Part shown: piece by piece, positions 1-48,900 of the stretch | Layout: every line of letters starts with the position of its first letter | Position numbering within the stretch: position 1 is the stretch's first letter | Assembly (NCBI GenBank): GCA_016872875.1 | Contig: VGYW01000004.1 | Location: forward strand, 1-48,900 | Length of the DNA: 48,900 bases | From: Planctomycetota bacterium | GTDB taxonomy: Bacteria; Planctomycetota; PUPC01; DSUN01 | Reading direction: 5' to 3' | The notes under the pieces: generated by a model | What the model was told of the DNA's origin: nothing | Database searches by the model: none | Seen by the model: the letters and a program-made list of their open reading frames with translations, nothing else | Translations under genes and position numbers: made by a program

Positions 1-702
1 GTGGAACCGAGGTGTCTGGATGCTATGGTGGACAGGAAGACTACCTGGTACATCCCTCTCGATGGCAAGACACTCGCCCCGCGTGTCCAGGAACGCCTCC
101 GCCGCGCGAAGGATGCCCTGTCGGCGATGCAGAAGGGGGGACGCGGCCCTTTTCTCCATGACTGGCAGGTCGTCGGCCCCTTCGCCGTGAAGGATGACGA
201 ACGGCTCTGGGCGGGCGTCAAGGCCACCTGGCCGCCTGAGCAGGGCGTTGACCTCAAGGCGACCTACACGGGGATGAACCGCGTGGACGGCAAGGAGGTC
301 GAGGTGCCAGTTCGCTGGCAGCGGGTGCTCAAGCCCGGCCAGCCGGCATTGGGGCCGGGGCCGGTGAGCCTGGCGGAGCTGATGGCGCCCACACGGGGCG
401 CGTGCGCCTTCGCCTACACCAGGATCGTCTCCGACCGCGACCGCGAGGTCACGCTCTACACCGGCAGCGACCAGTGCCTCGCCCTCTGGCTCAACGGCCA
501 GAAGGTCCTCGACCGCACCCTCTACCGTGCCGCCGAGCCCGACCAGGACAAGACCAAGGTCGCCCTCAAGAAGGGCGAGAACACCCTTCTTCTTCGCTCC
601 ATCGGCGGCTGGGAGGGCTGGGCCTTCTACTTCCGCCTGGGCGACGACTACGGCTTCCCCGTCACCGATGGCCTGAGCTATGCGGCGTCCGCGGAGCAAT
701 GA
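1..702 (+). CDS. Secreted protein, C-terminal part, PA14/galactose-binding-like domain (5' truncated by window edge)
   Basis: The frame is open from the first base, so this is probably the 3' end of a longer gene; the GTG at position 1 need not be a start. The visible 233 residues contain a beta-rich segment (about residues 50-220) beginning HDWQVVGPF and including GSDQCLALWLNGQKV and KKGENTLLLRSIGGWEGW. This pattern (a lost 'value' strand, then 'LWLNGQKV', then 'GENTLLLR') is common in the jelly-roll sugar-binding domains of planctomycete secreted hydrolases and PVC-type proteins. The catalytic or partner domain would lie upstream, outside the window, so the function cannot be given. The TGA at 700-702 is followed at once by the promoter of the PIN gene. 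Confidence 0.7.
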   Translation: MEPRCLDAMVDRKTTWYIPLDGKTLAPRVQERLRRAKDALSAMQKGGRGPFLHDWQVVGPFAVKDDERLWAGVKATWPPEQGVDLKATYTGMNRVDGKEVEVPVRWQRVLKPGQPALGPGPVSLAELMAPTRGACAFAYTRIVSDRDREVTLYTGSDQCLALWLNGQKVLDRTLYRAAEPDQDKTKVALKKGENTLLLRSIGGWEGWAFYFRLGDDYGFPVTDGLSYAASAEQ

Positions 703-710
703 GGAAGGGC

Positions 711-740
711 TTGAAGCAACGCTCCGGGCCGCGGTATAAT
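711..740 (+). promoter_or_regulatory. Sigma70-like promoter of the PIN gene pair
   Basis: A -35 box TTGAAG (711-716) and a perfect -10 box TATAAT (735-740) are separated by 18 bases. The gene start at 785 follows about 40 bases after the expected transcription start. The promoter lies just after the stop codon of the upstream gene, so the toxin/antitoxin-like pair appears to be transcribed on its own. Confidence 0.7.
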
Positions 741-784
741 ACGCTTGGGAGCGCGGCCACTGGTTACTGACTGGAGGCTGAGCG

Positions 785-1285
785 ATGAAGCCAAGAGTTT
801 ATGTCGAGACGTCAGTAATCAGTTACCTGACTGCCAAGCCGTCAAGGGACGTCATCGTCCTCGCGCACCAGCAGATCACGCGGGAATGGTGGGAGCGAGA
901 TCGCGACAGGTTCGACCTCTATATCTCGCAGGTGGTCATCCGCGAAGCAAGCGCCGGAGATCCCGAAGCGGCTCAGGAGCGCCTGGAGGCGAGTAAGGGC
1001 ATCCCCCTGTTGGACATCACAGATGCCGCGACCGCGCTTGGCAAGGCTCTTACCGATAGAGGGGTCATCCCTGTCGCTCACACCGAGGATGCCCTCCACA
1101 TCGCGGTTGCCACCGTTCATGGCATGGACTACCTGGTGACGTGGAACTGTGCGCACATCGCGAATGCCCAATTGCGCGCCGCGGTGGAGAAAGTCTGCAC
1201 CGAGCACGGGTTTCGCCTTCCCATCATCTGTACTCCGGAGGAACTGACAGGAGGTTTGGGCCATGTGGAAGGACCCAATCGTTGA
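785..1285 (+). CDS. PIN-domain protein, VapC-like toxin
   Basis: A 166-residue protein with the PIN nuclease pattern. An acidic residue sits in the first strand (VYVETSVISYL, residues 5-15), a conserved Glu in VIREASAGD (about 57-65), and acidic residues in HTEDALHIAVA (about 99-109) and near TWNCAHIAN. PIN proteins of this kind cut RNA using Mg2+ held by these acids, and in toxin-antitoxin modules they are kept inactive by a partner protein. The start is supported by GGAGG at 772-777. The gene overlaps the next small gene by 23 bases. The first strand reads VYVETS where many VapC proteins have a Asp, so it belongs to the E-type subgroup. RNase activity is inferred from the family. Confidence 0.82.
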   Translation: MKPRVYVETSVISYLTAKPSRDVIVLAHQQITREWWERDRDRFDLYISQVVIREASAGDPEAAQERLEASKGIPLLDITDAATALGKALTDRGVIPVAHTEDALHIAVATVHGMDYLVTWNCAHIANAQLRAAVEKVCTEHGFRLPIICTPEELTGGLGHVEGPNR

Positions 1286-1445
1286 GGAAGTCCGTCGGGT
1301 TCGCCAGGCGCACGCCGCCAAGTTCAACTATGATCTCGACGCGATCGTGCGCGACTTGCGGGAGGAGCAGGCGAAGAGCGGGCGAAAGGTCGTCTCCTTT
1401 CCGCCCAAACGCCCAATCCGGCGCCCGGAACCGGTAGCCAGGTAG
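1263..1445 (+). CDS. Small partner protein downstream of PIN gene, putative antitoxin
   Basis: A 60-residue protein starting MWKDPIVEEVRRVRQ. A ribosome binding site AGGAGG (1248-1253) lies eight bases before the ATG, inside the PIN gene. Proteins with this opening, including the AKFNYDLDAIVRDLRE segment, are often found next to PIN genes and resemble an antitoxin made of a short helix plus a binding tail. The order here is toxin then antitoxin, the reverse of the classic vapBC order. No DNA-binding fold can be recognised in the 60 residues. The antitoxin role is inferred from overlap and neighbourhood. Confidence 0.72.
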   Translation: MWKDPIVEEVRRVRQAHAAKFNYDLDAIVRDLREEQAKSGRKVVSFPPKRPIRRPEPVAR

Positions 1446-1486
1446 CGCTCTCGTTACTTCAACAGAGTCAGGACAGGCGCACGACT

Positions 1487-3796
1487 TTGGGCCAGGCCAG
1501 ACGGCGGCTCCCCACCTACTGCGTTCGCCAGCACCGCGGCAAGCCGGTGGTGATGCGGGACGGCAGGCCGATTCCTGCCTTCTGCTACAACTACTGCGGG
1601 GCGATGGAGTGGAAGGGGGCGCGGGAGATCATCGCTAAGTTCGCTGCCAACGGCTGCAAGGTCTTCATGGTGCCAGTCCGCGGCGGGGTGGAGAACGACT
1701 ACTGGACGACGCCGTTCTGGACCGATGATGGCGTGTTTCCCGACGTGTCGGCGGACGAGGCCGAGTACTTCGTGGGCGAGATGGTTCACGAGGTGCTCAA
1801 GGCCGTGCCCGACGCGCTGCTCTGGGTGCGCTTCGGGAGCAGCCCGCCCAAGCGCTGGCGCGAGAAGCACCCCGGCGACCTGCTCTTGAACAGCTTCGGC
1901 AAGGTCTACGACGAAGCGTCGCTCGCCTCCGAGAGCTACAACACCCAGCTCGCCCGCTTCATCGAGAACACCGTCCGCTTCTGCGAGCGCCAGCCCTGGG
2001 GCGAGCGGGTCATCGGCTACCTGGTCTACCCCCTCGGCGAGGGCACGACCCAGCTCACCTGCGACGGCTATCTCTTCGACCGCAGCCCCGCGATGCAGAA
2101 GGGCTTTCGCGAATATCTGGCTCGGAAACACCGAGCCGATTCGCTCGATTCGCTCGATTCGCTCGATTCAATCGACTCAATCGATTCGCAGGTTCCCGAC
2201 GACCGCGACTTCCACGAGCGCGGCAAGACCCGCCACGCCGAGGTCTCGACCGATGGCAAGAAGATCGAGCGCATCCCCCGCCGCCTCCACTGGCCCGAGC
2301 CCCAGGAAACCGCCGCCGAGCGCGACTATTGCCTCTACATGCGCGAGCTGACGGGCCGCAACTTCCGCACCATCCTCGCCGCCGTCAAGCGCGCCGCGCC
2401 GAGCAAGCTCGCCGGCATTGACGCCTTCAAGCAGACCCTCCTCGGCTGGCCCCTCGTCGCCCGCTGGGTCGGCGACTACCAGACACACGGCGGCGCCATG
2501 CACCCGGTCAGCGGCGCATTCGCCCTGGCCGAACTCCTCGACCTCCCCGACCTCGACGTCGTCGTGACCCCACACGACTACCTTCACCGCGGCATGGGCT
2601 TCGGCTACGAGGGCGAGGGCATCGGCGACTCCGTCGTCGCCCACGGCAAGCTCTTCTTCGTCGAGGAAGACCAGCGCACGTTATCCCTTTCCGAAGCTGG
2701 CCGCTGGAACTACCTGAAAGACATGAAAGAGGCGAGGGCGGGGCTGTGGCGCAACCTCGGCTCCTCGCTCTCACGCGGCTACAACACCTATCCGATGGAC
2801 GTCTGCGGCCCGAGCTTTTTCATGGACGACGGCATCCAGGAGGTCCTCGCCGCCCGCCGCATCGTCCACGAGGCCGCCCTCGACTGGCCCCGCCGCGAGG
2901 TGCCCTGCTTCGTGATGGTGGTGGACGACTCAAGCGTTATCCACGAGGACTTCACGATCGGCTACCAGTACCTTGCCGTCATCCACCAGCGGCTCTACGG
3001 CCTGTCGAGATGCGGCGTGCCCTTCCGCCTTCACCTGTTCGAGGACCTCGCGCGCGACGACTTCCCCTCCTGCCACAAGGTCTTCCTCTTCCCGAACCTG
3101 TTTTGCGTGACACCCGAACGGCTGGAGCTGTTGCGGCGCAAGGTGTTCCGCAACGGCAACGTCGCCATCTTCGGCCCCGCGAGCGGCATCACAGATGGCC
3201 GCCGCCTCTCCGCCGAAACCGCCACTGAGCTGACAGGTATCCCGCTGGAGCTCGTCCGCAAAGAATCCCCCCGCTTCGTCACCATTGACCGCTTCGACCA
3301 TCCCATCACCAACTCGTTCGCCTCGCGGCTCGACTACGGCGATTCGCTCCCCTACGGCCCGCTCCTCGTCCCTCAGGAGCACCCCCACGTGAAACGCCTC
3401 GGCGGCATCCAGTGGCCCACGGCACGCGACGGGGCGGGGCTGGTCATTCGCCAGATGAAGGGCTGGACATCCGTCTTCACCTGCGCCATGCCGCTGCCCG
3501 CGCCCCTGCTCCGCGAGCTGGCACGCTACAGCGGCACCCACGTCTACAGCGAGTCGGACGACGACCTCGTCTTCGCCGACTCCTGCACCCTCGCCGTCCA
3601 CTCCGTCCGCCCCGGCCGGCGGACCATCAAGCTGCCGAAGCCCTCAACCGTCTGGGACCTCATCGCCCGCCGGAAGCTCGGCGAGGGCCTGACGGAACTG
3701 CGGATCTGGGTTGACCCGCCCCAGACAAAGCTATACTATCTTGGGCGAGGCGATCCATTGAAGGAGGCGAGACGATGGGCTTCCCGGAAAACCTGA
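1487..3796 (+). CDS. Glycoside hydrolase, GH42/beta-galactosidase-like
   Basis: A 769-residue protein that looks like a TIM-barrel glycosidase followed by a glutamine-amidotransferase-like and a beta-sandwich tail, the layout of GH42-type beta-galactosidases. An early barrel strand reads RDGRPIPAFCYNYCG. Candidate catalytic acids are Glu in YPLGEGTTQ (about residue 187) and in LFFVEEDQRT (about 392). The later part (VPCFVMVVDDSS to VFGPASG-like text, about 470-570) fits the trimerisation domain. No signal peptide is seen. The start is uncertain: 1487 is a TTG with only a weak purine run upstream, and an in-frame ATG lies at 1553 after a GTG at 1550. A 52-base tandem repeat is inserted in frame (2138-2189). 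The 3' end overlaps the next gene by 22 bases. Substrate unknown. Confidence 0.72.
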   Translation: MGQARRRLPTYCVRQHRGKPVVMRDGRPIPAFCYNYCGAMEWKGAREIIAKFAANGCKVFMVPVRGGVENDYWTTPFWTDDGVFPDVSADEAEYFVGEMVHEVLKAVPDALLWVRFGSSPPKRWREKHPGDLLLNSFGKVYDEASLASESYNTQLARFIENTVRFCERQPWGERVIGYLVYPLGEGTTQLTCDGYLFDRSPAMQKGFREYLARKHRADSLDSLDSLDSIDSIDSQVPDDRDFHERGKTRHAEVSTDGKKIERIPRRLHWPEPQETAAERDYCLYMRELTGRNFRTILAAVKRAAPSKLAGIDAFKQTLLGWPLVARWVGDYQTHGGAMHPVSGAFALAELLDLPDLDVVVTPHDYLHRGMGFGYEGEGIGDSVVAHGKLFFVEEDQRTLSLSEAGRWNYLKDMKEARAGLWRNLGSSLSRGYNTYPMDVCGPSFFMDDGIQEVLAARRIVHEAALDWPRREVPCFVMVVDDSSVIHEDFTIGYQYLAVIHQRLYGLSRCGVPFRLHLFEDLARDDFPSCHKVFLFPNLFCVTPERLELLRRKVFRNGNVAIFGPASGITDGRRLSAETATELTGIPLELVRKESPRFVTIDRFDHPITNSFASRLDYGDSLPYGPLLVPQEHPHVKRLGGIQWPTARDGAGLVIRQMKGWTSVFTCAMPLPAPLLRELARYSGTHVYSESDDDLVFADSCTLAVHSVRPGRRTIKLPKPSTVWDLIARRKLGEGLTELRIWVDPPQTKLYYLGRGDPLKEARRWASRKT
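2138..2189 (+). repeat. In-frame 9-bp tandem repeat inside the GH42-like gene
   Basis: About three copies of GATTCGCTC are followed by GATTCAATCGACTCAATCG, encoding a run of Asp-Ser-Leu and Asp-Ser-Ile triplets (residues about 218-234). The reading frame continues cleanly on both sides. The unit type matches the other short-period arrays in the window, although here the second half is only partly an inverse of the first. Confidence 0.85.
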
Positions 3797-5061
3797 CGCG
3801 GCGCGGATTCCTTGCCACGGCGGGGGCGCTGGCCGTGGTGCCCAGAAACGCCCTGGGCGGCGAGGCGACACCCCCCAGCGACACGGTGACGGGCGCGCTT
3901 ATCGGGAATGGCGGCCAGGGCAAGGGCTCCTGGGGCGCAATGGGCATCAGGGGCTGCCGCCTCCTCGCCATCTGCGACGTTGACTACAAGCGGGTCGTGG
4001 CGGACCCCAAGGCATTCAAGATGCCACCCGAGGAAGCGGAGAAGGTGGCCAAGGTCACCGACTTCCGCCGGCTGATGGAGATGAAGGACCTCGACGTGGT
4101 GTGCATCGCCACGCCGCCCCACTGGCACGCCCTCATCTGCATCGCCGCGGCGCAGGCGGGCAAGGACATCTTCTGCGAGAAGCCGATGACCAAGTTCATC
4201 GCCGAGGGCCGGGCGGTCGTCAATGCCGTCAAGCGCTACGGCGTCGTCTTCCAGATCGGCACGTTCGGACGCTACGGCCAAGCGAGGGCCGGCCCCTCCC
4301 TCGAGAACCACAAGCTCATCAAGCACGGCCTCCTCAAGGAGCTCAGGGGCGTGGTCCAGCGCGGCACCGTGCCCATGCGGGTCGGGCGGGTGAACCTCGC
4401 GCCGCAGCCGGTGCCGGCGAACCTGGACTATGACCTTTGGCTCGGCCCCGCGCCCTTCAAGCCCTACAACGCAGCGCGGGTGCACTACAGCAACCGCTTC
4501 TACTGGGACTACGAGGGGGGCGACCTGACGAACTTCGGCGCACACAGGGTTGACCCGTTCACCTGGACGTTTGCCAAGGATGACACGGCGCCCGTGGCGG
4601 CCGAGCCCCACGCCCCGCCCGCCCACGACGACGCCGTCGGACCCTGGGGCTGGGTCGAGCTCACCTACGCCGACGGCCTCAGGTTCATCATCGAGAGCGG
4701 CAAGTGGGGCAACAAGTACGACCGCCCCGCCCCGCGCCAGACAGTCACCGCCAAGGACCTTGACGACGAAGGCCGCAAGAAGCTCGCCGAGTTGCCAAAC
4801 CCCGAGCCGCTCGTGAGCTTCGCCGAAGCCATCAGGACCCGCAAGCAGGCCGGCGGCAACGCCGAGGCCGCCCACCGCGGCGTGACCGCGCTCCACCTCG
4901 CCAACATCGCCATCCGCGTCGGACGCAGGGTCCGCTTCGACCCCGTCAAGGAGCAGATCGTCGGCGACGAGGCGGCCAACCGCCTCGTTGACCAGCCCAT
5001 GCGCGAGCCCTGGCACCTGCCGGAACCCCGAACGGCGCAACCCGCGGTCCGTGGGCCGTAG
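3775..5061 (+). CDS. Gfo/Idh/MocA family oxidoreductase, Tat-exported
   Basis: A 428-residue NAD(P)-dependent sugar dehydrogenase-type protein. The N-terminus carries a twin-arginine signal (LTRRGFLATAGALAVV, residues 7-22), as is usual for planctomycete members, so it probably acts in the periplasm. The Rossmann part has IGNGGQGKGSWG and CDVD, then the hallmark CEKPMTKF (about residues 136-143), whose Lys-Pro is conserved in the family. The C-terminal half has the beta-sheet substrate domain (NRFYWDYEGGDLTNFGAH, about 242-259). The start is well set by AAGGAGG at 3760-3766. It overlaps the preceding GH42-like gene by 22 bases, so the two are probably co-translated and act on the same sugar substrate. 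Confidence 0.9.
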   Translation: MGFPENLTRRGFLATAGALAVVPRNALGGEATPPSDTVTGALIGNGGQGKGSWGAMGIRGCRLLAICDVDYKRVVADPKAFKMPPEEAEKVAKVTDFRRLMEMKDLDVVCIATPPHWHALICIAAAQAGKDIFCEKPMTKFIAEGRAVVNAVKRYGVVFQIGTFGRYGQARAGPSLENHKLIKHGLLKELRGVVQRGTVPMRVGRVNLAPQPVPANLDYDLWLGPAPFKPYNAARVHYSNRFYWDYEGGDLTNFGAHRVDPFTWTFAKDDTAPVAAEPHAPPAHDDAVGPWGWVELTYADGLRFIIESGKWGNKYDRPAPRQTVTAKDLDDEGRKKLAELPNPEPLVSFAEAIRTRKQAGGNAEAAHRGVTALHLANIAIRVGRRVRFDPVKEQIVGDEAANRLVDQPMREPWHLPEPRTAQPAVRGP

Positions 5062-5670
5062 CCAGTGAAGTAAAGCGCCACGCCTCTCTCAACACAATCC
5101 CTCAACTTCAGGTGGCGCCCCTCACTCCGTTCGGTTGTCGCGCCCGCGCATGCCTGGAAAGTGCTGCTCAGGGCCTATTCCGCGCAAGCCGGTTCTAACG
5201 GCACGGTGTCTGCATACTACCCGTAGCGTTCAACGGAAATCAATCCACAAACTGTAGAGTTTGTCAGTCTCGTCAGTCTTGTCGGTCCACAACGTACTCC
5301 CCCCGGCGATGCTCCGGCAACACCCCTACCTGCACCCGTTCCTGTGTTCGTCTCTGGCGCGTGGCGCGCATACCACTCATGTTGTCATGTTGCGAGAAGT
5401 CAACATACCGGTCACGGACACAAGCGCTGTGGCAGTGCTCTTTGTCTGGCCGCCGCATCTGCCCGAAGCCAGGTCGCCCTCACCTTTTCCTTCGTAAGGC
5501 TATGTGTGACAAGCACTTGCGTCGAACAGTCGCTCACGGGTTCCCCACGCGCCGCAGAGCCATCGCCCGTTCGCTCGGCAGTGGCCCCTCACGTTCCAGC
5601 GCCGCGGAGAGGGTCTCGAACTCCGCATCGCCCATGTCGGGAACTCCCACGCGCGCTCCTGCTGCGCGAT
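5062..5670. other. Intergenic region between convergent genes, no gene seen
   Basis: About 600 bases between a plus-strand and a minus-strand gene. No ORF here has both a plausible start and recognisable composition. At about 5264-5290 there is a one-armed short-period run (GTCAGTCTCGTCAGTC and variants), resembling the other arrays in the window. No hairpin with a T-run was found for either flanking gene. Confidence 0.6.
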
Positions 5671-8352
5671 TCACTGTTCGCGGCTCCCGCTGAGGCTCGC
5701 ATCCCTGCTGCCGAGCTTGGCGGCGGCTTCGCCGGCCAGGGCGTAGAGCCGTTCCAGACGCTCCTGGCCGCCGGCGAAGAGGAGCCAACTGGTCCGCCCG
5801 AGGAGCACGGCTCGGGTGCGGTCATCGAGGAGCTGCTGGGCGCGCTGGGCAAGGCCGTCGCCAAGCCTGGCGCGCAGGGCGGGGTCAAGGAGGGCCTTCT
5901 CGAGGAAGATGCGGGCCTCGAGGTCCTGCGCCCCTTCGCGGAGCATCTCGAAGCGGACGGTGGCCAGCGCGCCCTGCGGCCCAGGGGCCAGGATGTAGGG
6001 CGTCGAGTTGCCCACGTAGAGCTGTCCCCAGTTGCTCTGGGGATAGCGGCCTAGGAGGTTGAGGCTGCGGCTGTAGGTGCTGCGCAGCGGGTCGGTGGGC
6101 GCAAGGACGTCCCAGAAGTCGGCTCCCACGCGTCCGAGGCCGCGGAGGCCGGCCGCGGCCATCCCCTCCAGGGCCACGCGGTGCTGGACGAGTGGCGAGA
6201 AGGTTCGCATGGCCATCACCGTGCTGCTCCCCTCGCGTGGGAAGGTGGTGCGCAGGAACTCGGCCTTCCAACCATAGAGCCGCTTCTGGGCGGGGTCGGG
6301 CGCGATGGGCGAGCCCCAAACGTCCGCCAGGTAGCCCACGGGCTGGCCGAAGAGCTTGGAGGTCTGGGCGTGGGCCTGGACCACCCACTTGGCCTCGGGG
6401 GCCACGGCCCGCAGGTCCTCCACGGCGTCCTTGTTCGGCTGCGAGTCGCCGGCCACGCCGACCATGAGCGAGCCCTCCAGGCCGCGCTTCTTCAGCATGT
6501 CACGCATCCCGTCGAAGACCGGCCGCCAGAACTCTCTGACCTCCGACGTGCCCCACTTCGGCCCCACGGCTTCCTCCAGCTTGCCCGTGGCGGGGTCCAC
6601 CACCGTGTAGGGCATGCCCTGGCTCTCCGGGGACACCCTGCCCCCGTAGTTGGAGCCCGTGAACGGCTCCCAGCAGTAGAGGCAGACCACGGGCACCTTG
6701 CCCAGGTGCCTGACGGCGAGGTCCAGGTATTTCTCCGCGATGCTCAGGTCGGGCTTCGGCGGGCCGTTCGGCTGCTTGGCCCATCGGACCATCGCGTGCT
6801 CGTTGCCGTAGTGCGTGCGGCGAAGGGCCGTGATGAAAACGTCGTCGGCGCCCGCCTGGCCCATCAACTCGAACGATCTCTCCAGGAGCCGCCAGTGCTC
6901 TGGCGACCAGAGGGGCACCTTGTAGCGCAGGGCCACGGACTCCGGCGACTGGGTGAGGCCGACGTGGCTGGCGAAGTCCTTTGGCTCCGCCAGGGTCCAG
7001 TCTGCGACGCGCAGCTCGATAGGCACCACAACAGGTTTGGCGCTCTCGACGGATATGGTCAGGGTGCCCCTGTAGTCGCCCGGCTTCGCGTCGCGCGGCA
7101 CCTTCACAGTGACCCAGACCGGCATGACAGCGCCGCCGCCCTTGTCGGGCGCGATCTCCGCTGGCGGCTCGGGCACCAGGACCTCGAAGGGCTGGCCGTT
7201 CTCCCTGTCCGCCAGGGCGTAGCGCACCTGAACGGCGGAGGCGGGAATCGTGCCCGGCCCGGCGAGGTCGCCTGCGATGGCCTTGAGGCCCCGCAGCGGC
7301 TCCGGCGAGCCGACGGCGACGGCGCCGGAGAAGGCGCCGTTCCGCGCGCCGAACAGCCGAATCGGCCTCAGCGGCTCGCACGGGTCGCCGTAGTCGCTTG
7401 CCTTCGTCCGCCGGGCCACGTCCTGGTTCCACACCTGGACCCCCGAGGGCCGAGCGATGTTCGGGGCCACACCCGGGCCTGCGACGAGCTCCACACGCGT
7501 GACGCCCACCGGCACCCAGTTGATGTCGTAGCCCTTGGCCCCGCGGCCCTGGCCGATGATGGCTTCGTGGTAGGGCGCACGGTGGGCCTCGATGGCCAGG
7601 ACGTTCACGCCCTTGCGGAGGAGCCTGGCGGGGACGGCCACGTCGGTGAGCTTGCGGATGCGCTTCTGGAGCTGCGCGTGGCACTTCACGGGGTCGCCGA
7701 AGCCCCAACTGATGAGCTTGCCGTCCTCCTTGACGAAGACTTCCTTCGGGTAGTCCTCGGCAAGCGCCTCGATGCCCTTGGCCCTCTCGGCATCGGGGAC
7801 GTGGGCGCGGGCAAACTCCTGGCCGTTCAGGTAGGCCACGATGCCGCCGCGATAAGCGAGCGCGAGCTTCATGCCTGCCCTGAGCGGAGCCGAAGGGTCT
7901 CCCGCCGCCGCGGGGTCAGTCACCAGGAACCTGCCGCGGAGGCAGATGGCGGCCAGGGTGGGATAGGCGCCCTCGAAGAAGAGGTAGCCCGCGTCCTCCA
8001 CCTCCCTGCAATAGGCGTGGCCGTGGTGGCTGGGGAAGAAGGGGCCGGGCGAGCGCGTCCACGCCCGGTCATCGAAATCAGGAGCCGTCCAGTTCGCCGG
8101 CGGCGCGGGGGTTTCCACGGCGGGCATCAGCTCCTTCCCGCCGTCGGCGAGCATCCAGACGCCGCTGTAGCCGTGGAGGAGGAGTTCCTTGATCTCCCCT
8201 CCAACCCGCAGGGCGGGCCTGCGGGTGACGAAGTAGCACCGCCACGAGCTCTGGTTGCTCAGGATGGGCTTGGTGAACTCAGCGCCGCGGGCCGCGGCAA
8301 CCGTGAGCCAGAGAAAGGCAACGAGCCACCTGCACAACCGCCCGTCGGTCAC
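5671..8352 (-). CDS. Secreted DUF4091 / GH123-like glycoside hydrolase
   Basis: An 893-residue protein. The GTG start at 8352 is chosen because AAAGGAG lies six bases upstream and a signal peptide follows (LCRWLVAFLWLTVAAARGA, residues 5-23); the frame is open further upstream but has no start with these features. The first third (about 30-300) looks like a galactose-binding beta-sandwich domain. A beta-sandwich with PVVVPIELRVADW follows (about 430-455), then a TIM barrel with HVGLTQSPES, VVCLYCWEPFTG and SLMVGVAGDSQPNKD, as in DUF4091/GH123 proteins, which act on N-acetylhexosamine-containing sugars. It forms an operon with the transglutaminase-like gene, whose stop lies 19 bases upstream. 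A dispersed-repeat copy (7874-7900) is embedded in frame. Substrate unknown. Confidence 0.8.
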   Translation of the reverse strand: MTDGRLCRWLVAFLWLTVAAARGAEFTKPILSNQSSWRCYFVTRRPALRVGGEIKELLLHGYSGVWMLADGGKELMPAVETPAPPANWTAPDFDDRAWTRSPGPFFPSHHGHAYCREVEDAGYLFFEGAYPTLAAICLRGRFLVTDPAAAGDPSAPLRAGMKLALAYRGGIVAYLNGQEFARAHVPDAERAKGIEALAEDYPKEVFVKEDGKLISWGFGDPVKCHAQLQKRIRKLTDVAVPARLLRKGVNVLAIEAHRAPYHEAIIGQGRGAKGYDINWVPVGVTRVELVAGPGVAPNIARPSGVQVWNQDVARRTKASDYGDPCEPLRPIRLFGARNGAFSGAVAVGSPEPLRGLKAIAGDLAGPGTIPASAVQVRYALADRENGQPFEVLVPEPPAEIAPDKGGGAVMPVWVTVKVPRDAKPGDYRGTLTISVESAKPVVVPIELRVADWTLAEPKDFASHVGLTQSPESVALRYKVPLWSPEHWRLLERSFELMGQAGADDVFITALRRTHYGNEHAMVRWAKQPNGPPKPDLSIAEKYLDLAVRHLGKVPVVCLYCWEPFTGSNYGGRVSPESQGMPYTVVDPATGKLEEAVGPKWGTSEVREFWRPVFDGMRDMLKKRGLEGSLMVGVAGDSQPNKDAVEDLRAVAPEAKWVVQAHAQTSKLFGQPVGYLADVWGSPIAPDPAQKRLYGWKAEFLRTTFPREGSSTVMAMRTFSPLVQHRVALEGMAAAGLRGLGRVGADFWDVLAPTDPLRSTYSRSLNLLGRYPQSNWGQLYVGNSTPYILAPGPQGALATVRFEMLREGAQDLEARIFLEKALLDPALRARLGDGLAQRAQQLLDDRTRAVLLGRTSWLLFAGGQERLERLYALAGEAAAKLGSRDASLSGSREQ
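7874..7900. repeat. Dispersed repeat copy inside the GH123-like gene
   Basis: Contains CCCTGAGCGGAGCCGAAGGG. The core CGCTCAGGGCAGGC on the other strand recurs at about 48077-48090 in the gene-free right end. The sequence resembles a REP-like motif spread through many bacterial genomes (general knowledge, not searched here). It is read through in frame as the segment around DPSAPLRAG. Confidence 0.6.
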
Positions 8353-8371
8353 GATGCGCTCCTTTGCGGGC

Positions 8372-9844
8372 CTACCTGGCCGCGCCGTCCAGGGGCTTGG
8401 CCTTGAGACGGCCGAAGATGGCCATGATGCGGTAGACCTGGTCGGCGCCGCCCTGGGCGAACTTGATGTGGGTCGCGTCGGCGAGGTCCTGGCCCAGCGT
8501 GGGGTCCATGGCGAGCCATTCGCCCACCCAGACTTCGGGCCAGGCGTGGTAGTAGAGGCCCTCGCCGCGCTCGATGGCGGTGACGCCCGCGACCTCACGT
8601 GCAGGTATCCCCGCCGCCCGCGCCAGGGCGACGAAGAGCACGGTGTGCTCCGTGCAGTCGCCCTCACGGGTCTTGAGGACCTCGGCGGCGTTGGAGAGTG
8701 CGGCGGTGCCGACCTTGCGGATGTTGGTGAAGACCCAGGCGTTGAGCTTCTTCGCGGCGGCGTAGGCGTCGCGCTCGGCCCCGACGATCTGCGCGGCCAG
8801 AGCCCTGATGCCAGGGTCCTCGCTCTGGACGAAGACCGTTGGGGCAAGGTCGTCGGCGAACTTCGCCTTGTCCACGGGCAGCTTGGCCAGCTTCTGGGCC
8901 GGCACGGCCTCCACGCTGACCTCCACCACCTGGGAGCCATCGGCCTGCTTGGTCCAGCGCTGGCGCGCGTCGTTCAGGAGGAGGGCGGGGTCTTCGATCC
9001 CGGTCATCTGGAGGCGGGCCTTGCGGAGCGCAGCCGCGTTCTTCGGAGGCGGGTCGAGCTTCACGCAGCCGACGCGGACGAGGTCGGCGGAGTACTGCAC
9101 GTCCTTCGCCTGCTTCTCGGACTCGAGGCGCAGGACGAACATCTGGCCGACCGTTTGCTCGAGGACAACTCCGCGTTCGTCCACCACCACCGTGCCGTCC
9201 ATCCCCAACTCCTTGCAGGCATGGCTCATCACGGCCACTTTGGTGGGAACGCCGTTGAAGACGATCTCCTTGCGCTCGTTGAGGATGATCTCGCCCTGGA
9301 ACTCCTTGAGCATGAGGGGTTCGAGGGTCCAGAGGGTGATCTTCTCGCCGAGCTTGGTGTCGGGGGCGGAGAGGCGTTCGGCGGCGAGCCAGTCGCCGAG
9401 GCTCTCCTTGGGCTTCGGGAGCTCCTTGGGCGGCGAGGCGAGCCCGGCCATCTGCATGGTCACGAGCGTCTTGTCGCCCTTCACGATTGCCGTGGCCTCG
9501 GACTCCGTGGTCTCGGTGAACATGCGGCACGTGACCTCGTGGAGCTCGCCTGAGCGGAGGTAGGTGCGTTTCTGGAAGACCCGCATGTCCTGCTTCTGGC
9601 CGAGGGCTACGATTTTCAGACGCATCTTGAGGTCAACGACGACGGCCTCCTTGTCGCCCACTTTGCCCGGCTGGCACTCGATGAGGGCGTAGCCGGACTT
9701 GGTGCCGCTGACGTAGACGCCGTACCAGTGGCGCTCGCCGAGGTGCTTCTGCACGACGGCGTCGAGCGCGGGGTCGGCGGCGCCGCACAACGCGCGGGCG
9801 GCCAGGGCGAGTAAGAGCAACGCAGGGCGTCTGGCTTGGGCCAT
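8372..9844 (-). CDS. Secreted transglutaminase-like protein
   Basis: A 490-residue protein with a cleavable signal peptide (residues 1-22, ending ALCGA). The C-terminal part carries a transglutaminase/papain-like core: Cys in REGDCTEHTVLF (about residue 415), His in YYHAWPEVWVG (about 451) and Asp in LAMDPTLG (about 466), in the right order and spacing. These proteins act as periplasmic cysteine proteases or amide-transfer enzymes. The first 350 residues form an unknown beta-rich domain of the kind often fused in planctomycete members. The start has AGGAGG ten bases upstream. The gene is followed by the GH123-like gene after 19 bases, and its start lies 18 bases after the mutase stop. Substrate unknown. 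Confidence 0.85.
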   Translation of the reverse strand: MAQARRPALLLLALAARALCGAADPALDAVVQKHLGERHWYGVYVSGTKSGYALIECQPGKVGDKEAVVVDLKMRLKIVALGQKQDMRVFQKRTYLRSGELHEVTCRMFTETTESEATAIVKGDKTLVTMQMAGLASPPKELPKPKESLGDWLAAERLSAPDTKLGEKITLWTLEPLMLKEFQGEIILNERKEIVFNGVPTKVAVMSHACKELGMDGTVVVDERGVVLEQTVGQMFVLRLESEKQAKDVQYSADLVRVGCVKLDPPPKNAAALRKARLQMTGIEDPALLLNDARQRWTKQADGSQVVEVSVEAVPAQKLAKLPVDKAKFADDLAPTVFVQSEDPGIRALAAQIVGAERDAYAAAKKLNAWVFTNIRKVGTAALSNAAEVLKTREGDCTEHTVLFVALARAAGIPAREVAGVTAIERGEGLYYHAWPEVWVGEWLAMDPTLGQDLADATHIKFAQGGADQVYRIMAIFGRLKAKPLDGAAR

Positions 9845-9862
9845 TGGCGAAGTGCCTCCTGG

Positions 9863-11287
9863 TCAGGGGTTCTGGAGTCGTGCGAGGACGGCGCGGAGCA
9901 GGTCGGGCGCGGGGGCGAGGAAACGCTCGGCGATGCGGCGCGGCGAGCCGTCGAACGCCTCGAAGCGAAAGGTCAGGAGCGGCTCGGTCACGGAGCAGCG
10001 GGCGAGTGCCCAGCCGTCGGGGTAGGCGACGCGGACGCCGTCAAGCCGCGTGACCTCGCCGGTCGCGGCGGCGGCGAGCTGGTCGAGGCGGGCGGGGCCG
10101 TCGCCCGCGGCGTAGGGCACCCTGATGTCGGGCGTCGTGGCGTAGCGCGGCATGGCGTCCACGAGTGCCGAGAGCGGCTGGCCGCACTGCCCGGCCAGCT
10201 CGGCGGCGCGGAGGATGCTGTAGAGGCCGTCGTCGCCGCCCTCGAGCTCGCGGTAGAAGAAGTGGCCGCTGAGCTCGCCGCCGAAGGCCGCGGCCTCGGC
10301 GATCATCCGGGTCTTGATGAATGTGTGGCCGGAGCGCTCCAGGAGCGGCGTGGCGCCGCCGGCCGCCACCGCGTCGAGCACCGCCCGCGAGCACTTGATG
10401 TCGAGCACAACACGCTCCGAGCTTCGAGCCACGAGCTTCGAGCTTCCTGCCTCCTGAGGCTCGCAGCTCGCAGCTCGCGGCTCGCGGCTTTCTTTTCCGA
10501 GCAGATGCTGGGCGAGGAGGATGATGGCCTGGTCGCCGGTGAGGGGGCGGCCGAGGTCGTCCACGATGGCCAGGCGGTCGCCGTCGCCGTCGAGGGCGAC
10601 GCCGAGTGCGGCGCGGCACCGGGGCACGGCGTCGCACAAGGCGCCGAGGTTCTCGCGCACCGAGGGGTTGGGCGGACGGTTGGGGAATGTGCCGTCGGGG
10701 GTGCAGAAGAGCTCGGACACGTCGTAGCCGAGTGGCCGCAACACGCGGGGCGCCAGCTCGGAGAAGGCGCCGTTGCCGCAGTCGAGGGCGAGCCGCAGCC
10801 CGCGGCCCTGCCGGGCGGTGGAGCGGAGCCAGCCGGCGTAGTCGGCGTCCACCGCGAGGCGCCGCACGCTCCCGTGCCCCGCGGCGAAGCGACGGGCGGC
10901 GAGGGCCTGCTCCACGCGAGCCATCTCCTCCTCGGTGACGGGCATCGGGCCGAGGGCGAGCTTGAGGCCGTTGTCGCCCGCGGGGTTGTGGGAGGCGGTC
11001 ACGATGGCGAGGCCGTCGGGGCGGAGGCGTCGGGCGGCGAAGTAAGCGGCGGGGGTGGGGGCCATGCCGAGGTCAGTCACGCGGCAGCCTGTGGCGGCGA
11101 GGCCCTCGACGAGTGCCCGCTGGAGCGATGGCGTGCTGGGGCGCACGTCCCCCGCCACGACCACGCTGGGGGCATCGGCCCTCTCGCGGAGGACGGTGCC
11201 GATGGCGCGGCCCAGGTCGGCGTAGAGGCGCTCATCCAGCTCGGCGGGATAGGCCCCTCGGATGTCGCAGGCCTTGAAGATGCTCAT
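9863..11287 (-). CDS. manB: Phosphomannomutase/phosphoglucomutase
   Basis: A 474-residue hexose-phosphate mutase that interconverts hexose 6-phosphate and 1-phosphate through a phosphoserine, feeding nucleotide-sugar and envelope polysaccharide synthesis. The start at 11287 gives the usual opening MSIFKACDIRG. Motifs: phosphoserine loop TASHNPAGDNG (about 97-107), metal site DGDGDRLAIVD (about 237-247), sugar-specificity loop GGELSGHFFYRE (about 335-346) and phosphate loop RCSVTEPLLTFRFEA near the end. A repeat encoding about 26 extra residues lies in frame between the metal loop and the sugar loop (10410-10492), just before VVLDIKCS. Longer starts upstream would have to read through the TCGTCC element and are not credible. 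A manB versus algC-type assignment cannot be settled by eye. Confidence 0.9.
   Translation of the reverse strand: MSIFKACDIRGAYPAELDERLYADLGRAIGTVLRERADAPSVVVAGDVRPSTPSLQRALVEGLAATGCRVTDLGMAPTPAAYFAARRLRPDGLAIVTASHNPAGDNGLKLALGPMPVTEEEMARVEQALAARRFAAGHGSVRRLAVDADYAGWLRSTARQGRGLRLALDCGNGAFSELAPRVLRPLGYDVSELFCTPDGTFPNRPPNPSVRENLGALCDAVPRCRAALGVALDGDGDRLAIVDDLGRPLTGDQAIILLAQHLLGKESREPRAASCEPQEAGSSKLVARSSERVVLDIKCSRAVLDAVAAGGATPLLERSGHTFIKTRMIAEAAAFGGELSGHFFYRELEGGDDGLYSILRAAELAGQCGQPLSALVDAMPRYATTPDIRVPYAAGDGPARLDQLAAAATGEVTRLDGVRVAYPDGWALARCSVTEPLLTFRFEAFDGSPRRIAERFLAPAPDLLRAVLARLQNP
10410..10492. repeat. In-frame GAGCTCG-type inverted array inside the mutase gene
   Basis: The left arm has repeats of CGAGCTTCGAGC type and the right arm repeats of CTCGCAGCTCGCGG type. 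Between them is a short core containing CCTGCCTCCTGAGG. The arms are inverse to one another with some divergence. Translated with the gene, it adds a stretch of about 26 residues rich in Ser, Glu, Arg and Ala (REPRAASCEPQEAGSS and onward) at a loop between domains. Confidence 0.8.
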
Positions 11288-11328
11288 GGGGAGTGGGACT
11301 TGCTTGCCCTCTGATGTGGTTGCTCTTG

Positions 11329-11424
11329 AATCGTCCTCGTCCTCGTCCCTCGTCCTCGTCCTCGACTCTTCTCCACTGCGCCAGCGAGGGGAATCGAGGA
11401 CGAGGGACGAGGACGAGGACGATT
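11329..11424. repeat. TCGTCC-type inverted array (copy A) between ftsH and the mutase gene
   Basis: A 96-base element. The left arm (11329-11365) begins AATCGTCCTCGTCCTCG and the right arm (about 11394-11424) is its inverse and ends GAGGACGATT; the two arms match almost perfectly over 31 bases. The core (about 11366-11393) holds TCTTCTC and GCGAGGGG. It fills most of the 149-base gap between the ftsH stop and the mutase start. Copy B inside argS has the same arms and a related core. Confidence 0.93.
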
Positions 11425-11436
11425 GGGACCCCAAGA

Positions 11437-13405
<1,969 letters not shown>

Positions 13406-13416
<11 letters not shown>

Positions 13417-13933
13417 TGGCCTTGGTCTCCGGTTGCTTGTAGGGCCAGGGCTCGAAGGCGAGGGCCACCACGCGGCGGGCGAGCTCCCTCACCACCTCGT
13501 CGCGGGCCTCGCGCGGCGTCTCGCCCAGGTTCAGGCTGAACTCCACCCGCTCCACGATGCGCTTGCCCTCGAAGAGGAGGACGTTCTTGCGGGTGTCGCG
13601 CACCTCGACGTTGACGGAGAGGAGGTTGCGCATCTCGAACTTCTCGTCGAAGCGCTTGCGGCGCAGGACGTGGCGGTCGAAGGCCTCGATCTCGCCGTTG
13701 ATCTCGATGTCGGCCTCGCCAGGCTTGGCCACCCGCAGGTTGGTCCGCGCCAGCACCTCGTGGATGAGGGCCTCGGTGAACTCGAAGTCGAGGTTCCGCT
13801 CGAGGGTCTTGTTGCGGAAGGTGTTGACGCAGAAGGTGCGGATGTGGGGCGGGAGGTCGAACTTCGCCTTGTAGCCGCAGCCTGCGAGGAGGAGGATGAG
13901 AGTCGTGGGGGCGGCGAGCTTCCGCGTCATCAT
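13406..13933 (-). CDS. lptE: LptE-like lipoprotein
   Basis: A 175-residue protein with a lipoprotein signal: LILLLAGCGYK (residues 12-22), where Cys19 would be lipidated. After the Cys it shows the LptE-type pattern: a short opening strand, then an early segment with VNTFRNKTLERNLDFEFTEA, then a long alternating strand/helix body. LptE plugs the LptD barrel that inserts lipopolysaccharide in the outer membrane. Planctomycete members are annotated by similarity only. Two ATG codons are adjacent at 13933 and 13930; the upstream TPR gene ends in an ATGA overlap here. It lies in an operon with the TPR gene before it and ftsH after it. Confidence 0.75.
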
Positions 13934-14934
13934 GGGGCTCCCTCGCTCTGGGCATCGGCGGTCAGGCGCTTGACGAGTGCCAGGATGCGTTCGGCCCGCT
14001 CGGCGTACTCCGAGTCGGGGTAGCGGGCCATGACTGCCTTCATGTAGCGCACGCCGCCGTCTATGCTGAAGCGGTTGAAGTAGAAGAGGCCGGAGTCGTA
14101 GTCGCTGCGTGCCATGACGTCGCGTAGGTCGCGTGCGTAGCCGGCCACGCGCTCGGAGCCGCTCTGGCGTGCGAGGTCTTCCATGTCGCGGCGTGCGGCC
14201 TGGGCGGGGGCGAGGTCGTAGGCCGGCCCCTCGGCCAGGCGCTGGTTGGCCGTGGCGCGCCGCACCCGCGCCCGTATCACAAGGTCGCTGTTCGGGTACT
14301 GCTTGAGGAGGCGCTCGTAGGCGTCGTGGGCCGCCTGGTAGTCGCCGTCCTTGAAGTATGCCTCGCCGATTGCATAGAGCGCGCGGTCGGCGAGCGGCCC
14401 GAACGGGGCGTGCTCGATGACGCGTTCGAGCACCTTCACGCCCTCTTCGAGGCGCTTGAGGCGGAAGAGGAGGAGATTGACGTGGCTGGCGGCGATTGCT
14501 TCGCCGATCTGGACCTCGCGGCGCAGGACCGCCGTGCGCTGCGGCGCCTGCGGGTGTGCGGCGAGGAGCTTCTCGCACTCCTCGAAGGCGCGCACCCAGC
14601 TCTGCTGCGCTATCCGCGCGTCAATCGCCACGAGCCAGGCGTCCACCACCACGGGCGAGGCGGCGTGGCGGCTCACCACGCGCTCCGCGAGGCGGCGCGC
14701 GCTGCGGTACTCCTTGCGCTCCATCGCCTGCCTTGCGCCGGCGAGGAGCTGCTCAGGCGTCTCCGCGGCCACGACGGGGCCGAGGACGCCCAGGATGGCG
14801 CCGAGGGCGGCGAGGCGCAGCAGCCTCGGTCTCAGAAGGTCGCCCCGTTGGCTAGTGCGCAAGCAAACTTCTCCCGGCTCCGGCAGCGGGCCTCTGCCCG
14901 CCGCCCGGCAGGACCTACTCGGACACACGCTCAT
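13930..14934 (-). CDS. Secreted TPR protein, YbgF/BamD-like
   Basis: A 334-residue protein as drawn. A hydrophobic signal segment lies at about residues 36-57 (LRLAALGAILGVLGPVVAAE). The true start may therefore be the TTG at 14862, with GGGAGAAG just upstream, which gives an ordinary signal peptide. The mature part has about four to five TPR-like helical pairs, including ALYAIGEAYFKDGDYQAAHD and YERLLKQYPNSDLVIRA. This fits envelope-assembly TPR proteins such as BamD and YbgF. The stop overlaps the lptE-like start by four bases (ATGA). The neighbours suggest outer-membrane biogenesis. The exact partner cannot be read from sequence. Confidence 0.75.
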   Translation of the reverse strand: MSVCPSRSCRAAGRGPLPEPGEVCLRTSQRGDLLRPRLLRLAALGAILGVLGPVVAAETPEQLLAGARQAMERKEYRSARRLAERVVSRHAASPVVVDAWLVAIDARIAQQSWVRAFEECEKLLAAHPQAPQRTAVLRREVQIGEAIAASHVNLLLFRLKRLEEGVKVLERVIEHAPFGPLADRALYAIGEAYFKDGDYQAAHDAYERLLKQYPNSDLVIRARVRRATANQRLAEGPAYDLAPAQAARRDMEDLARQSGSERVAGYARDLRDVMARSDYDSGLFYFNRFSIDGGVRYMKAVMARYPDSEYAERAERILALVKRLTADAQSEGAP

Positions 14935-14978
14935 GATATAGGGAACCGCCGGTGGAAGTCAAGCGGCAACCGGACCGG

Positions 14979-15208
14979 CCCGCATTTCTCACGAAATGCG
15001 GGAAATCTCAAGCGCCAATCACCAAGCACCAAACAACCCTCAAGCCCCAAAGGCTCAATGACCGAAACAGCACCCCGACCTTCGACGAGAGCACAGTGTC
15101 CTCTCGGTCTGGGTGATTGGGGATTGGAGTTTGGGCATTGTTTGGGTCTTGGTGCTTGTCGTTTGGTGCTTCCCGCATTCCTCACCAATCGTTGGTGGGA
15201 AATGCGGG
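14979..15208. repeat. Nested palindromic element downstream of the coiled-coil gene
   Basis: The outer ends are hairpins built on CCCGCATTT/AAATGCGGG (14979-15002) and CCCGCATT/AATGCGGG (15172-15208). Inside are inverted runs of seven-to-nine-base units, CACCAAGCACCAAACAAC on the left (about 15020-15038) and TTGGGTCTTGGTGCTTG on the right (about 15142-15158). The element ends one base before the stop codon of the minus-strand coiled-coil gene, so it may act as its terminator, although there is no T-run. Confidence 0.8.
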
Positions 15209-16489
15209 CTACCGCTCGCCGAGGTAGTTCAGCAGGTCGCGCTCCCTCATGATCGTCGCCCGGTAGTCCGGGTTCCTGGCCTCGCGGACCTCTTCGTTGT
15301 CATCCCAGGCCGTCTCGCCCTTCGTCTCGTCGGGCTTCGCGTCGCCCAGGATCACGTAGTCGGTCGTCCGCGTCACCTTGTCCACGATGGTGCAGGGGTA
15401 GCGAAGGAGGATTTGCTCGATGCGCGGTTCGAGGAAGCGGCCGATCAGGCGGAACTCGAGCTTCGTGCCCCGCTTGAATGCCGGGTTGACGAGGACCATG
15501 CCAGGCAGGATGGGGTCGAGCTCGTCCTGGAGCTTGATGACCTTGGCGCGCGAGATTTCGTCGTAGACCTGGCGTATCTGGACCTTGCCCTTCTCGCGGC
15601 GGCCCTCGGCCTCGCCGCCCTTCTCGAAGACGGTGAAGATCATGCCGACCTCCACCCAGTCCTTGCGGCCGACGTCCACCATCACGTTCTTGCCGTCGGG
15701 CTCCACAGTGAGCACCTTGGCGTCCGCGGGCTCCGGCACTTGCCCTCCTGAGAGGCTGCCCCCCGGCTTCTTCGGGTTCTCCAACTCCTTGATCCGCTCC
15801 TGGAGCTTGGCGATCTTCTCGTCGCGGACACGGACGTCCTTCTGAGCCGCCGTGAGCTCGGTCGAGGACTTGGCCTTGTCGCCCTTGAGCGCCTCGACTT
15901 CCGCGGTGAGGCCATCCTTCGTTTTGCTCAGGGTCTCCTTCGCGTCCGCCTCCGACTTGCGCGCGTCGGCGACCGCTTTGGTCTCGATCTTGAGCTGGTC
16001 GTCCTTCGCCTTGGCCGTGGCGTCGCGGTCGGTCTCGGCGGTCACGCGCCCGTCCTTTGCCGTGTCGAGTTGCCGCTGGAGCTCGGCCAGGGCCTTCTCA
16101 AGCACGAGGCAGCGGCTGGCGTAGCCCTCGAGGAGCAGCCTGACGGTCAGGAACGCCTTGGGCGCACCCTCCGGCTCCACGCCCACCACCTGGGACACGG
16201 GGGTCTTCTCCTCGAGGTCCTTCTTGAGCGTCACGAAGGCCTCTTCTACGGTCTCCTGCGTCAACCCGACGCGCGCCTCGTACTTGCCGAACTTGTCCAA
16301 CTGCTCCGCAGCCTTCTTCCTCTCCTTCTGGAGGTCATCCTGCGTCTGCCCCAGCTTCTTCTCAACGTCGCCCACGGTCAGCCCCAGGACCACCGTGCTG
16401 GCGAGCAGCCCCACCAGGAGCACCGAGAGGATGATGATGGGGACGGGCGAGCCACGTTGACCGCCGCGCGCGATCCGCCGGGTAGCCAT
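15209..16489 (-). CDS. Membrane-anchored coiled-coil protein
   Basis: A 426-residue protein. The start at 16489 (MATRRIARGG) has GGAG about nine bases upstream. One membrane helix lies at about residues 16-38 and faces a long coiled coil (about 40-270) rich in Lys, Glu, Gln and Ala with heptad spacing. It contains VEKKLGQTQDDLQKERKKAA and ends near AKLQERIKELENPKKP. The C-terminal domain (about 285-426) has VTRTTDYVILGDAKPDE, which recalls BRCT-like 'TDYvVlGd' loops, but I see no full BRCT signature. It has no operon partner close by on the same strand. A role as an envelope spacer or scaffold is inference; the function is unknown. Confidence 0.75.
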   Translation of the reverse strand: MATRRIARGGQRGSPVPIIILSVLLVGLLASTVVLGLTVGDVEKKLGQTQDDLQKERKKAAEQLDKFGKYEARVGLTQETVEEAFVTLKKDLEEKTPVSQVVGVEPEGAPKAFLTVRLLLEGYASRCLVLEKALAELQRQLDTAKDGRVTAETDRDATAKAKDDQLKIETKAVADARKSEADAKETLSKTKDGLTAEVEALKGDKAKSSTELTAAQKDVRVRDEKIAKLQERIKELENPKKPGGSLSGGQVPEPADAKVLTVEPDGKNVMVDVGRKDWVEVGMIFTVFEKGGEAEGRREKGKVQIRQVYDEISRAKVIKLQDELDPILPGMVLVNPAFKRGTKLEFRLIGRFLEPRIEQILLRYPCTIVDKVTRTTDYVILGDAKPDETKGETAWDDNEEVREARNPDYRATIMRERDLLNYLGER

Positions 16490-16617
16490 TGCACGAGCTC
16501 CTATGCCAGGGTCCAGACCCGTGGGCGTGCTGCCCACGCCCAGCCAGTGCCCCGTATTCTACCGCCGCGGGCGGAGCCATGTCAAGCCCAAATGCCCCGG
16601 ATTCTTGCTCGCCTCCC

Positions 16618-16652
16618 AATCGTCCTCGTCCTCGTCCCTCGTCCTCGTAATC
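16618..16652. repeat. TCGTCC-type array (copy C), single arm
   Basis: Begins AATCGTCCTCGTCCTCG and ends CCTCGTAATCG. It matches the left arm of copies A and B, but no inverted arm follows. It sits about 85 bases before the argS start, on the same strand. Confidence 0.85.
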
Positions 16653-16735
16653 GCTGGCTCCTCGGATGATGTTCCACGCTTGCAAGGAATCGCCGCTTCG
16701 GGATAATAGTGGCTTCCCGATCTGGAGTGCAACTG

Positions 16736-18556
16736 ATGCTCGGCGAAGAGCTCGTCAGCCTTTTTCGGTCCGCCCTGACGGACGCGGCGAGGCAGGCCTT
16801 CGGGGAGGCCAGCCTCAGCGCCGTGCCGGTCGAGCTCGTGCCCACGCCCGACTTCAAGGTGGGCGACCTGGGCTTCGGGTGCTTCCCGCTCGCCAAGCTG
16901 CTGCGTCGCAAGCCGCACGAGCTCGCCGCTCGCCTCGCCGAGGCCATCCACCTCCCCCCGCCCTTCCGCAAGGCCCAGGCGGTCGGGCCGTACCTCAACC
17001 TCTTCCTCGACCGCTCCGCCTTCCTGGCCGCGGCATGCAAGGACATATTGGCCGCCCACCCCCAGGGCTACTGGGACGCCACGCTCGGCGGCGGCCAGCG
17101 CCTCGTCCTCGAGTTCTCCTCCCCCAACACCAACAAGCCGCAGCACCTCGGCCACATCCGCAACAACGTCCTCGGCATGGCCCTCGCCCGCATCCACGAG
17201 GCCGTCGGCTACAGGGTCACAAAGGTCAACCTCATCAACGACCGCGGCGTCCACATCTGCCAGTCCATGCTCGCCTACCAGCGCTGGGGCGAGGGGGCCA
17301 CCCCGCAATCCACCGCGCGCAAGGGCGACCACTTCGTGGGCGACCACTACGTCCGCTTCGCCCGCGCGGCCGAGCATGACCCCGCCCTCACCCAGCAGGC
17401 CCAGGAGCTCCTGGTCCGCTGGGAGCAGGGCGACCCCGAGGTCATAGCCCTCTGGCGCCAGATGAACGCCTGGGTCTACGACGGCTTCGCCGAAACCTAT
17501 CGCCGCCTGGGCGTGGGCTTCGACCGCGTCTACCACGAGAGCGAGACCTATCGCCACGGCCGCGACATCGTGCTCAAGGCGCTCGCGGCGGGCCACTGCC
17601 ACCGCCTGCCCGACGGCGCAGTGGAGGCCGACCTGACCGCCGACGGCCTCGAAAAGAAAATCCTCCTCCGCCGCGACGGCACCAGCGTCTATATCACCCA
17701 GGACCTCGGCACCGCGGTCGCCCGCCACGAGGAGCTCGCCTTCGACCGCATGTACTACGTCGTGGCCTCCGAGCAGATCCACCACTTCCGCGTCCTCTTC
17801 GCCCTCCTGCGCCGCTTCGGCTACGCCTGGGCCGAGCGCTGCCGACACGTCTCCTACGGCATGGTCTACCTGCCCGAGGGCAAGATGAAGAGCCGCGAGG
17901 GGAAGGTGGTTGACGCCGACGCCCTGATGGACGAGGTGGAGGCCCTCAGCGCCGAGGCGGTCATCGAGAAGCACCCCGACATCGCGGGCGACGAGCTCGC
18001 CCGCCGCAAGCGCCAGATCGCCCTCGGCGCCATCAAGTTCTACCTCCTCAACGTCAACCTCGAAAAGGACATCTACTTCGACCCCAAGGCGAGCGTGAGC
18101 TTCGAAGGCGACACCGGCCCCTACATCCAGTACTCTCACACCCGCATCTGCGGCATCCTGCGAAAGGCGTCTTCCCAATCGTCCTCGTCCTCGTCCCTCG
18201 TCCCCGACTCTTCTCTTCCCCAGGCCAGGGGGATCGAGGACGAGGGACGAGGACGAGGGACGAGGACGATAGAAAACCAGACCTTCGGCAACGACGACGA
18301 GACCCGTCTCGGCCTCCTCCTCGTCCAATTCCCCTCCGCCGTGCGGCTCGCGGCCGAGACCTGCAACCCGCAGCGCCTGGCCAGCCACCTCCTCGAGTTC
18401 GCCCGCGCCTTCGCCCAATTCTACCACGACAACCCTGTGCTCCAGGCGGAGAGCCCTGGCCTTGCGGCCGCCCGCCTCGAGCTCTGCCGGGCCGTCCAAG
18501 TCGTCCTTCAGCAGGGCCTCGCCCTCCTCGGCATCGAGGCGCCGGAGCAGATGTGA
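16736..18556 (+). CDS. argS: Arginine--tRNA ligase
   Basis: A 606-residue class I synthetase that charges tRNA-Arg with arginine. The ATG at 16736 is chosen over a GTG at 16709 because GGAG lies at 16723-16726, about nine bases ahead. Motifs: N-terminal additional domain, HIGH-like HLGHIRNN (about residues 138-145), KMSK-like loop GKMKSREGKVVD (about 382-393), then the DALR anticodon domain with GDTGPYIQYSHTR (about 460-472) and the C-terminus GIEAPEQM. Between RKA and the expected acidic linker (LGLLLVQFP) lies an extra Ser-, Glu- and Arg-rich stretch encoded by a TCGTCC element (18177-18271). The frame is kept, so the enzyme is probably functional. This appears to be the only argS in the window. 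Confidence 0.96.
   Translation: MLGEELVSLFRSALTDAARQAFGEASLSAVPVELVPTPDFKVGDLGFGCFPLAKLLRRKPHELAARLAEAIHLPPPFRKAQAVGPYLNLFLDRSAFLAAACKDILAAHPQGYWDATLGGGQRLVLEFSSPNTNKPQHLGHIRNNVLGMALARIHEAVGYRVTKVNLINDRGVHICQSMLAYQRWGEGATPQSTARKGDHFVGDHYVRFARAAEHDPALTQQAQELLVRWEQGDPEVIALWRQMNAWVYDGFAETYRRLGVGFDRVYHESETYRHGRDIVLKALAAGHCHRLPDGAVEADLTADGLEKKILLRRDGTSVYITQDLGTAVARHEELAFDRMYYVVASEQIHHFRVLFALLRRFGYAWAERCRHVSYGMVYLPEGKMKSREGKVVDADALMDEVEALSAEAVIEKHPDIAGDELARRKRQIALGAIKFYLLNVNLEKDIYFDPKASVSFEGDTGPYIQYSHTRICGILRKASSQSSSSSSLVPDSSLPQARGIEDEGRGRGTRTIENQTFGNDDETRLGLLLVQFPSAVRLAAETCNPQRLASHLLEFARAFAQFYHDNPVLQAESPGLAAARLELCRAVQVVLQQGLALLGIEAPEQM
18177..18271. repeat. TCGTCC-type inverted array (copy B), in frame inside argS
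   Basis: A 95-base element with a left arm beginning AATCGTCCTCGTCCTCG (18177 onward) and an inverted right arm ending GGACGAGGACGAT (18259-18271). The core includes GACTCTTCTC and CCAGGGGGATCG; copy A has GACTCTTCTC and GCGAGGGGAATCG in the same places. The element adds about 30 residues to the argS product without breaking the frame. Confidence 0.93.
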
Positions 18557-18558
18557 AA

Positions 18559-18648
18559 CCCGTGCCGCGTGCCGCGTGCCGCGTGACAAGAGAAGCCCCC
18601 ACTTGCGGTTGCCTTTTCCGGTCACGCGTCACGCGTCACGGGTCACGA
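18559..18648. repeat. CACGCGT-type inverted array between argS and the DedA-like gene
   Basis: The left arm has GCCGCGT units (CCGTGCCGCGTGCCGCG) and the right arm CACGCGT units (GTCACGCGTCACGCGTC), inverse in part. The core contains AAGAGAAGCCCCC. It starts a few bases after the argS stop and fills most of the 109-base gap before the next start. Confidence 0.88.
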
Positions 18649-18665
18649 GCAAGGGAACCACTGCA

Positions 18666-19580
18666 ATGACGGAGAGTGGCAACCAAGCGGCCGCCGCCCC
18701 CTCATCGAAGCCGGTCCCCCGCTGGCACCTCCACCGCCGCCTCTACGACTGGGTGCTCCACTGGGCCCACACCCCCTACGGCACGCCGGCGCTCGTGGTG
18801 CTCGCCTTCACCGAATCGTCGTTCTTCCCCATCCCGCCCGACGTGTTGCTGATGGCCCTCGGGATTGCGAGGCCCAAGCGCTCCTTCTACTATGCCACCG
18901 TCTGCTCGATTGCCTCTGTGCTCGGCGGGATGTTCGGCTACCTCATCGGCCTGGCGCTCTGGAACCCCGTGGGCGCGCCCATCCTGAGGTCGCTTGGCCT
19001 CCTCCACGCCGGGCACCAGCAGGTGATCGTGCGGAGCGTGGAGGGGAGCATGGCCACGGTCGGCACCCCCGAGGGGGTGTCGCTGCACGCGAGCCAGTGG
19101 TCGAAGTGGCTGGGGATAGCCCGGCCCTTGGATGCCGACGGGGGCGTCACGGCCGCAGTCCACCGCGGCCTCCTCCACCGCGACAGGCCGCCCGGCACCC
19201 CACCCGTCGGCAACTGGCAGTACGAGGTCGAGCAAACGACCTCCCCTCTCGCCGCGGACGGCGCTGCCTACCTGATGACCGACACCTACCACCAGGCGCG
19301 CGCCCTCTACGAGAGATACGACTTCTGGATCGTCTTCGCCGCCGCCTTCACCCCCATCCCCTACAAGGTCTTCACCATCCTCAGCGGCCTCATGCAGATG
19401 CAGTTCGTCCCGTTCCTTCTCGCATCCGTCATCGGCCGTTCGATGCGGTTCTTCCTCGTCGGGGGCCTCATCTTCGCCTTCGGCGAGCCCGTCAAGCGCT
19501 TCATTGACCGCTACTTCAACCTCCTCGCGCTCCTGTTCTTCGTCCTCCTCATCGGCTTCTTCGCGATCCTGGGGCTGTAG
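18666..19580 (+). CDS. DedA/YqaA-like membrane protein with an inserted soluble domain
   Basis: A 304-residue protein. The ATG at 18666 follows AAGGGA at about 18651. The N-terminal part has FTESSFFPIPPDVLLMALG (about residues 51-69), the signature of the DedA/VTT (SNARE-associated Golgi protein) family, in which the acidic and Pro residues are conserved. The second family motif, FTPIPYKVFTILSGL, is at about 226-240, and membrane segments continue to the end. These proteins move phospholipids or undecaprenyl phosphate across the inner membrane. Ordinary YqaA-type proteins are about 200 residues. Here about 90 extra soluble residues (roughly 112-205) separate the two halves. Their role is unknown and I recognise no domain in them. 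Confidence 0.82.
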   Translation: MTESGNQAAAAPSSKPVPRWHLHRRLYDWVLHWAHTPYGTPALVVLAFTESSFFPIPPDVLLMALGIARPKRSFYYATVCSIASVLGGMFGYLIGLALWNPVGAPILRSLGLLHAGHQQVIVRSVEGSMATVGTPEGVSLHASQWSKWLGIARPLDADGGVTAAVHRGLLHRDRPPGTPPVGNWQYEVEQTTSPLAADGAAYLMTDTYHQARALYERYDFWIVFAAAFTPIPYKVFTILSGLMQMQFVPFLLASVIGRSMRFFLVGGLIFAFGEPVKRFIDRYFNLLALLFFVLLIGFFAILGL

Positions 19581-19681
19581 CACGCAAGCATTCGACTGGT
19601 TCCTGTGCCCACAAGGGCTCGGTGGTGCCCACAGCATGACCCCAAGCACTTGGTGCTAAAGGCTTTCGGATCGGATTGCGC

Positions 19682-19711
19682 TTGACATGGGAACGCAAAT
19701 GCGTCTACAAT
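19682..19711 (+). promoter_or_regulatory. Sigma70-like promoter before a small ORF
   Basis: Perfect -35 TTGACA (19682-19687) and -10 TACAAT (19706-19711) with an 18-base spacer. The ATG at 19738 follows, with AGGAG at about 19721. Confidence 0.65.
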
Positions 19712-19737
19712 CTGATACAGGAGAAAGGGGCCCCACA

Positions 19738-19926
19738 ATGAATATCAGCGTTGAGGTCGCTCTGGTTCACGAAGGCAGGGTCGTATGCCGAGCCGAGTCG
19801 AGGCAGGTCGTTGCTCTGCCCCAGATCCCGCCGCAAAACGCCTGGCGGTTCGACAATGAGCGGTTCCAGCGCGCCAGACGCGAAACCAATGTTTCAGCTC
19901 TGCAACCATCGCCGTCGTCACGGTAG
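19738..19926 (+). CDS. Small protein of unknown function
   Basis: A 62-residue frame starting MNISVEVALVHEGRV. A Shine-Dalgarno-like AGGAGAAAGGGG sits upstream, with a good promoter at 19682-19711. I do not recognise the product. It is convergent with the protease gene that ends five bases later. The last third (RRETNVSALQPSPSSR) looks like random coding, so the gene may be a decayed or frameshifted remnant. Confidence 0.45.
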   Translation: MNISVEVALVHEGRVVCRAESRQVVALPQIPPQNAWRFDNERFQRARRETNVSALQPSPSSR

Positions 19927-19931
19927 CCCCA

Positions 19932-21134
19932 TCAGCTGGTTTCTACCCAACCCATCTGGACGATCTCCCGCCCAATCTGTGTGGGTACGCCCACTGCGAG
20001 GGTTCGGCAGATTTGGTCCTTCAACTGCTGGGCGATCTGATCTGCCATGCCCTTGAGCATTACCTGCATATCTTGAGGGGCGAGATCGGGCGGCAACGCC
20101 GGAACCCCAACGTGAATCTGGAAGGACGGCACCTGAGGCAGGGCCGCACTGCGCCAGCATCGGCACGTTTGGCGGAACTCCCACGCCGCTTCTGTCGTCT
20201 CAACGCTTGCGAGTGTCAACTCCATGTGGACCTCATCCGCCTGCCTTGCGTAGAGCTCGCGGGGTGGAGTCAGTGGCTGCCTCAATTGCATCAAGGTCTC
20301 GTACTCCGCGAGGAGATTCCTCATGTCGCCCTCGATCTTGGGGCTGGCGTCTTGGACATGAAGTCCCATCTGCCGCGCCTCTTTCCGACTGATGCAATGC
20401 TCGTGCTTAATGTCTGACCCCGCGATGCGCTCCACGATCCGCTCTATCTCCGCCTGCCTCTTCTTCCGCCGGCGCTGCCCCAGCAAACCCGTCGCAACAT
20501 ACCGCGTCTGGTTGAGCTCACGCGCAACCCGCCCAAGGATAACTGGGTCTGGGAGCTTGTCAACGAGCCTCGCGAACACAGAGGCAACTTGGTCTTGGTC
20601 CGTCAGGCCAACCGTCTCCTTGAGGAGCCTTATGTACCCCATCACATCTTCCACGCTGAGGCGGAACGCCTTTCCCTCACCAGCGCGGACGTCATACGTC
20701 ACGTCAACGGGTCCAAGTTGTCCCTCAGGTGCCATGACAATGGCGTCCGCCCCCAGGCAGATCGAGGTAGCAGCGCTATGGGCGCGGAAGGGAACCAGTA
20801 CGTTGAACTCATCAGCGAAATCGCGTACCATCGAAACCAACGGCCAAGGAACGCTCGCATCGCCACCTCTACTATAGAGGAAAAGATCGAGCCTCGGGAT
20901 CTTTTCCTGCCTCAGCCGTAGCCTCAGGAGCTGATCACGGATGAACCAAAGAGCGTCCTGTGCCAGCTGGCCTGATGCTTCGCTACGGTCGCTTGTAATG
21001 TACGAGATGACACGCGACCTCCGTGTTTCCTCGATGGCGGCAATAAGCTCCCGCCGCTTCGCTCGTCCAGCCATCGGTGCTTGGCCATGATCAGGCGCCT
21101 TTGTGATCTTTCGTGGTCTAGCTTGCCTACGCAT
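19932..21134 (-). CDS. SDH-type Clp-fold serine protease (SppA/ClpP-like)
   Basis: A 400-residue protein with the fold of the 'serine dehydrogenase proteinase' family (Clp/crotonase fold, no signal peptide, so cytoplasmic). The core is at about residues 35-200: FIRDQLLRLRLRQEKIPRLD, then LYSRGGDASVPW, VPFRAHSAATSICLGADAI (putative nucleophile Ser in AHSAATS, about residue 120) and GQLGPVDV. This is the SppA-like order of motifs. The last 130 residues are a variable tail. The start at 21134 is preceded by only a weak purine run; an internal ATG at 21074 is less likely since it lacks any site. A strong promoter (21171-21199) drives it. The target proteins are unknown. Confidence 0.8.
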   Translation of the reverse strand: MRRQARPRKITKAPDHGQAPMAGRAKRRELIAAIEETRRSRVISYITSDRSEASGQLAQDALWFIRDQLLRLRLRQEKIPRLDLFLYSRGGDASVPWPLVSMVRDFADEFNVLVPFRAHSAATSICLGADAIVMAPEGQLGPVDVTYDVRAGEGKAFRLSVEDVMGYIRLLKETVGLTDQDQVASVFARLVDKLPDPVILGRVARELNQTRYVATGLLGQRRRKKRQAEIERIVERIAGSDIKHEHCISRKEARQMGLHVQDASPKIEGDMRNLLAEYETLMQLRQPLTPPRELYARQADEVHMELTLASVETTEAAWEFRQTCRCWRSAALPQVPSFQIHVGVPALPPDLAPQDMQVMLKGMADQIAQQLKDQICRTLAVGVPTQIGREIVQMGWVETS

Positions 21135-21170
21135 GTGTCGCCCTTTACAGCGCTATCCCCCCTCCCAAAC

Positions 21171-21199
21171 TGTATATCATGTGATGGCGATTTCGTCAA
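21171..21199 (-). promoter_or_regulatory. Sigma70-like promoter of the SDH-type protease gene
   Basis: Read on the minus strand: -35 TTGACG (21199-21194), a 17-base spacer and -10 TATACA (21176-21171). Expected transcription starts near 21164, giving a leader of about 30 bases before the ATG at 21134. Confidence 0.75.
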
Positions 21200-21265
21200 G
21201 TCATCTCCCCTCGGGAAGCAAGGCAATGAGGACTCCTGAGCGCGGTCAGATAGGAAGAACGCAGC

Positions 21266-22414
21266 CTACCGACTCTGTCCCAACGTCTTCATCATCGCCC
21301 AGAAGTTCTCCATCGGGGTCTGGCAGACGATGAGGTTTGAGCAGCCGACCATGATGCTGCCCAGCTCCTTCGCCGCATCCAGGGCGGCCAGGGTCTCCAG
21401 CACAACGTCGTCCCGCGTGCCGCGGTGGATGGTGTGGGAGTTGATGCCGCCGAGGAGGGTGAGGTGGGGGAAGCGCTCGCGGAGACGCCAAAGCTCCATG
21501 CCCGCCCGCAGGTCAATCTCATAGTAGGCATCAACCCCGGATGCCCCGAAAAGGTCGCCGGCCACGGGCCAGAGGTTGCCATCGCTTGCGAACATGTGGT
21601 AGACGCCGTAGCGGTGGCAGGCATCCGAGACCTTTTGGAGGGCGGGCAGCATGAGCTCGCGGAAGGCGCGGGGCGAGTAGTTCGGGCCGTGGGAGCCTGC
21701 GAAGTCGCCGCCGCCGTGGGCGTAGTGCGCCCCCGCGCGGCCCAGCAGCTCGGCGTTGCGGCAGGCGCGCTCGGCCTGGGCGTCCAGGTAGCGGCGGATG
21801 AGGTCGGCCCGGAGCGCCACCGCCATCAGCCACGCAGCGTCCTGGTTCGGGATGCCCACGGCGATGCCGAAGGCGTGGACGGCTCGCGTGGCGCCGTGGA
21901 CGGCCATCGCGCGACGCCAGTCCCGCACCAGCGATTCGGGCGGCGCGTAGTCTGCAAGCCCCCTCTCCATCTCGGCCACGTGCCTCTCGATCTCCTCGAT
22001 AGTCGTCTCGCGGCGCGGCCGCTGGTCAATGACCTGGTAGAGCTCCGTTTCGGGGTCGAGCCGCATCACGCGATAGGCGCCATCGGGATTGCCATATAGG
22101 AAAGTGAACTCGTCAATCCGCCGCGTCGGCCTCTCGCCCATTCGCCAATATGAGGGCCGCACGTAGTCCAGGTCGAGCACGCGCGGCAAGTCCATCGCGT
22201 CGCGGAACGCCCGCTCGGCGAACTCCGCATGGGCGTCCGGCCCTTTCCAGAGGGCCCGCGATTCATAGTACTGGTTGATCCCTCCGCCCACGCAGGCATT
22301 CGGCCTGCCGAGAATGGCCGAGGCCACCCGCGACGAGAAGCTGCCCATGTAGATGGGCACCTTGTCCGCCGCCCTGTGCTCGAAGATGGCCGCGACGCGT
22401 TCTTTGGGGAGCAT
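21266..22414 (-). CDS. Uroporphyrinogen decarboxylase-like protein
   Basis: A 382-residue protein of the UroD/methyltransferase (MtbA, CmuA-type) barrel superfamily. It has the opening MLPKERVAAIFEHRAADKVPI, then YAHGGGDFAGSHGPNYSPRAF and a C-terminal LLGGINSHTIHRGTRDDV, as in the UroD-like proteins that planctomycetes carry in many copies. True heme-pathway UroD has an N-terminal arginine-rich substrate loop that I do not see, so this is probably a paralogue that works on other one-carbon or methylated substrates. The start has AGGAG seven bases upstream. It stands alone on its strand, with no heme or methyltransferase genes beside it. Confidence 0.8.
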   Translation of the reverse strand: MLPKERVAAIFEHRAADKVPIYMGSFSSRVASAILGRPNACVGGGINQYYESRALWKGPDAHAEFAERAFRDAMDLPRVLDLDYVRPSYWRMGERPTRRIDEFTFLYGNPDGAYRVMRLDPETELYQVIDQRPRRETTIEEIERHVAEMERGLADYAPPESLVRDWRRAMAVHGATRAVHAFGIAVGIPNQDAAWLMAVALRADLIRRYLDAQAERACRNAELLGRAGAHYAHGGGDFAGSHGPNYSPRAFRELMLPALQKVSDACHRYGVYHMFASDGNLWPVAGDLFGASGVDAYYEIDLRAGMELWRLRERFPHLTLLGGINSHTIHRGTRDDVVLETLAALDAAKELGSIMVGCSNLIVCQTPMENFWAMMKTLGQSR

Positions 22415-22663
22415 GTTGCTCCTGAGTTCACCGCCCCGCCAACCGAGTGTCGGCGGGGCGAGTTATGCCAGACGACACGCACCGGGAAAGGGGGCGGGGT
22501 TGGTGGCGGTCACGGGGTGGCTTCCCACCATCGCCCCACCGCGGCAAACCTAGCCTGGGCCGGCGCGCCCAACTGCCACCACTTGGCCTTCGGGGATAGC
22601 CAACTCGACTATCACACCGTTTCGGGTTCCTTCTAGGTGCTCCCACTGTGTTGGGCGAAAGCC

Positions 22664-22895
22664 CTGGGGGAACCAGCCCCCCAGACCCCCCTGGGATTTA
22701 CCGCTTTCCGGCCACCGGCACAAGAAAAGCAGGCGGCGCTCCGAAAAGCGCCGCCTGTGCCGTATGGCACTGCCACGGCGCTCAGGTCGGTTCCCACCGG
22801 AGCCCTATCCTCCGCGGCAGCACCCCAATCTTACCAGGTGTGCCGGCGGCTGTAAAGCGGTAAATCCTGGGGGTTTGGGGGCAAAGCCCCCAAGC
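22664..22895. repeat. Element with long imperfect terminal inverted repeats, MITE-like
   Basis: The left arm (22664-22721) includes ATTTACCGCTTTCCGGCCA and ends CACCGGCAC. The right arm (22840-22895) starts GTGCCGGCGGCTG and includes AAGCGGTAAATCC. The two match inversely with some mismatches over about 57 bases. Inside, a perfect ten-base-stem hairpin is formed by AGGCGGCGCT and AGCGCCGCCT (22731-22756, loop CCGAAA). No ORF of transposase type is present. No clear target-site duplication was found. Confidence 0.8.
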
Positions 22896-23006
22896 CTTCC
22901 CGCTGCGCCTCGGGTCCGGCCAAGCGCGATCAAGGTCGAGGCAGACCCTGTGGCGGCTACACAAAGACACTTTTGATGCGGCAATACGGAACACCCTCGA
23001 TTGGGC

Positions 23007-23034
23007 TTGACATGCCCGCCCAATTGAGTAGCAT
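23007..23034 (+). promoter_or_regulatory. Possible promoter of the DUF488 cassette
   Basis: -35 TTGACA (23007-23012), 16-base spacer and -10 TAGCAT (23029-23034). If used, it leaves a leader of about 195 bases before the GTG at 23237. Confidence 0.45.
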
Positions 23035-23236
23035 ATCCGAAGAAGACCTTGGTTCCCCGTGCCAGTCTTCCCCTCAGCCATTGCGCTCCCGGGGTGTGGT
23101 GTGCAGAACGAATCTCTGCAAGCCGACTGGCCTCGAGTGGCGGGCGTGTGGGGATGACGGCCGGCCACACGATCAGGACTCGTGTCTGCTGCCGGCCCTT
23201 GCCTTGTCCCGAAACCCCCGCACAGGAGAAGCCCTT

Positions 23237-24109
23237 GTGCTGAGCCGTCAGAAGGTAGTGCTTGCACTGCTTGAGCAACTTGGCCGCCCGCTAAGCCCAA
23301 CCGTTTTTGTGAAGCTAGTGTTTCTTCTCCGCCACGAGACCAAGCTAGCGGCGGACCGAGCTTTCTACGACTTCGTGCCGTACAAGTACGGTCCCTTTTC
23401 ATTCACCCTGTACTGGGAGTTGGCCTGCCTTAAGCGGGCGGGCTACGTGACGGCTGGCAAGGAGCAGGTGGCGCACTGTCTAGCGCTGGCAACCCCAAAG
23501 GCTAGGGAAATCCCCGAAGAGGTCCGTGAGTCCGTGGCCTGCATAGTGAAGCGCTATGGGAGGCTCGATCAGAAGTCTCTTGTTGCCGCAGTCTACAAGC
23601 GATATCCATGGTATGCAACGATGAGCCAAATGACCCAAGGAGGCCCGGCACCCTCACACCCCAAGCCTGTTGCCAAGTTGGCCGTCTATACTGTTGGCTA
23701 TGGCGGAAAGTCCGTGGACGCGTTCCTGAACGAGCTGCTCCGCTTCGGCATCCAAGTCGTGGTTGACGTCAGAGCGAACCCCGTCTCGCGCACATATGGC
23801 TTCTCGAGGAAGGTATTGGGTGAGATCGCGCCCAAGGTCGGCCTTGAGTACCGTCACGTTCCCAGCCTTGGGATTCCCAGCAAACAGCGCGCGAACCTGA
23901 CTTCGTTCGATTCGTACCAAAGCTTGCTTGACCAGTATGAGAGCCAGACACTCCCGTCCGAGGCCGAGACGATCCGGGAGATCGCCCAACTCATGCTGGA
24001 GAAACCGGCCATCCTGGTATGCGTGGAGAAGGATGAACGGTGTTGTCACCGCAGTCGTCTCGCCTTGTCCGTTTCGCGCATCAGTGGCTTGGACGTCGTG
24101 AACCTATGA
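23237..24109 (+). CDS. DUF488-domain protein with N-terminal SocA/DUF4065-like domain
   Basis: A 290-residue protein. The GTG start at 23237 is supported by AGGAG at 23223-23227; the frame is open further upstream but poor. Residues 1-130 resemble DUF4065 (SocA/Panacea-like) proteins, known as antitoxin or anchor domains: SRQKVVLALLEQLGRPLSPT and YDFVPYKYGPFSFTLYWEL. Residues about 145-290 are a DUF488 domain: VYTVGYGGKSVDAFLNELL, then VVVDVRANPVSRTYGFSR, KVLGEIAPKVGLEYRHVPS and CVEKDERCCHR near the end. DUF488 proteins are of unknown biochemistry, with conserved Asp-Val-Arg, Cys and His residues. It overlaps the next gene by ATGA. A defence or stress role is possible but not shown. Confidence 0.72.
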   Translation: MLSRQKVVLALLEQLGRPLSPTVFVKLVFLLRHETKLAADRAFYDFVPYKYGPFSFTLYWELACLKRAGYVTAGKEQVAHCLALATPKAREIPEEVRESVACIVKRYGRLDQKSLVAAVYKRYPWYATMSQMTQGGPAPSHPKPVAKLAVYTVGYGGKSVDAFLNELLRFGIQVVVDVRANPVSRTYGFSRKVLGEIAPKVGLEYRHVPSLGIPSKQRANLTSFDSYQSLLDQYESQTLPSEAETIREIAQLMLEKPAILVCVEKDERCCHRSRLALSVSRISGLDVVNL

Positions 24110-24954
24110 ACGATTGCGGCACAGCCAAACAGACGCTCAGAGTCCCGATCACGGTCAAGACGTACCCCATCCCTTCGGCAAAGTACGACGAACTCGTTTG
24201 TACCGCCGGCGTCACTGAGGCGGGCGACTTCGTTCGGCTCTACCCAATCAACTTCCGTGACTTGCCCTTCAGCAAGCAGTACAGAAAACGCCAGTGGATC
24301 GAGGTCATCGTCGAAAGGCACCGGGGGCGGGACGTCCGCAAAGAGAGCTACCGGCCTCACTGCGAGTCGATCAGGATCCTGGGCGAGCCAATCACGACAA
24401 AGCGTGGCGACTGGTCTGAGCGAGCGCGGTTCGCGCTCGCAAAGAAAGCCCAGTCGATGGAGGACCTGTACGACAGGCAAAGGGTGGACCAGACATCGCT
24501 GGGCGTGCTGAGGCCTAGGAAGGTGAAGGACCTCTTGATCACCCCCGACGACCCTGACTGGAAGCCGGCGTTCAAGGAGGCCCTCAAGCAAGCTCGGCTC
24601 TGGGAGGATCGTACGGTCAGCAGGGAACCACCCCGAAAAGTGCCTTTCAAGTTCCCCTATAGCTTCGAGTGCGACGATGCGCGGTGCAAAGGCCACGAGA
24701 TGATGATTGAGGACTGGGAAGTGGGCGCCTTGTTTTGGAGAGTAGTGGACAAAGGCGCCTCACATGAGGACGCCGCTCAGAGAGTGCGCGAGAAGCTCCT
24801 GGACGAGCTGTGCGGGCCGGACAAGGAGACGCACTTATTTGTGGGGACCGTTCTCGCTCACCCCAACGCTTGGGTGGTGATAGGAGTGTTCTGGCCAACC
24901 ATCAATAGAGCTGAAAGCCAACAGCGCTCCTTCGCTTGGGGGCCAGATGTGTGA
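24106..24954 (+). CDS. Conserved partner of DUF488 protein, Cys/His cluster
   Basis: A 282-residue protein starting in a four-base ATGA overlap with the DUF488 gene. The sequence reads RVPITVKTYPIPSAKYDELV, then VTEAGDFVRLYPINFRDLPF, then a possible zinc site CDDARCKGH (Cys-x4-Cys-x2-His, about residues 189-197) followed by MMIEDWEVGALFWRV. I do not recognise a named family, but the pairing with a DUF488 protein is tight. The last part has FVGTVLAHPNAWVVIGVFWP, which resembles a barrel or sheet end. No membrane segment or signal is seen. It may be a nucleic-acid or nucleotide-binding partner; this is inference. Confidence 0.65.
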   Translation: MNDCGTAKQTLRVPITVKTYPIPSAKYDELVCTAGVTEAGDFVRLYPINFRDLPFSKQYRKRQWIEVIVERHRGRDVRKESYRPHCESIRILGEPITTKRGDWSERARFALAKKAQSMEDLYDRQRVDQTSLGVLRPRKVKDLLITPDDPDWKPAFKEALKQARLWEDRTVSREPPRKVPFKFPYSFECDDARCKGHEMMIEDWEVGALFWRVVDKGASHEDAAQRVREKLLDELCGPDKETHLFVGTVLAHPNAWVVIGVFWPTINRAESQQRSFAWGPDV

Positions 24955-25119
24955 GGGTCCGCTCTTGGCCTCCCCCTAGCATGACACCTGTGTGAGGGTC
25001 TCGTTTCGCATGCCGGCCCCAGCCGATCCTGCATCAACTCTCGCGGCGGCTACACGGGTTCCACGGAGCCCTGGAGTAAAGTGCGGTACGTCGGCAAACC
25101 GGGTTTCTGTCGGCCGACC

Positions 25120-25953
25120 CTACTCCAGCCTCAGCAGCCGCCGGGCGTTGTCGCGCGTGATCTTGCGGCGGGCGGAGCGGCTGATGTCCACCTCGCGGAT
25201 GAACTTGATGATGGGGCATTCTTGGCCGGGCATCAGGTAGTCGGTTCCGAAGCAGAGGCGGTCGGCCCAGCGTTCGAGGAAGCCGCGGCCGAACTCGGGG
25301 TCGCGGGTGAGCGCATTGTAGCCCGAGCCGGCCGAGAGGTCGCCGTAGACGTTCGGGAACTGATCGAGGATTTGCTCGACGGCCCCGCCGGGGACGACCG
25401 GGCGCTTCGGGTAGCCGCCACGGTCCTCCTCGCGCATGTCGGCGCTGATTTCTGACCACCAGTGCAGCGCGTGGGCGAAGAAGACCGTGTCGGGGCACGC
25501 CGCGAGGACGCGCCTCAGCCCTGGCAGGCCGAGCGAGTCGGTGCCGCGGAGGTGGTCAATGTGCAGCGTCACCGGCAGCCCGAGGCGTCCCGCGGCCTGG
25601 TAGATCGCCATCAGGCGCGGATCGTCCACCGGCAGGCCCGAGAGCGATTCGCCGAAGCCCCGCGCCCCTTGCTCCGCGTAGTCCTTGATGAGCGAGTAGA
25701 AGTCCGTCTTCGGGCTTGAGTTCTCGATGCGCGGGTCCACGTTGCAGAACGGAATCAGGCGGTCGGGGAACCGGCGGCACGACTTCAGCACGTAGGTCGT
25801 CGGCACACAGTAGTCCAGTTCCTCGGGGTTCTCCACCGAGAGGACGACCGCCTTCTCGATCCCCTGGCGGTTCATCCAGTGGACCAGTCTGCCTGCCGTG
25901 AGCCACGCCTGCCCCCGCCTGAGCCGCCCGATGTGCGTGTGAACATCAATCAT
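25120..25953 (-). CDS. Amidohydrolase-superfamily protein
   Basis: A 277-residue TIM-barrel metal-dependent hydrolase. The opening MIDVHTHIGR gives the His-x-His metal pair of the amidohydrolase superfamily. Conserved later pieces include LPVTLHIDHLRG, VFFAHALHW, DLSAGSG and CFGTDYLMPGQ (final Asp, about residue 235), which together fit the ACMSD/PHP-like aromatic-decarboxylase and lactonase subgroup. The start lies next to a TCGTCC-type array, which on this strand provides the purine-rich stretch GAGGACGAGAAG before the ATG and may serve as its ribosome binding site. Substrate unknown. Confidence 0.8.
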   Translation of the reverse strand: MIDVHTHIGRLRRGQAWLTAGRLVHWMNRQGIEKAVVLSVENPEELDYCVPTTYVLKSCRRFPDRLIPFCNVDPRIENSSPKTDFYSLIKDYAEQGARGFGESLSGLPVDDPRLMAIYQAAGRLGLPVTLHIDHLRGTDSLGLPGLRRVLAACPDTVFFAHALHWWSEISADMREEDRGGYPKRPVVPGGAVEQILDQFPNVYGDLSAGSGYNALTRDPEFGRGFLERWADRLCFGTDYLMPGQECPIIKFIREVDISRSARRKITRDNARRLLRLE

Positions 25954-25956
25954 CTT

Positions 25957-25992
25957 CTCGTCCTCGTCCCTCGTCCTCGTCCTTCGTCCTCG
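25957..25992. repeat. TCGTCC-type array (copy D), single arm
   Basis: A run of CTCGTCC/CTCGTCCTT-type units ending CCTTCGTCCTCG, immediately upstream of the amidohydrolase start on its coding strand. The inverted arm is absent. Confidence 0.85.
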
Positions 25993-26045
25993 AAACCTCC
26001 CTTCCCGCGCTCCGCAGTGTATCGCGTCCGCGGCTCTCGTTCAAC

Positions 26046-26079
26046 GTCATTCCCACATTCTACAGAATGTGAGAATGAC
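26046..26079. terminator. Hairpin upstream of the kinase promoter
   Basis: An imperfect inverted repeat (GTCATTCCCACATT and AATGTGAGAATGAC) with one mismatch and a six-base loop (CTACAG). It lies between the divergent amidohydrolase and kinase genes, so it may be a binding site or a REP-like palindrome; it has no T-run. Confidence 0.5.
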
Positions 26080-26134
26080 GCCCAACGAGCCTTGCCCCTT
26101 CTGGCTCCGCGGGGCTGTCAGAGCTCCTCCACCC

Positions 26135-26163
26135 TTGAAGTCTGCTTGGCTAGAGGCTATACT
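26135..26163 (+). promoter_or_regulatory. Sigma70-like promoter of the kinase gene
   Basis: -35 TTGAAG (26135-26140), 17-base spacer and -10 TATACT (26158-26163). The GTG start at 26200 lies about 30 bases after the expected transcription start. Confidence 0.75.
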
Positions 26164-26199
26164 CTGTCTCCGTTGGGGAGAGCTCACGGGGAGACGTCC

Positions 26200-27510
26200 G
26201 TGGGGCACGCCAGCGACGAGACGAGGCCGCTCCCCCCCGACCACACGGGCAGCTCGACCCCCACGCTGAGCCAGAAGCCCGACGAGCTGCCCGACGCGGC
26301 GGCGGGGGCTGATCCCTTCGCCCTCCCGCGCCCGTTCGGCGACGACTTCGAGCTCGTCGAGCGTATCGCCCAGGGCGGGATGGGCGAGGTCTACAAGGCC
26401 TGGCAGAAGAGCCTCAGCCGCCACGTCGCCCTCAAGCTCATCAAGCCCTCAGGCATCATCACCCACGAGGCCATCCAGCGCTTCCTCGTCGAAGCCCAGG
26501 CCGCCGCACGGCTCCGACACCCCAACATCGTCTCCGTCCACCACGTCGGCGTCCACCAGGGCCAGCACTTCTTCACGATGGACCTTGTGGACGGCTCGTC
26601 GCTGAGCGGCGTGCTGCGCGAGGGCAAGCTCCCCCTCGCCCAGCGGCTCGAGCTCCTGGAGAAAGTCGCCCGCGCCGTCCACTACGCCCACACCGAGCGA
26701 ATCGTCCACCGCGACCTCAAGCCCGGCAACATCCTCGTGGACACCCGCGGCGAGCCGCTCGTCACCGACTTCGGCCTCGCCAAGGACCTCGAGACCGACT
26801 TCAGCCTCTCCATGACCGGCGCCATCATGGGGACCCCCAGTTACATGTCCCCCGAGCAGGCCCGTGGCCGCTCGAAGCAGGCCGATGCCCGCAGCGACGT
26901 TTACTCCCTCGGCGCTATTCTGTACGAAGTGCTCATCGGGCATGCCCCCTTCCGGGCGGGCAACCTGCCCGAACTACTGTGGATGATCGTCGAGCAAGAA
27001 CCAGTACCTCCACGCCGCCTCGACCGCTCCATCCCCCGGGACATGGAGACCATCTGCCTCAAGGCGCTCTCCAAGGAGCCTTCCCGCCGCTACCCAACCG
27101 CCGCGGCGTTTGCCGATGATGTCTGTCGCTTCCGGCAGCAGCAACCGATAGCTGCTCGTCCAACCTCTGACTTCCCCGTGAGGGGTGTCTTCTCGTGCTT
27201 AGGCATCGGTGTCATCCTTGCGCTTACGTATGGCCTCGTCTATCTCTTCGCTTACGCCTCCGTAGAGCGCGGCACGTACGCCCAGGGGATTGCTCTGTCG
27301 TTCACTCTATGCGCCTTGCTGTACCTGCTCTTCGGTCTCTACCTGGGAACAGTGAGAAACGTCGTGCTGAAGGAAAGAGAACGGGAAACCGTGGCGAGAG
27401 ATGCGGTAAGGTTGCATGAGGACATCAGGGCGGTAAGATCCTACAAGGAGAGACGAGTAGCGAGCCATGCGGCGGAGAAAGCCCACGGTGAACACCGTGC
27501 AGCGAGGTGA
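26200..27510 (+). CDS. Membrane Ser/Thr protein kinase, PknB-like
   Basis: A 436-residue kinase with a GTG start at 26200 (GGGGAG seven bases upstream). The catalytic domain spans about residues 48-315: IAQGGMGEVYKA (Gly-rich loop), VALKLIKP (catalytic Lys), HRDLKPGNI (catalytic loop) and DFGLAKD (DFG) are all present, with an activation segment ending GTPSYMSPEQARG. Two membrane segments follow (about 326-352 and 361-381), then a charged tail of about 55 residues. There is no PASTA or TPR sensor part, which is unusual since many such kinases carry one. It stands alone; no phosphatase is nearby. Confidence 0.93.
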   Translation: MGHASDETRPLPPDHTGSSTPTLSQKPDELPDAAAGADPFALPRPFGDDFELVERIAQGGMGEVYKAWQKSLSRHVALKLIKPSGIITHEAIQRFLVEAQAAARLRHPNIVSVHHVGVHQGQHFFTMDLVDGSSLSGVLREGKLPLAQRLELLEKVARAVHYAHTERIVHRDLKPGNILVDTRGEPLVTDFGLAKDLETDFSLSMTGAIMGTPSYMSPEQARGRSKQADARSDVYSLGAILYEVLIGHAPFRAGNLPELLWMIVEQEPVPPRRLDRSIPRDMETICLKALSKEPSRRYPTAAAFADDVCRFRQQQPIAARPTSDFPVRGVFSCLGIGVILALTYGLVYLFAYASVERGTYAQGIALSFTLCALLYLLFGLYLGTVRNVVLKERERETVARDAVRLHEDIRAVRSYKERRVASHAAEKAHGEHRAAR

Positions 27511-28519
27511 GAGGCCGAGTGGCCCGACATGGGGCGACACCGCGACCGCAGACGCCTGTGTGACCAACGCGCCACTCGCGCTCGGGACCCTTGAGCAGCT
27601 CTCCTGCTCCCCGTGTCTACGTCGCGATCCCTGGCGGGCTTGGCGGCTCGGCGGCGGACGGAAGAGAGGTGTTCGGTGATCGGTGTTCGGTTCTCGTGTA
27701 CGGAAGAAGATGGCAGGGCCTGAGATTGGGGTTGTTATCCGCGCCCATCCGCGTAATCCGAGGTGGGAGTTGCCTCTTCTCTGCGGCCTCATGTGCCTCT
27801 GCGTGAGAAGTCGGTTTCGCGTTTCGGGTTTCGCGTTTCGGGTTTCGCGTTTCGCGTTCAGGATTCGGGGGGATTCGCGTGATTCGCGGTCAGAAGAGCT
27901 CTGCCACAGAGGCACAGAGGGCACAGAGAAGAGGGGTCTATGAGGAATGCAGGAAGGCAGGAGAAGAGCCCCCGGATGGCCAGAGCGCCCATACTGTATC
28001 ACCCCCGGGGGGAGAGAAGTGATACAGTATGGCGAGCGAGGCCGTGGAGCCGCCCGGATCGCCAAAGCGCCATACTGAATCACGTCGCAGCGGCGGGGGA
28101 GGTGATGCAGTATGGCTAGCGGGCGTCTGGTTTCCAAGACAACGGGGACGAGTCAAGTCGGGTATAGAGGAAGAGGCCTGTAGCTAGGAGCGGGGTTCCT
28201 ATCCGTGCTCATCCGTGCAATCCGTGGTGGGGTTTCTTCTTCACTGATGGCGGGCTTGGCGTCTTGGCGGTTCAGGAAGATGTCTCACCACAGAGGGCCC
28301 ATCGCGGCAAGCCGCAACCAAACGCGGAGGAAAAATCTTTCCGGAAAACAAGATTCTGCATGTTTGTAGCACAGAGGCCACACTGAGAAGGTAAACCGGC
28401 GGGGGCCGTGGGGAGGCGTGGCCGGGGCAGTTGACTTCGCGGCGTAGCGGCGGTAGAATGCCATCGAGAGCAGCGTCAGCGAAGGGAGCCAGGCGGTGAA
28501 CCGCAGCTGAAAAGGTCAA
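27511..28519. other. Repeat-rich gene-free stretch
   Basis: About 1 kb with no supportable gene. It contains several array types: ATCCGCG/ATCCGTG-like words (27738-27760, 28200-28225), TTTCGCGTTTCGGG runs (27814-27863), CACAGAGGCACAGAG runs (27908-27930) and a pair of diverged palindromes (27971-28130). Short ORFs here are not convincing. Confidence 0.7.
27971..28130. repeat. Tandem pair of diverged palindromic units
   Basis: Unit 1 has CCATACTGTATCAC (27989-28002) and its perfect inverse GTGATACAGTATGG (28019-28032). Unit 2 has CCATACTGAATCAC (28070-28083) and GTGATGCAGTATGG (28102-28115). Both units start with CCCGGAT and similar text, about 82 bases apart, so this looks like an old tandem duplication. 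Confidence 0.85.
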
Positions 28520-28988
28520 CGTGCCTGTCACGTTGGTCCCCCATCGCCCGAAGCGGGCGAGTGGTTGCTCGTCGTCGGCGTATGTGGGCCTCTCCCATCT
28601 GCGCCGATCCTGTTGGAGGGCCTGTGGCAGGCCCCCCAACCCCCCCTGGGCGGTCCGCAAGGGCGTCCGCTTCGGCCGGCGCTTGATGCCGCTGCAAAGC
28701 CACCATCGAGGGCGTCAGCAGGAAGCGGAGCGGCCAAGACAACCCCGCAAGGCCGCCCCCTCGCCGGATGGGCGCCATCGCGGCACACACGCACCCATCG
28801 TGCCCAGCGAAGCCCCTGGCAGAAGGGGCTCGAGCGGTCTCAGGCCAGTGCTTCTGTTGCGCGACAGACCTTGCCCCGCCAACCGGCCAACGCCGCCCAG
28901 CCCATAGAGGCACAAAGCCAGGCCTTGCGGGTGGACGCCTTGTGGTAGGGCGGCGACAAGCCGACCGGTCGTCAACGTGACAGGCACG
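28520..28988. mobile_element. Non-autonomous element with 16-bp perfect inverted ends
   Basis: Both ends carry CGTGCCTGTCACGTTG (28520-28535 and, inverse, 28973-28988). The 469-base interior has no credible transposase. The right end enters the 3' end of the neighbouring minus-strand membrane-protein gene, whose last residues and stop are made from the element. No target-site duplication is obvious. The end sequence resembles REP/Y1-transposase-linked motifs (family knowledge, not tested). Confidence 0.7.
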
Positions 28989-30063
28989 ATGAAGACGGCT
29001 GGCGCAGCCGCTCGTCGAAGAGGGGCGCAAGGGTGTCGGGCGGGGGATCGGGGGAGATGACGAGGAGCTTGAAGTTGGTCTCGCGGGCGAGGGCGGCGAG
29101 GTCGCGGAGCCTTCGGGCGAGGAGAGGCTCGGGGGAGGCCCAGACGACGTTGACGGTGCGGCGCGCGGCGGCACGGGGCACGGTCCTGGCCCTGAGGTAG
29201 TCGGCGAGGTCGGCGAGGAGGCCGCCCGCGGCGTCGGGGCGGGTGGCGACGAAACAGTAGCGGCCGAACCAGGCGGAGTCGAAGACGAAGTCGCTGGTGG
29301 GGAAGCCTTCGCCGGTGAAGAGGAGCTTCTTGAGGGGACGCCAGCGCCAGGGGCCGAACGCCCAGCGGTGGAGCTCGCCGGCGGGGATGGGGTCCTCTGG
29401 GCCGAGGTAGATGAAGGTCTCGCCCTTCCGCACCACGCCGGCCAGGTAGCGGCGCACGACGGCCGGGTCGGAGGTCTGGAGGTGGGCGGCGCGGGTCTTG
29501 CGGGAGAGGGCGTCAACTGCCCGGCCCGCGATGGGGATGGGCGGGAGGTAGCCGAGGGTGCGGTTGAAGCGGCTGAGGTAGTCGAAGCAGACGAGGGCGA
29601 GGGCGAGCCAGGGGACGATGCGCGCGAAGAAGAGGTTGAGGCGGTCGTAGGCGTCGGCGCGCAGGAGGTCGGCCTCGGGCAGGCGGCGCGCGACGGAGAC
29701 CTCGGCGTCCTCGGCGATGGCGCTGAGCTCGGGGCGCTTGAGCTTGGCGCTCTCATCGCGCTTCTGCTTGCCGGCGTCGCGGTAGGAGGGGCTGGGGACC
29801 CCCTTCGGGTCGCCGGGTTTGGGGACGTCGTCGCGGGGCAGGGACGCCCCGCCCACAGGGGAGCGATCTACTTCGATCTGGCTGATGTTGTGGGAGTTGA
29901 TCTTGGCCAGGATGAAGCCGAGGATCGAGAGCACCAGCGCCACCACGTAAGCCGTGGTTCTTCTTCGGCTCGTGGCGCAGGCGGCGAGCAGAAACAGCGC
30001 CATTCCCCACCCCACAATGGAGCCAATCCCCACCGCCCCGAAATAGCTGCACAGCTTATCCAT
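28972..30063 (-). CDS. Membrane protein of the DUF4159 locus, 3' end altered by an inserted element
   Basis: A 363-residue protein with three membrane segments (about residues 11-31, 37-54 and 147-163) and a soluble C-terminal half that includes TFIYLGPEDPIPAGELH and WASPEPLLARRLRDLA. I do not recognise a family. The last few residues (after RLRQPSSS) and the stop codon are encoded by the right end of the 28520-28988 element, so the original C-terminus may have been longer. It is the last gene of the TPR-Exb-DUF4159 locus. The ATG at 30063 has only weak purine spacing before it. Confidence 0.65.
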   Translation of the reverse strand: MDKLCSYFGAVGIGSIVGWGMALFLLAACATSRRRTTAYVVALVLSILGFILAKINSHNISQIEVDRSPVGGASLPRDDVPKPGDPKGVPSPSYRDAGKQKRDESAKLKRPELSAIAEDAEVSVARRLPEADLLRADAYDRLNLFFARIVPWLALALVCFDYLSRFNRTLGYLPPIPIAGRAVDALSRKTRAAHLQTSDPAVVRRYLAGVVRKGETFIYLGPEDPIPAGELHRWAFGPWRWRPLKKLLFTGEGFPTSDFVFDSAWFGRYCFVATRPDAAGGLLADLADYLRARTVPRAAARRTVNVVWASPEPLLARRLRDLAALARETNFKLLVISPDPPPDTLAPLFDERLRQPSSSCLSR

Positions 30064-30094
30064 CGCTTCCCATCACTCCCGCTCGCCCCTTGCT

Positions 30095-30181
30095 TGTCTC
30101 GCTCCCACGCTCCGCGTCGCGCACACGGGACGCGGAGCGTCCCGCCGCCTGCGTTCCCACGCAGAGCGTGGGAACGAGAGG
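30095..30181. repeat. REP-like palindrome
   Basis: Two nested inverted words: CGCTCCCACGCTCCGCGTC and GACGCGGAGCG on the left and TTCCCACGCAGAGCGTGGG on the right. Similar 'GTTCCCACGCTCTGCGTGGGAACG' sequences occur in many Gram-negative genomes (family knowledge). Confidence 0.6.
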
Positions 30182-30185
30182 GCTT

Positions 30186-30264
<79 letters not shown>

Positions 30265-30272
<8 letters not shown>

Positions 30273-31827
30273 TGTACTTCCTCGTGGCTTCGAGGTAGTG
30301 GGTGAAGGCGTAGTAGGTGATGTTGATTCCCATCTGGAAGGCGCCCTTGGCGAGGTCGGGGGCGAGGCCGGAGTGGCCGGTCTTCCAGGCGTCGTTGATG
30401 TCGCCGGGATGGTAGAAGATGACCCACCGCCCCTTGTGCTTGACGCCGAGGGCGTCCATGCCGCCGTGGTGCCAGAGGGGCGGGGCGCCGTTGGGGAAGA
30501 CGTAGGGCATCTGGAAGATGGGGTCGTCGTCGGAGATGGGCACGAGGCGCTTGTCGGGGAAGAGGGCCTTGGCGAAGCTGCGGAAGTCCCCGTTCCATTG
30601 CGGGCTGCCGGCGTCGGCGAACAGCATGCCGCCGTCGAGGAGGTACTCGCGGAGCGTCGCCTGGTCTGCGGGAGGGACGTAGAGGCGGCCCGAGCCGGTC
30701 ATGTAGACGAAGGGCGGGGCGTAGCCCTTGGTGTACTTGCGGAGGAGGCGGATGGGGTGGCTCTCGGAGCGGAGCGCGACCCTGAAGCCGGTGACGCGGC
30801 GGAACTCCTGGAGGAAGTTGATGTCGGCGCGGGTGCGCGGGTCCATGCCGTCGTCCCAGCCCTCGCCGTCGTATTCGAGTCGGATGAAGCGGATAGGCTC
30901 GCGGCCTGTGCCGTCGGGCCAGCCGCGGGTCTTTCCGCCGCCCGCGCCCATCTTGCCGTGGACGGCGCCGGGGTCGGTGACGTACTGGAGCTCCGTCAAC
31001 TCCCGCACTTGGCGCAGGTTGTCCGAGTCATCGAGGTCGGGCACGTGGAAGTAGATGGCGGAGTTGGGGTTGAGGACGAAGCGTTTCTTCTTCTTTGGGC
31101 GGCGCTGGACGGCTGTGACGACGGCGACGGAGGGCCTGCCGCTGCCGAAGGGGATGAGGTAGTCGCGCACGCAGCCGTAGGCCTCGAGGAGGAGCGGGAC
31201 GACGATGACGGCGAGGTGGGTGGCCACGCTCGTGATGAGGCTCTTGCGATAGGGCGGGTCGTAGCCGTGGGTGCGGATGTTCTCAACTATGCGGTCGCCC
31301 AGGAGCGGCTCGGGGGGCGCGGCGCCGGTGTAGGCGGCGACGGCGACTCGGCGGAGGGCGGTGACGTGGAGCGCGGCGAAGGCCACCAGCGCACAAAGGG
31401 CGGGCCAGAGGTATTGCCAGCGCCAGCCCATCACCGCCATCGCGCTCGGGGCGTAGCCCTCGGGACTCGTGCGGGCCACGCAGGCCGCATCAGTGACCCG
31501 CCAGACCACGTAGGCGTAGAGGACGGCGAGGGCGTAGACGGCGATGCAGGCCTTGCGCAGGAGGGCGAGCGCCCAGGGCCGCCGCACGAGGCCCAGCAGG
31601 CTGGCCGCGAGCAGGCAGGCCGCCCCCACGCCGCAGACGACCGCGAAAAACGAGACGAGGCCGGGGATTGCCGCCGCCCTGAATGCCTGCTCAAAGGCCC
31701 GCTGTTCAGCCATCCTCGCGCGGCAGAGCCACGGGAGGATGACGGCGTAGTGCGCCAGCACGCCCGCGGCGATGCCGAAGGGGAGGGAGAGAATCGCGGG
31801 CAGCAGATGATACGAGGTTCGCCGCAT
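30265..31827 (-). CDS. DUF4159 membrane protein
   Basis: A 520-residue protein. The N-terminal part has about four to five membrane segments (roughly 7-31, 45-70, 82-106, 125-147, 190-212). The soluble C-terminal part (about 300-520) is a DUF4159 domain: RFIRLEYDGEGWDDGMD, then YMTGSGRLYVPP, LLDGGMLFADAGSP and the conserved FYHPGDINDAWK near the end. DUF4159 proteins are found beside ExbB/ExbD and TPR genes in planctomycetes; their biochemistry is unknown, but the 'GGFLFVDD'-like text and location suggest an envelope role. The start at 31827 has a weak purine run (GAAGAAC). The stop lies in a repeat array (30186-30272). Confidence 0.82.
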
Positions 31828-31840
31828 GTTCTTCGTTGAT

Positions 31841-31927
31841 GCGTGCCGCGTGCCACGTCCCGCGTGCCCAGAGGGAAGCGGCGGTTGGGGTCTTCTCTGG
31901 GCACGCGGGACGGGGCACGCGGCACGT
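31841..31927. repeat. CACGCG-type inverted array
   Basis: The left arm has GCGTGCCGCGTGCCACG (31841-31857) and the right arm GGGGCACGCGGCACGTC (31912-31928). The core contains TCTTCTC (31891-31897). It sits between the TonB-like stub and the DUF4159 start. Confidence 0.85.
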
Positions 31928-32338
31928 CTACTTGTTTGTCTCATCAATCGAGATGCCGAGGTCGTCGGGCTGCTTGGGGATTTCGCCCTTCTTGGGGAGC
32001 TCGGTGATCTCCTTGACCACGGGCGCCTTCTTGCGGGGGTCGTCGGGGGCCTTGGCCTCCTTGGGCTCGGGGCGCGGCGGCTCGGGCGTTGGGACGGAGA
32101 CCCTGGGCTTGGGGGCCTGCTCCTGGGTCTTCGCAGCCTCGAGTTGGGCGGCCCGGCGGGCCGCGGCGCCCTCGGGGTCAATCCAGCGGTCGCGGATGTA
32201 GCCGATGGAGGTGGCGGCCGTGGCCACGATGTGGATGGCCACGGCGACGAGGAAGTACCAGGCCACTCTGGTCTTCGAGAAGCCGGTGAGCAACTTGTCG
32301 GGCGAGTGCTTGAGGATGTCCTGCGGGTCACTTGGCAT
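31928..32338 (-). CDS. TonB-like protein with one membrane segment and a Pro-rich tail
   Basis: A 136-residue protein with a membrane helix (about 25-46) and a tail rich in Pro, Lys and Glu (PKPRVSVPTPEPPRPEPKEA). This fits the N-terminal half of TonB or TolA-like energy transducers, which cross the periplasm and pass proton-motive force from ExbB/ExbD to outer-membrane receptors. The usual C-terminal TonB domain is missing; the tail ends in DDLGISIDETNK. It may be a short TonB-like partner of the ExbB-ExbD pair. The start has AGGAGA eight bases upstream. Confidence 0.6.
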   Translation of the reverse strand: MPSDPQDILKHSPDKLLTGFSKTRVAWYFLVAVAIHIVATAATSIGYIRDRWIDPEGAAARRAAQLEAAKTQEQAPKPRVSVPTPEPPRPEPKEAKAPDDPRKKAPVVKEITELPKKGEIPKQPDDLGISIDETNK

Positions 32339-32370
32339 GGCGGGTCTCCTGGGTTCCTGGGGCTTCTGCC

Positions 32371-32518
32371 GCCCCCTGCGGGGGCTGGGGTGGCGCCAAC
32401 GCCGTGTCCCACGGGCTTACGCCCGTGGCTATCGAGCTATCGCCCCCTGCGGGGGCTGGGCCGGCGGGCCCTGCGGCCGACGGCGGCAACAGCAATGTCG
32501 CCCCTTGCGGGGGCTGGG
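32371..32518. repeat. Three copies of a GC-rich hairpin word
   Basis: GCCCCCTGCGGGGGCTGGG occurs at 32371-32389 and 32442-32460, and a one-base variant at 32500-32518. Each forms a strong hairpin. Between the first two lies another palindrome, CCACGGGCTTACGCCCGTGG (32409-32428). This fills the 226-base gap between the TonB-like gene and the second ExbD gene. Confidence 0.85.
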
Positions 32519-32564
32519 CCGGCGTCAACGCGGGGAGTTGGCGCGGTGCGTTCATGTCTCATTC

Positions 32565-32990
32565 TCACTTCTTCCTGTCGTCGCGTTCGCCGATGGCGGC
32601 GACGATGCCGCCGCCGCGCGCGATGGCGTCGAGGACCGGCTCGAAGACCTCGCGGCCGACGGCGCGGTCGCAGCGGAAGAGGACCACTCTGGCCTCCGTG
32701 GTGCGGGCGTTGCGCAGCAGGCCGGGCAGCTCGGCCTCGACCGAGAGCGCGTCGGGCACGCGGCGGCCCTGGACGTATATCTGGCCGCGCGAGTCGATCG
32801 AGACGGCTGTGTTGCTCTCGCGGAGGCGGTCCAGGTTGGGCGCGGTGGGGGGCTTCACCGGGATGCCGGCCTCGCGCGCGAAGTTGCTGCAAATCATGAA
32901 GAAGATGATGAGCTGGAAGGCGATGTCGGCCATGCTCGCCACGGGGATGACGATTCTGGCGCGGCGGCGGCGCTTGCGCGGGCGCTTCAT
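32565..32990 (-). CDS. exbD: ExbD/TolR-family protein (second copy)
   Basis: A 141-residue protein with one membrane helix (about residues 21-38: ADIAFQLIIFFMICSNF) after a basic N-terminus, and a periplasmic C-terminal domain with GGGIVAAIGE at the end. The membrane helix carries the Asp (ADIAFQL, Asp22) used for proton coupling in this family. It overlaps the first ExbD gene by four bases, so the two are co-translated. GGAGG is six bases before the start. Confidence 0.9.
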   Translation of the reverse strand: MKRPRKRRRRARIVIPVASMADIAFQLIIFFMICSNFAREAGIPVKPPTAPNLDRLRESNTAVSIDSRGQIYVQGRRVPDALSVEAELPGLLRNARTTEARVVLFRCDRAVGREVFEPVLDAIARGGGIVAAIGERDDRKK

Positions 32991-33400
32991 TGGCCGCCTC
33001 CCGTCTCCCGCACGATGCAGATGGTGCCGCCCGCCTGGGTGATGCTGGCCATCACCTCGAAGTAGTCCTGGTACTCCACCCGGCCGGCGGATTCGAGGAT
33101 GACCACCTTGTCCTGTCCCGTGCGGTCGGCGAGCTTGAGTGCGGCGAGCTCGCGGCGGAGACGCGGGAGGTCCACCTCCGCGTCGTTGAGGGTGAGCCTG
33201 CCGTCGCGCAGGCAGACGGTGGTGGTCTTCTTCTCCTGCTTCTCGGAGCGCTCGCCGGAGGGGAACTCGGTGAGGAGGCCCCGCGTGGCCACGAGCGTGG
33301 TGGTGAGGATGAAGAAGATGATAAGGAGGAAGGCGATGTCGGAGAACGACGACACCGGGATGTCGTCAACCCCCATATGTGCCTTCTGGCGGCGAGCCAT
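32987..33400 (-). CDS. exbD: ExbD/TolR-family protein (first copy)
   Basis: A 137-residue protein: basic N-terminus, membrane helix (SFSDIAFLLIIFFILTTTL, about residues 18-36, with the conserved Asp), then a periplasmic domain with YQDYFEVMASITQAGGTI at the end. Two adjacent ExbD genes with one ExbB are typical of planctomycete gene clusters. It ends inside an ATGA overlap with the second copy. Confidence 0.9.
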   Translation of the reverse strand: MARRQKAHMGVDDIPVSSFSDIAFLLIIFFILTTTLVATRGLLTEFPSGERSEKQEKKTTTVCLRDGRLTLNDAEVDLPRLRRELAALKLADRTGQDKVVILESAGRVEYQDYFEVMASITQAGGTICIVRETGGGQ

Positions 33401-33436
33401 GGAACAGTGCCTTGCTAGAGTCTGGTAAACGGGGCA

Positions 33437-33537
33437 CGGGATGGGTGGATGAATGGATGTATGGATGAATGCAAGAGCAAGCGGGCTGCTTGGCCTGTTC
33501 TTTCACCCATCCATTCATCCACCCATCCATTCATCCT
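33437..33537. repeat. ATGGATGA-type inverted array (copy 1)
   Basis: The left arm has GGGTGGATGAATGGATG units (33440-33471), the right arm CCATCCATTCATCCACC units (33507-33537), and the core is about 33 bases and contains TGCAAGAGC. It lies between the ExbB and first ExbD genes. Confidence 0.9.
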
Positions 33538-33545
33538 CTCCTCGG

Positions 33546-34193
33546 TCACTGCCTCACTCCGGCTCTCGTGGCAATCAGGTCGAGGAGCTCGGAGGAGGCT
33601 TCGTCAATCTCGAGCTCGATGCGGTTGGACATTGCGGTGAAGATGTTGTAGGGGATGACGGCGGCGAGGGCGATGAGGAGTCCCGCCGCGGTGGTGATGA
33701 GTGCCTCGGCGATGCCGGAGGCCACGCCGCTGGCCTCGACGCCCGCGGCGGAGAGCGCGCCGAACGACGTGATCATGCCCGTCACGGTGCCCGTCATGCC
33801 GAAGAGCGGGGCGGCGCTGCCGACGGTGGTGAGGACGGTGAAGCGCTTCTCGACGGCGTTCATTGCGTGCTGGGTGTAGTCGCCCATCGCCTTCTCCATG
33901 ATGGCGAGGAGCGATTCGACGCGGGAGGCGAGCGGGTGGTGCTTGGCGTAGGACTGTAGGCCCGCGAGGAGGACGGCTGCGACTGGGCTGGGCGTGGTGG
34001 CGCAGAGCGCCGCCGCCTCGTCCACCCGCTCCTCCTCGATCATGTCCAGCACCTTGGCGCGCAGCGCGCGGGTGTCGGTCTTGTTGTGCCGGTAGAAGGC
34101 CAGGCCGCGGTCAATCAGCACCGCGATCGTGAAGATGCTGCACAGCAGCAGCGGCACCATCATCGTGCCGCCGTCAATGAGCAACTGCAACAT
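33546..34193 (-). CDS. exbB: MotA/TolQ/ExbB proton-channel family protein
   Basis: A 215-residue protein. The start at 34193 (MLQLLIDGG) has AGGAG about 11 bases upstream; longer starts would run through the ATGGATGA array. Three membrane segments fit the family (about 11-29, 106-133, 156-183). The conserved stretch TVGSAAPLFGMTGTVTGMI precedes the third segment. With the two ExbD proteins downstream it should form an inner-membrane proton channel that powers movement or transport at the outer membrane. Confidence 0.9.
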   Translation of the reverse strand: MLQLLIDGGTMMVPLLLCSIFTIAVLIDRGLAFYRHNKTDTRALRAKVLDMIEEERVDEAAALCATTPSPVAAVLLAGLQSYAKHHPLASRVESLLAIMEKAMGDYTQHAMNAVEKRFTVLTTVGSAAPLFGMTGTVTGMITSFGALSAAGVEASGVASGIAEALITTAAGLLIALAAVIPYNIFTAMSNRIELEIDEASSELLDLIATRAGVRQ

Positions 34194-34218
34194 AGGGAGC
34201 GTTCTCCTGTTTGTCAGG

Positions 34219-34311
34219 GGAGGATGAATGGATGAATGGATGGGTGGATGGATGTCAGAATCGAGGCACTGGTCTTGCATTCATCCAAGCATCCATTCAT
34301 CCATTCATCCC
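34219..34311. repeat. ATGGATGA-type inverted array (copy 2)
   Basis: The left arm has GGATGAATGGATGAATGG units (34222-34251) and the right arm CATCCATTCATCCATTC units (34287-34308). The core carries TCTTGCATTC, a variant of the TGCAAGA word of copy 1 on the other strand. It separates the ExbB start from the stop of the next gene. Confidence 0.9.
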
Positions 34312-34312
34312 C

Positions 34313-34735
34313 TCATTCGGTGGTGCGGTCTGCCAGTATCTGGGCCAGCAGTTGATAGCCCTCGACCGGGGGCATTCGGAGGCCGCGGGCGTGGTGGTGC
34401 TGCGCCGGGGCCAGGACCAGCTCGCCGGTGACGGGGTTGTAGGTGCTCTCCTGAAGGCGGGAGAAGGGGATACGCTCAGTGTGGGGCCGCGGCCCGTGGG
34501 CCACGAGGGCCAGCTCGCGGCGCAGCGCGAAGGCCCACAGCCGGCCTGGGCCGAGCCAGCTCCCTACGTCCACGCGGCTATCTGTCCTCACGGCGAGGAA
34601 CACCTCCTCGGCTCCGAGGAAGTCCTCGGCCAACTGCCGCTCGGCCCTGGACATGGCGGCGAACGCCCCGCCCGGGCTTTCGAGCCGGGTGGTGAGCGCA
34701 GAGGGGAGCTCGGTGGTAAGCATGGAGGCGGTCAT
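34313..34735 (-). CDS. Small protein of the TPR-Exb locus, unknown function
   Basis: A 140-residue protein without signal peptide or membrane segment. It contains RTDSRVDVGSWLGPGRLWAF and ALVAHGPRPHTERIPFSRLQ, and a His-rich stretch (APAQHHHARGLRM). I do not recognise a family. It lies between the giant TPR gene and the ExbB gene in the same orientation. The pattern (a short fold that reads like a PH-type or Tudor-like 'RLWAFALRRELALVA' strand) is only suggestive. Confidence 0.6.
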   Translation of the reverse strand: MTASMLTTELPSALTTRLESPGGAFAAMSRAERQLAEDFLGAEEVFLAVRTDSRVDVGSWLGPGRLWAFALRRELALVAHGPRPHTERIPFSRLQESTYNPVTGELVLAPAQHHHARGLRMPPVEGYQLLAQILADRTTE

Positions 34736-34746
34736 CTGCCATGAGG

Positions 34747-34856
34747 CATTTTCGATTTTCGATTTTTGATTGAAGTCGAAAGCCTGGGGCTCAGGCCCGC
34801 AGCGCGACCGAGAGGAGATCGAAAATCGAAAATCAAAAATCGTAAATCAGAAATCG
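34747..34856. repeat. AAAATCG-type inverted array
   Basis: The left arm reads CATTTTCGATTTTCGATTT (34747 onward); the right arm (34817-34855) has GAAAATCGAAAATC units. The core contains CCTGGGGCTCAGGCCC. The right end lies one to two bases from the stop codon of the giant TPR gene, so it follows that gene on its strand. Confidence 0.9.
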
Positions 34857-37800
34857 TCACTTTCCATCCTCAGTGTCGCTGATGCGCATGAGGGCTTCCT
34901 CGGTGAGGCGGCCGCGGGCGAACTTGGCCCACTTGCTGGCCGGGTAGTCCCACGTGAGGCGCTTGAACTGGCGATAGGCGTTCACGGGGTCACCGCGCTT
35001 GAGATGGGTGTCGCCGCACCAGTACATGGCCTCGGCGATGAGGTCGGGCTCGAGCTTGGCGTTTCCGGTCACGCCCTTGAGGACTTCGATGGCCTTGGTG
35101 TGGTCCTCGGCCTGCATGTAGCACTGGGCGCTGAGGAGGAGCGTGCGCCCCGCGAGGCGATGGTTGGGGAAGCGGACGGCGAGGCGGCCGAACACCTGGG
35201 CGGCGGTCTTGTGCATCTCGCGGGCCTGCATCTCGATCTTCTCGCGCTCGACGGGGGGCACCTCTGGGGTGGCCTTGGCCTTGATCTCCTTGCCCTTCGA
35301 GAGGAAGTACTGGCCCAGGCGGGCGATGGTCTCGGCCACGAGCTCGTTGTCGGGGTAGCGGTAGGATAGCTTGACGTACTCCTCGCAGGCCTGGTCAATG
35401 AGGCCCATCTTCTCGTAGACGAGGGCCTTCTTGTACTGGGCCTTGGGCGCGTAGGGGCTGTCGGGGTAGGCGGCCACGATGTCGGTGAAGCGCCCCGCGG
35501 CCTCGAGGTAGCTCTTCTTCTTCACGTCGGCGTCCTTCGCCTCGTTTGCGGACTCGAGTGCCAGGTCGGCCAGGAGGTAGTCGGCCTGGGCGCGGGCCTC
35601 GGTGTCGGGGAAGTCGCGCACGGCCTCCTCGAGGAGCTTCTTGCCCTGGGCGATCTCGGAGCGGGCGAGGTCCTCCTGGCCCAGCTCGCGGTGGCGCTTG
35701 GCCAGCTCGAAGTAGGCCTCGGCGATGGAGAACTGGGTCTGGACGGCGATCTGGGGGTCGGAGAAGCGCTTGGTGAAGGGGACCACCTGGCCGTCGCTGC
35801 CCTTGTGGATGGCCACGGTGTGCTCGAGCTTCTCCTCGGGTGCCCGCCCCGCGGGCGCGGCGCGGGTGTAGACGGCGGTGACGGCGTCGCCGTAGGCGAC
35901 CTGTACGGCGGCGGCGCCCTCGCCCTTATCGCCCTTGAAGGCAAGCTTGACCGAGCCCTTGAAGGTGCCGGAGTGGGTGAAGGTCTCGCTGAGGTTGAGC
36001 TCCTGGGTGGCGCCGGAGGCGACCCTGAGGGTGACGGGCACGGCGTCCTTCTCGTCCGATGTGTCGCGGATGGGGTCAATCACGCGGAAGTGGAGGCTCT
36101 CGCCCACGTAGGCGGTCTCGACCGTCTCGCGGAAGCGCGGGTCGGTGACGTCGAAGAAGGCGTCGGCCTGGAGGACGGCGCGTGCGGTGGCCCAGTGGCT
36201 CTTGCCGGCGGGGTCCTTGGCCTCGAAGCCGATGAAGAGCTCGTCGTTGCCCTTGATGGCCAGGACTGGCCGCTCCTTGCCCTCGGGGTCGAGGTCCACG
36301 AGGGGCCTTTCGGGCAGCTTGCCCAGCTCGGCGGGGATGGAGAAGGTGAAGCGGCCGTCCTCAAGGGCGTCGCCTGCGAACGGGCTGGCCTTCACGGTCA
36401 CGCTCTTGTAGCCAGGCGGGGCTGGGCCGCCGGCGGCGGCGTTGCCCGGCCTGGCCTCGAGCTTCAAGGTGCCTGGCACCTTGAGGTCGAAGGCGCCCTC
36501 CGCCGGCTTGCCGAGGGCCTTGCGGCCCGAGGAGGTCTGGACGTATAGCGCGGCGGCGCTCTCGGGCGACTGCGCGATGTAGGGGAACATGAGCTCGACG
36601 ATGATCGGTCCGCCGATGAAGACGGTGGCGGGCTTCGCGGGGTCGGGCTTCTCGGGCCAGGAGGCGGTGAGTGCGCGGGTGACGGGCACTTCTTCTTCGG
36701 CCGCGGTGGGCGGGGCCACACGCGGGACGCCTGTGCCACCAATACCTGTGCCACCAACGCCTGCGCCACTCACGGGGCGCGGTGGCACAGGCATCTTGCC
36801 TGTGCCCTGGGCAGGCAGACCAGTGGCGGGGCGTTCTTCCTCGGTGAGAGGCCGGGACGTGACCTCGTAGACGGCCAGGCGCGGGGGCGCCCAGACCGTT
36901 TGCTCCACCGTCGCCACGCGGTCCCACGGGATGCCGGGGTCGGTGTTCTCCTTGTCCTGGTAGGCCACGAGGACGTCGTCGCCCTGGGCGACCTTGAGCT
37001 CGCTCTCGCGCTTGGGGTCGGCGGCGACCGGGAAGATGCCGCCGACGAAGACGCCCGAGTGCTCGGCGGTCTCGAGTGCGGCGCACTCGACCGGCTTGCC
37101 CTCCTGCGTCCGCGCCGTGAACTTCACGGTGTCAGGCTTCGCCGTCGTGTCGCAGTCGGGGTCGTTGATGTAGACGTTTATCTTGTCGCCCGGCTTGAAG
37201 CGCCGCATGGGGATGTAGCGCGGGCGGCGATTCGCCCCTTCGCCGCTGAACTCGACGAAGCAGGCGCTCAGCGCGGCATTGTGGAACGTGGCGGCGAGGC
37301 TGGCCTCGTGGACCTCGCGGCCCTCCGTGATAACCCGCGGGTCCTCGTAGGTCACTGTGATCTTGTCGCCAGGGACAACTTCGAGGACCTGGTTCTTGCG
37401 CAGGGCGGCGAAGTCCTCCTTGGTGGGGAGGAGCGTGGCGCCGGCGGCGTCGGCGAGCGTGATGCGGTTGATGGCCGGGGCGTCGGTCTCGAAGTCGGCA
37501 AGGATGAGGCGGACGACGCGTGCGCGGGCCTCGGGCGGGAAGGTGATGTCGAAGGCCGCGTTGTCCTGCCCCGCGGCGATCTTGGCGGGCTTGAGGGCGA
37601 CCCCCTCGCGGACCTGGGGGTTCTTGGCGGCGTCGAACATCTCGGCGGGGACTGGCCGCATGAAGGGCGGCTCGTCGGCGTCGGCCTGGAGCTCGAAGGC
37701 CGGCTCGGCCTTGCGGCTGGCGAAGACGTAGAGGTCCACACGGTGCGCCCCCTTGCCCAGCGAGCGGCGCACCCTGGTGGGCGAGTCGCCCGGCTGGCCG

Positions 37801-40800
37801 TCCACGGTGAGGACGTAGCGGATCACAGGCGGGACGCCTGTGCCACCGCCAGCGGGCTTCTTCTCGGGCGCTTTCTCCTTAGGCGCCTTCTCCTTCGGCT
37901 CTTTCTCCTTCGCCGCTTCTTCCACGGGGACGATCTCCAGGGTGCGCACCTTGCGGAGGGGCTGGTAGAAGGCGCCGTAGAGGTGGGCGATGTAGAAGCT
38001 GCCCGGCCCGTCCTCGGCCAGGCCCATCGAGTGGGCCTGCCCCTCAAGCGAGGCGTCCCACTTGGCGGCGAACGCCTTGGCCGGGACGACGGTCTTGGGG
38101 GTGTTGTTCTTGAGGTAGCCGATTTCGAGGTATTGGCGGAAGTCGGCGAATGTGGCCGGGCCGCCGGTCACCGGCCCGTGCTTGACCAGTTCGAGGGTCA
38201 GGGCGCCCTCCCAGGGCTTGAGCTCGCCGGGCCACTGGGCAAGCGTCGTGAAGTCCCTGCCGTTGAGCGAGGTCTGGAGGAAGAACCTCTTGAGCTTGCG
38301 GCCGGGCACGCTCGCCTGGATGGCCATCTTGCCGAGGGCCACGTTGTCGTTGAGGTCAATGCTGAAGAGCTTGGGCGTGGAGAGGTCGTTGAGGCCGACC
38401 CAGGCCGGGTAGTCGCCCTTCGAGATGGCGAAGTTGGGGTCCTTGCCGTCCTCGGAGTCGGAGGCGAAGGCGATGGGCTGCCCGGCGCTGGTCTGGACGA
38501 CGCCCTCGAAGACGCCGGTGTGGGAGCCTGTCTCTTCGAGCGGGAAGGCGGAGATGGCGTCGCCGCTGGAGGTGGCCACGCGGACGGCGAGCTTGTCCCT
38601 GCCCGCGGTCTCGCTGCGGTCGGGGTCGATCACGCGGATGTTGAACTTGCTGCCCGGCTTGAGCTGGTTGGCGGCGCGGACGGTGCTGAGCGCGACGTCC
38701 TCCTTCACGGGCTTCTCGGTCTCCACCTCCTTGAGCTTGCTGCGGATCATGTCCTCGAGCGCCTTGGCCTCGATCTCCTCCTTCGAGAGGATTCTGCCGG
38801 AGGAGACGTAGAGGTCGGAGTCCGTGGCCACGCTGAGGGTCTGCGGCTCGGCCATGACCAGCTTGTGCTCCCTCTTGAACTTCTCCGAGTAGTCGTAGTG
38901 GGTAGTGTCCTTGCCGAGGAGCTGGAGCTTGCCGTCGCCCTTCGCTGTGGGCGCCAGCTCGGTCGGAATCTGCCCGACGAACCGGGTCTTGGAGTCCCCG
39001 AACGGGGTCAGGGTGAAGTGCTCCTCATCCCCGGAGTCCGACCAGGCGCGAATCTCGATGTGCGCGGAGGTGCCGACGACTGCCAGGTTGCGGTCCTCGA
39101 GGTTCACCTTGAGGGGCTTGCCGGGCACGATGAAGCGGCGAGCGGTGGCGGTGCCGACCTGTAGCTCGGTGGGCTCTTCGAGCTTGCGGAGGCGGACCTT
39201 CGTGCGGCCTTCGAGGATGCGGCCGAGCGCGTGGTCGGGCACGCGGGAGAGCACCTGGTCAACCTGTTCGAGGACCTCGCGGTACTCCTCCTGGTCGAAC
39301 TTCACGAGCGCGAGGTGGTAGAAGCTCTCGGCCTGGACCGCCTTGTCCTTGTGGTGGGTGAGCTTCTCGAGGCGCTTGATGGCCTCATCGAAGCGGCGGG
39401 TCAACCTGTCCACCTCGGCCACCTTGATCTCCGCGTCCACCTGGCCGCCCGTGCCGTCGAACTCCTTGCCCGTGGCGATGCGCTCGAAGAGCGCCCTGGC
39501 CTTTGGATATTCCTGGCGCCCGAGCGAGATGCTCGCGTAGGCGAGGAGCAGGCGGGCGCGCGTCTCAGGCGCGAAGCCGTCGGCCACGGAGTCGAACCAC
39601 TGGATCATCTGGCGTGCCAGGGCCTCCGCCGCGTCGTAGTCGCCCACCTCCGTGTTCTTGTCTATCAGCCACGTGGTGAACGCCGGGTCGAGCTCCTTGT
39701 AGCTGGCGAGGACTACCGCCCGCCGCGGGAGGTAGAGTTCCCAGGCGTTCTGGAGGCGGCCGGACAGGTAGGCCACCTGAGCGGAGAAGAGCGGGTAGCG
39801 GCGGTCGTCGCGCGGGACGGGGATGACGCTTCCGACCGTGGAGAGGGTCTTGGTGCGTGTGGCGTTGAGGGCGGAGCGTGCCTCCAAGGGCAGGTCGGCG
39901 CCCACGAGGTCGAGGCCCACCGAGGCGAAGACGAGGCCGAGGTCCTGCGGCACGGCCGAGGCCCCCTGCGCGGCGTCCACAAGTTGTCCGGCCAGGCGCG
40001 CGAGGTCGTGCTGGAACTGCACGCTGCGGGTGTCCTTGGCGATCTTCCAGGCGTGGGGCACGACGGCGTAGAGGTCGGCGCCGCGCTCCTGGGCCAGGCA
40101 GCCCTGGATGAGCGTGGAGGCCAGGAGGTCGAAGCCCCAGCGGTCGGGCCACGAGGCCGGCACGCAGGAGGGGAAGAGACCGAGAAGGACGTCGAGCTCA
40201 TCTTTGGCGAGTTTCTTAGGGTCACCGAGCTTGTCGAGCTGGGTGAGGAGGGGCGGGCCGATCCGCTCGGGCGTGTTGCGCACGCGGTCGGCGTAGGTGG
40301 CGAGGCGGGCGAAGAAGTCCTTGCGGCCCTGCGGCGTCTCCACAGCCGCGGGCGGCTGTGCCACGAACCAGGCGCGGCCCATCGCGTAGGTGTCGAAGCG
40401 GGTCTTGCCATAGGCGGCCTCGAGCCTGGCGAGCATGGCGTCGCGTGCCGCCGGCTCGGCGCCCTGGGCGCGGGCCTGCCAGTTCCAGAAATCGCCGCGC
40501 GAGTAGACCGGGCCATCGGCGTCGGAGCCGATAGGACTCGACGATGACGACGAGAACGAGGGAAGGGTGTCGAAGCCCTGGAGGAGCTTGGCGGCGGCGT
40601 TCACGACCTTCTTCTTCTCGTCGAGGCCAAAGTCCCAGTAGCGCCAGTCCAGGTACTTCGTCCTGTTGGCCTCCTCGACGAACATGTCGTCGAAGTAGCG
40701 CTCGACGGGGAACTTGTCGTTGAGGCGCGGGAACTCGTTGCGGATGAGCCACTGGTAGGTGCAGGTGGCGCTGCGGGTCGGAACGTCCCGCAGGTTTGGA

Positions 40801-43187
40801 CCCTGCGGGAGGATAGCGAACGCCCGCTTCTCGACGATGGCGGCCATGACCGACTCGCCCTGCTGGGGCGCGGTCCAGCCGTCGCCCTGCCGCGTGCCGC
40901 GGAAGGCGTCGAAGAGGAAGGGGGAGAAGCGCCCCTTGTCCAGGAGCGCGGCGAGTGCGCGCCCGAGGGCGCCGTTGAGGACGAGTGTGCGCTCGCGGAA
41001 CTGCCTGGGTGCGCGCCCGAAGCCCTTGTCGCCCTGCACCCTGGCCGCGGTCTCGCAGAGCTCCTCGATGCGCGGGTTGGGCGCGGCGGGGTCGTAGCGC
41101 GCGAGCTGATCAGCAAGAACTTCGGCCTGGACCTCCGCTTTCTCGATGCCGTCCTGACGGTTGGCGAGCACGGCGAGGAGGGCGGCGCGCCCGAACGGGG
41201 TCTTCTTCGCCTCGTAGTCCCGCAGGAGCGGGTAGAGGGCGCGGGCCTGGGCGAGGAACTCGTCCTGGTTGCGGTTGTGCTCGGCGAGCAGGGCGGCGGC
41301 GAGGGCCTGGCACAGCGGGTTCGGGGCCTTCTTCGGCTCGCCCTCCGAGTCGGCCGCCTTGCGCATCGCCTCCTCGACGGGGACGATCTGCTTGATGAGC
41401 TCGGGCTTGACGGTTGAGCCCTTGGCGCGCGACTCGCGGCGCAGCCACTCCGCCCAGTCACGGAAGCGCGGGTGGACCTTGTTCACCATGTCCCTGCGCT
41501 CGCGCTTGTCGTAGGGCACCCACTGGAAGGAGCCTGCGACGGCGATCATCTTGGACTTATCGTTGCGGTCCGCGCCTGAGCCCAGCTCCCAGGCGGCTTC
41601 CAGGTAGGCCCCCATCGAGCGGGGGTCGAGCGCGCCGGGGGTGCTGGCCAGCTCGGCCCCGAAGTGGGCCACCACCTGATGGTGGAAGTTGTCGGGCAGC
41701 TTCCTCCCCTCCTTCTCGGCGAGGGCGCGCAAGGCGGGCAGCATCTCGCCGTCGAGGAGCTCGTATGCCTCGCCGAACCCCAGGTGCCACGACTCGTTGC
41801 GGATGAGGTGCTCGACGCACTTGAGCGGGTCGTCGCTTGCGGCCATGGAGTTGATTGCCGCGGCGTCGCGCGAGGGAACGCCCTGGAGGAAGGCGGCCTG
41901 CTTCCTGTAGAGGTCGCGCGTCTCGGGCCTGGTGACGAAGCGCAGGTGGCGCGTGGCCTGGCTCTTGCGGAAGAGGTCGGGGTGCTTCGCGCCGAGGTCC
42001 GCCCACTGCTCGCGGCTGGCGAGGAGGCGGGCGACGTAGCCGCCGCGCGGCAGGCGCCACTCGAGCACCGCCTGGCGGTCGGCGTCCGAGAGCTTCTGGA
42101 ATGCCTGGACGAAGAACTCGCTCTTCTGCTGCTCCTGCTGGCGCCAGGCCGCTTCGTCAATGCCCTCGCCCACGCCGCCGTCGGTGAAGGCGTGGACGAT
42201 GTCCTTGAGCGTGGCGGCGCTGGGGAAGGCGTCGAGGTAGGCCCCGGCTGCGATGGCCACGGCCTCGAATGCCTTGTCGAGGGTCGGCTTGTCCTTGCCG
42301 GCGGCGCCGGCCTTGAACTCCAGGTTCGCCACGTGGAGCGCGAAGCGGAGCTGGCGGCGCTTGTCCCCGCGCACCATGCCGAGCAGCTTGCGGCAGTGTG
42401 GCAGCGCGGCGAAGTGCTCCTGCTGGCCCCGCACGGCCTCGGCCATCAGCCAGTCGAGGTGTTCCTGGAAGTAGAGGCGTTCCTGCTCGAGCGGCAGGGC
42501 GGGCTGGCTGAGGACGATTGTGAGCCAGCGGGCGCCGCCCGCGAAGTCGCGCTTGCGCCGCGCCGTGTCGAGATACCAGGAGTCGAACTTCCGTGCGGCC
42601 ACCTTCGCCCTGCACTTCTCGCCCAGGGTGGTCATGGTCTCGTAGAGCTCGCCGGGCGCGTCGAGGAAGTCGGCCAGGATGGCATAGAGCGCCGCAGCCC
42701 CGTCGGAGGCGTCGGGGGCGGGCGGGTTGGCGGCGAGGAACTGCTTGTAGCGCGCGGCGGCGGAGCGGAGGTCGCCGGCCAGGAACGCGCCCTCGGCGGC
42801 CATGCGGAGGATGGGCGGCGACGGGCGGAAGTTCTGGGCGAGGTACGCCTTCACCGCGATGGAGGCCGCGTAGCAGCGGCCCAGCCGCCGCCCGGTCGTC
42901 AGCAGCTCCTTCACCTGCTCCTCCGTCACGCCGGCCGGGTCGGTCTGCACCTTCAGCAGGAGCTGGTCGAAGGGGCTGTCGGGCGCGGGCGCCGCCTTGG
43001 GCGCGGGTTCGGCTGTGGCCTTCGCCTTCGGCGGCGGCTCCGCCGGACCCTTCTCCTTAGCCTTCGGTTGGCCCGCCAGCGCCAGGGCGGAAGCTAGGAG
43101 CAGCACGGCGATTGCGGATTGGCGATTGCGGATTGCGGATTGAAATCCGAAATCCGAAATCCGAAATCCGAAATGAGGCTTGCGCAT
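34857..43187 (-). CDS. Giant secreted TPR protein (2776 aa) with repeated beta-sandwich modules
   Basis: The start at 43187 is supported by AAGGA eight bases upstream and a signal peptide (about 26-39, AVLLLASALALAG). The N-terminal part (about 60-1200) is mostly alpha-helical, TPR-like. At least three related modules follow, with the pattern 'D-x-D-x-(D)-T-x-x-x-x-D' then 'ET..H(T/S)G.F.G': near residues 1512 (RVIDPDRSETAGRD, HTGVFEG), 2001 (NDPDCDTTAKPD, HSGVFVG) and 2364 (RVIDPIRDTSDEKD, HSGTFKG). A fourth, weaker one is near 1350. A C-terminal block (about 2540-2770) has clear TPRs (YAPKAQYKKALVYEKMG). In-frame repeats lie at 36723-36806, 37824-37844, 40529-40558 and in the signal region. 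It probably forms a long periplasmic scaffold; this is inference. Confidence 0.82.
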   Translation of the reverse strand: MRKPHFGFRISDFGFQSAIRNRQSAIAVLLLASALALAGQPKAKEKGPAEPPPKAKATAEPAPKAAPAPDSPFDQLLLKVQTDPAGVTEEQVKELLTTGRRLGRCYAASIAVKAYLAQNFRPSPPILRMAAEGAFLAGDLRSAAARYKQFLAANPPAPDASDGAAALYAILADFLDAPGELYETMTTLGEKCRAKVAARKFDSWYLDTARRKRDFAGGARWLTIVLSQPALPLEQERLYFQEHLDWLMAEAVRGQQEHFAALPHCRKLLGMVRGDKRRQLRFALHVANLEFKAGAAGKDKPTLDKAFEAVAIAAGAYLDAFPSAATLKDIVHAFTDGGVGEGIDEAAWRQQEQQKSEFFVQAFQKLSDADRQAVLEWRLPRGGYVARLLASREQWADLGAKHPDLFRKSQATRHLRFVTRPETRDLYRKQAAFLQGVPSRDAAAINSMAASDDPLKCVEHLIRNESWHLGFGEAYELLDGEMLPALRALAEKEGRKLPDNFHHQVVAHFGAELASTPGALDPRSMGAYLEAAWELGSGADRNDKSKMIAVAGSFQWVPYDKRERRDMVNKVHPRFRDWAEWLRRESRAKGSTVKPELIKQIVPVEEAMRKAADSEGEPKKAPNPLCQALAAALLAEHNRNQDEFLAQARALYPLLRDYEAKKTPFGRAALLAVLANRQDGIEKAEVQAEVLADQLARYDPAAPNPRIEELCETAARVQGDKGFGRAPRQFRERTLVLNGALGRALAALLDKGRFSPFLFDAFRGTRQGDGWTAPQQGESVMAAIVEKRAFAILPQGPNLRDVPTRSATCTYQWLIRNEFPRLNDKFPVERYFDDMFVEEANRTKYLDWRYWDFGLDEKKKVVNAAAKLLQGFDTLPSFSSSSSSPIGSDADGPVYSRGDFWNWQARAQGAEPAARDAMLARLEAAYGKTRFDTYAMGRAWFVAQPPAAVETPQGRKDFFARLATYADRVRNTPERIGPPLLTQLDKLGDPKKLAKDELDVLLGLFPSCVPASWPDRWGFDLLASTLIQGCLAQERGADLYAVVPHAWKIAKDTRSVQFQHDLARLAGQLVDAAQGASAVPQDLGLVFASVGLDLVGADLPLEARSALNATRTKTLSTVGSVIPVPRDDRRYPLFSAQVAYLSGRLQNAWELYLPRRAVVLASYKELDPAFTTWLIDKNTEVGDYDAAEALARQMIQWFDSVADGFAPETRARLLLAYASISLGRQEYPKARALFERIATGKEFDGTGGQVDAEIKVAEVDRLTRRFDEAIKRLEKLTHHKDKAVQAESFYHLALVKFDQEEYREVLEQVDQVLSRVPDHALGRILEGRTKVRLRKLEEPTELQVGTATARRFIVPGKPLKVNLEDRNLAVVGTSAHIEIRAWSDSGDEEHFTLTPFGDSKTRFVGQIPTELAPTAKGDGKLQLLGKDTTHYDYSEKFKREHKLVMAEPQTLSVATDSDLYVSSGRILSKEEIEAKALEDMIRSKLKEVETEKPVKEDVALSTVRAANQLKPGSKFNIRVIDPDRSETAGRDKLAVRVATSSGDAISAFPLEETGSHTGVFEGVVQTSAGQPIAFASDSEDGKDPNFAISKGDYPAWVGLNDLSTPKLFSIDLNDNVALGKMAIQASVPGRKLKRFFLQTSLNGRDFTTLAQWPGELKPWEGALTLELVKHGPVTGGPATFADFRQYLEIGYLKNNTPKTVVPAKAFAAKWDASLEGQAHSMGLAEDGPGSFYIAHLYGAFYQPLRKVRTLEIVPVEEAAKEKEPKEKAPKEKAPEKKPAGGGTGVPPVIRYVLTVDGQPGDSPTRVRRSLGKGAHRVDLYVFASRKAEPAFELQADADEPPFMRPVPAEMFDAAKNPQVREGVALKPAKIAAGQDNAAFDITFPPEARARVVRLILADFETDAPAINRITLADAAGATLLPTKEDFAALRKNQVLEVVPGDKITVTYEDPRVITEGREVHEASLAATFHNAALSACFVEFSGEGANRRPRYIPMRRFKPGDKINVYINDPDCDTTAKPDTVKFTARTQEGKPVECAALETAEHSGVFVGGIFPVAADPKRESELKVAQGDDVLVAYQDKENTDPGIPWDRVATVEQTVWAPPRLAVYEVTSRPLTEEERPATGLPAQGTGKMPVPPRPVSGAGVGGTGIGGTGVPRVAPPTAAEEEVPVTRALTASWPEKPDPAKPATVFIGGPIIVELMFPYIAQSPESAAALYVQTSSGRKALGKPAEGAFDLKVPGTLKLEARPGNAAAGGPAPPGYKSVTVKASPFAGDALEDGRFTFSIPAELGKLPERPLVDLDPEGKERPVLAIKGNDELFIGFEAKDPAGKSHWATARAVLQADAFFDVTDPRFRETVETAYVGESLHFRVIDPIRDTSDEKDAVPVTLRVASGATQELNLSETFTHSGTFKGSVKLAFKGDKGEGAAAVQVAYGDAVTAVYTRAAPAGRAPEEKLEHTVAIHKGSDGQVVPFTKRFSDPQIAVQTQFSIAEAYFELAKRHRELGQEDLARSEIAQGKKLLEEAVRDFPDTEARAQADYLLADLALESANEAKDADVKKKSYLEAAGRFTDIVAAYPDSPYAPKAQYKKALVYEKMGLIDQACEEYVKLSYRYPDNELVAETIARLGQYFLSKGKEIKAKATPEVPPVEREKIEMQAREMHKTAAQVFGRLAVRFPNHRLAGRTLLLSAQCYMQAEDHTKAIEVLKGVTGNAKLEPDLIAEAMYWCGDTHLKRGDPVNAYRQFKRLTWDYPASKWAKFARGRLTEEALMRISDTEDGK
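36723..36806. repeat. In-frame repeat, 15-base units plus inverted word, giant TPR gene
   Basis: Three units like GCCTGTGCCACCAAT (36730-36774), then the inverted word GGTGGCACAGGC and CTTGCCTGTGCC (36781-36806). In the protein it gives a Gly-Val-Gly-Gly-Thr run (about residues 2128-2155). Confidence 0.85.
37824..37844. repeat. In-frame single copy of the same palindromic word, giant TPR gene
   Basis: CACAGGCGGGACGCCTGTG with flanks; it matches the word at 36723-36806. It reads as GGTGVPPVI in the protein. Confidence 0.8.
40529..40558. repeat. Degenerate TCGTC-like tract, giant TPR gene
   Basis: On the coding strand TCGTTCTCGTCGTCATCG codes a short Ser run (about residues 878-884). It may be a decayed arm of the TCGTCC family or simple slippage; the match to the family is partial. 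Confidence 0.5.
43107..43175. repeat. GGATTGC/GAAATCC inverted array, in the signal-peptide region of the giant TPR gene
   Basis: GATTGCG-type units (43109-43141) are followed by four GAAATCC units (43142-43175). The two halves are inverse with diverged units. It encodes residues about 5-26, between the start codon and the hydrophobic signal core. Confidence 0.88.
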
Positions 43188-43205
43188 TTGCCATTCCTTG
43201 TCGGA

Positions 43206-43323
43206 AGGGACCAAAGGGACCTCAGGGACCAAAGGGACAAATGCCCGCCCCACGGCCTCTGCCTCTTGGCACGCGGGACGCGGCACGGGTCGTCTCTTCT
43301 CACGCGTCACGGGTCACGCGTCA
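43206..43323. repeat. GGGACCAAA run and CACGCG-type array between two TPR genes
   Basis: Four nine-base units like GGGACCAAA (43206-43241), then a CACGCG-type array (43267-43323: GGCACGCGGGACGCGGCAC, then CACGCGTCACGGGTCACG). The second includes TCTTCTC (43295-43301), and its end supplies the TGA stop of the TPR gene at 43321-43323 (read on the minus strand). Confidence 0.85.
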
Positions 43324-45630
43324 ATCTTCCTTCTTCTCCTCCTCCACTTTCTCATCCTTGCCCTTTATCTTGCCCTCGATCTTGGGCAGGATTTCCTTCG
43401 CCTTCTTGGCGTGAGGGCTGGCCGGGTACTCGAAGAGGAGTTGGGAGCACTTGTCGTAGGCCTTCTGGAAGTCGTTCATCCGGTAGGCCACGATCACCCA
43501 CTTGAGGAGCATGCCGTCGAGGAAATCGCCGTCGGGATAGTCCTGGAAGACCTGTGTGAGCAGGTCGTCGGCTTGGGCGTAGTCCTTGTTCTCCACCTGG
43601 TAGTCCACGAGCTTGGCGAGGGACTGGCCGGCGAAGGCGCTCTCGGGGTAGCGGTCGGCGCACAGCTTGTATTGCTGGATGGCGGCCTCGAGCTTGCCTT
43701 CGCCCTGGGCCTCGATGCACTGGGCGATGCGGAACTGGGCCTCGGACTTCGCCTGCGAGTTCGGCATCGTGAGAATCTGCTGGTAGACCTTGATCGCCTC
43801 GGGGTAGTCCAGGTTGTCCTGCTTGATCGTGCCGATGCCCATCAGGGCCTGGTCCACGAAGGGCGAGTTGGGGTAGAGGCGGTTGAAGAGCCGACACGTC
43901 GCCACCGCCTCGGGGAAGTTGTCCTGAGCGATGTAGAGCTCCCACTTGAGCTTGAATGCCTCCTCCTTGAGTGCCGACGGTATGGGGCTCTCGATGCGGA
44001 TGATCGCGTCAACGCGGTCGAGGCCCTCGATGCTCTTCTCCTTGGCGCCCTTGGTTAGGCCCATGCTCTTGAATATCTTGGCCAGCTCGAGGTAGGCCGT
44101 GGCCTCCACGAGGTCCTTCTTGGCGCGGATGACCGGGTCGGGCACGACGTTCTGGGTGGCCCGCGGGCGGCTGTCAATCTCGCCGACCACGCGGATGGTC
44201 GCGGTCACTTCGCGGGACATTGCGCCCCCGGCGTGCAACTCGTCCGCGTAGATGGCCACGATCTCGTCGTTCGTCGCGCAGGAGAGCACCTGGTCGGTCT
44301 TGTCTATGGGCTGCCCCTCGCGGAAGGGCTCGGCCTGCACGCTCCCCCCGAAGCGTCCCGTGTGGACCTCGCCTTTCGCCTCGGGCGACTGGGGCATCTC
44401 GCTGAGCGTGAGGGTCAGCTCGTCGCGGACCACGTAGCGCGCCTCTTGCTCGCCGGCGGCCGGCCCCTCGCCCGCGGCCGCGTCGTCCACGGCCTCCCGA
44501 TAGCGCGAGACCAGGCGCACCCCCACGCTGTCGGCCTTCGCCGTCGTGTCCTGATCGAGGTCGTTGAGCAGCACGAAGAGCGGCTGGCCGAGGAAGGCGG
44601 CGTTGGCCCTCGACTCGAAGGTGCCAAGGGTGAAGCGGAGGGTGGCCGTGGAGACCACCTTCACCTTCTTCTCCCGCGCGACGTCTGGCCGGCCCTCCTT
44701 CGTGTTCGCGTCGCGGTACGTCGTCGTGATCGTGTCGCCGCCGACCACCTGGAGAACTCCGTCGCCGGGCTTGGCCGTCGCGAGGTCGGTGGGCACGGAG
44801 CAGATGAAGATGCCCTGCTCGACCGCCAGGGGGATGCAGGCGACCGTCTCCTTGTCCCCGCTCTGCGTCGTGAGCGTCACCTCCACCGCCTTGCCCAGCT
44901 TGTGTATCACGGGCAGGTCGCTGTCCTCCACCTTCACGTAGAAGCGCCTCCCCGCCTCGGCATACTCGATGGCCGGGCTGTTGGGGTCCACAAACGTCCC
45001 CACCAGGCTGAGGGCCTGGATCGCCTTGTTCCAGTTCCCCTGCGCGAAGTGGCACAGGCCGATGTAGTAATACGACTGGTTCGCCCAGAGGGTGTTCGGA
45101 TAGTTGTTCGTTATCTTGCGCAGGATGGGGAATGCGGCGGCATACTGGCGCATCTGGAAGTGCGCCACGCCCGTGAGGTAGAGCCCTTCCAGGTACATCT
45201 CCTTCGCCTGGCCCGTCGGCTCCTCATCGCCCTTCTTGATCTCGTTGAGGTGGCGCAGGTAGTTGACGGCCGTGGCCTGGTCGCGGGCCTCGATGAACTG
45301 CTTGCCGAGCGCCAGGTACGCCTCGAAGCGGATCGGGTCGTTGGGGTATTGCTCGATGATGGACTCGAGCATCTTGACGCCGCGTTCGACCTCGCGTGCG
45401 AGGAGGAGGTCCTGAGCGCGCTTGAGGAGGCGTCGGGCCGCGAACTCATCTTCCGCCCCCTTCGCCGCCCGGCCCTCCCCTGGCGCCTTCGGGTGCCCGT
45501 TGCCGGCAACGGGCACCCGTTCCTCCTTCGGCGCCTTGCCCCCCTTCATCCCCGCCCAGGCGACGCCACCGAGGGAGTACGCAATGGCCAGGACGAGTGC
45601 GGAGTGCCAAGCCTGAAGGAAGTGCTTCAT
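43321..45630 (-). CDS. Secreted TPR protein with two beta-sandwich modules
   Basis: A 769-residue protein. The ATG at 45630 has GGAG nine bases upstream, and residues 1-26 form a signal peptide (MKHFLQAWHSALVLAIAYSL, then AWAG). TPR repeats occupy about 60-220 and 480-740 (YYYIGLCHFAQGNWNKAIQA; FRIAQCIEAQGEGKLEAAIQ). Between them lie two modules related to those in the giant protein: FYVKVEDSDLPVIH near residue 228 and FVLLNDLDQDTTAKAD with HTGRFGG near 352-410. The tail is Lys/Glu-rich. A perfect 30-base palindrome is in frame near the N-terminus (45490-45519). With the giant gene and the next TPR gene it seems to form one scaffold or complex. Confidence 0.82.
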   Translation of the reverse strand: MKHFLQAWHSALVLAIAYSLGGVAWAGMKGGKAPKEERVPVAGNGHPKAPGEGRAAKGAEDEFAARRLLKRAQDLLLAREVERGVKMLESIIEQYPNDPIRFEAYLALGKQFIEARDQATAVNYLRHLNEIKKGDEEPTGQAKEMYLEGLYLTGVAHFQMRQYAAAFPILRKITNNYPNTLWANQSYYYIGLCHFAQGNWNKAIQALSLVGTFVDPNSPAIEYAEAGRRFYVKVEDSDLPVIHKLGKAVEVTLTTQSGDKETVACIPLAVEQGIFICSVPTDLATAKPGDGVLQVVGGDTITTTYRDANTKEGRPDVAREKKVKVVSTATLRFTLGTFESRANAAFLGQPLFVLLNDLDQDTTAKADSVGVRLVSRYREAVDDAAAGEGPAAGEQEARYVVRDELTLTLSEMPQSPEAKGEVHTGRFGGSVQAEPFREGQPIDKTDQVLSCATNDEIVAIYADELHAGGAMSREVTATIRVVGEIDSRPRATQNVVPDPVIRAKKDLVEATAYLELAKIFKSMGLTKGAKEKSIEGLDRVDAIIRIESPIPSALKEEAFKLKWELYIAQDNFPEAVATCRLFNRLYPNSPFVDQALMGIGTIKQDNLDYPEAIKVYQQILTMPNSQAKSEAQFRIAQCIEAQGEGKLEAAIQQYKLCADRYPESAFAGQSLAKLVDYQVENKDYAQADDLLTQVFQDYPDGDFLDGMLLKWVIVAYRMNDFQKAYDKCSQLLFEYPASPHAKKAKEILPKIEGKIKGKDEKVEEEKKED
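45490..45519. repeat. Perfect 30-bp palindrome, in frame in the TPR gene
   Basis: CGGGTGCCCGTTGCC and its exact inverse GGCAACGGGCACCCG. It codes VPVAGNGHP in the Lys/Glu-rich linker after the signal peptide. Confidence 0.9.
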
Positions 45631-45657
45631 CCAGAGGGCTCCTGTCACTGCGATCAG

Positions 45658-45724
45658 AAGTCAAAAGTCAAAAGTCAAAGGTCAAAAGTCAAAAGTCAAA
45701 AATCGAAAATCGAGAATCGAAAAT
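45658..45724. repeat. AAAAGTC/AAAATCG direct array between two TPR genes
   Basis: Six seven-base units of the AAAAGTC type are followed by AAAATCG units, all in one direction. It lies a few bases from the stop of the next TPR gene. Confidence 0.88.
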
Positions 45725-45728
45725 GCCT

Positions 45729-47516
45729 TCACTGTGCGTCCACCCCTCCCCCCATCTTTATGCCCATGCGCTCGAGGTCCTGATGGGCGGAGCTGGACTG
45801 GCTGCTCTCAGGGTATTTCTTGAGGATGGCCCTGAGTGCGGCGATCTGCTGGGGCCGCATGCCGGCCTCGCGGTAGAGGTGTGCGATGCGGAGCGCCGCC
45901 TCGGGCGCGTGGGACTTGAAGAACGCCTCGATCTCGCGGAGCTGGGCCACCGCCTGCTCCACCTTCCCCAGCTTCACGTAGCAGTCGGCTATCGCCCAGA
46001 TGTTCTCGGGCGGGTTGTCGCACTGCTGATACGTGGCTATCGCCTGCGGATACTGCTGCGTCCAGTGCAGGAGCTGGGCCTTCAGCCACAGGGCGTCCCT
46101 GGCGAACCGCGCGACCTTGGCCATCTGGTCGGCCAGCGGCACGCCGGCCGTAGCGTCCTTCCGCGAGTGGTGGAAGCGCAGGTACTCCATCTGCCCGAGC
46201 TCCTTGTCCTCGAAGCTCATGCAGATGTCCCTCACCAGGCCCGCGTCGCGCGGCCAGAAGAACTTCGCCAGGTCGCCCTTCTCGCCGTCGTGCATCTCGT
46301 GGATGCGGAGCTTGCCGAAGAGATTCCGCGCCAGCTTCGGGTCGCCCCCCTTCTCGTAGAAGAACTTCATCAGCTCGCGGATTTCGCTGTTCTTCATCTT
46401 CTCGAAGTGCAGCTTGCCGTAGTAGTCCATCACCTTGGCCTTGTTGCCCGTGAAGAGGCCGATCCAGCGGATCACGCGCGCGTAGTCGCCCGGCTTCTGG
46501 TTCCGCTCGAAGAGCTGGTCGAGGCGCTGGACCCACTTCGCCGCGTCCTTCTCGTAGGCGAGCTTGAGGTGTGCGACGTTGAGCTGGAAGTCGTCCCATT
46601 CGGGGAACTTGCCTTCGAGCACGCCGGCCCAGTAGCGGAAGTAGCGGTCGCGGGCGGCGGCCTCGGAGTCGGGGAACTGTCCGTGGCGGCGCACGTCCCA
46701 GCCCAGGCTGCCCCAGTAGCCCCGGCTCTTCTCCATGTCGGCCTCGGCTGGCTGCGGGGTCGGCCCGAAGCCGCCCACCTTCAGGTGGAATGCGCGCAGC
46801 TTCGCCTCGTCGGGCTCCACGCGGATGTGATAGCTCGCCACCTGGTCAATCGCGTAGTGGGCCACCTCCGGGTTGCTGCGCCGGAAGGTGGTCGCCACCT
46901 GCTCGTAGTAGACGATGGCCTTCTGGAGCTGTCCCTCCTTCGCGATGTGGTCGGCCAGGTGGCAGATTGCCGCCGCCGCGAGCGGGTGCTGGCTGTAGCC
47001 CGCGTCGGCGGCCAGCTTGGCCCACGCCTTCGTCGCCTCCTCCTCGTCCGCGTTCTCCCAGTGGCACAGCCCGATGTAGTAGAGCGCTGCCGCAGCGTAC
47101 TTCACCACGTTGGGGAAGTAGTCCAGGACCTCCTGGTACTCCTTGATCGCCTCGAAGCGCTTCTGGGCCAGGTGCAGGCAGCGGGCCTTGCGCAGGAGGG
47201 CATAGGCCGTGGCCCGCGACTTCGGGAACTCCAGGATGAAGCTGTCGTACTCCGCCGCCGCCCGCTTGAAGTCCCGCGACGCGAACACCTTGTCGGCCTT
47301 CGTCAGCGCGTGGCCCTCGAAGGTGTCGAGCGCCTTGAACTCCTCGTTGGAGAGCTGCGTCTCCGGCCCGTGCCCTGGCTGCCGCTCCCTGTCCCTGTCT
47401 TTGGGTGGCTTGGAGGCCGCCAGGCAGACCCCGTGCAACGCCAAGAGCGCTGCCACGATGGCCTCGCATGCGAACGGCTGCTTCCGGTCAGTGGCTCTCA
47501 CGCCATATCCCACCAT
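45729..47516 (-). CDS. Secreted TPR protein, first gene of the locus
   Basis: A 595-residue protein as drawn from the ATG at 47516; other in-frame starts (TTG 47531, GTG 47501) are possible and none has a clean ribosome binding site. A signal-like core lies at about 17-34 (IVAALLALHGVCLA). TPR-type repeats cover residues about 75-230 (AKCLHLAQ-like, AALYYIGLCHWENADEEEAT) and 330-590 (AIADCYVKLGKVEQAVAQLR, PEAALRIAHLYREAG). The C-terminus ends GGGVDAQ. It lies 98 bases upstream of the next TPR gene start in the same strand. Partners are likely the next two TPR proteins. Confidence 0.8.
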   Translation of the reverse strand: MVGYGVRATDRKQPFACEAIVAALLALHGVCLAASKPPKDRDRERQPGHGPETQLSNEEFKALDTFEGHALTKADKVFASRDFKRAAAEYDSFILEFPKSRATAYALLRKARCLHLAQKRFEAIKEYQEVLDYFPNVVKYAAAALYYIGLCHWENADEEEATKAWAKLAADAGYSQHPLAAAAICHLADHIAKEGQLQKAIVYYEQVATTFRRSNPEVAHYAIDQVASYHIRVEPDEAKLRAFHLKVGGFGPTPQPAEADMEKSRGYWGSLGWDVRRHGQFPDSEAAARDRYFRYWAGVLEGKFPEWDDFQLNVAHLKLAYEKDAAKWVQRLDQLFERNQKPGDYARVIRWIGLFTGNKAKVMDYYGKLHFEKMKNSEIRELMKFFYEKGGDPKLARNLFGKLRIHEMHDGEKGDLAKFFWPRDAGLVRDICMSFEDKELGQMEYLRFHHSRKDATAGVPLADQMAKVARFARDALWLKAQLLHWTQQYPQAIATYQQCDNPPENIWAIADCYVKLGKVEQAVAQLREIEAFFKSHAPEAALRIAHLYREAGMRPQQIAALRAILKKYPESSQSSSAHQDLERMGIKMGGGVDAQ

Positions 47517-48900
47517 CGGCCCCGATGGCAATCTCCCATCCGGGTGCGCCCTTCAATGATAGCGCTTCGGCACCCGTAGTCAAGCGGCGCTGGGCACTCG
47601 GGCGCAGTAACAGACTTGTGCAGGTGGGCACACCCTCTTGAACCGACCGGCTCCGCGGTCGGTTCAATAAGCGCCCCAGCTACGCGGTTCGGCGTGGCCC
47701 CAAGGAAGACGAAAGCAAACCCAGCGGGCCGGCCTTGCTTTCCACATAACCCGTCACGAGCCCCGCTCGACGTAGCCACAAGCGTCTCGCTTGTGGAACT
47801 GGACCGACAGCTCCCGGTCGGCAAGCGGGACGCTTGCCGCGTAAGACTTCAGCTATCTGAAGGCTCTGAACTGGGTAAAGGCGGCAAGGAGCCCGTGCGA
47901 ACGTAGCTAAGGCCCATACAGTTCCTGTTGCGGAAGACACGGACAAACGAGTTTGTCCGTGGCACCCCCTCTTGCTTCGAGGAGAACCGTGGGTGCCACG
48001 CCCAAACTTGTTTGGGCGTGTCCGCAGAACCACTCTCCGCAACAGAAACTATATGGTATGCCCAACCCTGCGACTTCGCTCAGGGCAGGCTCTGGGCTGC
48101 GGCTGGGTCGCCCACCTCGCGGGCTACAAGACCGACTCCTATGCTGCCGGCCGTGTTGCATTGCTTCTGCAGAAGTCGATAGGGGAACTCCCGCATTCCC
48201 CCGGCCTGTTCGCCCTGACACTGGCTGGCGCGGAGGTGATTTCACACTTGTACAAGTGTGAAACCCCTCTCCCCGGGTCGAGCAACGCAGCGCGCCGATG
48301 CCTCCAGCGACTGGCCGACTACCGGGCACGAGGGACCTACGGGGAGTTCCATGACGGTCATCTCTCGCAGGAAGGGGTGCTGGACCATGATTGTATACTT
48401 GTACAAGTGTGGGACCATCCTGTCCGCGTCGCCTGGTGTACGTTTCCGATTTTGTCTTTTCCAAACAAAGAAACAAAACAAGAAGGCAAGAGGGCTGAGG
48501 CCAACAGCCGGTCGCCGAAAGAGCCAGAAGACGTTACAATCTTTTACAAATAATGGGGCTATCTCCTTGACTCCAGTGACCTCAATGGGTGGCCCTGGGG
48601 AAGGAGGCCGTCTTGAACGCCAAATCGGCTCTTTGGCCGCGATGTTGCGGTCAGTTGGGCTGTTCTGCACGTTGGCACGTACACCACAACCTGTTGTGGC
48701 TACTGGAGTGAAGGGGATACCCCCCTTACAAATAATTCTTGGGCTTCATCCACCCCGGCCCCACCCTTCCACGTTCTACGTCCCAGGCCCGCCCTTTGGG
48801 GGGCCGCCGTAGCGTCGGCCCCCCACACCCCCTGTGGCCCGCTGCCCGCCCCCCCTCCCGCCCCCCCCGCCGCGAGCCGCGTCGGGCAGGCGGCGGGCAG
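47517..48900. other. Gene-free right end with a series of hairpins
   Basis: No gene with a credible start or codon pattern is visible. It holds perfect hairpins: TTGAACCGACCG/CGGTCGGTTCAA (47638-47667), CCACAAGCG/CGCTTGTGG (47776-47796) and CGGCAAGCG/CGCTTGCCG (47819-47839). It also holds the 47914-48056 element, a 22-base palindrome at 48241-48262 with a short copy ACTTGTACAAGT at 48397-48408, and a CCACAAC/GTTGTGG hairpin near 48690. The last 150 bases are C-rich and carry nothing I can name. Confidence 0.7.
47914..48056. repeat. Short inverted-repeat element of about 143 bp
   Basis: The ends are inverse over about 21 bases with three mismatches: CCATACAGTTCCTGTTGCG on the left and CCGCAACAGAAACTATATGG on the right. 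Inside are two hairpins, GACAAACGAGTTTGTC and CGCCCAAACTTGTTTGGGCG. The structure suggests a small MITE or REP-like unit. Confidence 0.78.

Follow-up and report, generated by a model that had tools for sequence, protein, structure and literature searches.

Short tandem words of 6–9 bp, often arranged as two inverted arms around a core, are dispersed through the window (the whole 48.9 kb stretch of Planctomycetota DNA analysed here), and we put at a little under one half (about 0.47) the probability that these arrays are non-autonomous palindromic elements, copied into tolerant sites and with arms that later undergo rewriting in word register. Merging of TRF rows with periods of 6–9 and scores of at least 40 yields 26 tandem stretches, where chance predicts approximately 0.1 (60 order-1 Markov sequences of window length have a mean of 0.08 and 60 order-3 sequences a mean of 0.12, with a maximum of 2); the arrays reported in the earlier note are thus real as such. 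When periods of 4–12 are tried, period 7 is the most frequent in the window (13 loci), followed by 6 (7 loci) and by 8, 9 and 12 (3 loci each). By our own counter, seven loci and none of 15 order-3 Markov sequences have inverted arms 20 nt or longer; six of the seven are listed arrays (11329, 18177, 31841, 33437, 34219 and 34747), and the seventh, at 30097–30179, is an inverted repeat adjoining the TCACTC array at 30185–30269, which is single and occupies a co-directional spacer. The earlier note had claimed one inverted design at about fifteen loci; the design holds for nine, the six above together with 10410, 18559 and 43107, and the nine example coordinates are correct to within a few bases, but the count of fifteen does not stand, and the arrays at 2137, 16620, 25957, 27668, 27813, 27905, 30185, 43205 and 43300 are single and direct with no inverted partner. 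Three arrays (2137, 10410 and 18177) lie in-frame within genes, and among spacers of at least 25 nt arrays are present in nine of 13 co-directional, one of four convergent and two of three divergent ones.

Eight of the nine inverted loci fold far better than shuffled sequence, and z scores range from −4.6 to −9.7 in eight of the ten elements folded. The CGTGCCG array at 31841–31927, with arms that are 97% complementary, has an RNA fold of −77.7 kcal/mol (z −9.66), whereas the GATTGCG/GATTTCG pair at 43107–43175, which is nearly without a core, folds barely better than its shuffles (z −1.62), and the TCAAAAG and AAAATCG arrays standing side by side at 45654–45724 form no hairpin (z +1.13). The consensus words of the two arms are unequal at 10410 (TCGAGCT/GCGAGCT), 18559 (CGCGTGC/CGCGTGA) and 43107 (ATTGCGG/ATTTCGG), so that each word of the stem contains roughly one mismatch. 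At these three loci the words are closer within arms than between them, a pattern of arm-wise homogenisation, and at four of seven loci cut into words the between-arm likeness equals or exceeds that within arms.

Copying within the window is seen in the TCGTCC family, for which homology of both arm and core at distant sites had been proposed. The element at 11329–11424, in a co-directional spacer, has perfect 30-nt arms and a 36 nt core, and a second copy at 18177–18271 (plus strand) lies in-frame within argS (16736–18556), ahead of the DALR domain; the two align over their whole length with 82 of 104 columns identical, and the likeness of the cores is itself significant (p=0.0025), so that the proposal is borne out. 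A lone TCGTCC arm at 16620–16648 has the same left border (TCCCAATCG) as the copy at 18177, and a single arm of TCGTCC type is present at 25957–25992, both in divergent spacers. No viral contig contains the exact TCGTCC 25-mer, and a search of genome contigs for DNA relatives returned nine distant ArgS loci, all titled as Bacteroidota groups; the serine-rich argS linkers of relatives cannot be assigned to TCGTCC from protein alone. Core homology across families (18559 and 33437, p=0.005; 31841 and 33437, p=0.0175; 11329 and 34747, p=0.035) fails correction for the 28 pairs compared. The inverted GATG-word arrays of 8 bp at 33437–33537 and 34219–34312 resemble each other in their arms, with a core likeness that is not significant (p=0.09), and a plasmid search with 33420–34340 gave one weak match.

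Other arrays show a variety of words and placements. An inverted CGTG-word array at 18559–18648 directly follows the argS stop, with arms differing by about one base per word, and the inverted GATTTTC array at 34747–34856 fills the spacer adjoining the gene at 34857–43106. Three single word arrays (GGTGTTC, GTTTCGC and CACAGAGGG) cluster in a convergent spacer at 27668–27928, and a single 9-bp array (AAGGGACCA) and a short single array of CGTG type are present at 43205–43238 and 43300–43323. The single 9-bp array at 2137–2189 (CGATTCGCT, plus strand) is in-frame in the gene at 1547–3796, at a place where that gene varies in length across 14 aligned relatives. Three consecutive GATTTCG words are present in four of 296 genomes, and the backward control in one of 296. 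No Rfam RNA family matches the window at gathering score.

Comparison with relatives shows that array sites are frequently empty or differently filled. The minus-strand array at 10410–10492, made of GAGCTTC and GAGCTGC words, is in-frame in a linker of the phosphomannomutase gene (9863–11287); many homologues are empty there and others carry other inserts, with nine state changes on the tree over 29 labelled rows of 32. Peptides of AAFRP type recur at several separate places in this tree, and in P0141 a peptide of GAATGCC type is nested, at the protein level, within a PLPPGEG-type pair. Several linkers reach the upper edge of the null of the periodicity test (0.81), which is lenient since each linker was given its top score over many windows and four lags and the null used single windows; the DNA ends of the inserts are not visible in these protein-only comparisons. 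Orthologous sites of this kind also show one way in which housekeeping enzymes gain new in-frame linkers.

Among rpoB-rpoC spacers of 27 genomes (30 loci less L132, L134 and L136, whose gene edge was not located), 11 contain a significant 7-nt array, of approximately seven word families, 11 contain none, and three (L141–L143) have a bare hairpin where other relatives have word arms around differing cores. Labelling, done partly by eye, assigns words to 13 of the 27 spacers and a bare hairpin to three, and 11 of the 27 have no strong hairpin. The ten word-family changes counted on the tree include L118 and L146, which were labelled as arrays by eye and are not significant (p=0.109 and p=0.214). 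L141 gives p=0.045 at lag 8, a signal that arises from the hairpin itself. The orthologous spacers of G031 and G323 are 70% alike with different words, showing that some words change in place; since, in addition, three families share the start TTGCGG after the rpoB stop (L117, L118 and L137–L139), some of the counted changes may be in-place drift. Neither the G031 element nor that of G180 has a second full copy or a copy with the same core in its own genome. Upstream of the uroporphyrinogen decarboxylase gene, an array is present at p≤0.01 in six of 25 loci (five of 30, L089, L103, L104, L108 and L110, were left out because the gene edge was not located). The mono-nucleotide shuffle null used for the word tests at these two sites, and in G256 below, is lenient.

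A linker in a phage gene family presents a similar picture, with a significant array in five of 18 sequences and different words in all five. The seven state changes on its tree include L042 and L044, array-like by eye and not significant (p=0.34 and p=0.13). The array in L041 starts at ATCCG, and its relative L046 has ATCCG at the same place. Period 7 is again the most frequent at phage loci (32 TRF rows), many of which were picked for having an array, and nine Bacteroidota loci contain no rows of period 6–9. Exchange of arms, a check suggested in the earlier note, is seen in one phage contig (L017), where a left AAGGATG arm with its core AAAAAGAC has a TTCATCC arm as partner at one site, and TCACCTTG/TCACCGTG arms take that position at two further sites. 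Six near-identical pairs of phage contigs (99.7–100%) show no array change, which argues that slippage is not fast. The refuting condition set in the earlier note, under which arrays and their sites would coincide between genomes, differ by slippage only and never be empty, fails in relatives at the three sites sampled (phosphomannomutase, phage linker and rpoB-rpoC), and the empty sites exclude slippage in fixed old arrays as the sole cause.

Marks of mobility are found in the G256 genome. One array element there matches at least 45 places, several at near full length (40 of 115 candidates were scored), and three related copies of 205–207 bp have 15-bp terminal inverted repeats, two of them with 5-bp direct target duplications (TAGTA and TAACA); the terminal repeat, allowing one mismatch, has only seven matches in all, three pairs and one single end. 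The word pattern of these three copies is weak (best-window p of 0.06 to 0.16; lag-7 match of 0.35–0.39, against shuffle means of 0.27–0.28 and maxima of 0.37–0.40), so that mobility is tied to relatives of an array and not to a clear array, which takes weight from copying and adds it to local growth. In the window, none of the nine elements has a flanking direct repeat above chance of the kind left by MITEs. Their inverted repeats are the arms themselves. No transposase family, including the Y1_Tnp expected of REP/RAYT systems, was found among the 20 proteins scanned of 27 with at least 60 aa. The proposal of a mobile or copied element type is partly supported, by the TCGTCC copies, the empty sites in relatives and the arm exchange in L017; no enzyme was found, nor were target duplications at the nine window elements.

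Nothing need move if a native hairpin stalls synthesis and slips or template switches in steps of about 7 nt pile matching words on both sides, with common words recurring because some heptamers are favoured. We consider this possible but doubtful: the prevalence of period 7 in the window and at phage loci, the bare hairpins of L141–L143 beside word arms around different cores, the solitary G031 and G180 elements, the G031 and G323 spacers that resemble one array with drifted words, and the ATCCG shared by L041 and L046 all agree with it, whereas the identity of 11329 and 18177 as the same element including its core, the dispersed near full-length copies in G256 with terminal repeats on their relatives, and the scattered AAFRP-type peptides and nested insert in P0141 do not. 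It seems distinctly improbable that the arrays are RNA hairpins kept between operon genes for transcript processing or stability, with sequence turning over freely because selection acts on the fold only. Their abundance in co-directional spacers, the strong folds of eight of the ten elements, and the 13 worded and three bare-hairpin rpoB-rpoC spacers would fit; inserts in argS, the phosphomannomutase gene and phage genes, the 11 rpoB-rpoC spacers with no strong hairpin, and the existence of single arms and of arms with mismatched words would not. Although the material is mostly metagenomic, an artefact of assembly or binning is very improbable indeed, as the same class of array occurs in phage contigs and in genomes of different sources, and identical arrays were found again in separately assembled contigs.

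If the arrays are copied palindromes, the process would begin with transfer of a word-armed hairpin to a new tolerated place, of which some families provide examples; such places are flexible protein linkers and the spacers that separate the genes of an operon. Slippage in word register and mutation would then spread one variant along an arm, as comparison at some loci shows, such that words drift, arms may diverge and single-arm remnants stay. Turnover of sites through loss, regrowth or new insertion may give sister genomes the same layout with other words, and copying could proceed through the hairpin or word microhomology during replication or repair, or through a trans-acting enzyme. A broader and rather unlikely proposition is that these form an element class whose heritable identity would be its layout (core hairpin, inverted arms and 7-nt word register) and not its sequence, the replication and repair machinery rewriting the arm words, the palindrome spreading by copying from site to site and between phages and bacteria, and an orthologous site ever changing its words. 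The orthologous sites with empty, bare-hairpin and several word-family states (rpoB-rpoC, the phage linker and phosphomannomutase) form a comparative series in which one can ask how word arrays arise, grow and move.

The STRR and LTRR of cyanobacteria are short heptad arrays, and the window arrays, as tandem dispersed heptads mostly in spacers, qualify as STRR-like heptameric SSRs. A literature search with five array strings found no relevant paper, although this is no proof that none has been published. Heptad arrays were known earlier, without a mechanism (PMC4692102, PMC4679880). Like the Rickettsia palindromic elements, ours are palindromic, of several families and in-frame within genes, with argS and phosphomannomutase as housekeeping examples, although the Rickettsia elements are about 150 bp and tandem-word arms are no part of the description in the sections concerned (PMC10969869). 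Among MITEs, the BrickBuilt elements of Porphyromonas are mobile and have inverted repeats that enclose a tandem repeat, and they are nearest to the G256 copies; their internal minisatellite unit is direct and of 23 nt, and the window elements are without target duplication (PMC4596501). Borg tandem repeats similarly occupy spacers and genes, have independent origins and encode disordered stretches, but are perfect and direct, with in-gene units divisible by three, and the relevant parts of that account describe no inverted word layout (PMC9879509). The TAACTGA repeats of Beggiatoaceae, some Cyanobacteria and Bacteroidetes, patchy, with transfer suspected and no evident mechanism, are likewise heptads near gene starts and sometimes within genes, but consist of one word, of which the main genome contains 169 direct sets and a single indirect repeat (PMC4679880). 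Xanthomonas (GGGAATC) and Nostoc (GGGGA(C/T)T) carry dispersed 7-bp words, single or in inverted pairs, whose function is given as unknown; like ours, these words have constant and variable word positions and lie mostly in co-directional spacers (PMC4692102). Neither GGGNATC nor GGGGANT is among the TRF units of the window. That study concerns one word class, with 83% of sites common to two species (PMC4692102), whereas here many words share 49 kb and the words of sister genomes differ at one and the same site.

Tandem stretches of 6–9 bp units occur 26 times in the window, against about 0.1 expected, and inverted repeats with arms of at least 20 nt occur seven times, against none in 15 model sequences. 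The earlier note had described some fifteen loci with one layout, in which two opposed word arms surround a core. This layout is real at 10410–10492, 11329–11424, 18177–18271, 18559–18648, 31841–31927, 33437–33537, 34219–34311, 34747–34856 and 43107–43175, but these nine are the only inverted pairs, the remaining arrays being single or adjacent. Genes were called by a simple codon-based procedure, and Pfam, run on 20 of the 27 resulting proteins, identified argS, a phosphomannomutase gene, an AAA/M41 protease, a MotA/TolQ/ExbB-type gene and TPR genes; the source name of both an ArgS homologue (P0009, 75%) and a phosphomannomutase homologue (P0122, 78%) is Planctomycetota bacterium. Among spacers of at least 25 nt, arrays are present in 9 of 13 co-directional, one of four convergent and two of three divergent ones, and inverted pairs are confined to co-directional spacers or genes; three arrays lie inside called genes (2137–2189, 10410–10492 and 18177–18271). 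We note also that a 1461-nt convergent spacer (27511–28971) holds unrelated word arrays (GGTGTTC, GTTTCGC and CACAGAGGG, with ATCCGCG-like words), that an inverted repeat with 21-nt arms (30097–30179) immediately adjoins a TCACTC array, and that inverted repeats I8 and I23 (47914–48056), not flagged as tandem arrays, are nested one in the other.

The proposed homology of TCGTCC arm and core at distant sites is borne out, as the spacer element at 11329–11424 and the element inside argS at 18177–18271 match in 82 of 104 columns (cores alone, p = 0.0025); a single arm at 16620 has the same left border as 18177. No target duplication above chance was seen at nine window elements. When the arms of seven loci were cut into words and compared within and between arms, the words showed constant and variable columns (e.g. 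NCGAGCY, GATGNRTG). At 10410, 18559 and 43107 a word resembles others of its own arm more than those of the opposite arm, which suggests that each arm is homogenised separately; this is not so at the other four, which retain the inverse copy between arms.

Sites of the coding arrays vary in length among homologues. The phosphomannomutase linker has 7–12 residues in 13 of 24 aligned proteins and 16–85 in the other 11, the long kinds being the window GAGC words, AAFRP pairs, PLP(x)GEG pairs and the 85-residue linker of homologue P0141, where a GAATGCC-type heptad peptide within a PLPPGEG pair appears to be an inverted element nested in a second one. Tested blind for periodic coding DNA, the window array was recovered at lag 7 with a score of 0.92, and P0141 also scored 0.92; at that lag 300 random peptides had a mean of 0.53 and a third-highest value of 0.81. 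This is a lenient comparison, in which linkers receive the best of many windows and four lags and the null single windows. On a 32-row tree built without the linker, the 29 labelled rows require nine changes of linker type and five of empty versus filled; a single clade of 18 contains all the filled rows, with empty ones interspersed. The argS site ranges from 14 to 56 residues among 21 aligned homologues, and the 2137 site has a shorter stretch in six of 14 aligned proteins (P0242–P0247, 89%) and a native-looking one in most others.

The word of the 43107 right arm recurs elsewhere. Among 296 genomes that share a phylum with G001 (source of L006, by title a Saprospiraceae MAG), GATTTCG x3 was found in four and the control in one, and in genome G031 it lies 3′ of rpoB (Pfam Rpb2 domains), before a gene that we take to be rpoC. 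Of 40 relatives, 38 had an rpoB match; 30 loci were retrieved and 27 spacers read. Eleven carry significant lag-7 arrays (by eye, GCGGAAT/GGATTTC, GCTGTTG, GAATGTC, CGACACT-like, GGTTGGGAGTTG-like, GCGGAGT and GGATTTT words), three a bare hairpin and 11 neither words nor a strong hairpin, while the other two, L118 and L146, look array-like (GCGGGTT, GGACTGA). With word families assigned partly by eye, the rpoB tree requires ten word-family changes, four of hairpin versus none and five of words versus none. Some of these need not be insertions, because the spacers of G031 and G323 are 70% alike and L117, L118 and L137–L139 share an initial TTGCGG. In several genes (L079, L081, L073) a GATTTCG array encoding DFGFRISDFG-like residues directly follows an NPFNP motif, presumably a type IX secretion tail.

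Twelve viral contigs contain (GATTTCG)3GATT, with L014/L022 and L016/L018/L023 near-identical among them. In L015 it lies inside a gene without a PHROG or Pfam match, which from its motifs we take to be a putative terminase. Its linker was compared across 18 distinct sequences, with significant arrays in five (L041, L046, L049 at lag 9, L050 and L054; only L041 had been picked for its array), each of different words, and in the sister pairs L050/L056 and L052/L054 one member has an array and the other does not. In a second phage gene, the terminase large subunit (PHROG) of L037, AAATCCG words occupy a place that holds CGGACA and GATTCAC words in L039 and none obvious in L038. Six pairs of near-identical phage contigs showed no array change. 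Arm exchange, also raised in the earlier note, is seen in phage contig L017, where AAGGATG as left arm and AAAAAGAC as core are common to three elements, of which one has TTCATCC and two have TCACCTTG/TCACCGTG as right arm. In L017 (4915–12700), arrays with Shine-Dalgarno-like words (AAGGTGA, AAGGATGA) lie shortly upstream of gene starts.

Upstream of a uroporphyrinogen decarboxylase gene (Pfam URO-D), a short repeat reaches significance in six of 25 relatives of genome G256. Its word is AAATCCG in G256 itself and AAATCTA, AAATCAG or CAAACCT-like in three others; the remaining two repeats have lag 9 or 10. At the G256 locus L082, arrays run from the tail of an open frame whose product ends in SEIGNPKSEIQ into the beginning of the URO-D gene and are in frame in both. 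G256 has at least 45 matches to the array element of L080 (lag-7 match 0.53, shuffle maximum 0.36). Three related copies of 205–207 bp end in 15-bp terminal inverted repeats, and 5-bp duplications accompany two of them, but the copies themselves show only a weak word pattern. By contrast, neither G031 nor G180 has a full second copy of its rpoB-rpoC spacer. In one genome, then, a MITE-like unit carries a relative of a word palindrome, while others stand alone.

The case for copying of such palindromes to new locations is made by empty sites, a nested insert, distant copies that include the core, arm exchange and the G256 copies. Words particular to each arm, the 7-nt register, hairpins without words, orthologous spacers that have drifted and elements unique to their genome speak for formation or rewriting of arms in place as well. 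The original idea of a mobile or copied element keeps its support from empty sites in relatives and core-bearing distant copies, but the drifted spacers and genome-unique elements weigh against it as a full account. Palindromes would be copied into new places and their arms then rewritten there, a combination to which we give a probability of roughly 0.47; no enzyme for copying was found in this analysis. Growth of arrays purely in place, against which distant copies with a shared core count, seems to us less likely. Selection for an RNA hairpin is a good deal less probable again. As RNA, eight of ten elements folded much more strongly than shuffles (z −4.6 to −9.7), 43107 (z −1.62) and 45654 (z +1.13) did not, and no Rfam family was matched in the window.

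Known heptad repeats, as described in passages of PMC4692102 and PMC4679880, have much in common with the present arrays. The swap of words at one orthologous site, seen here, is not among the features described in those passages.
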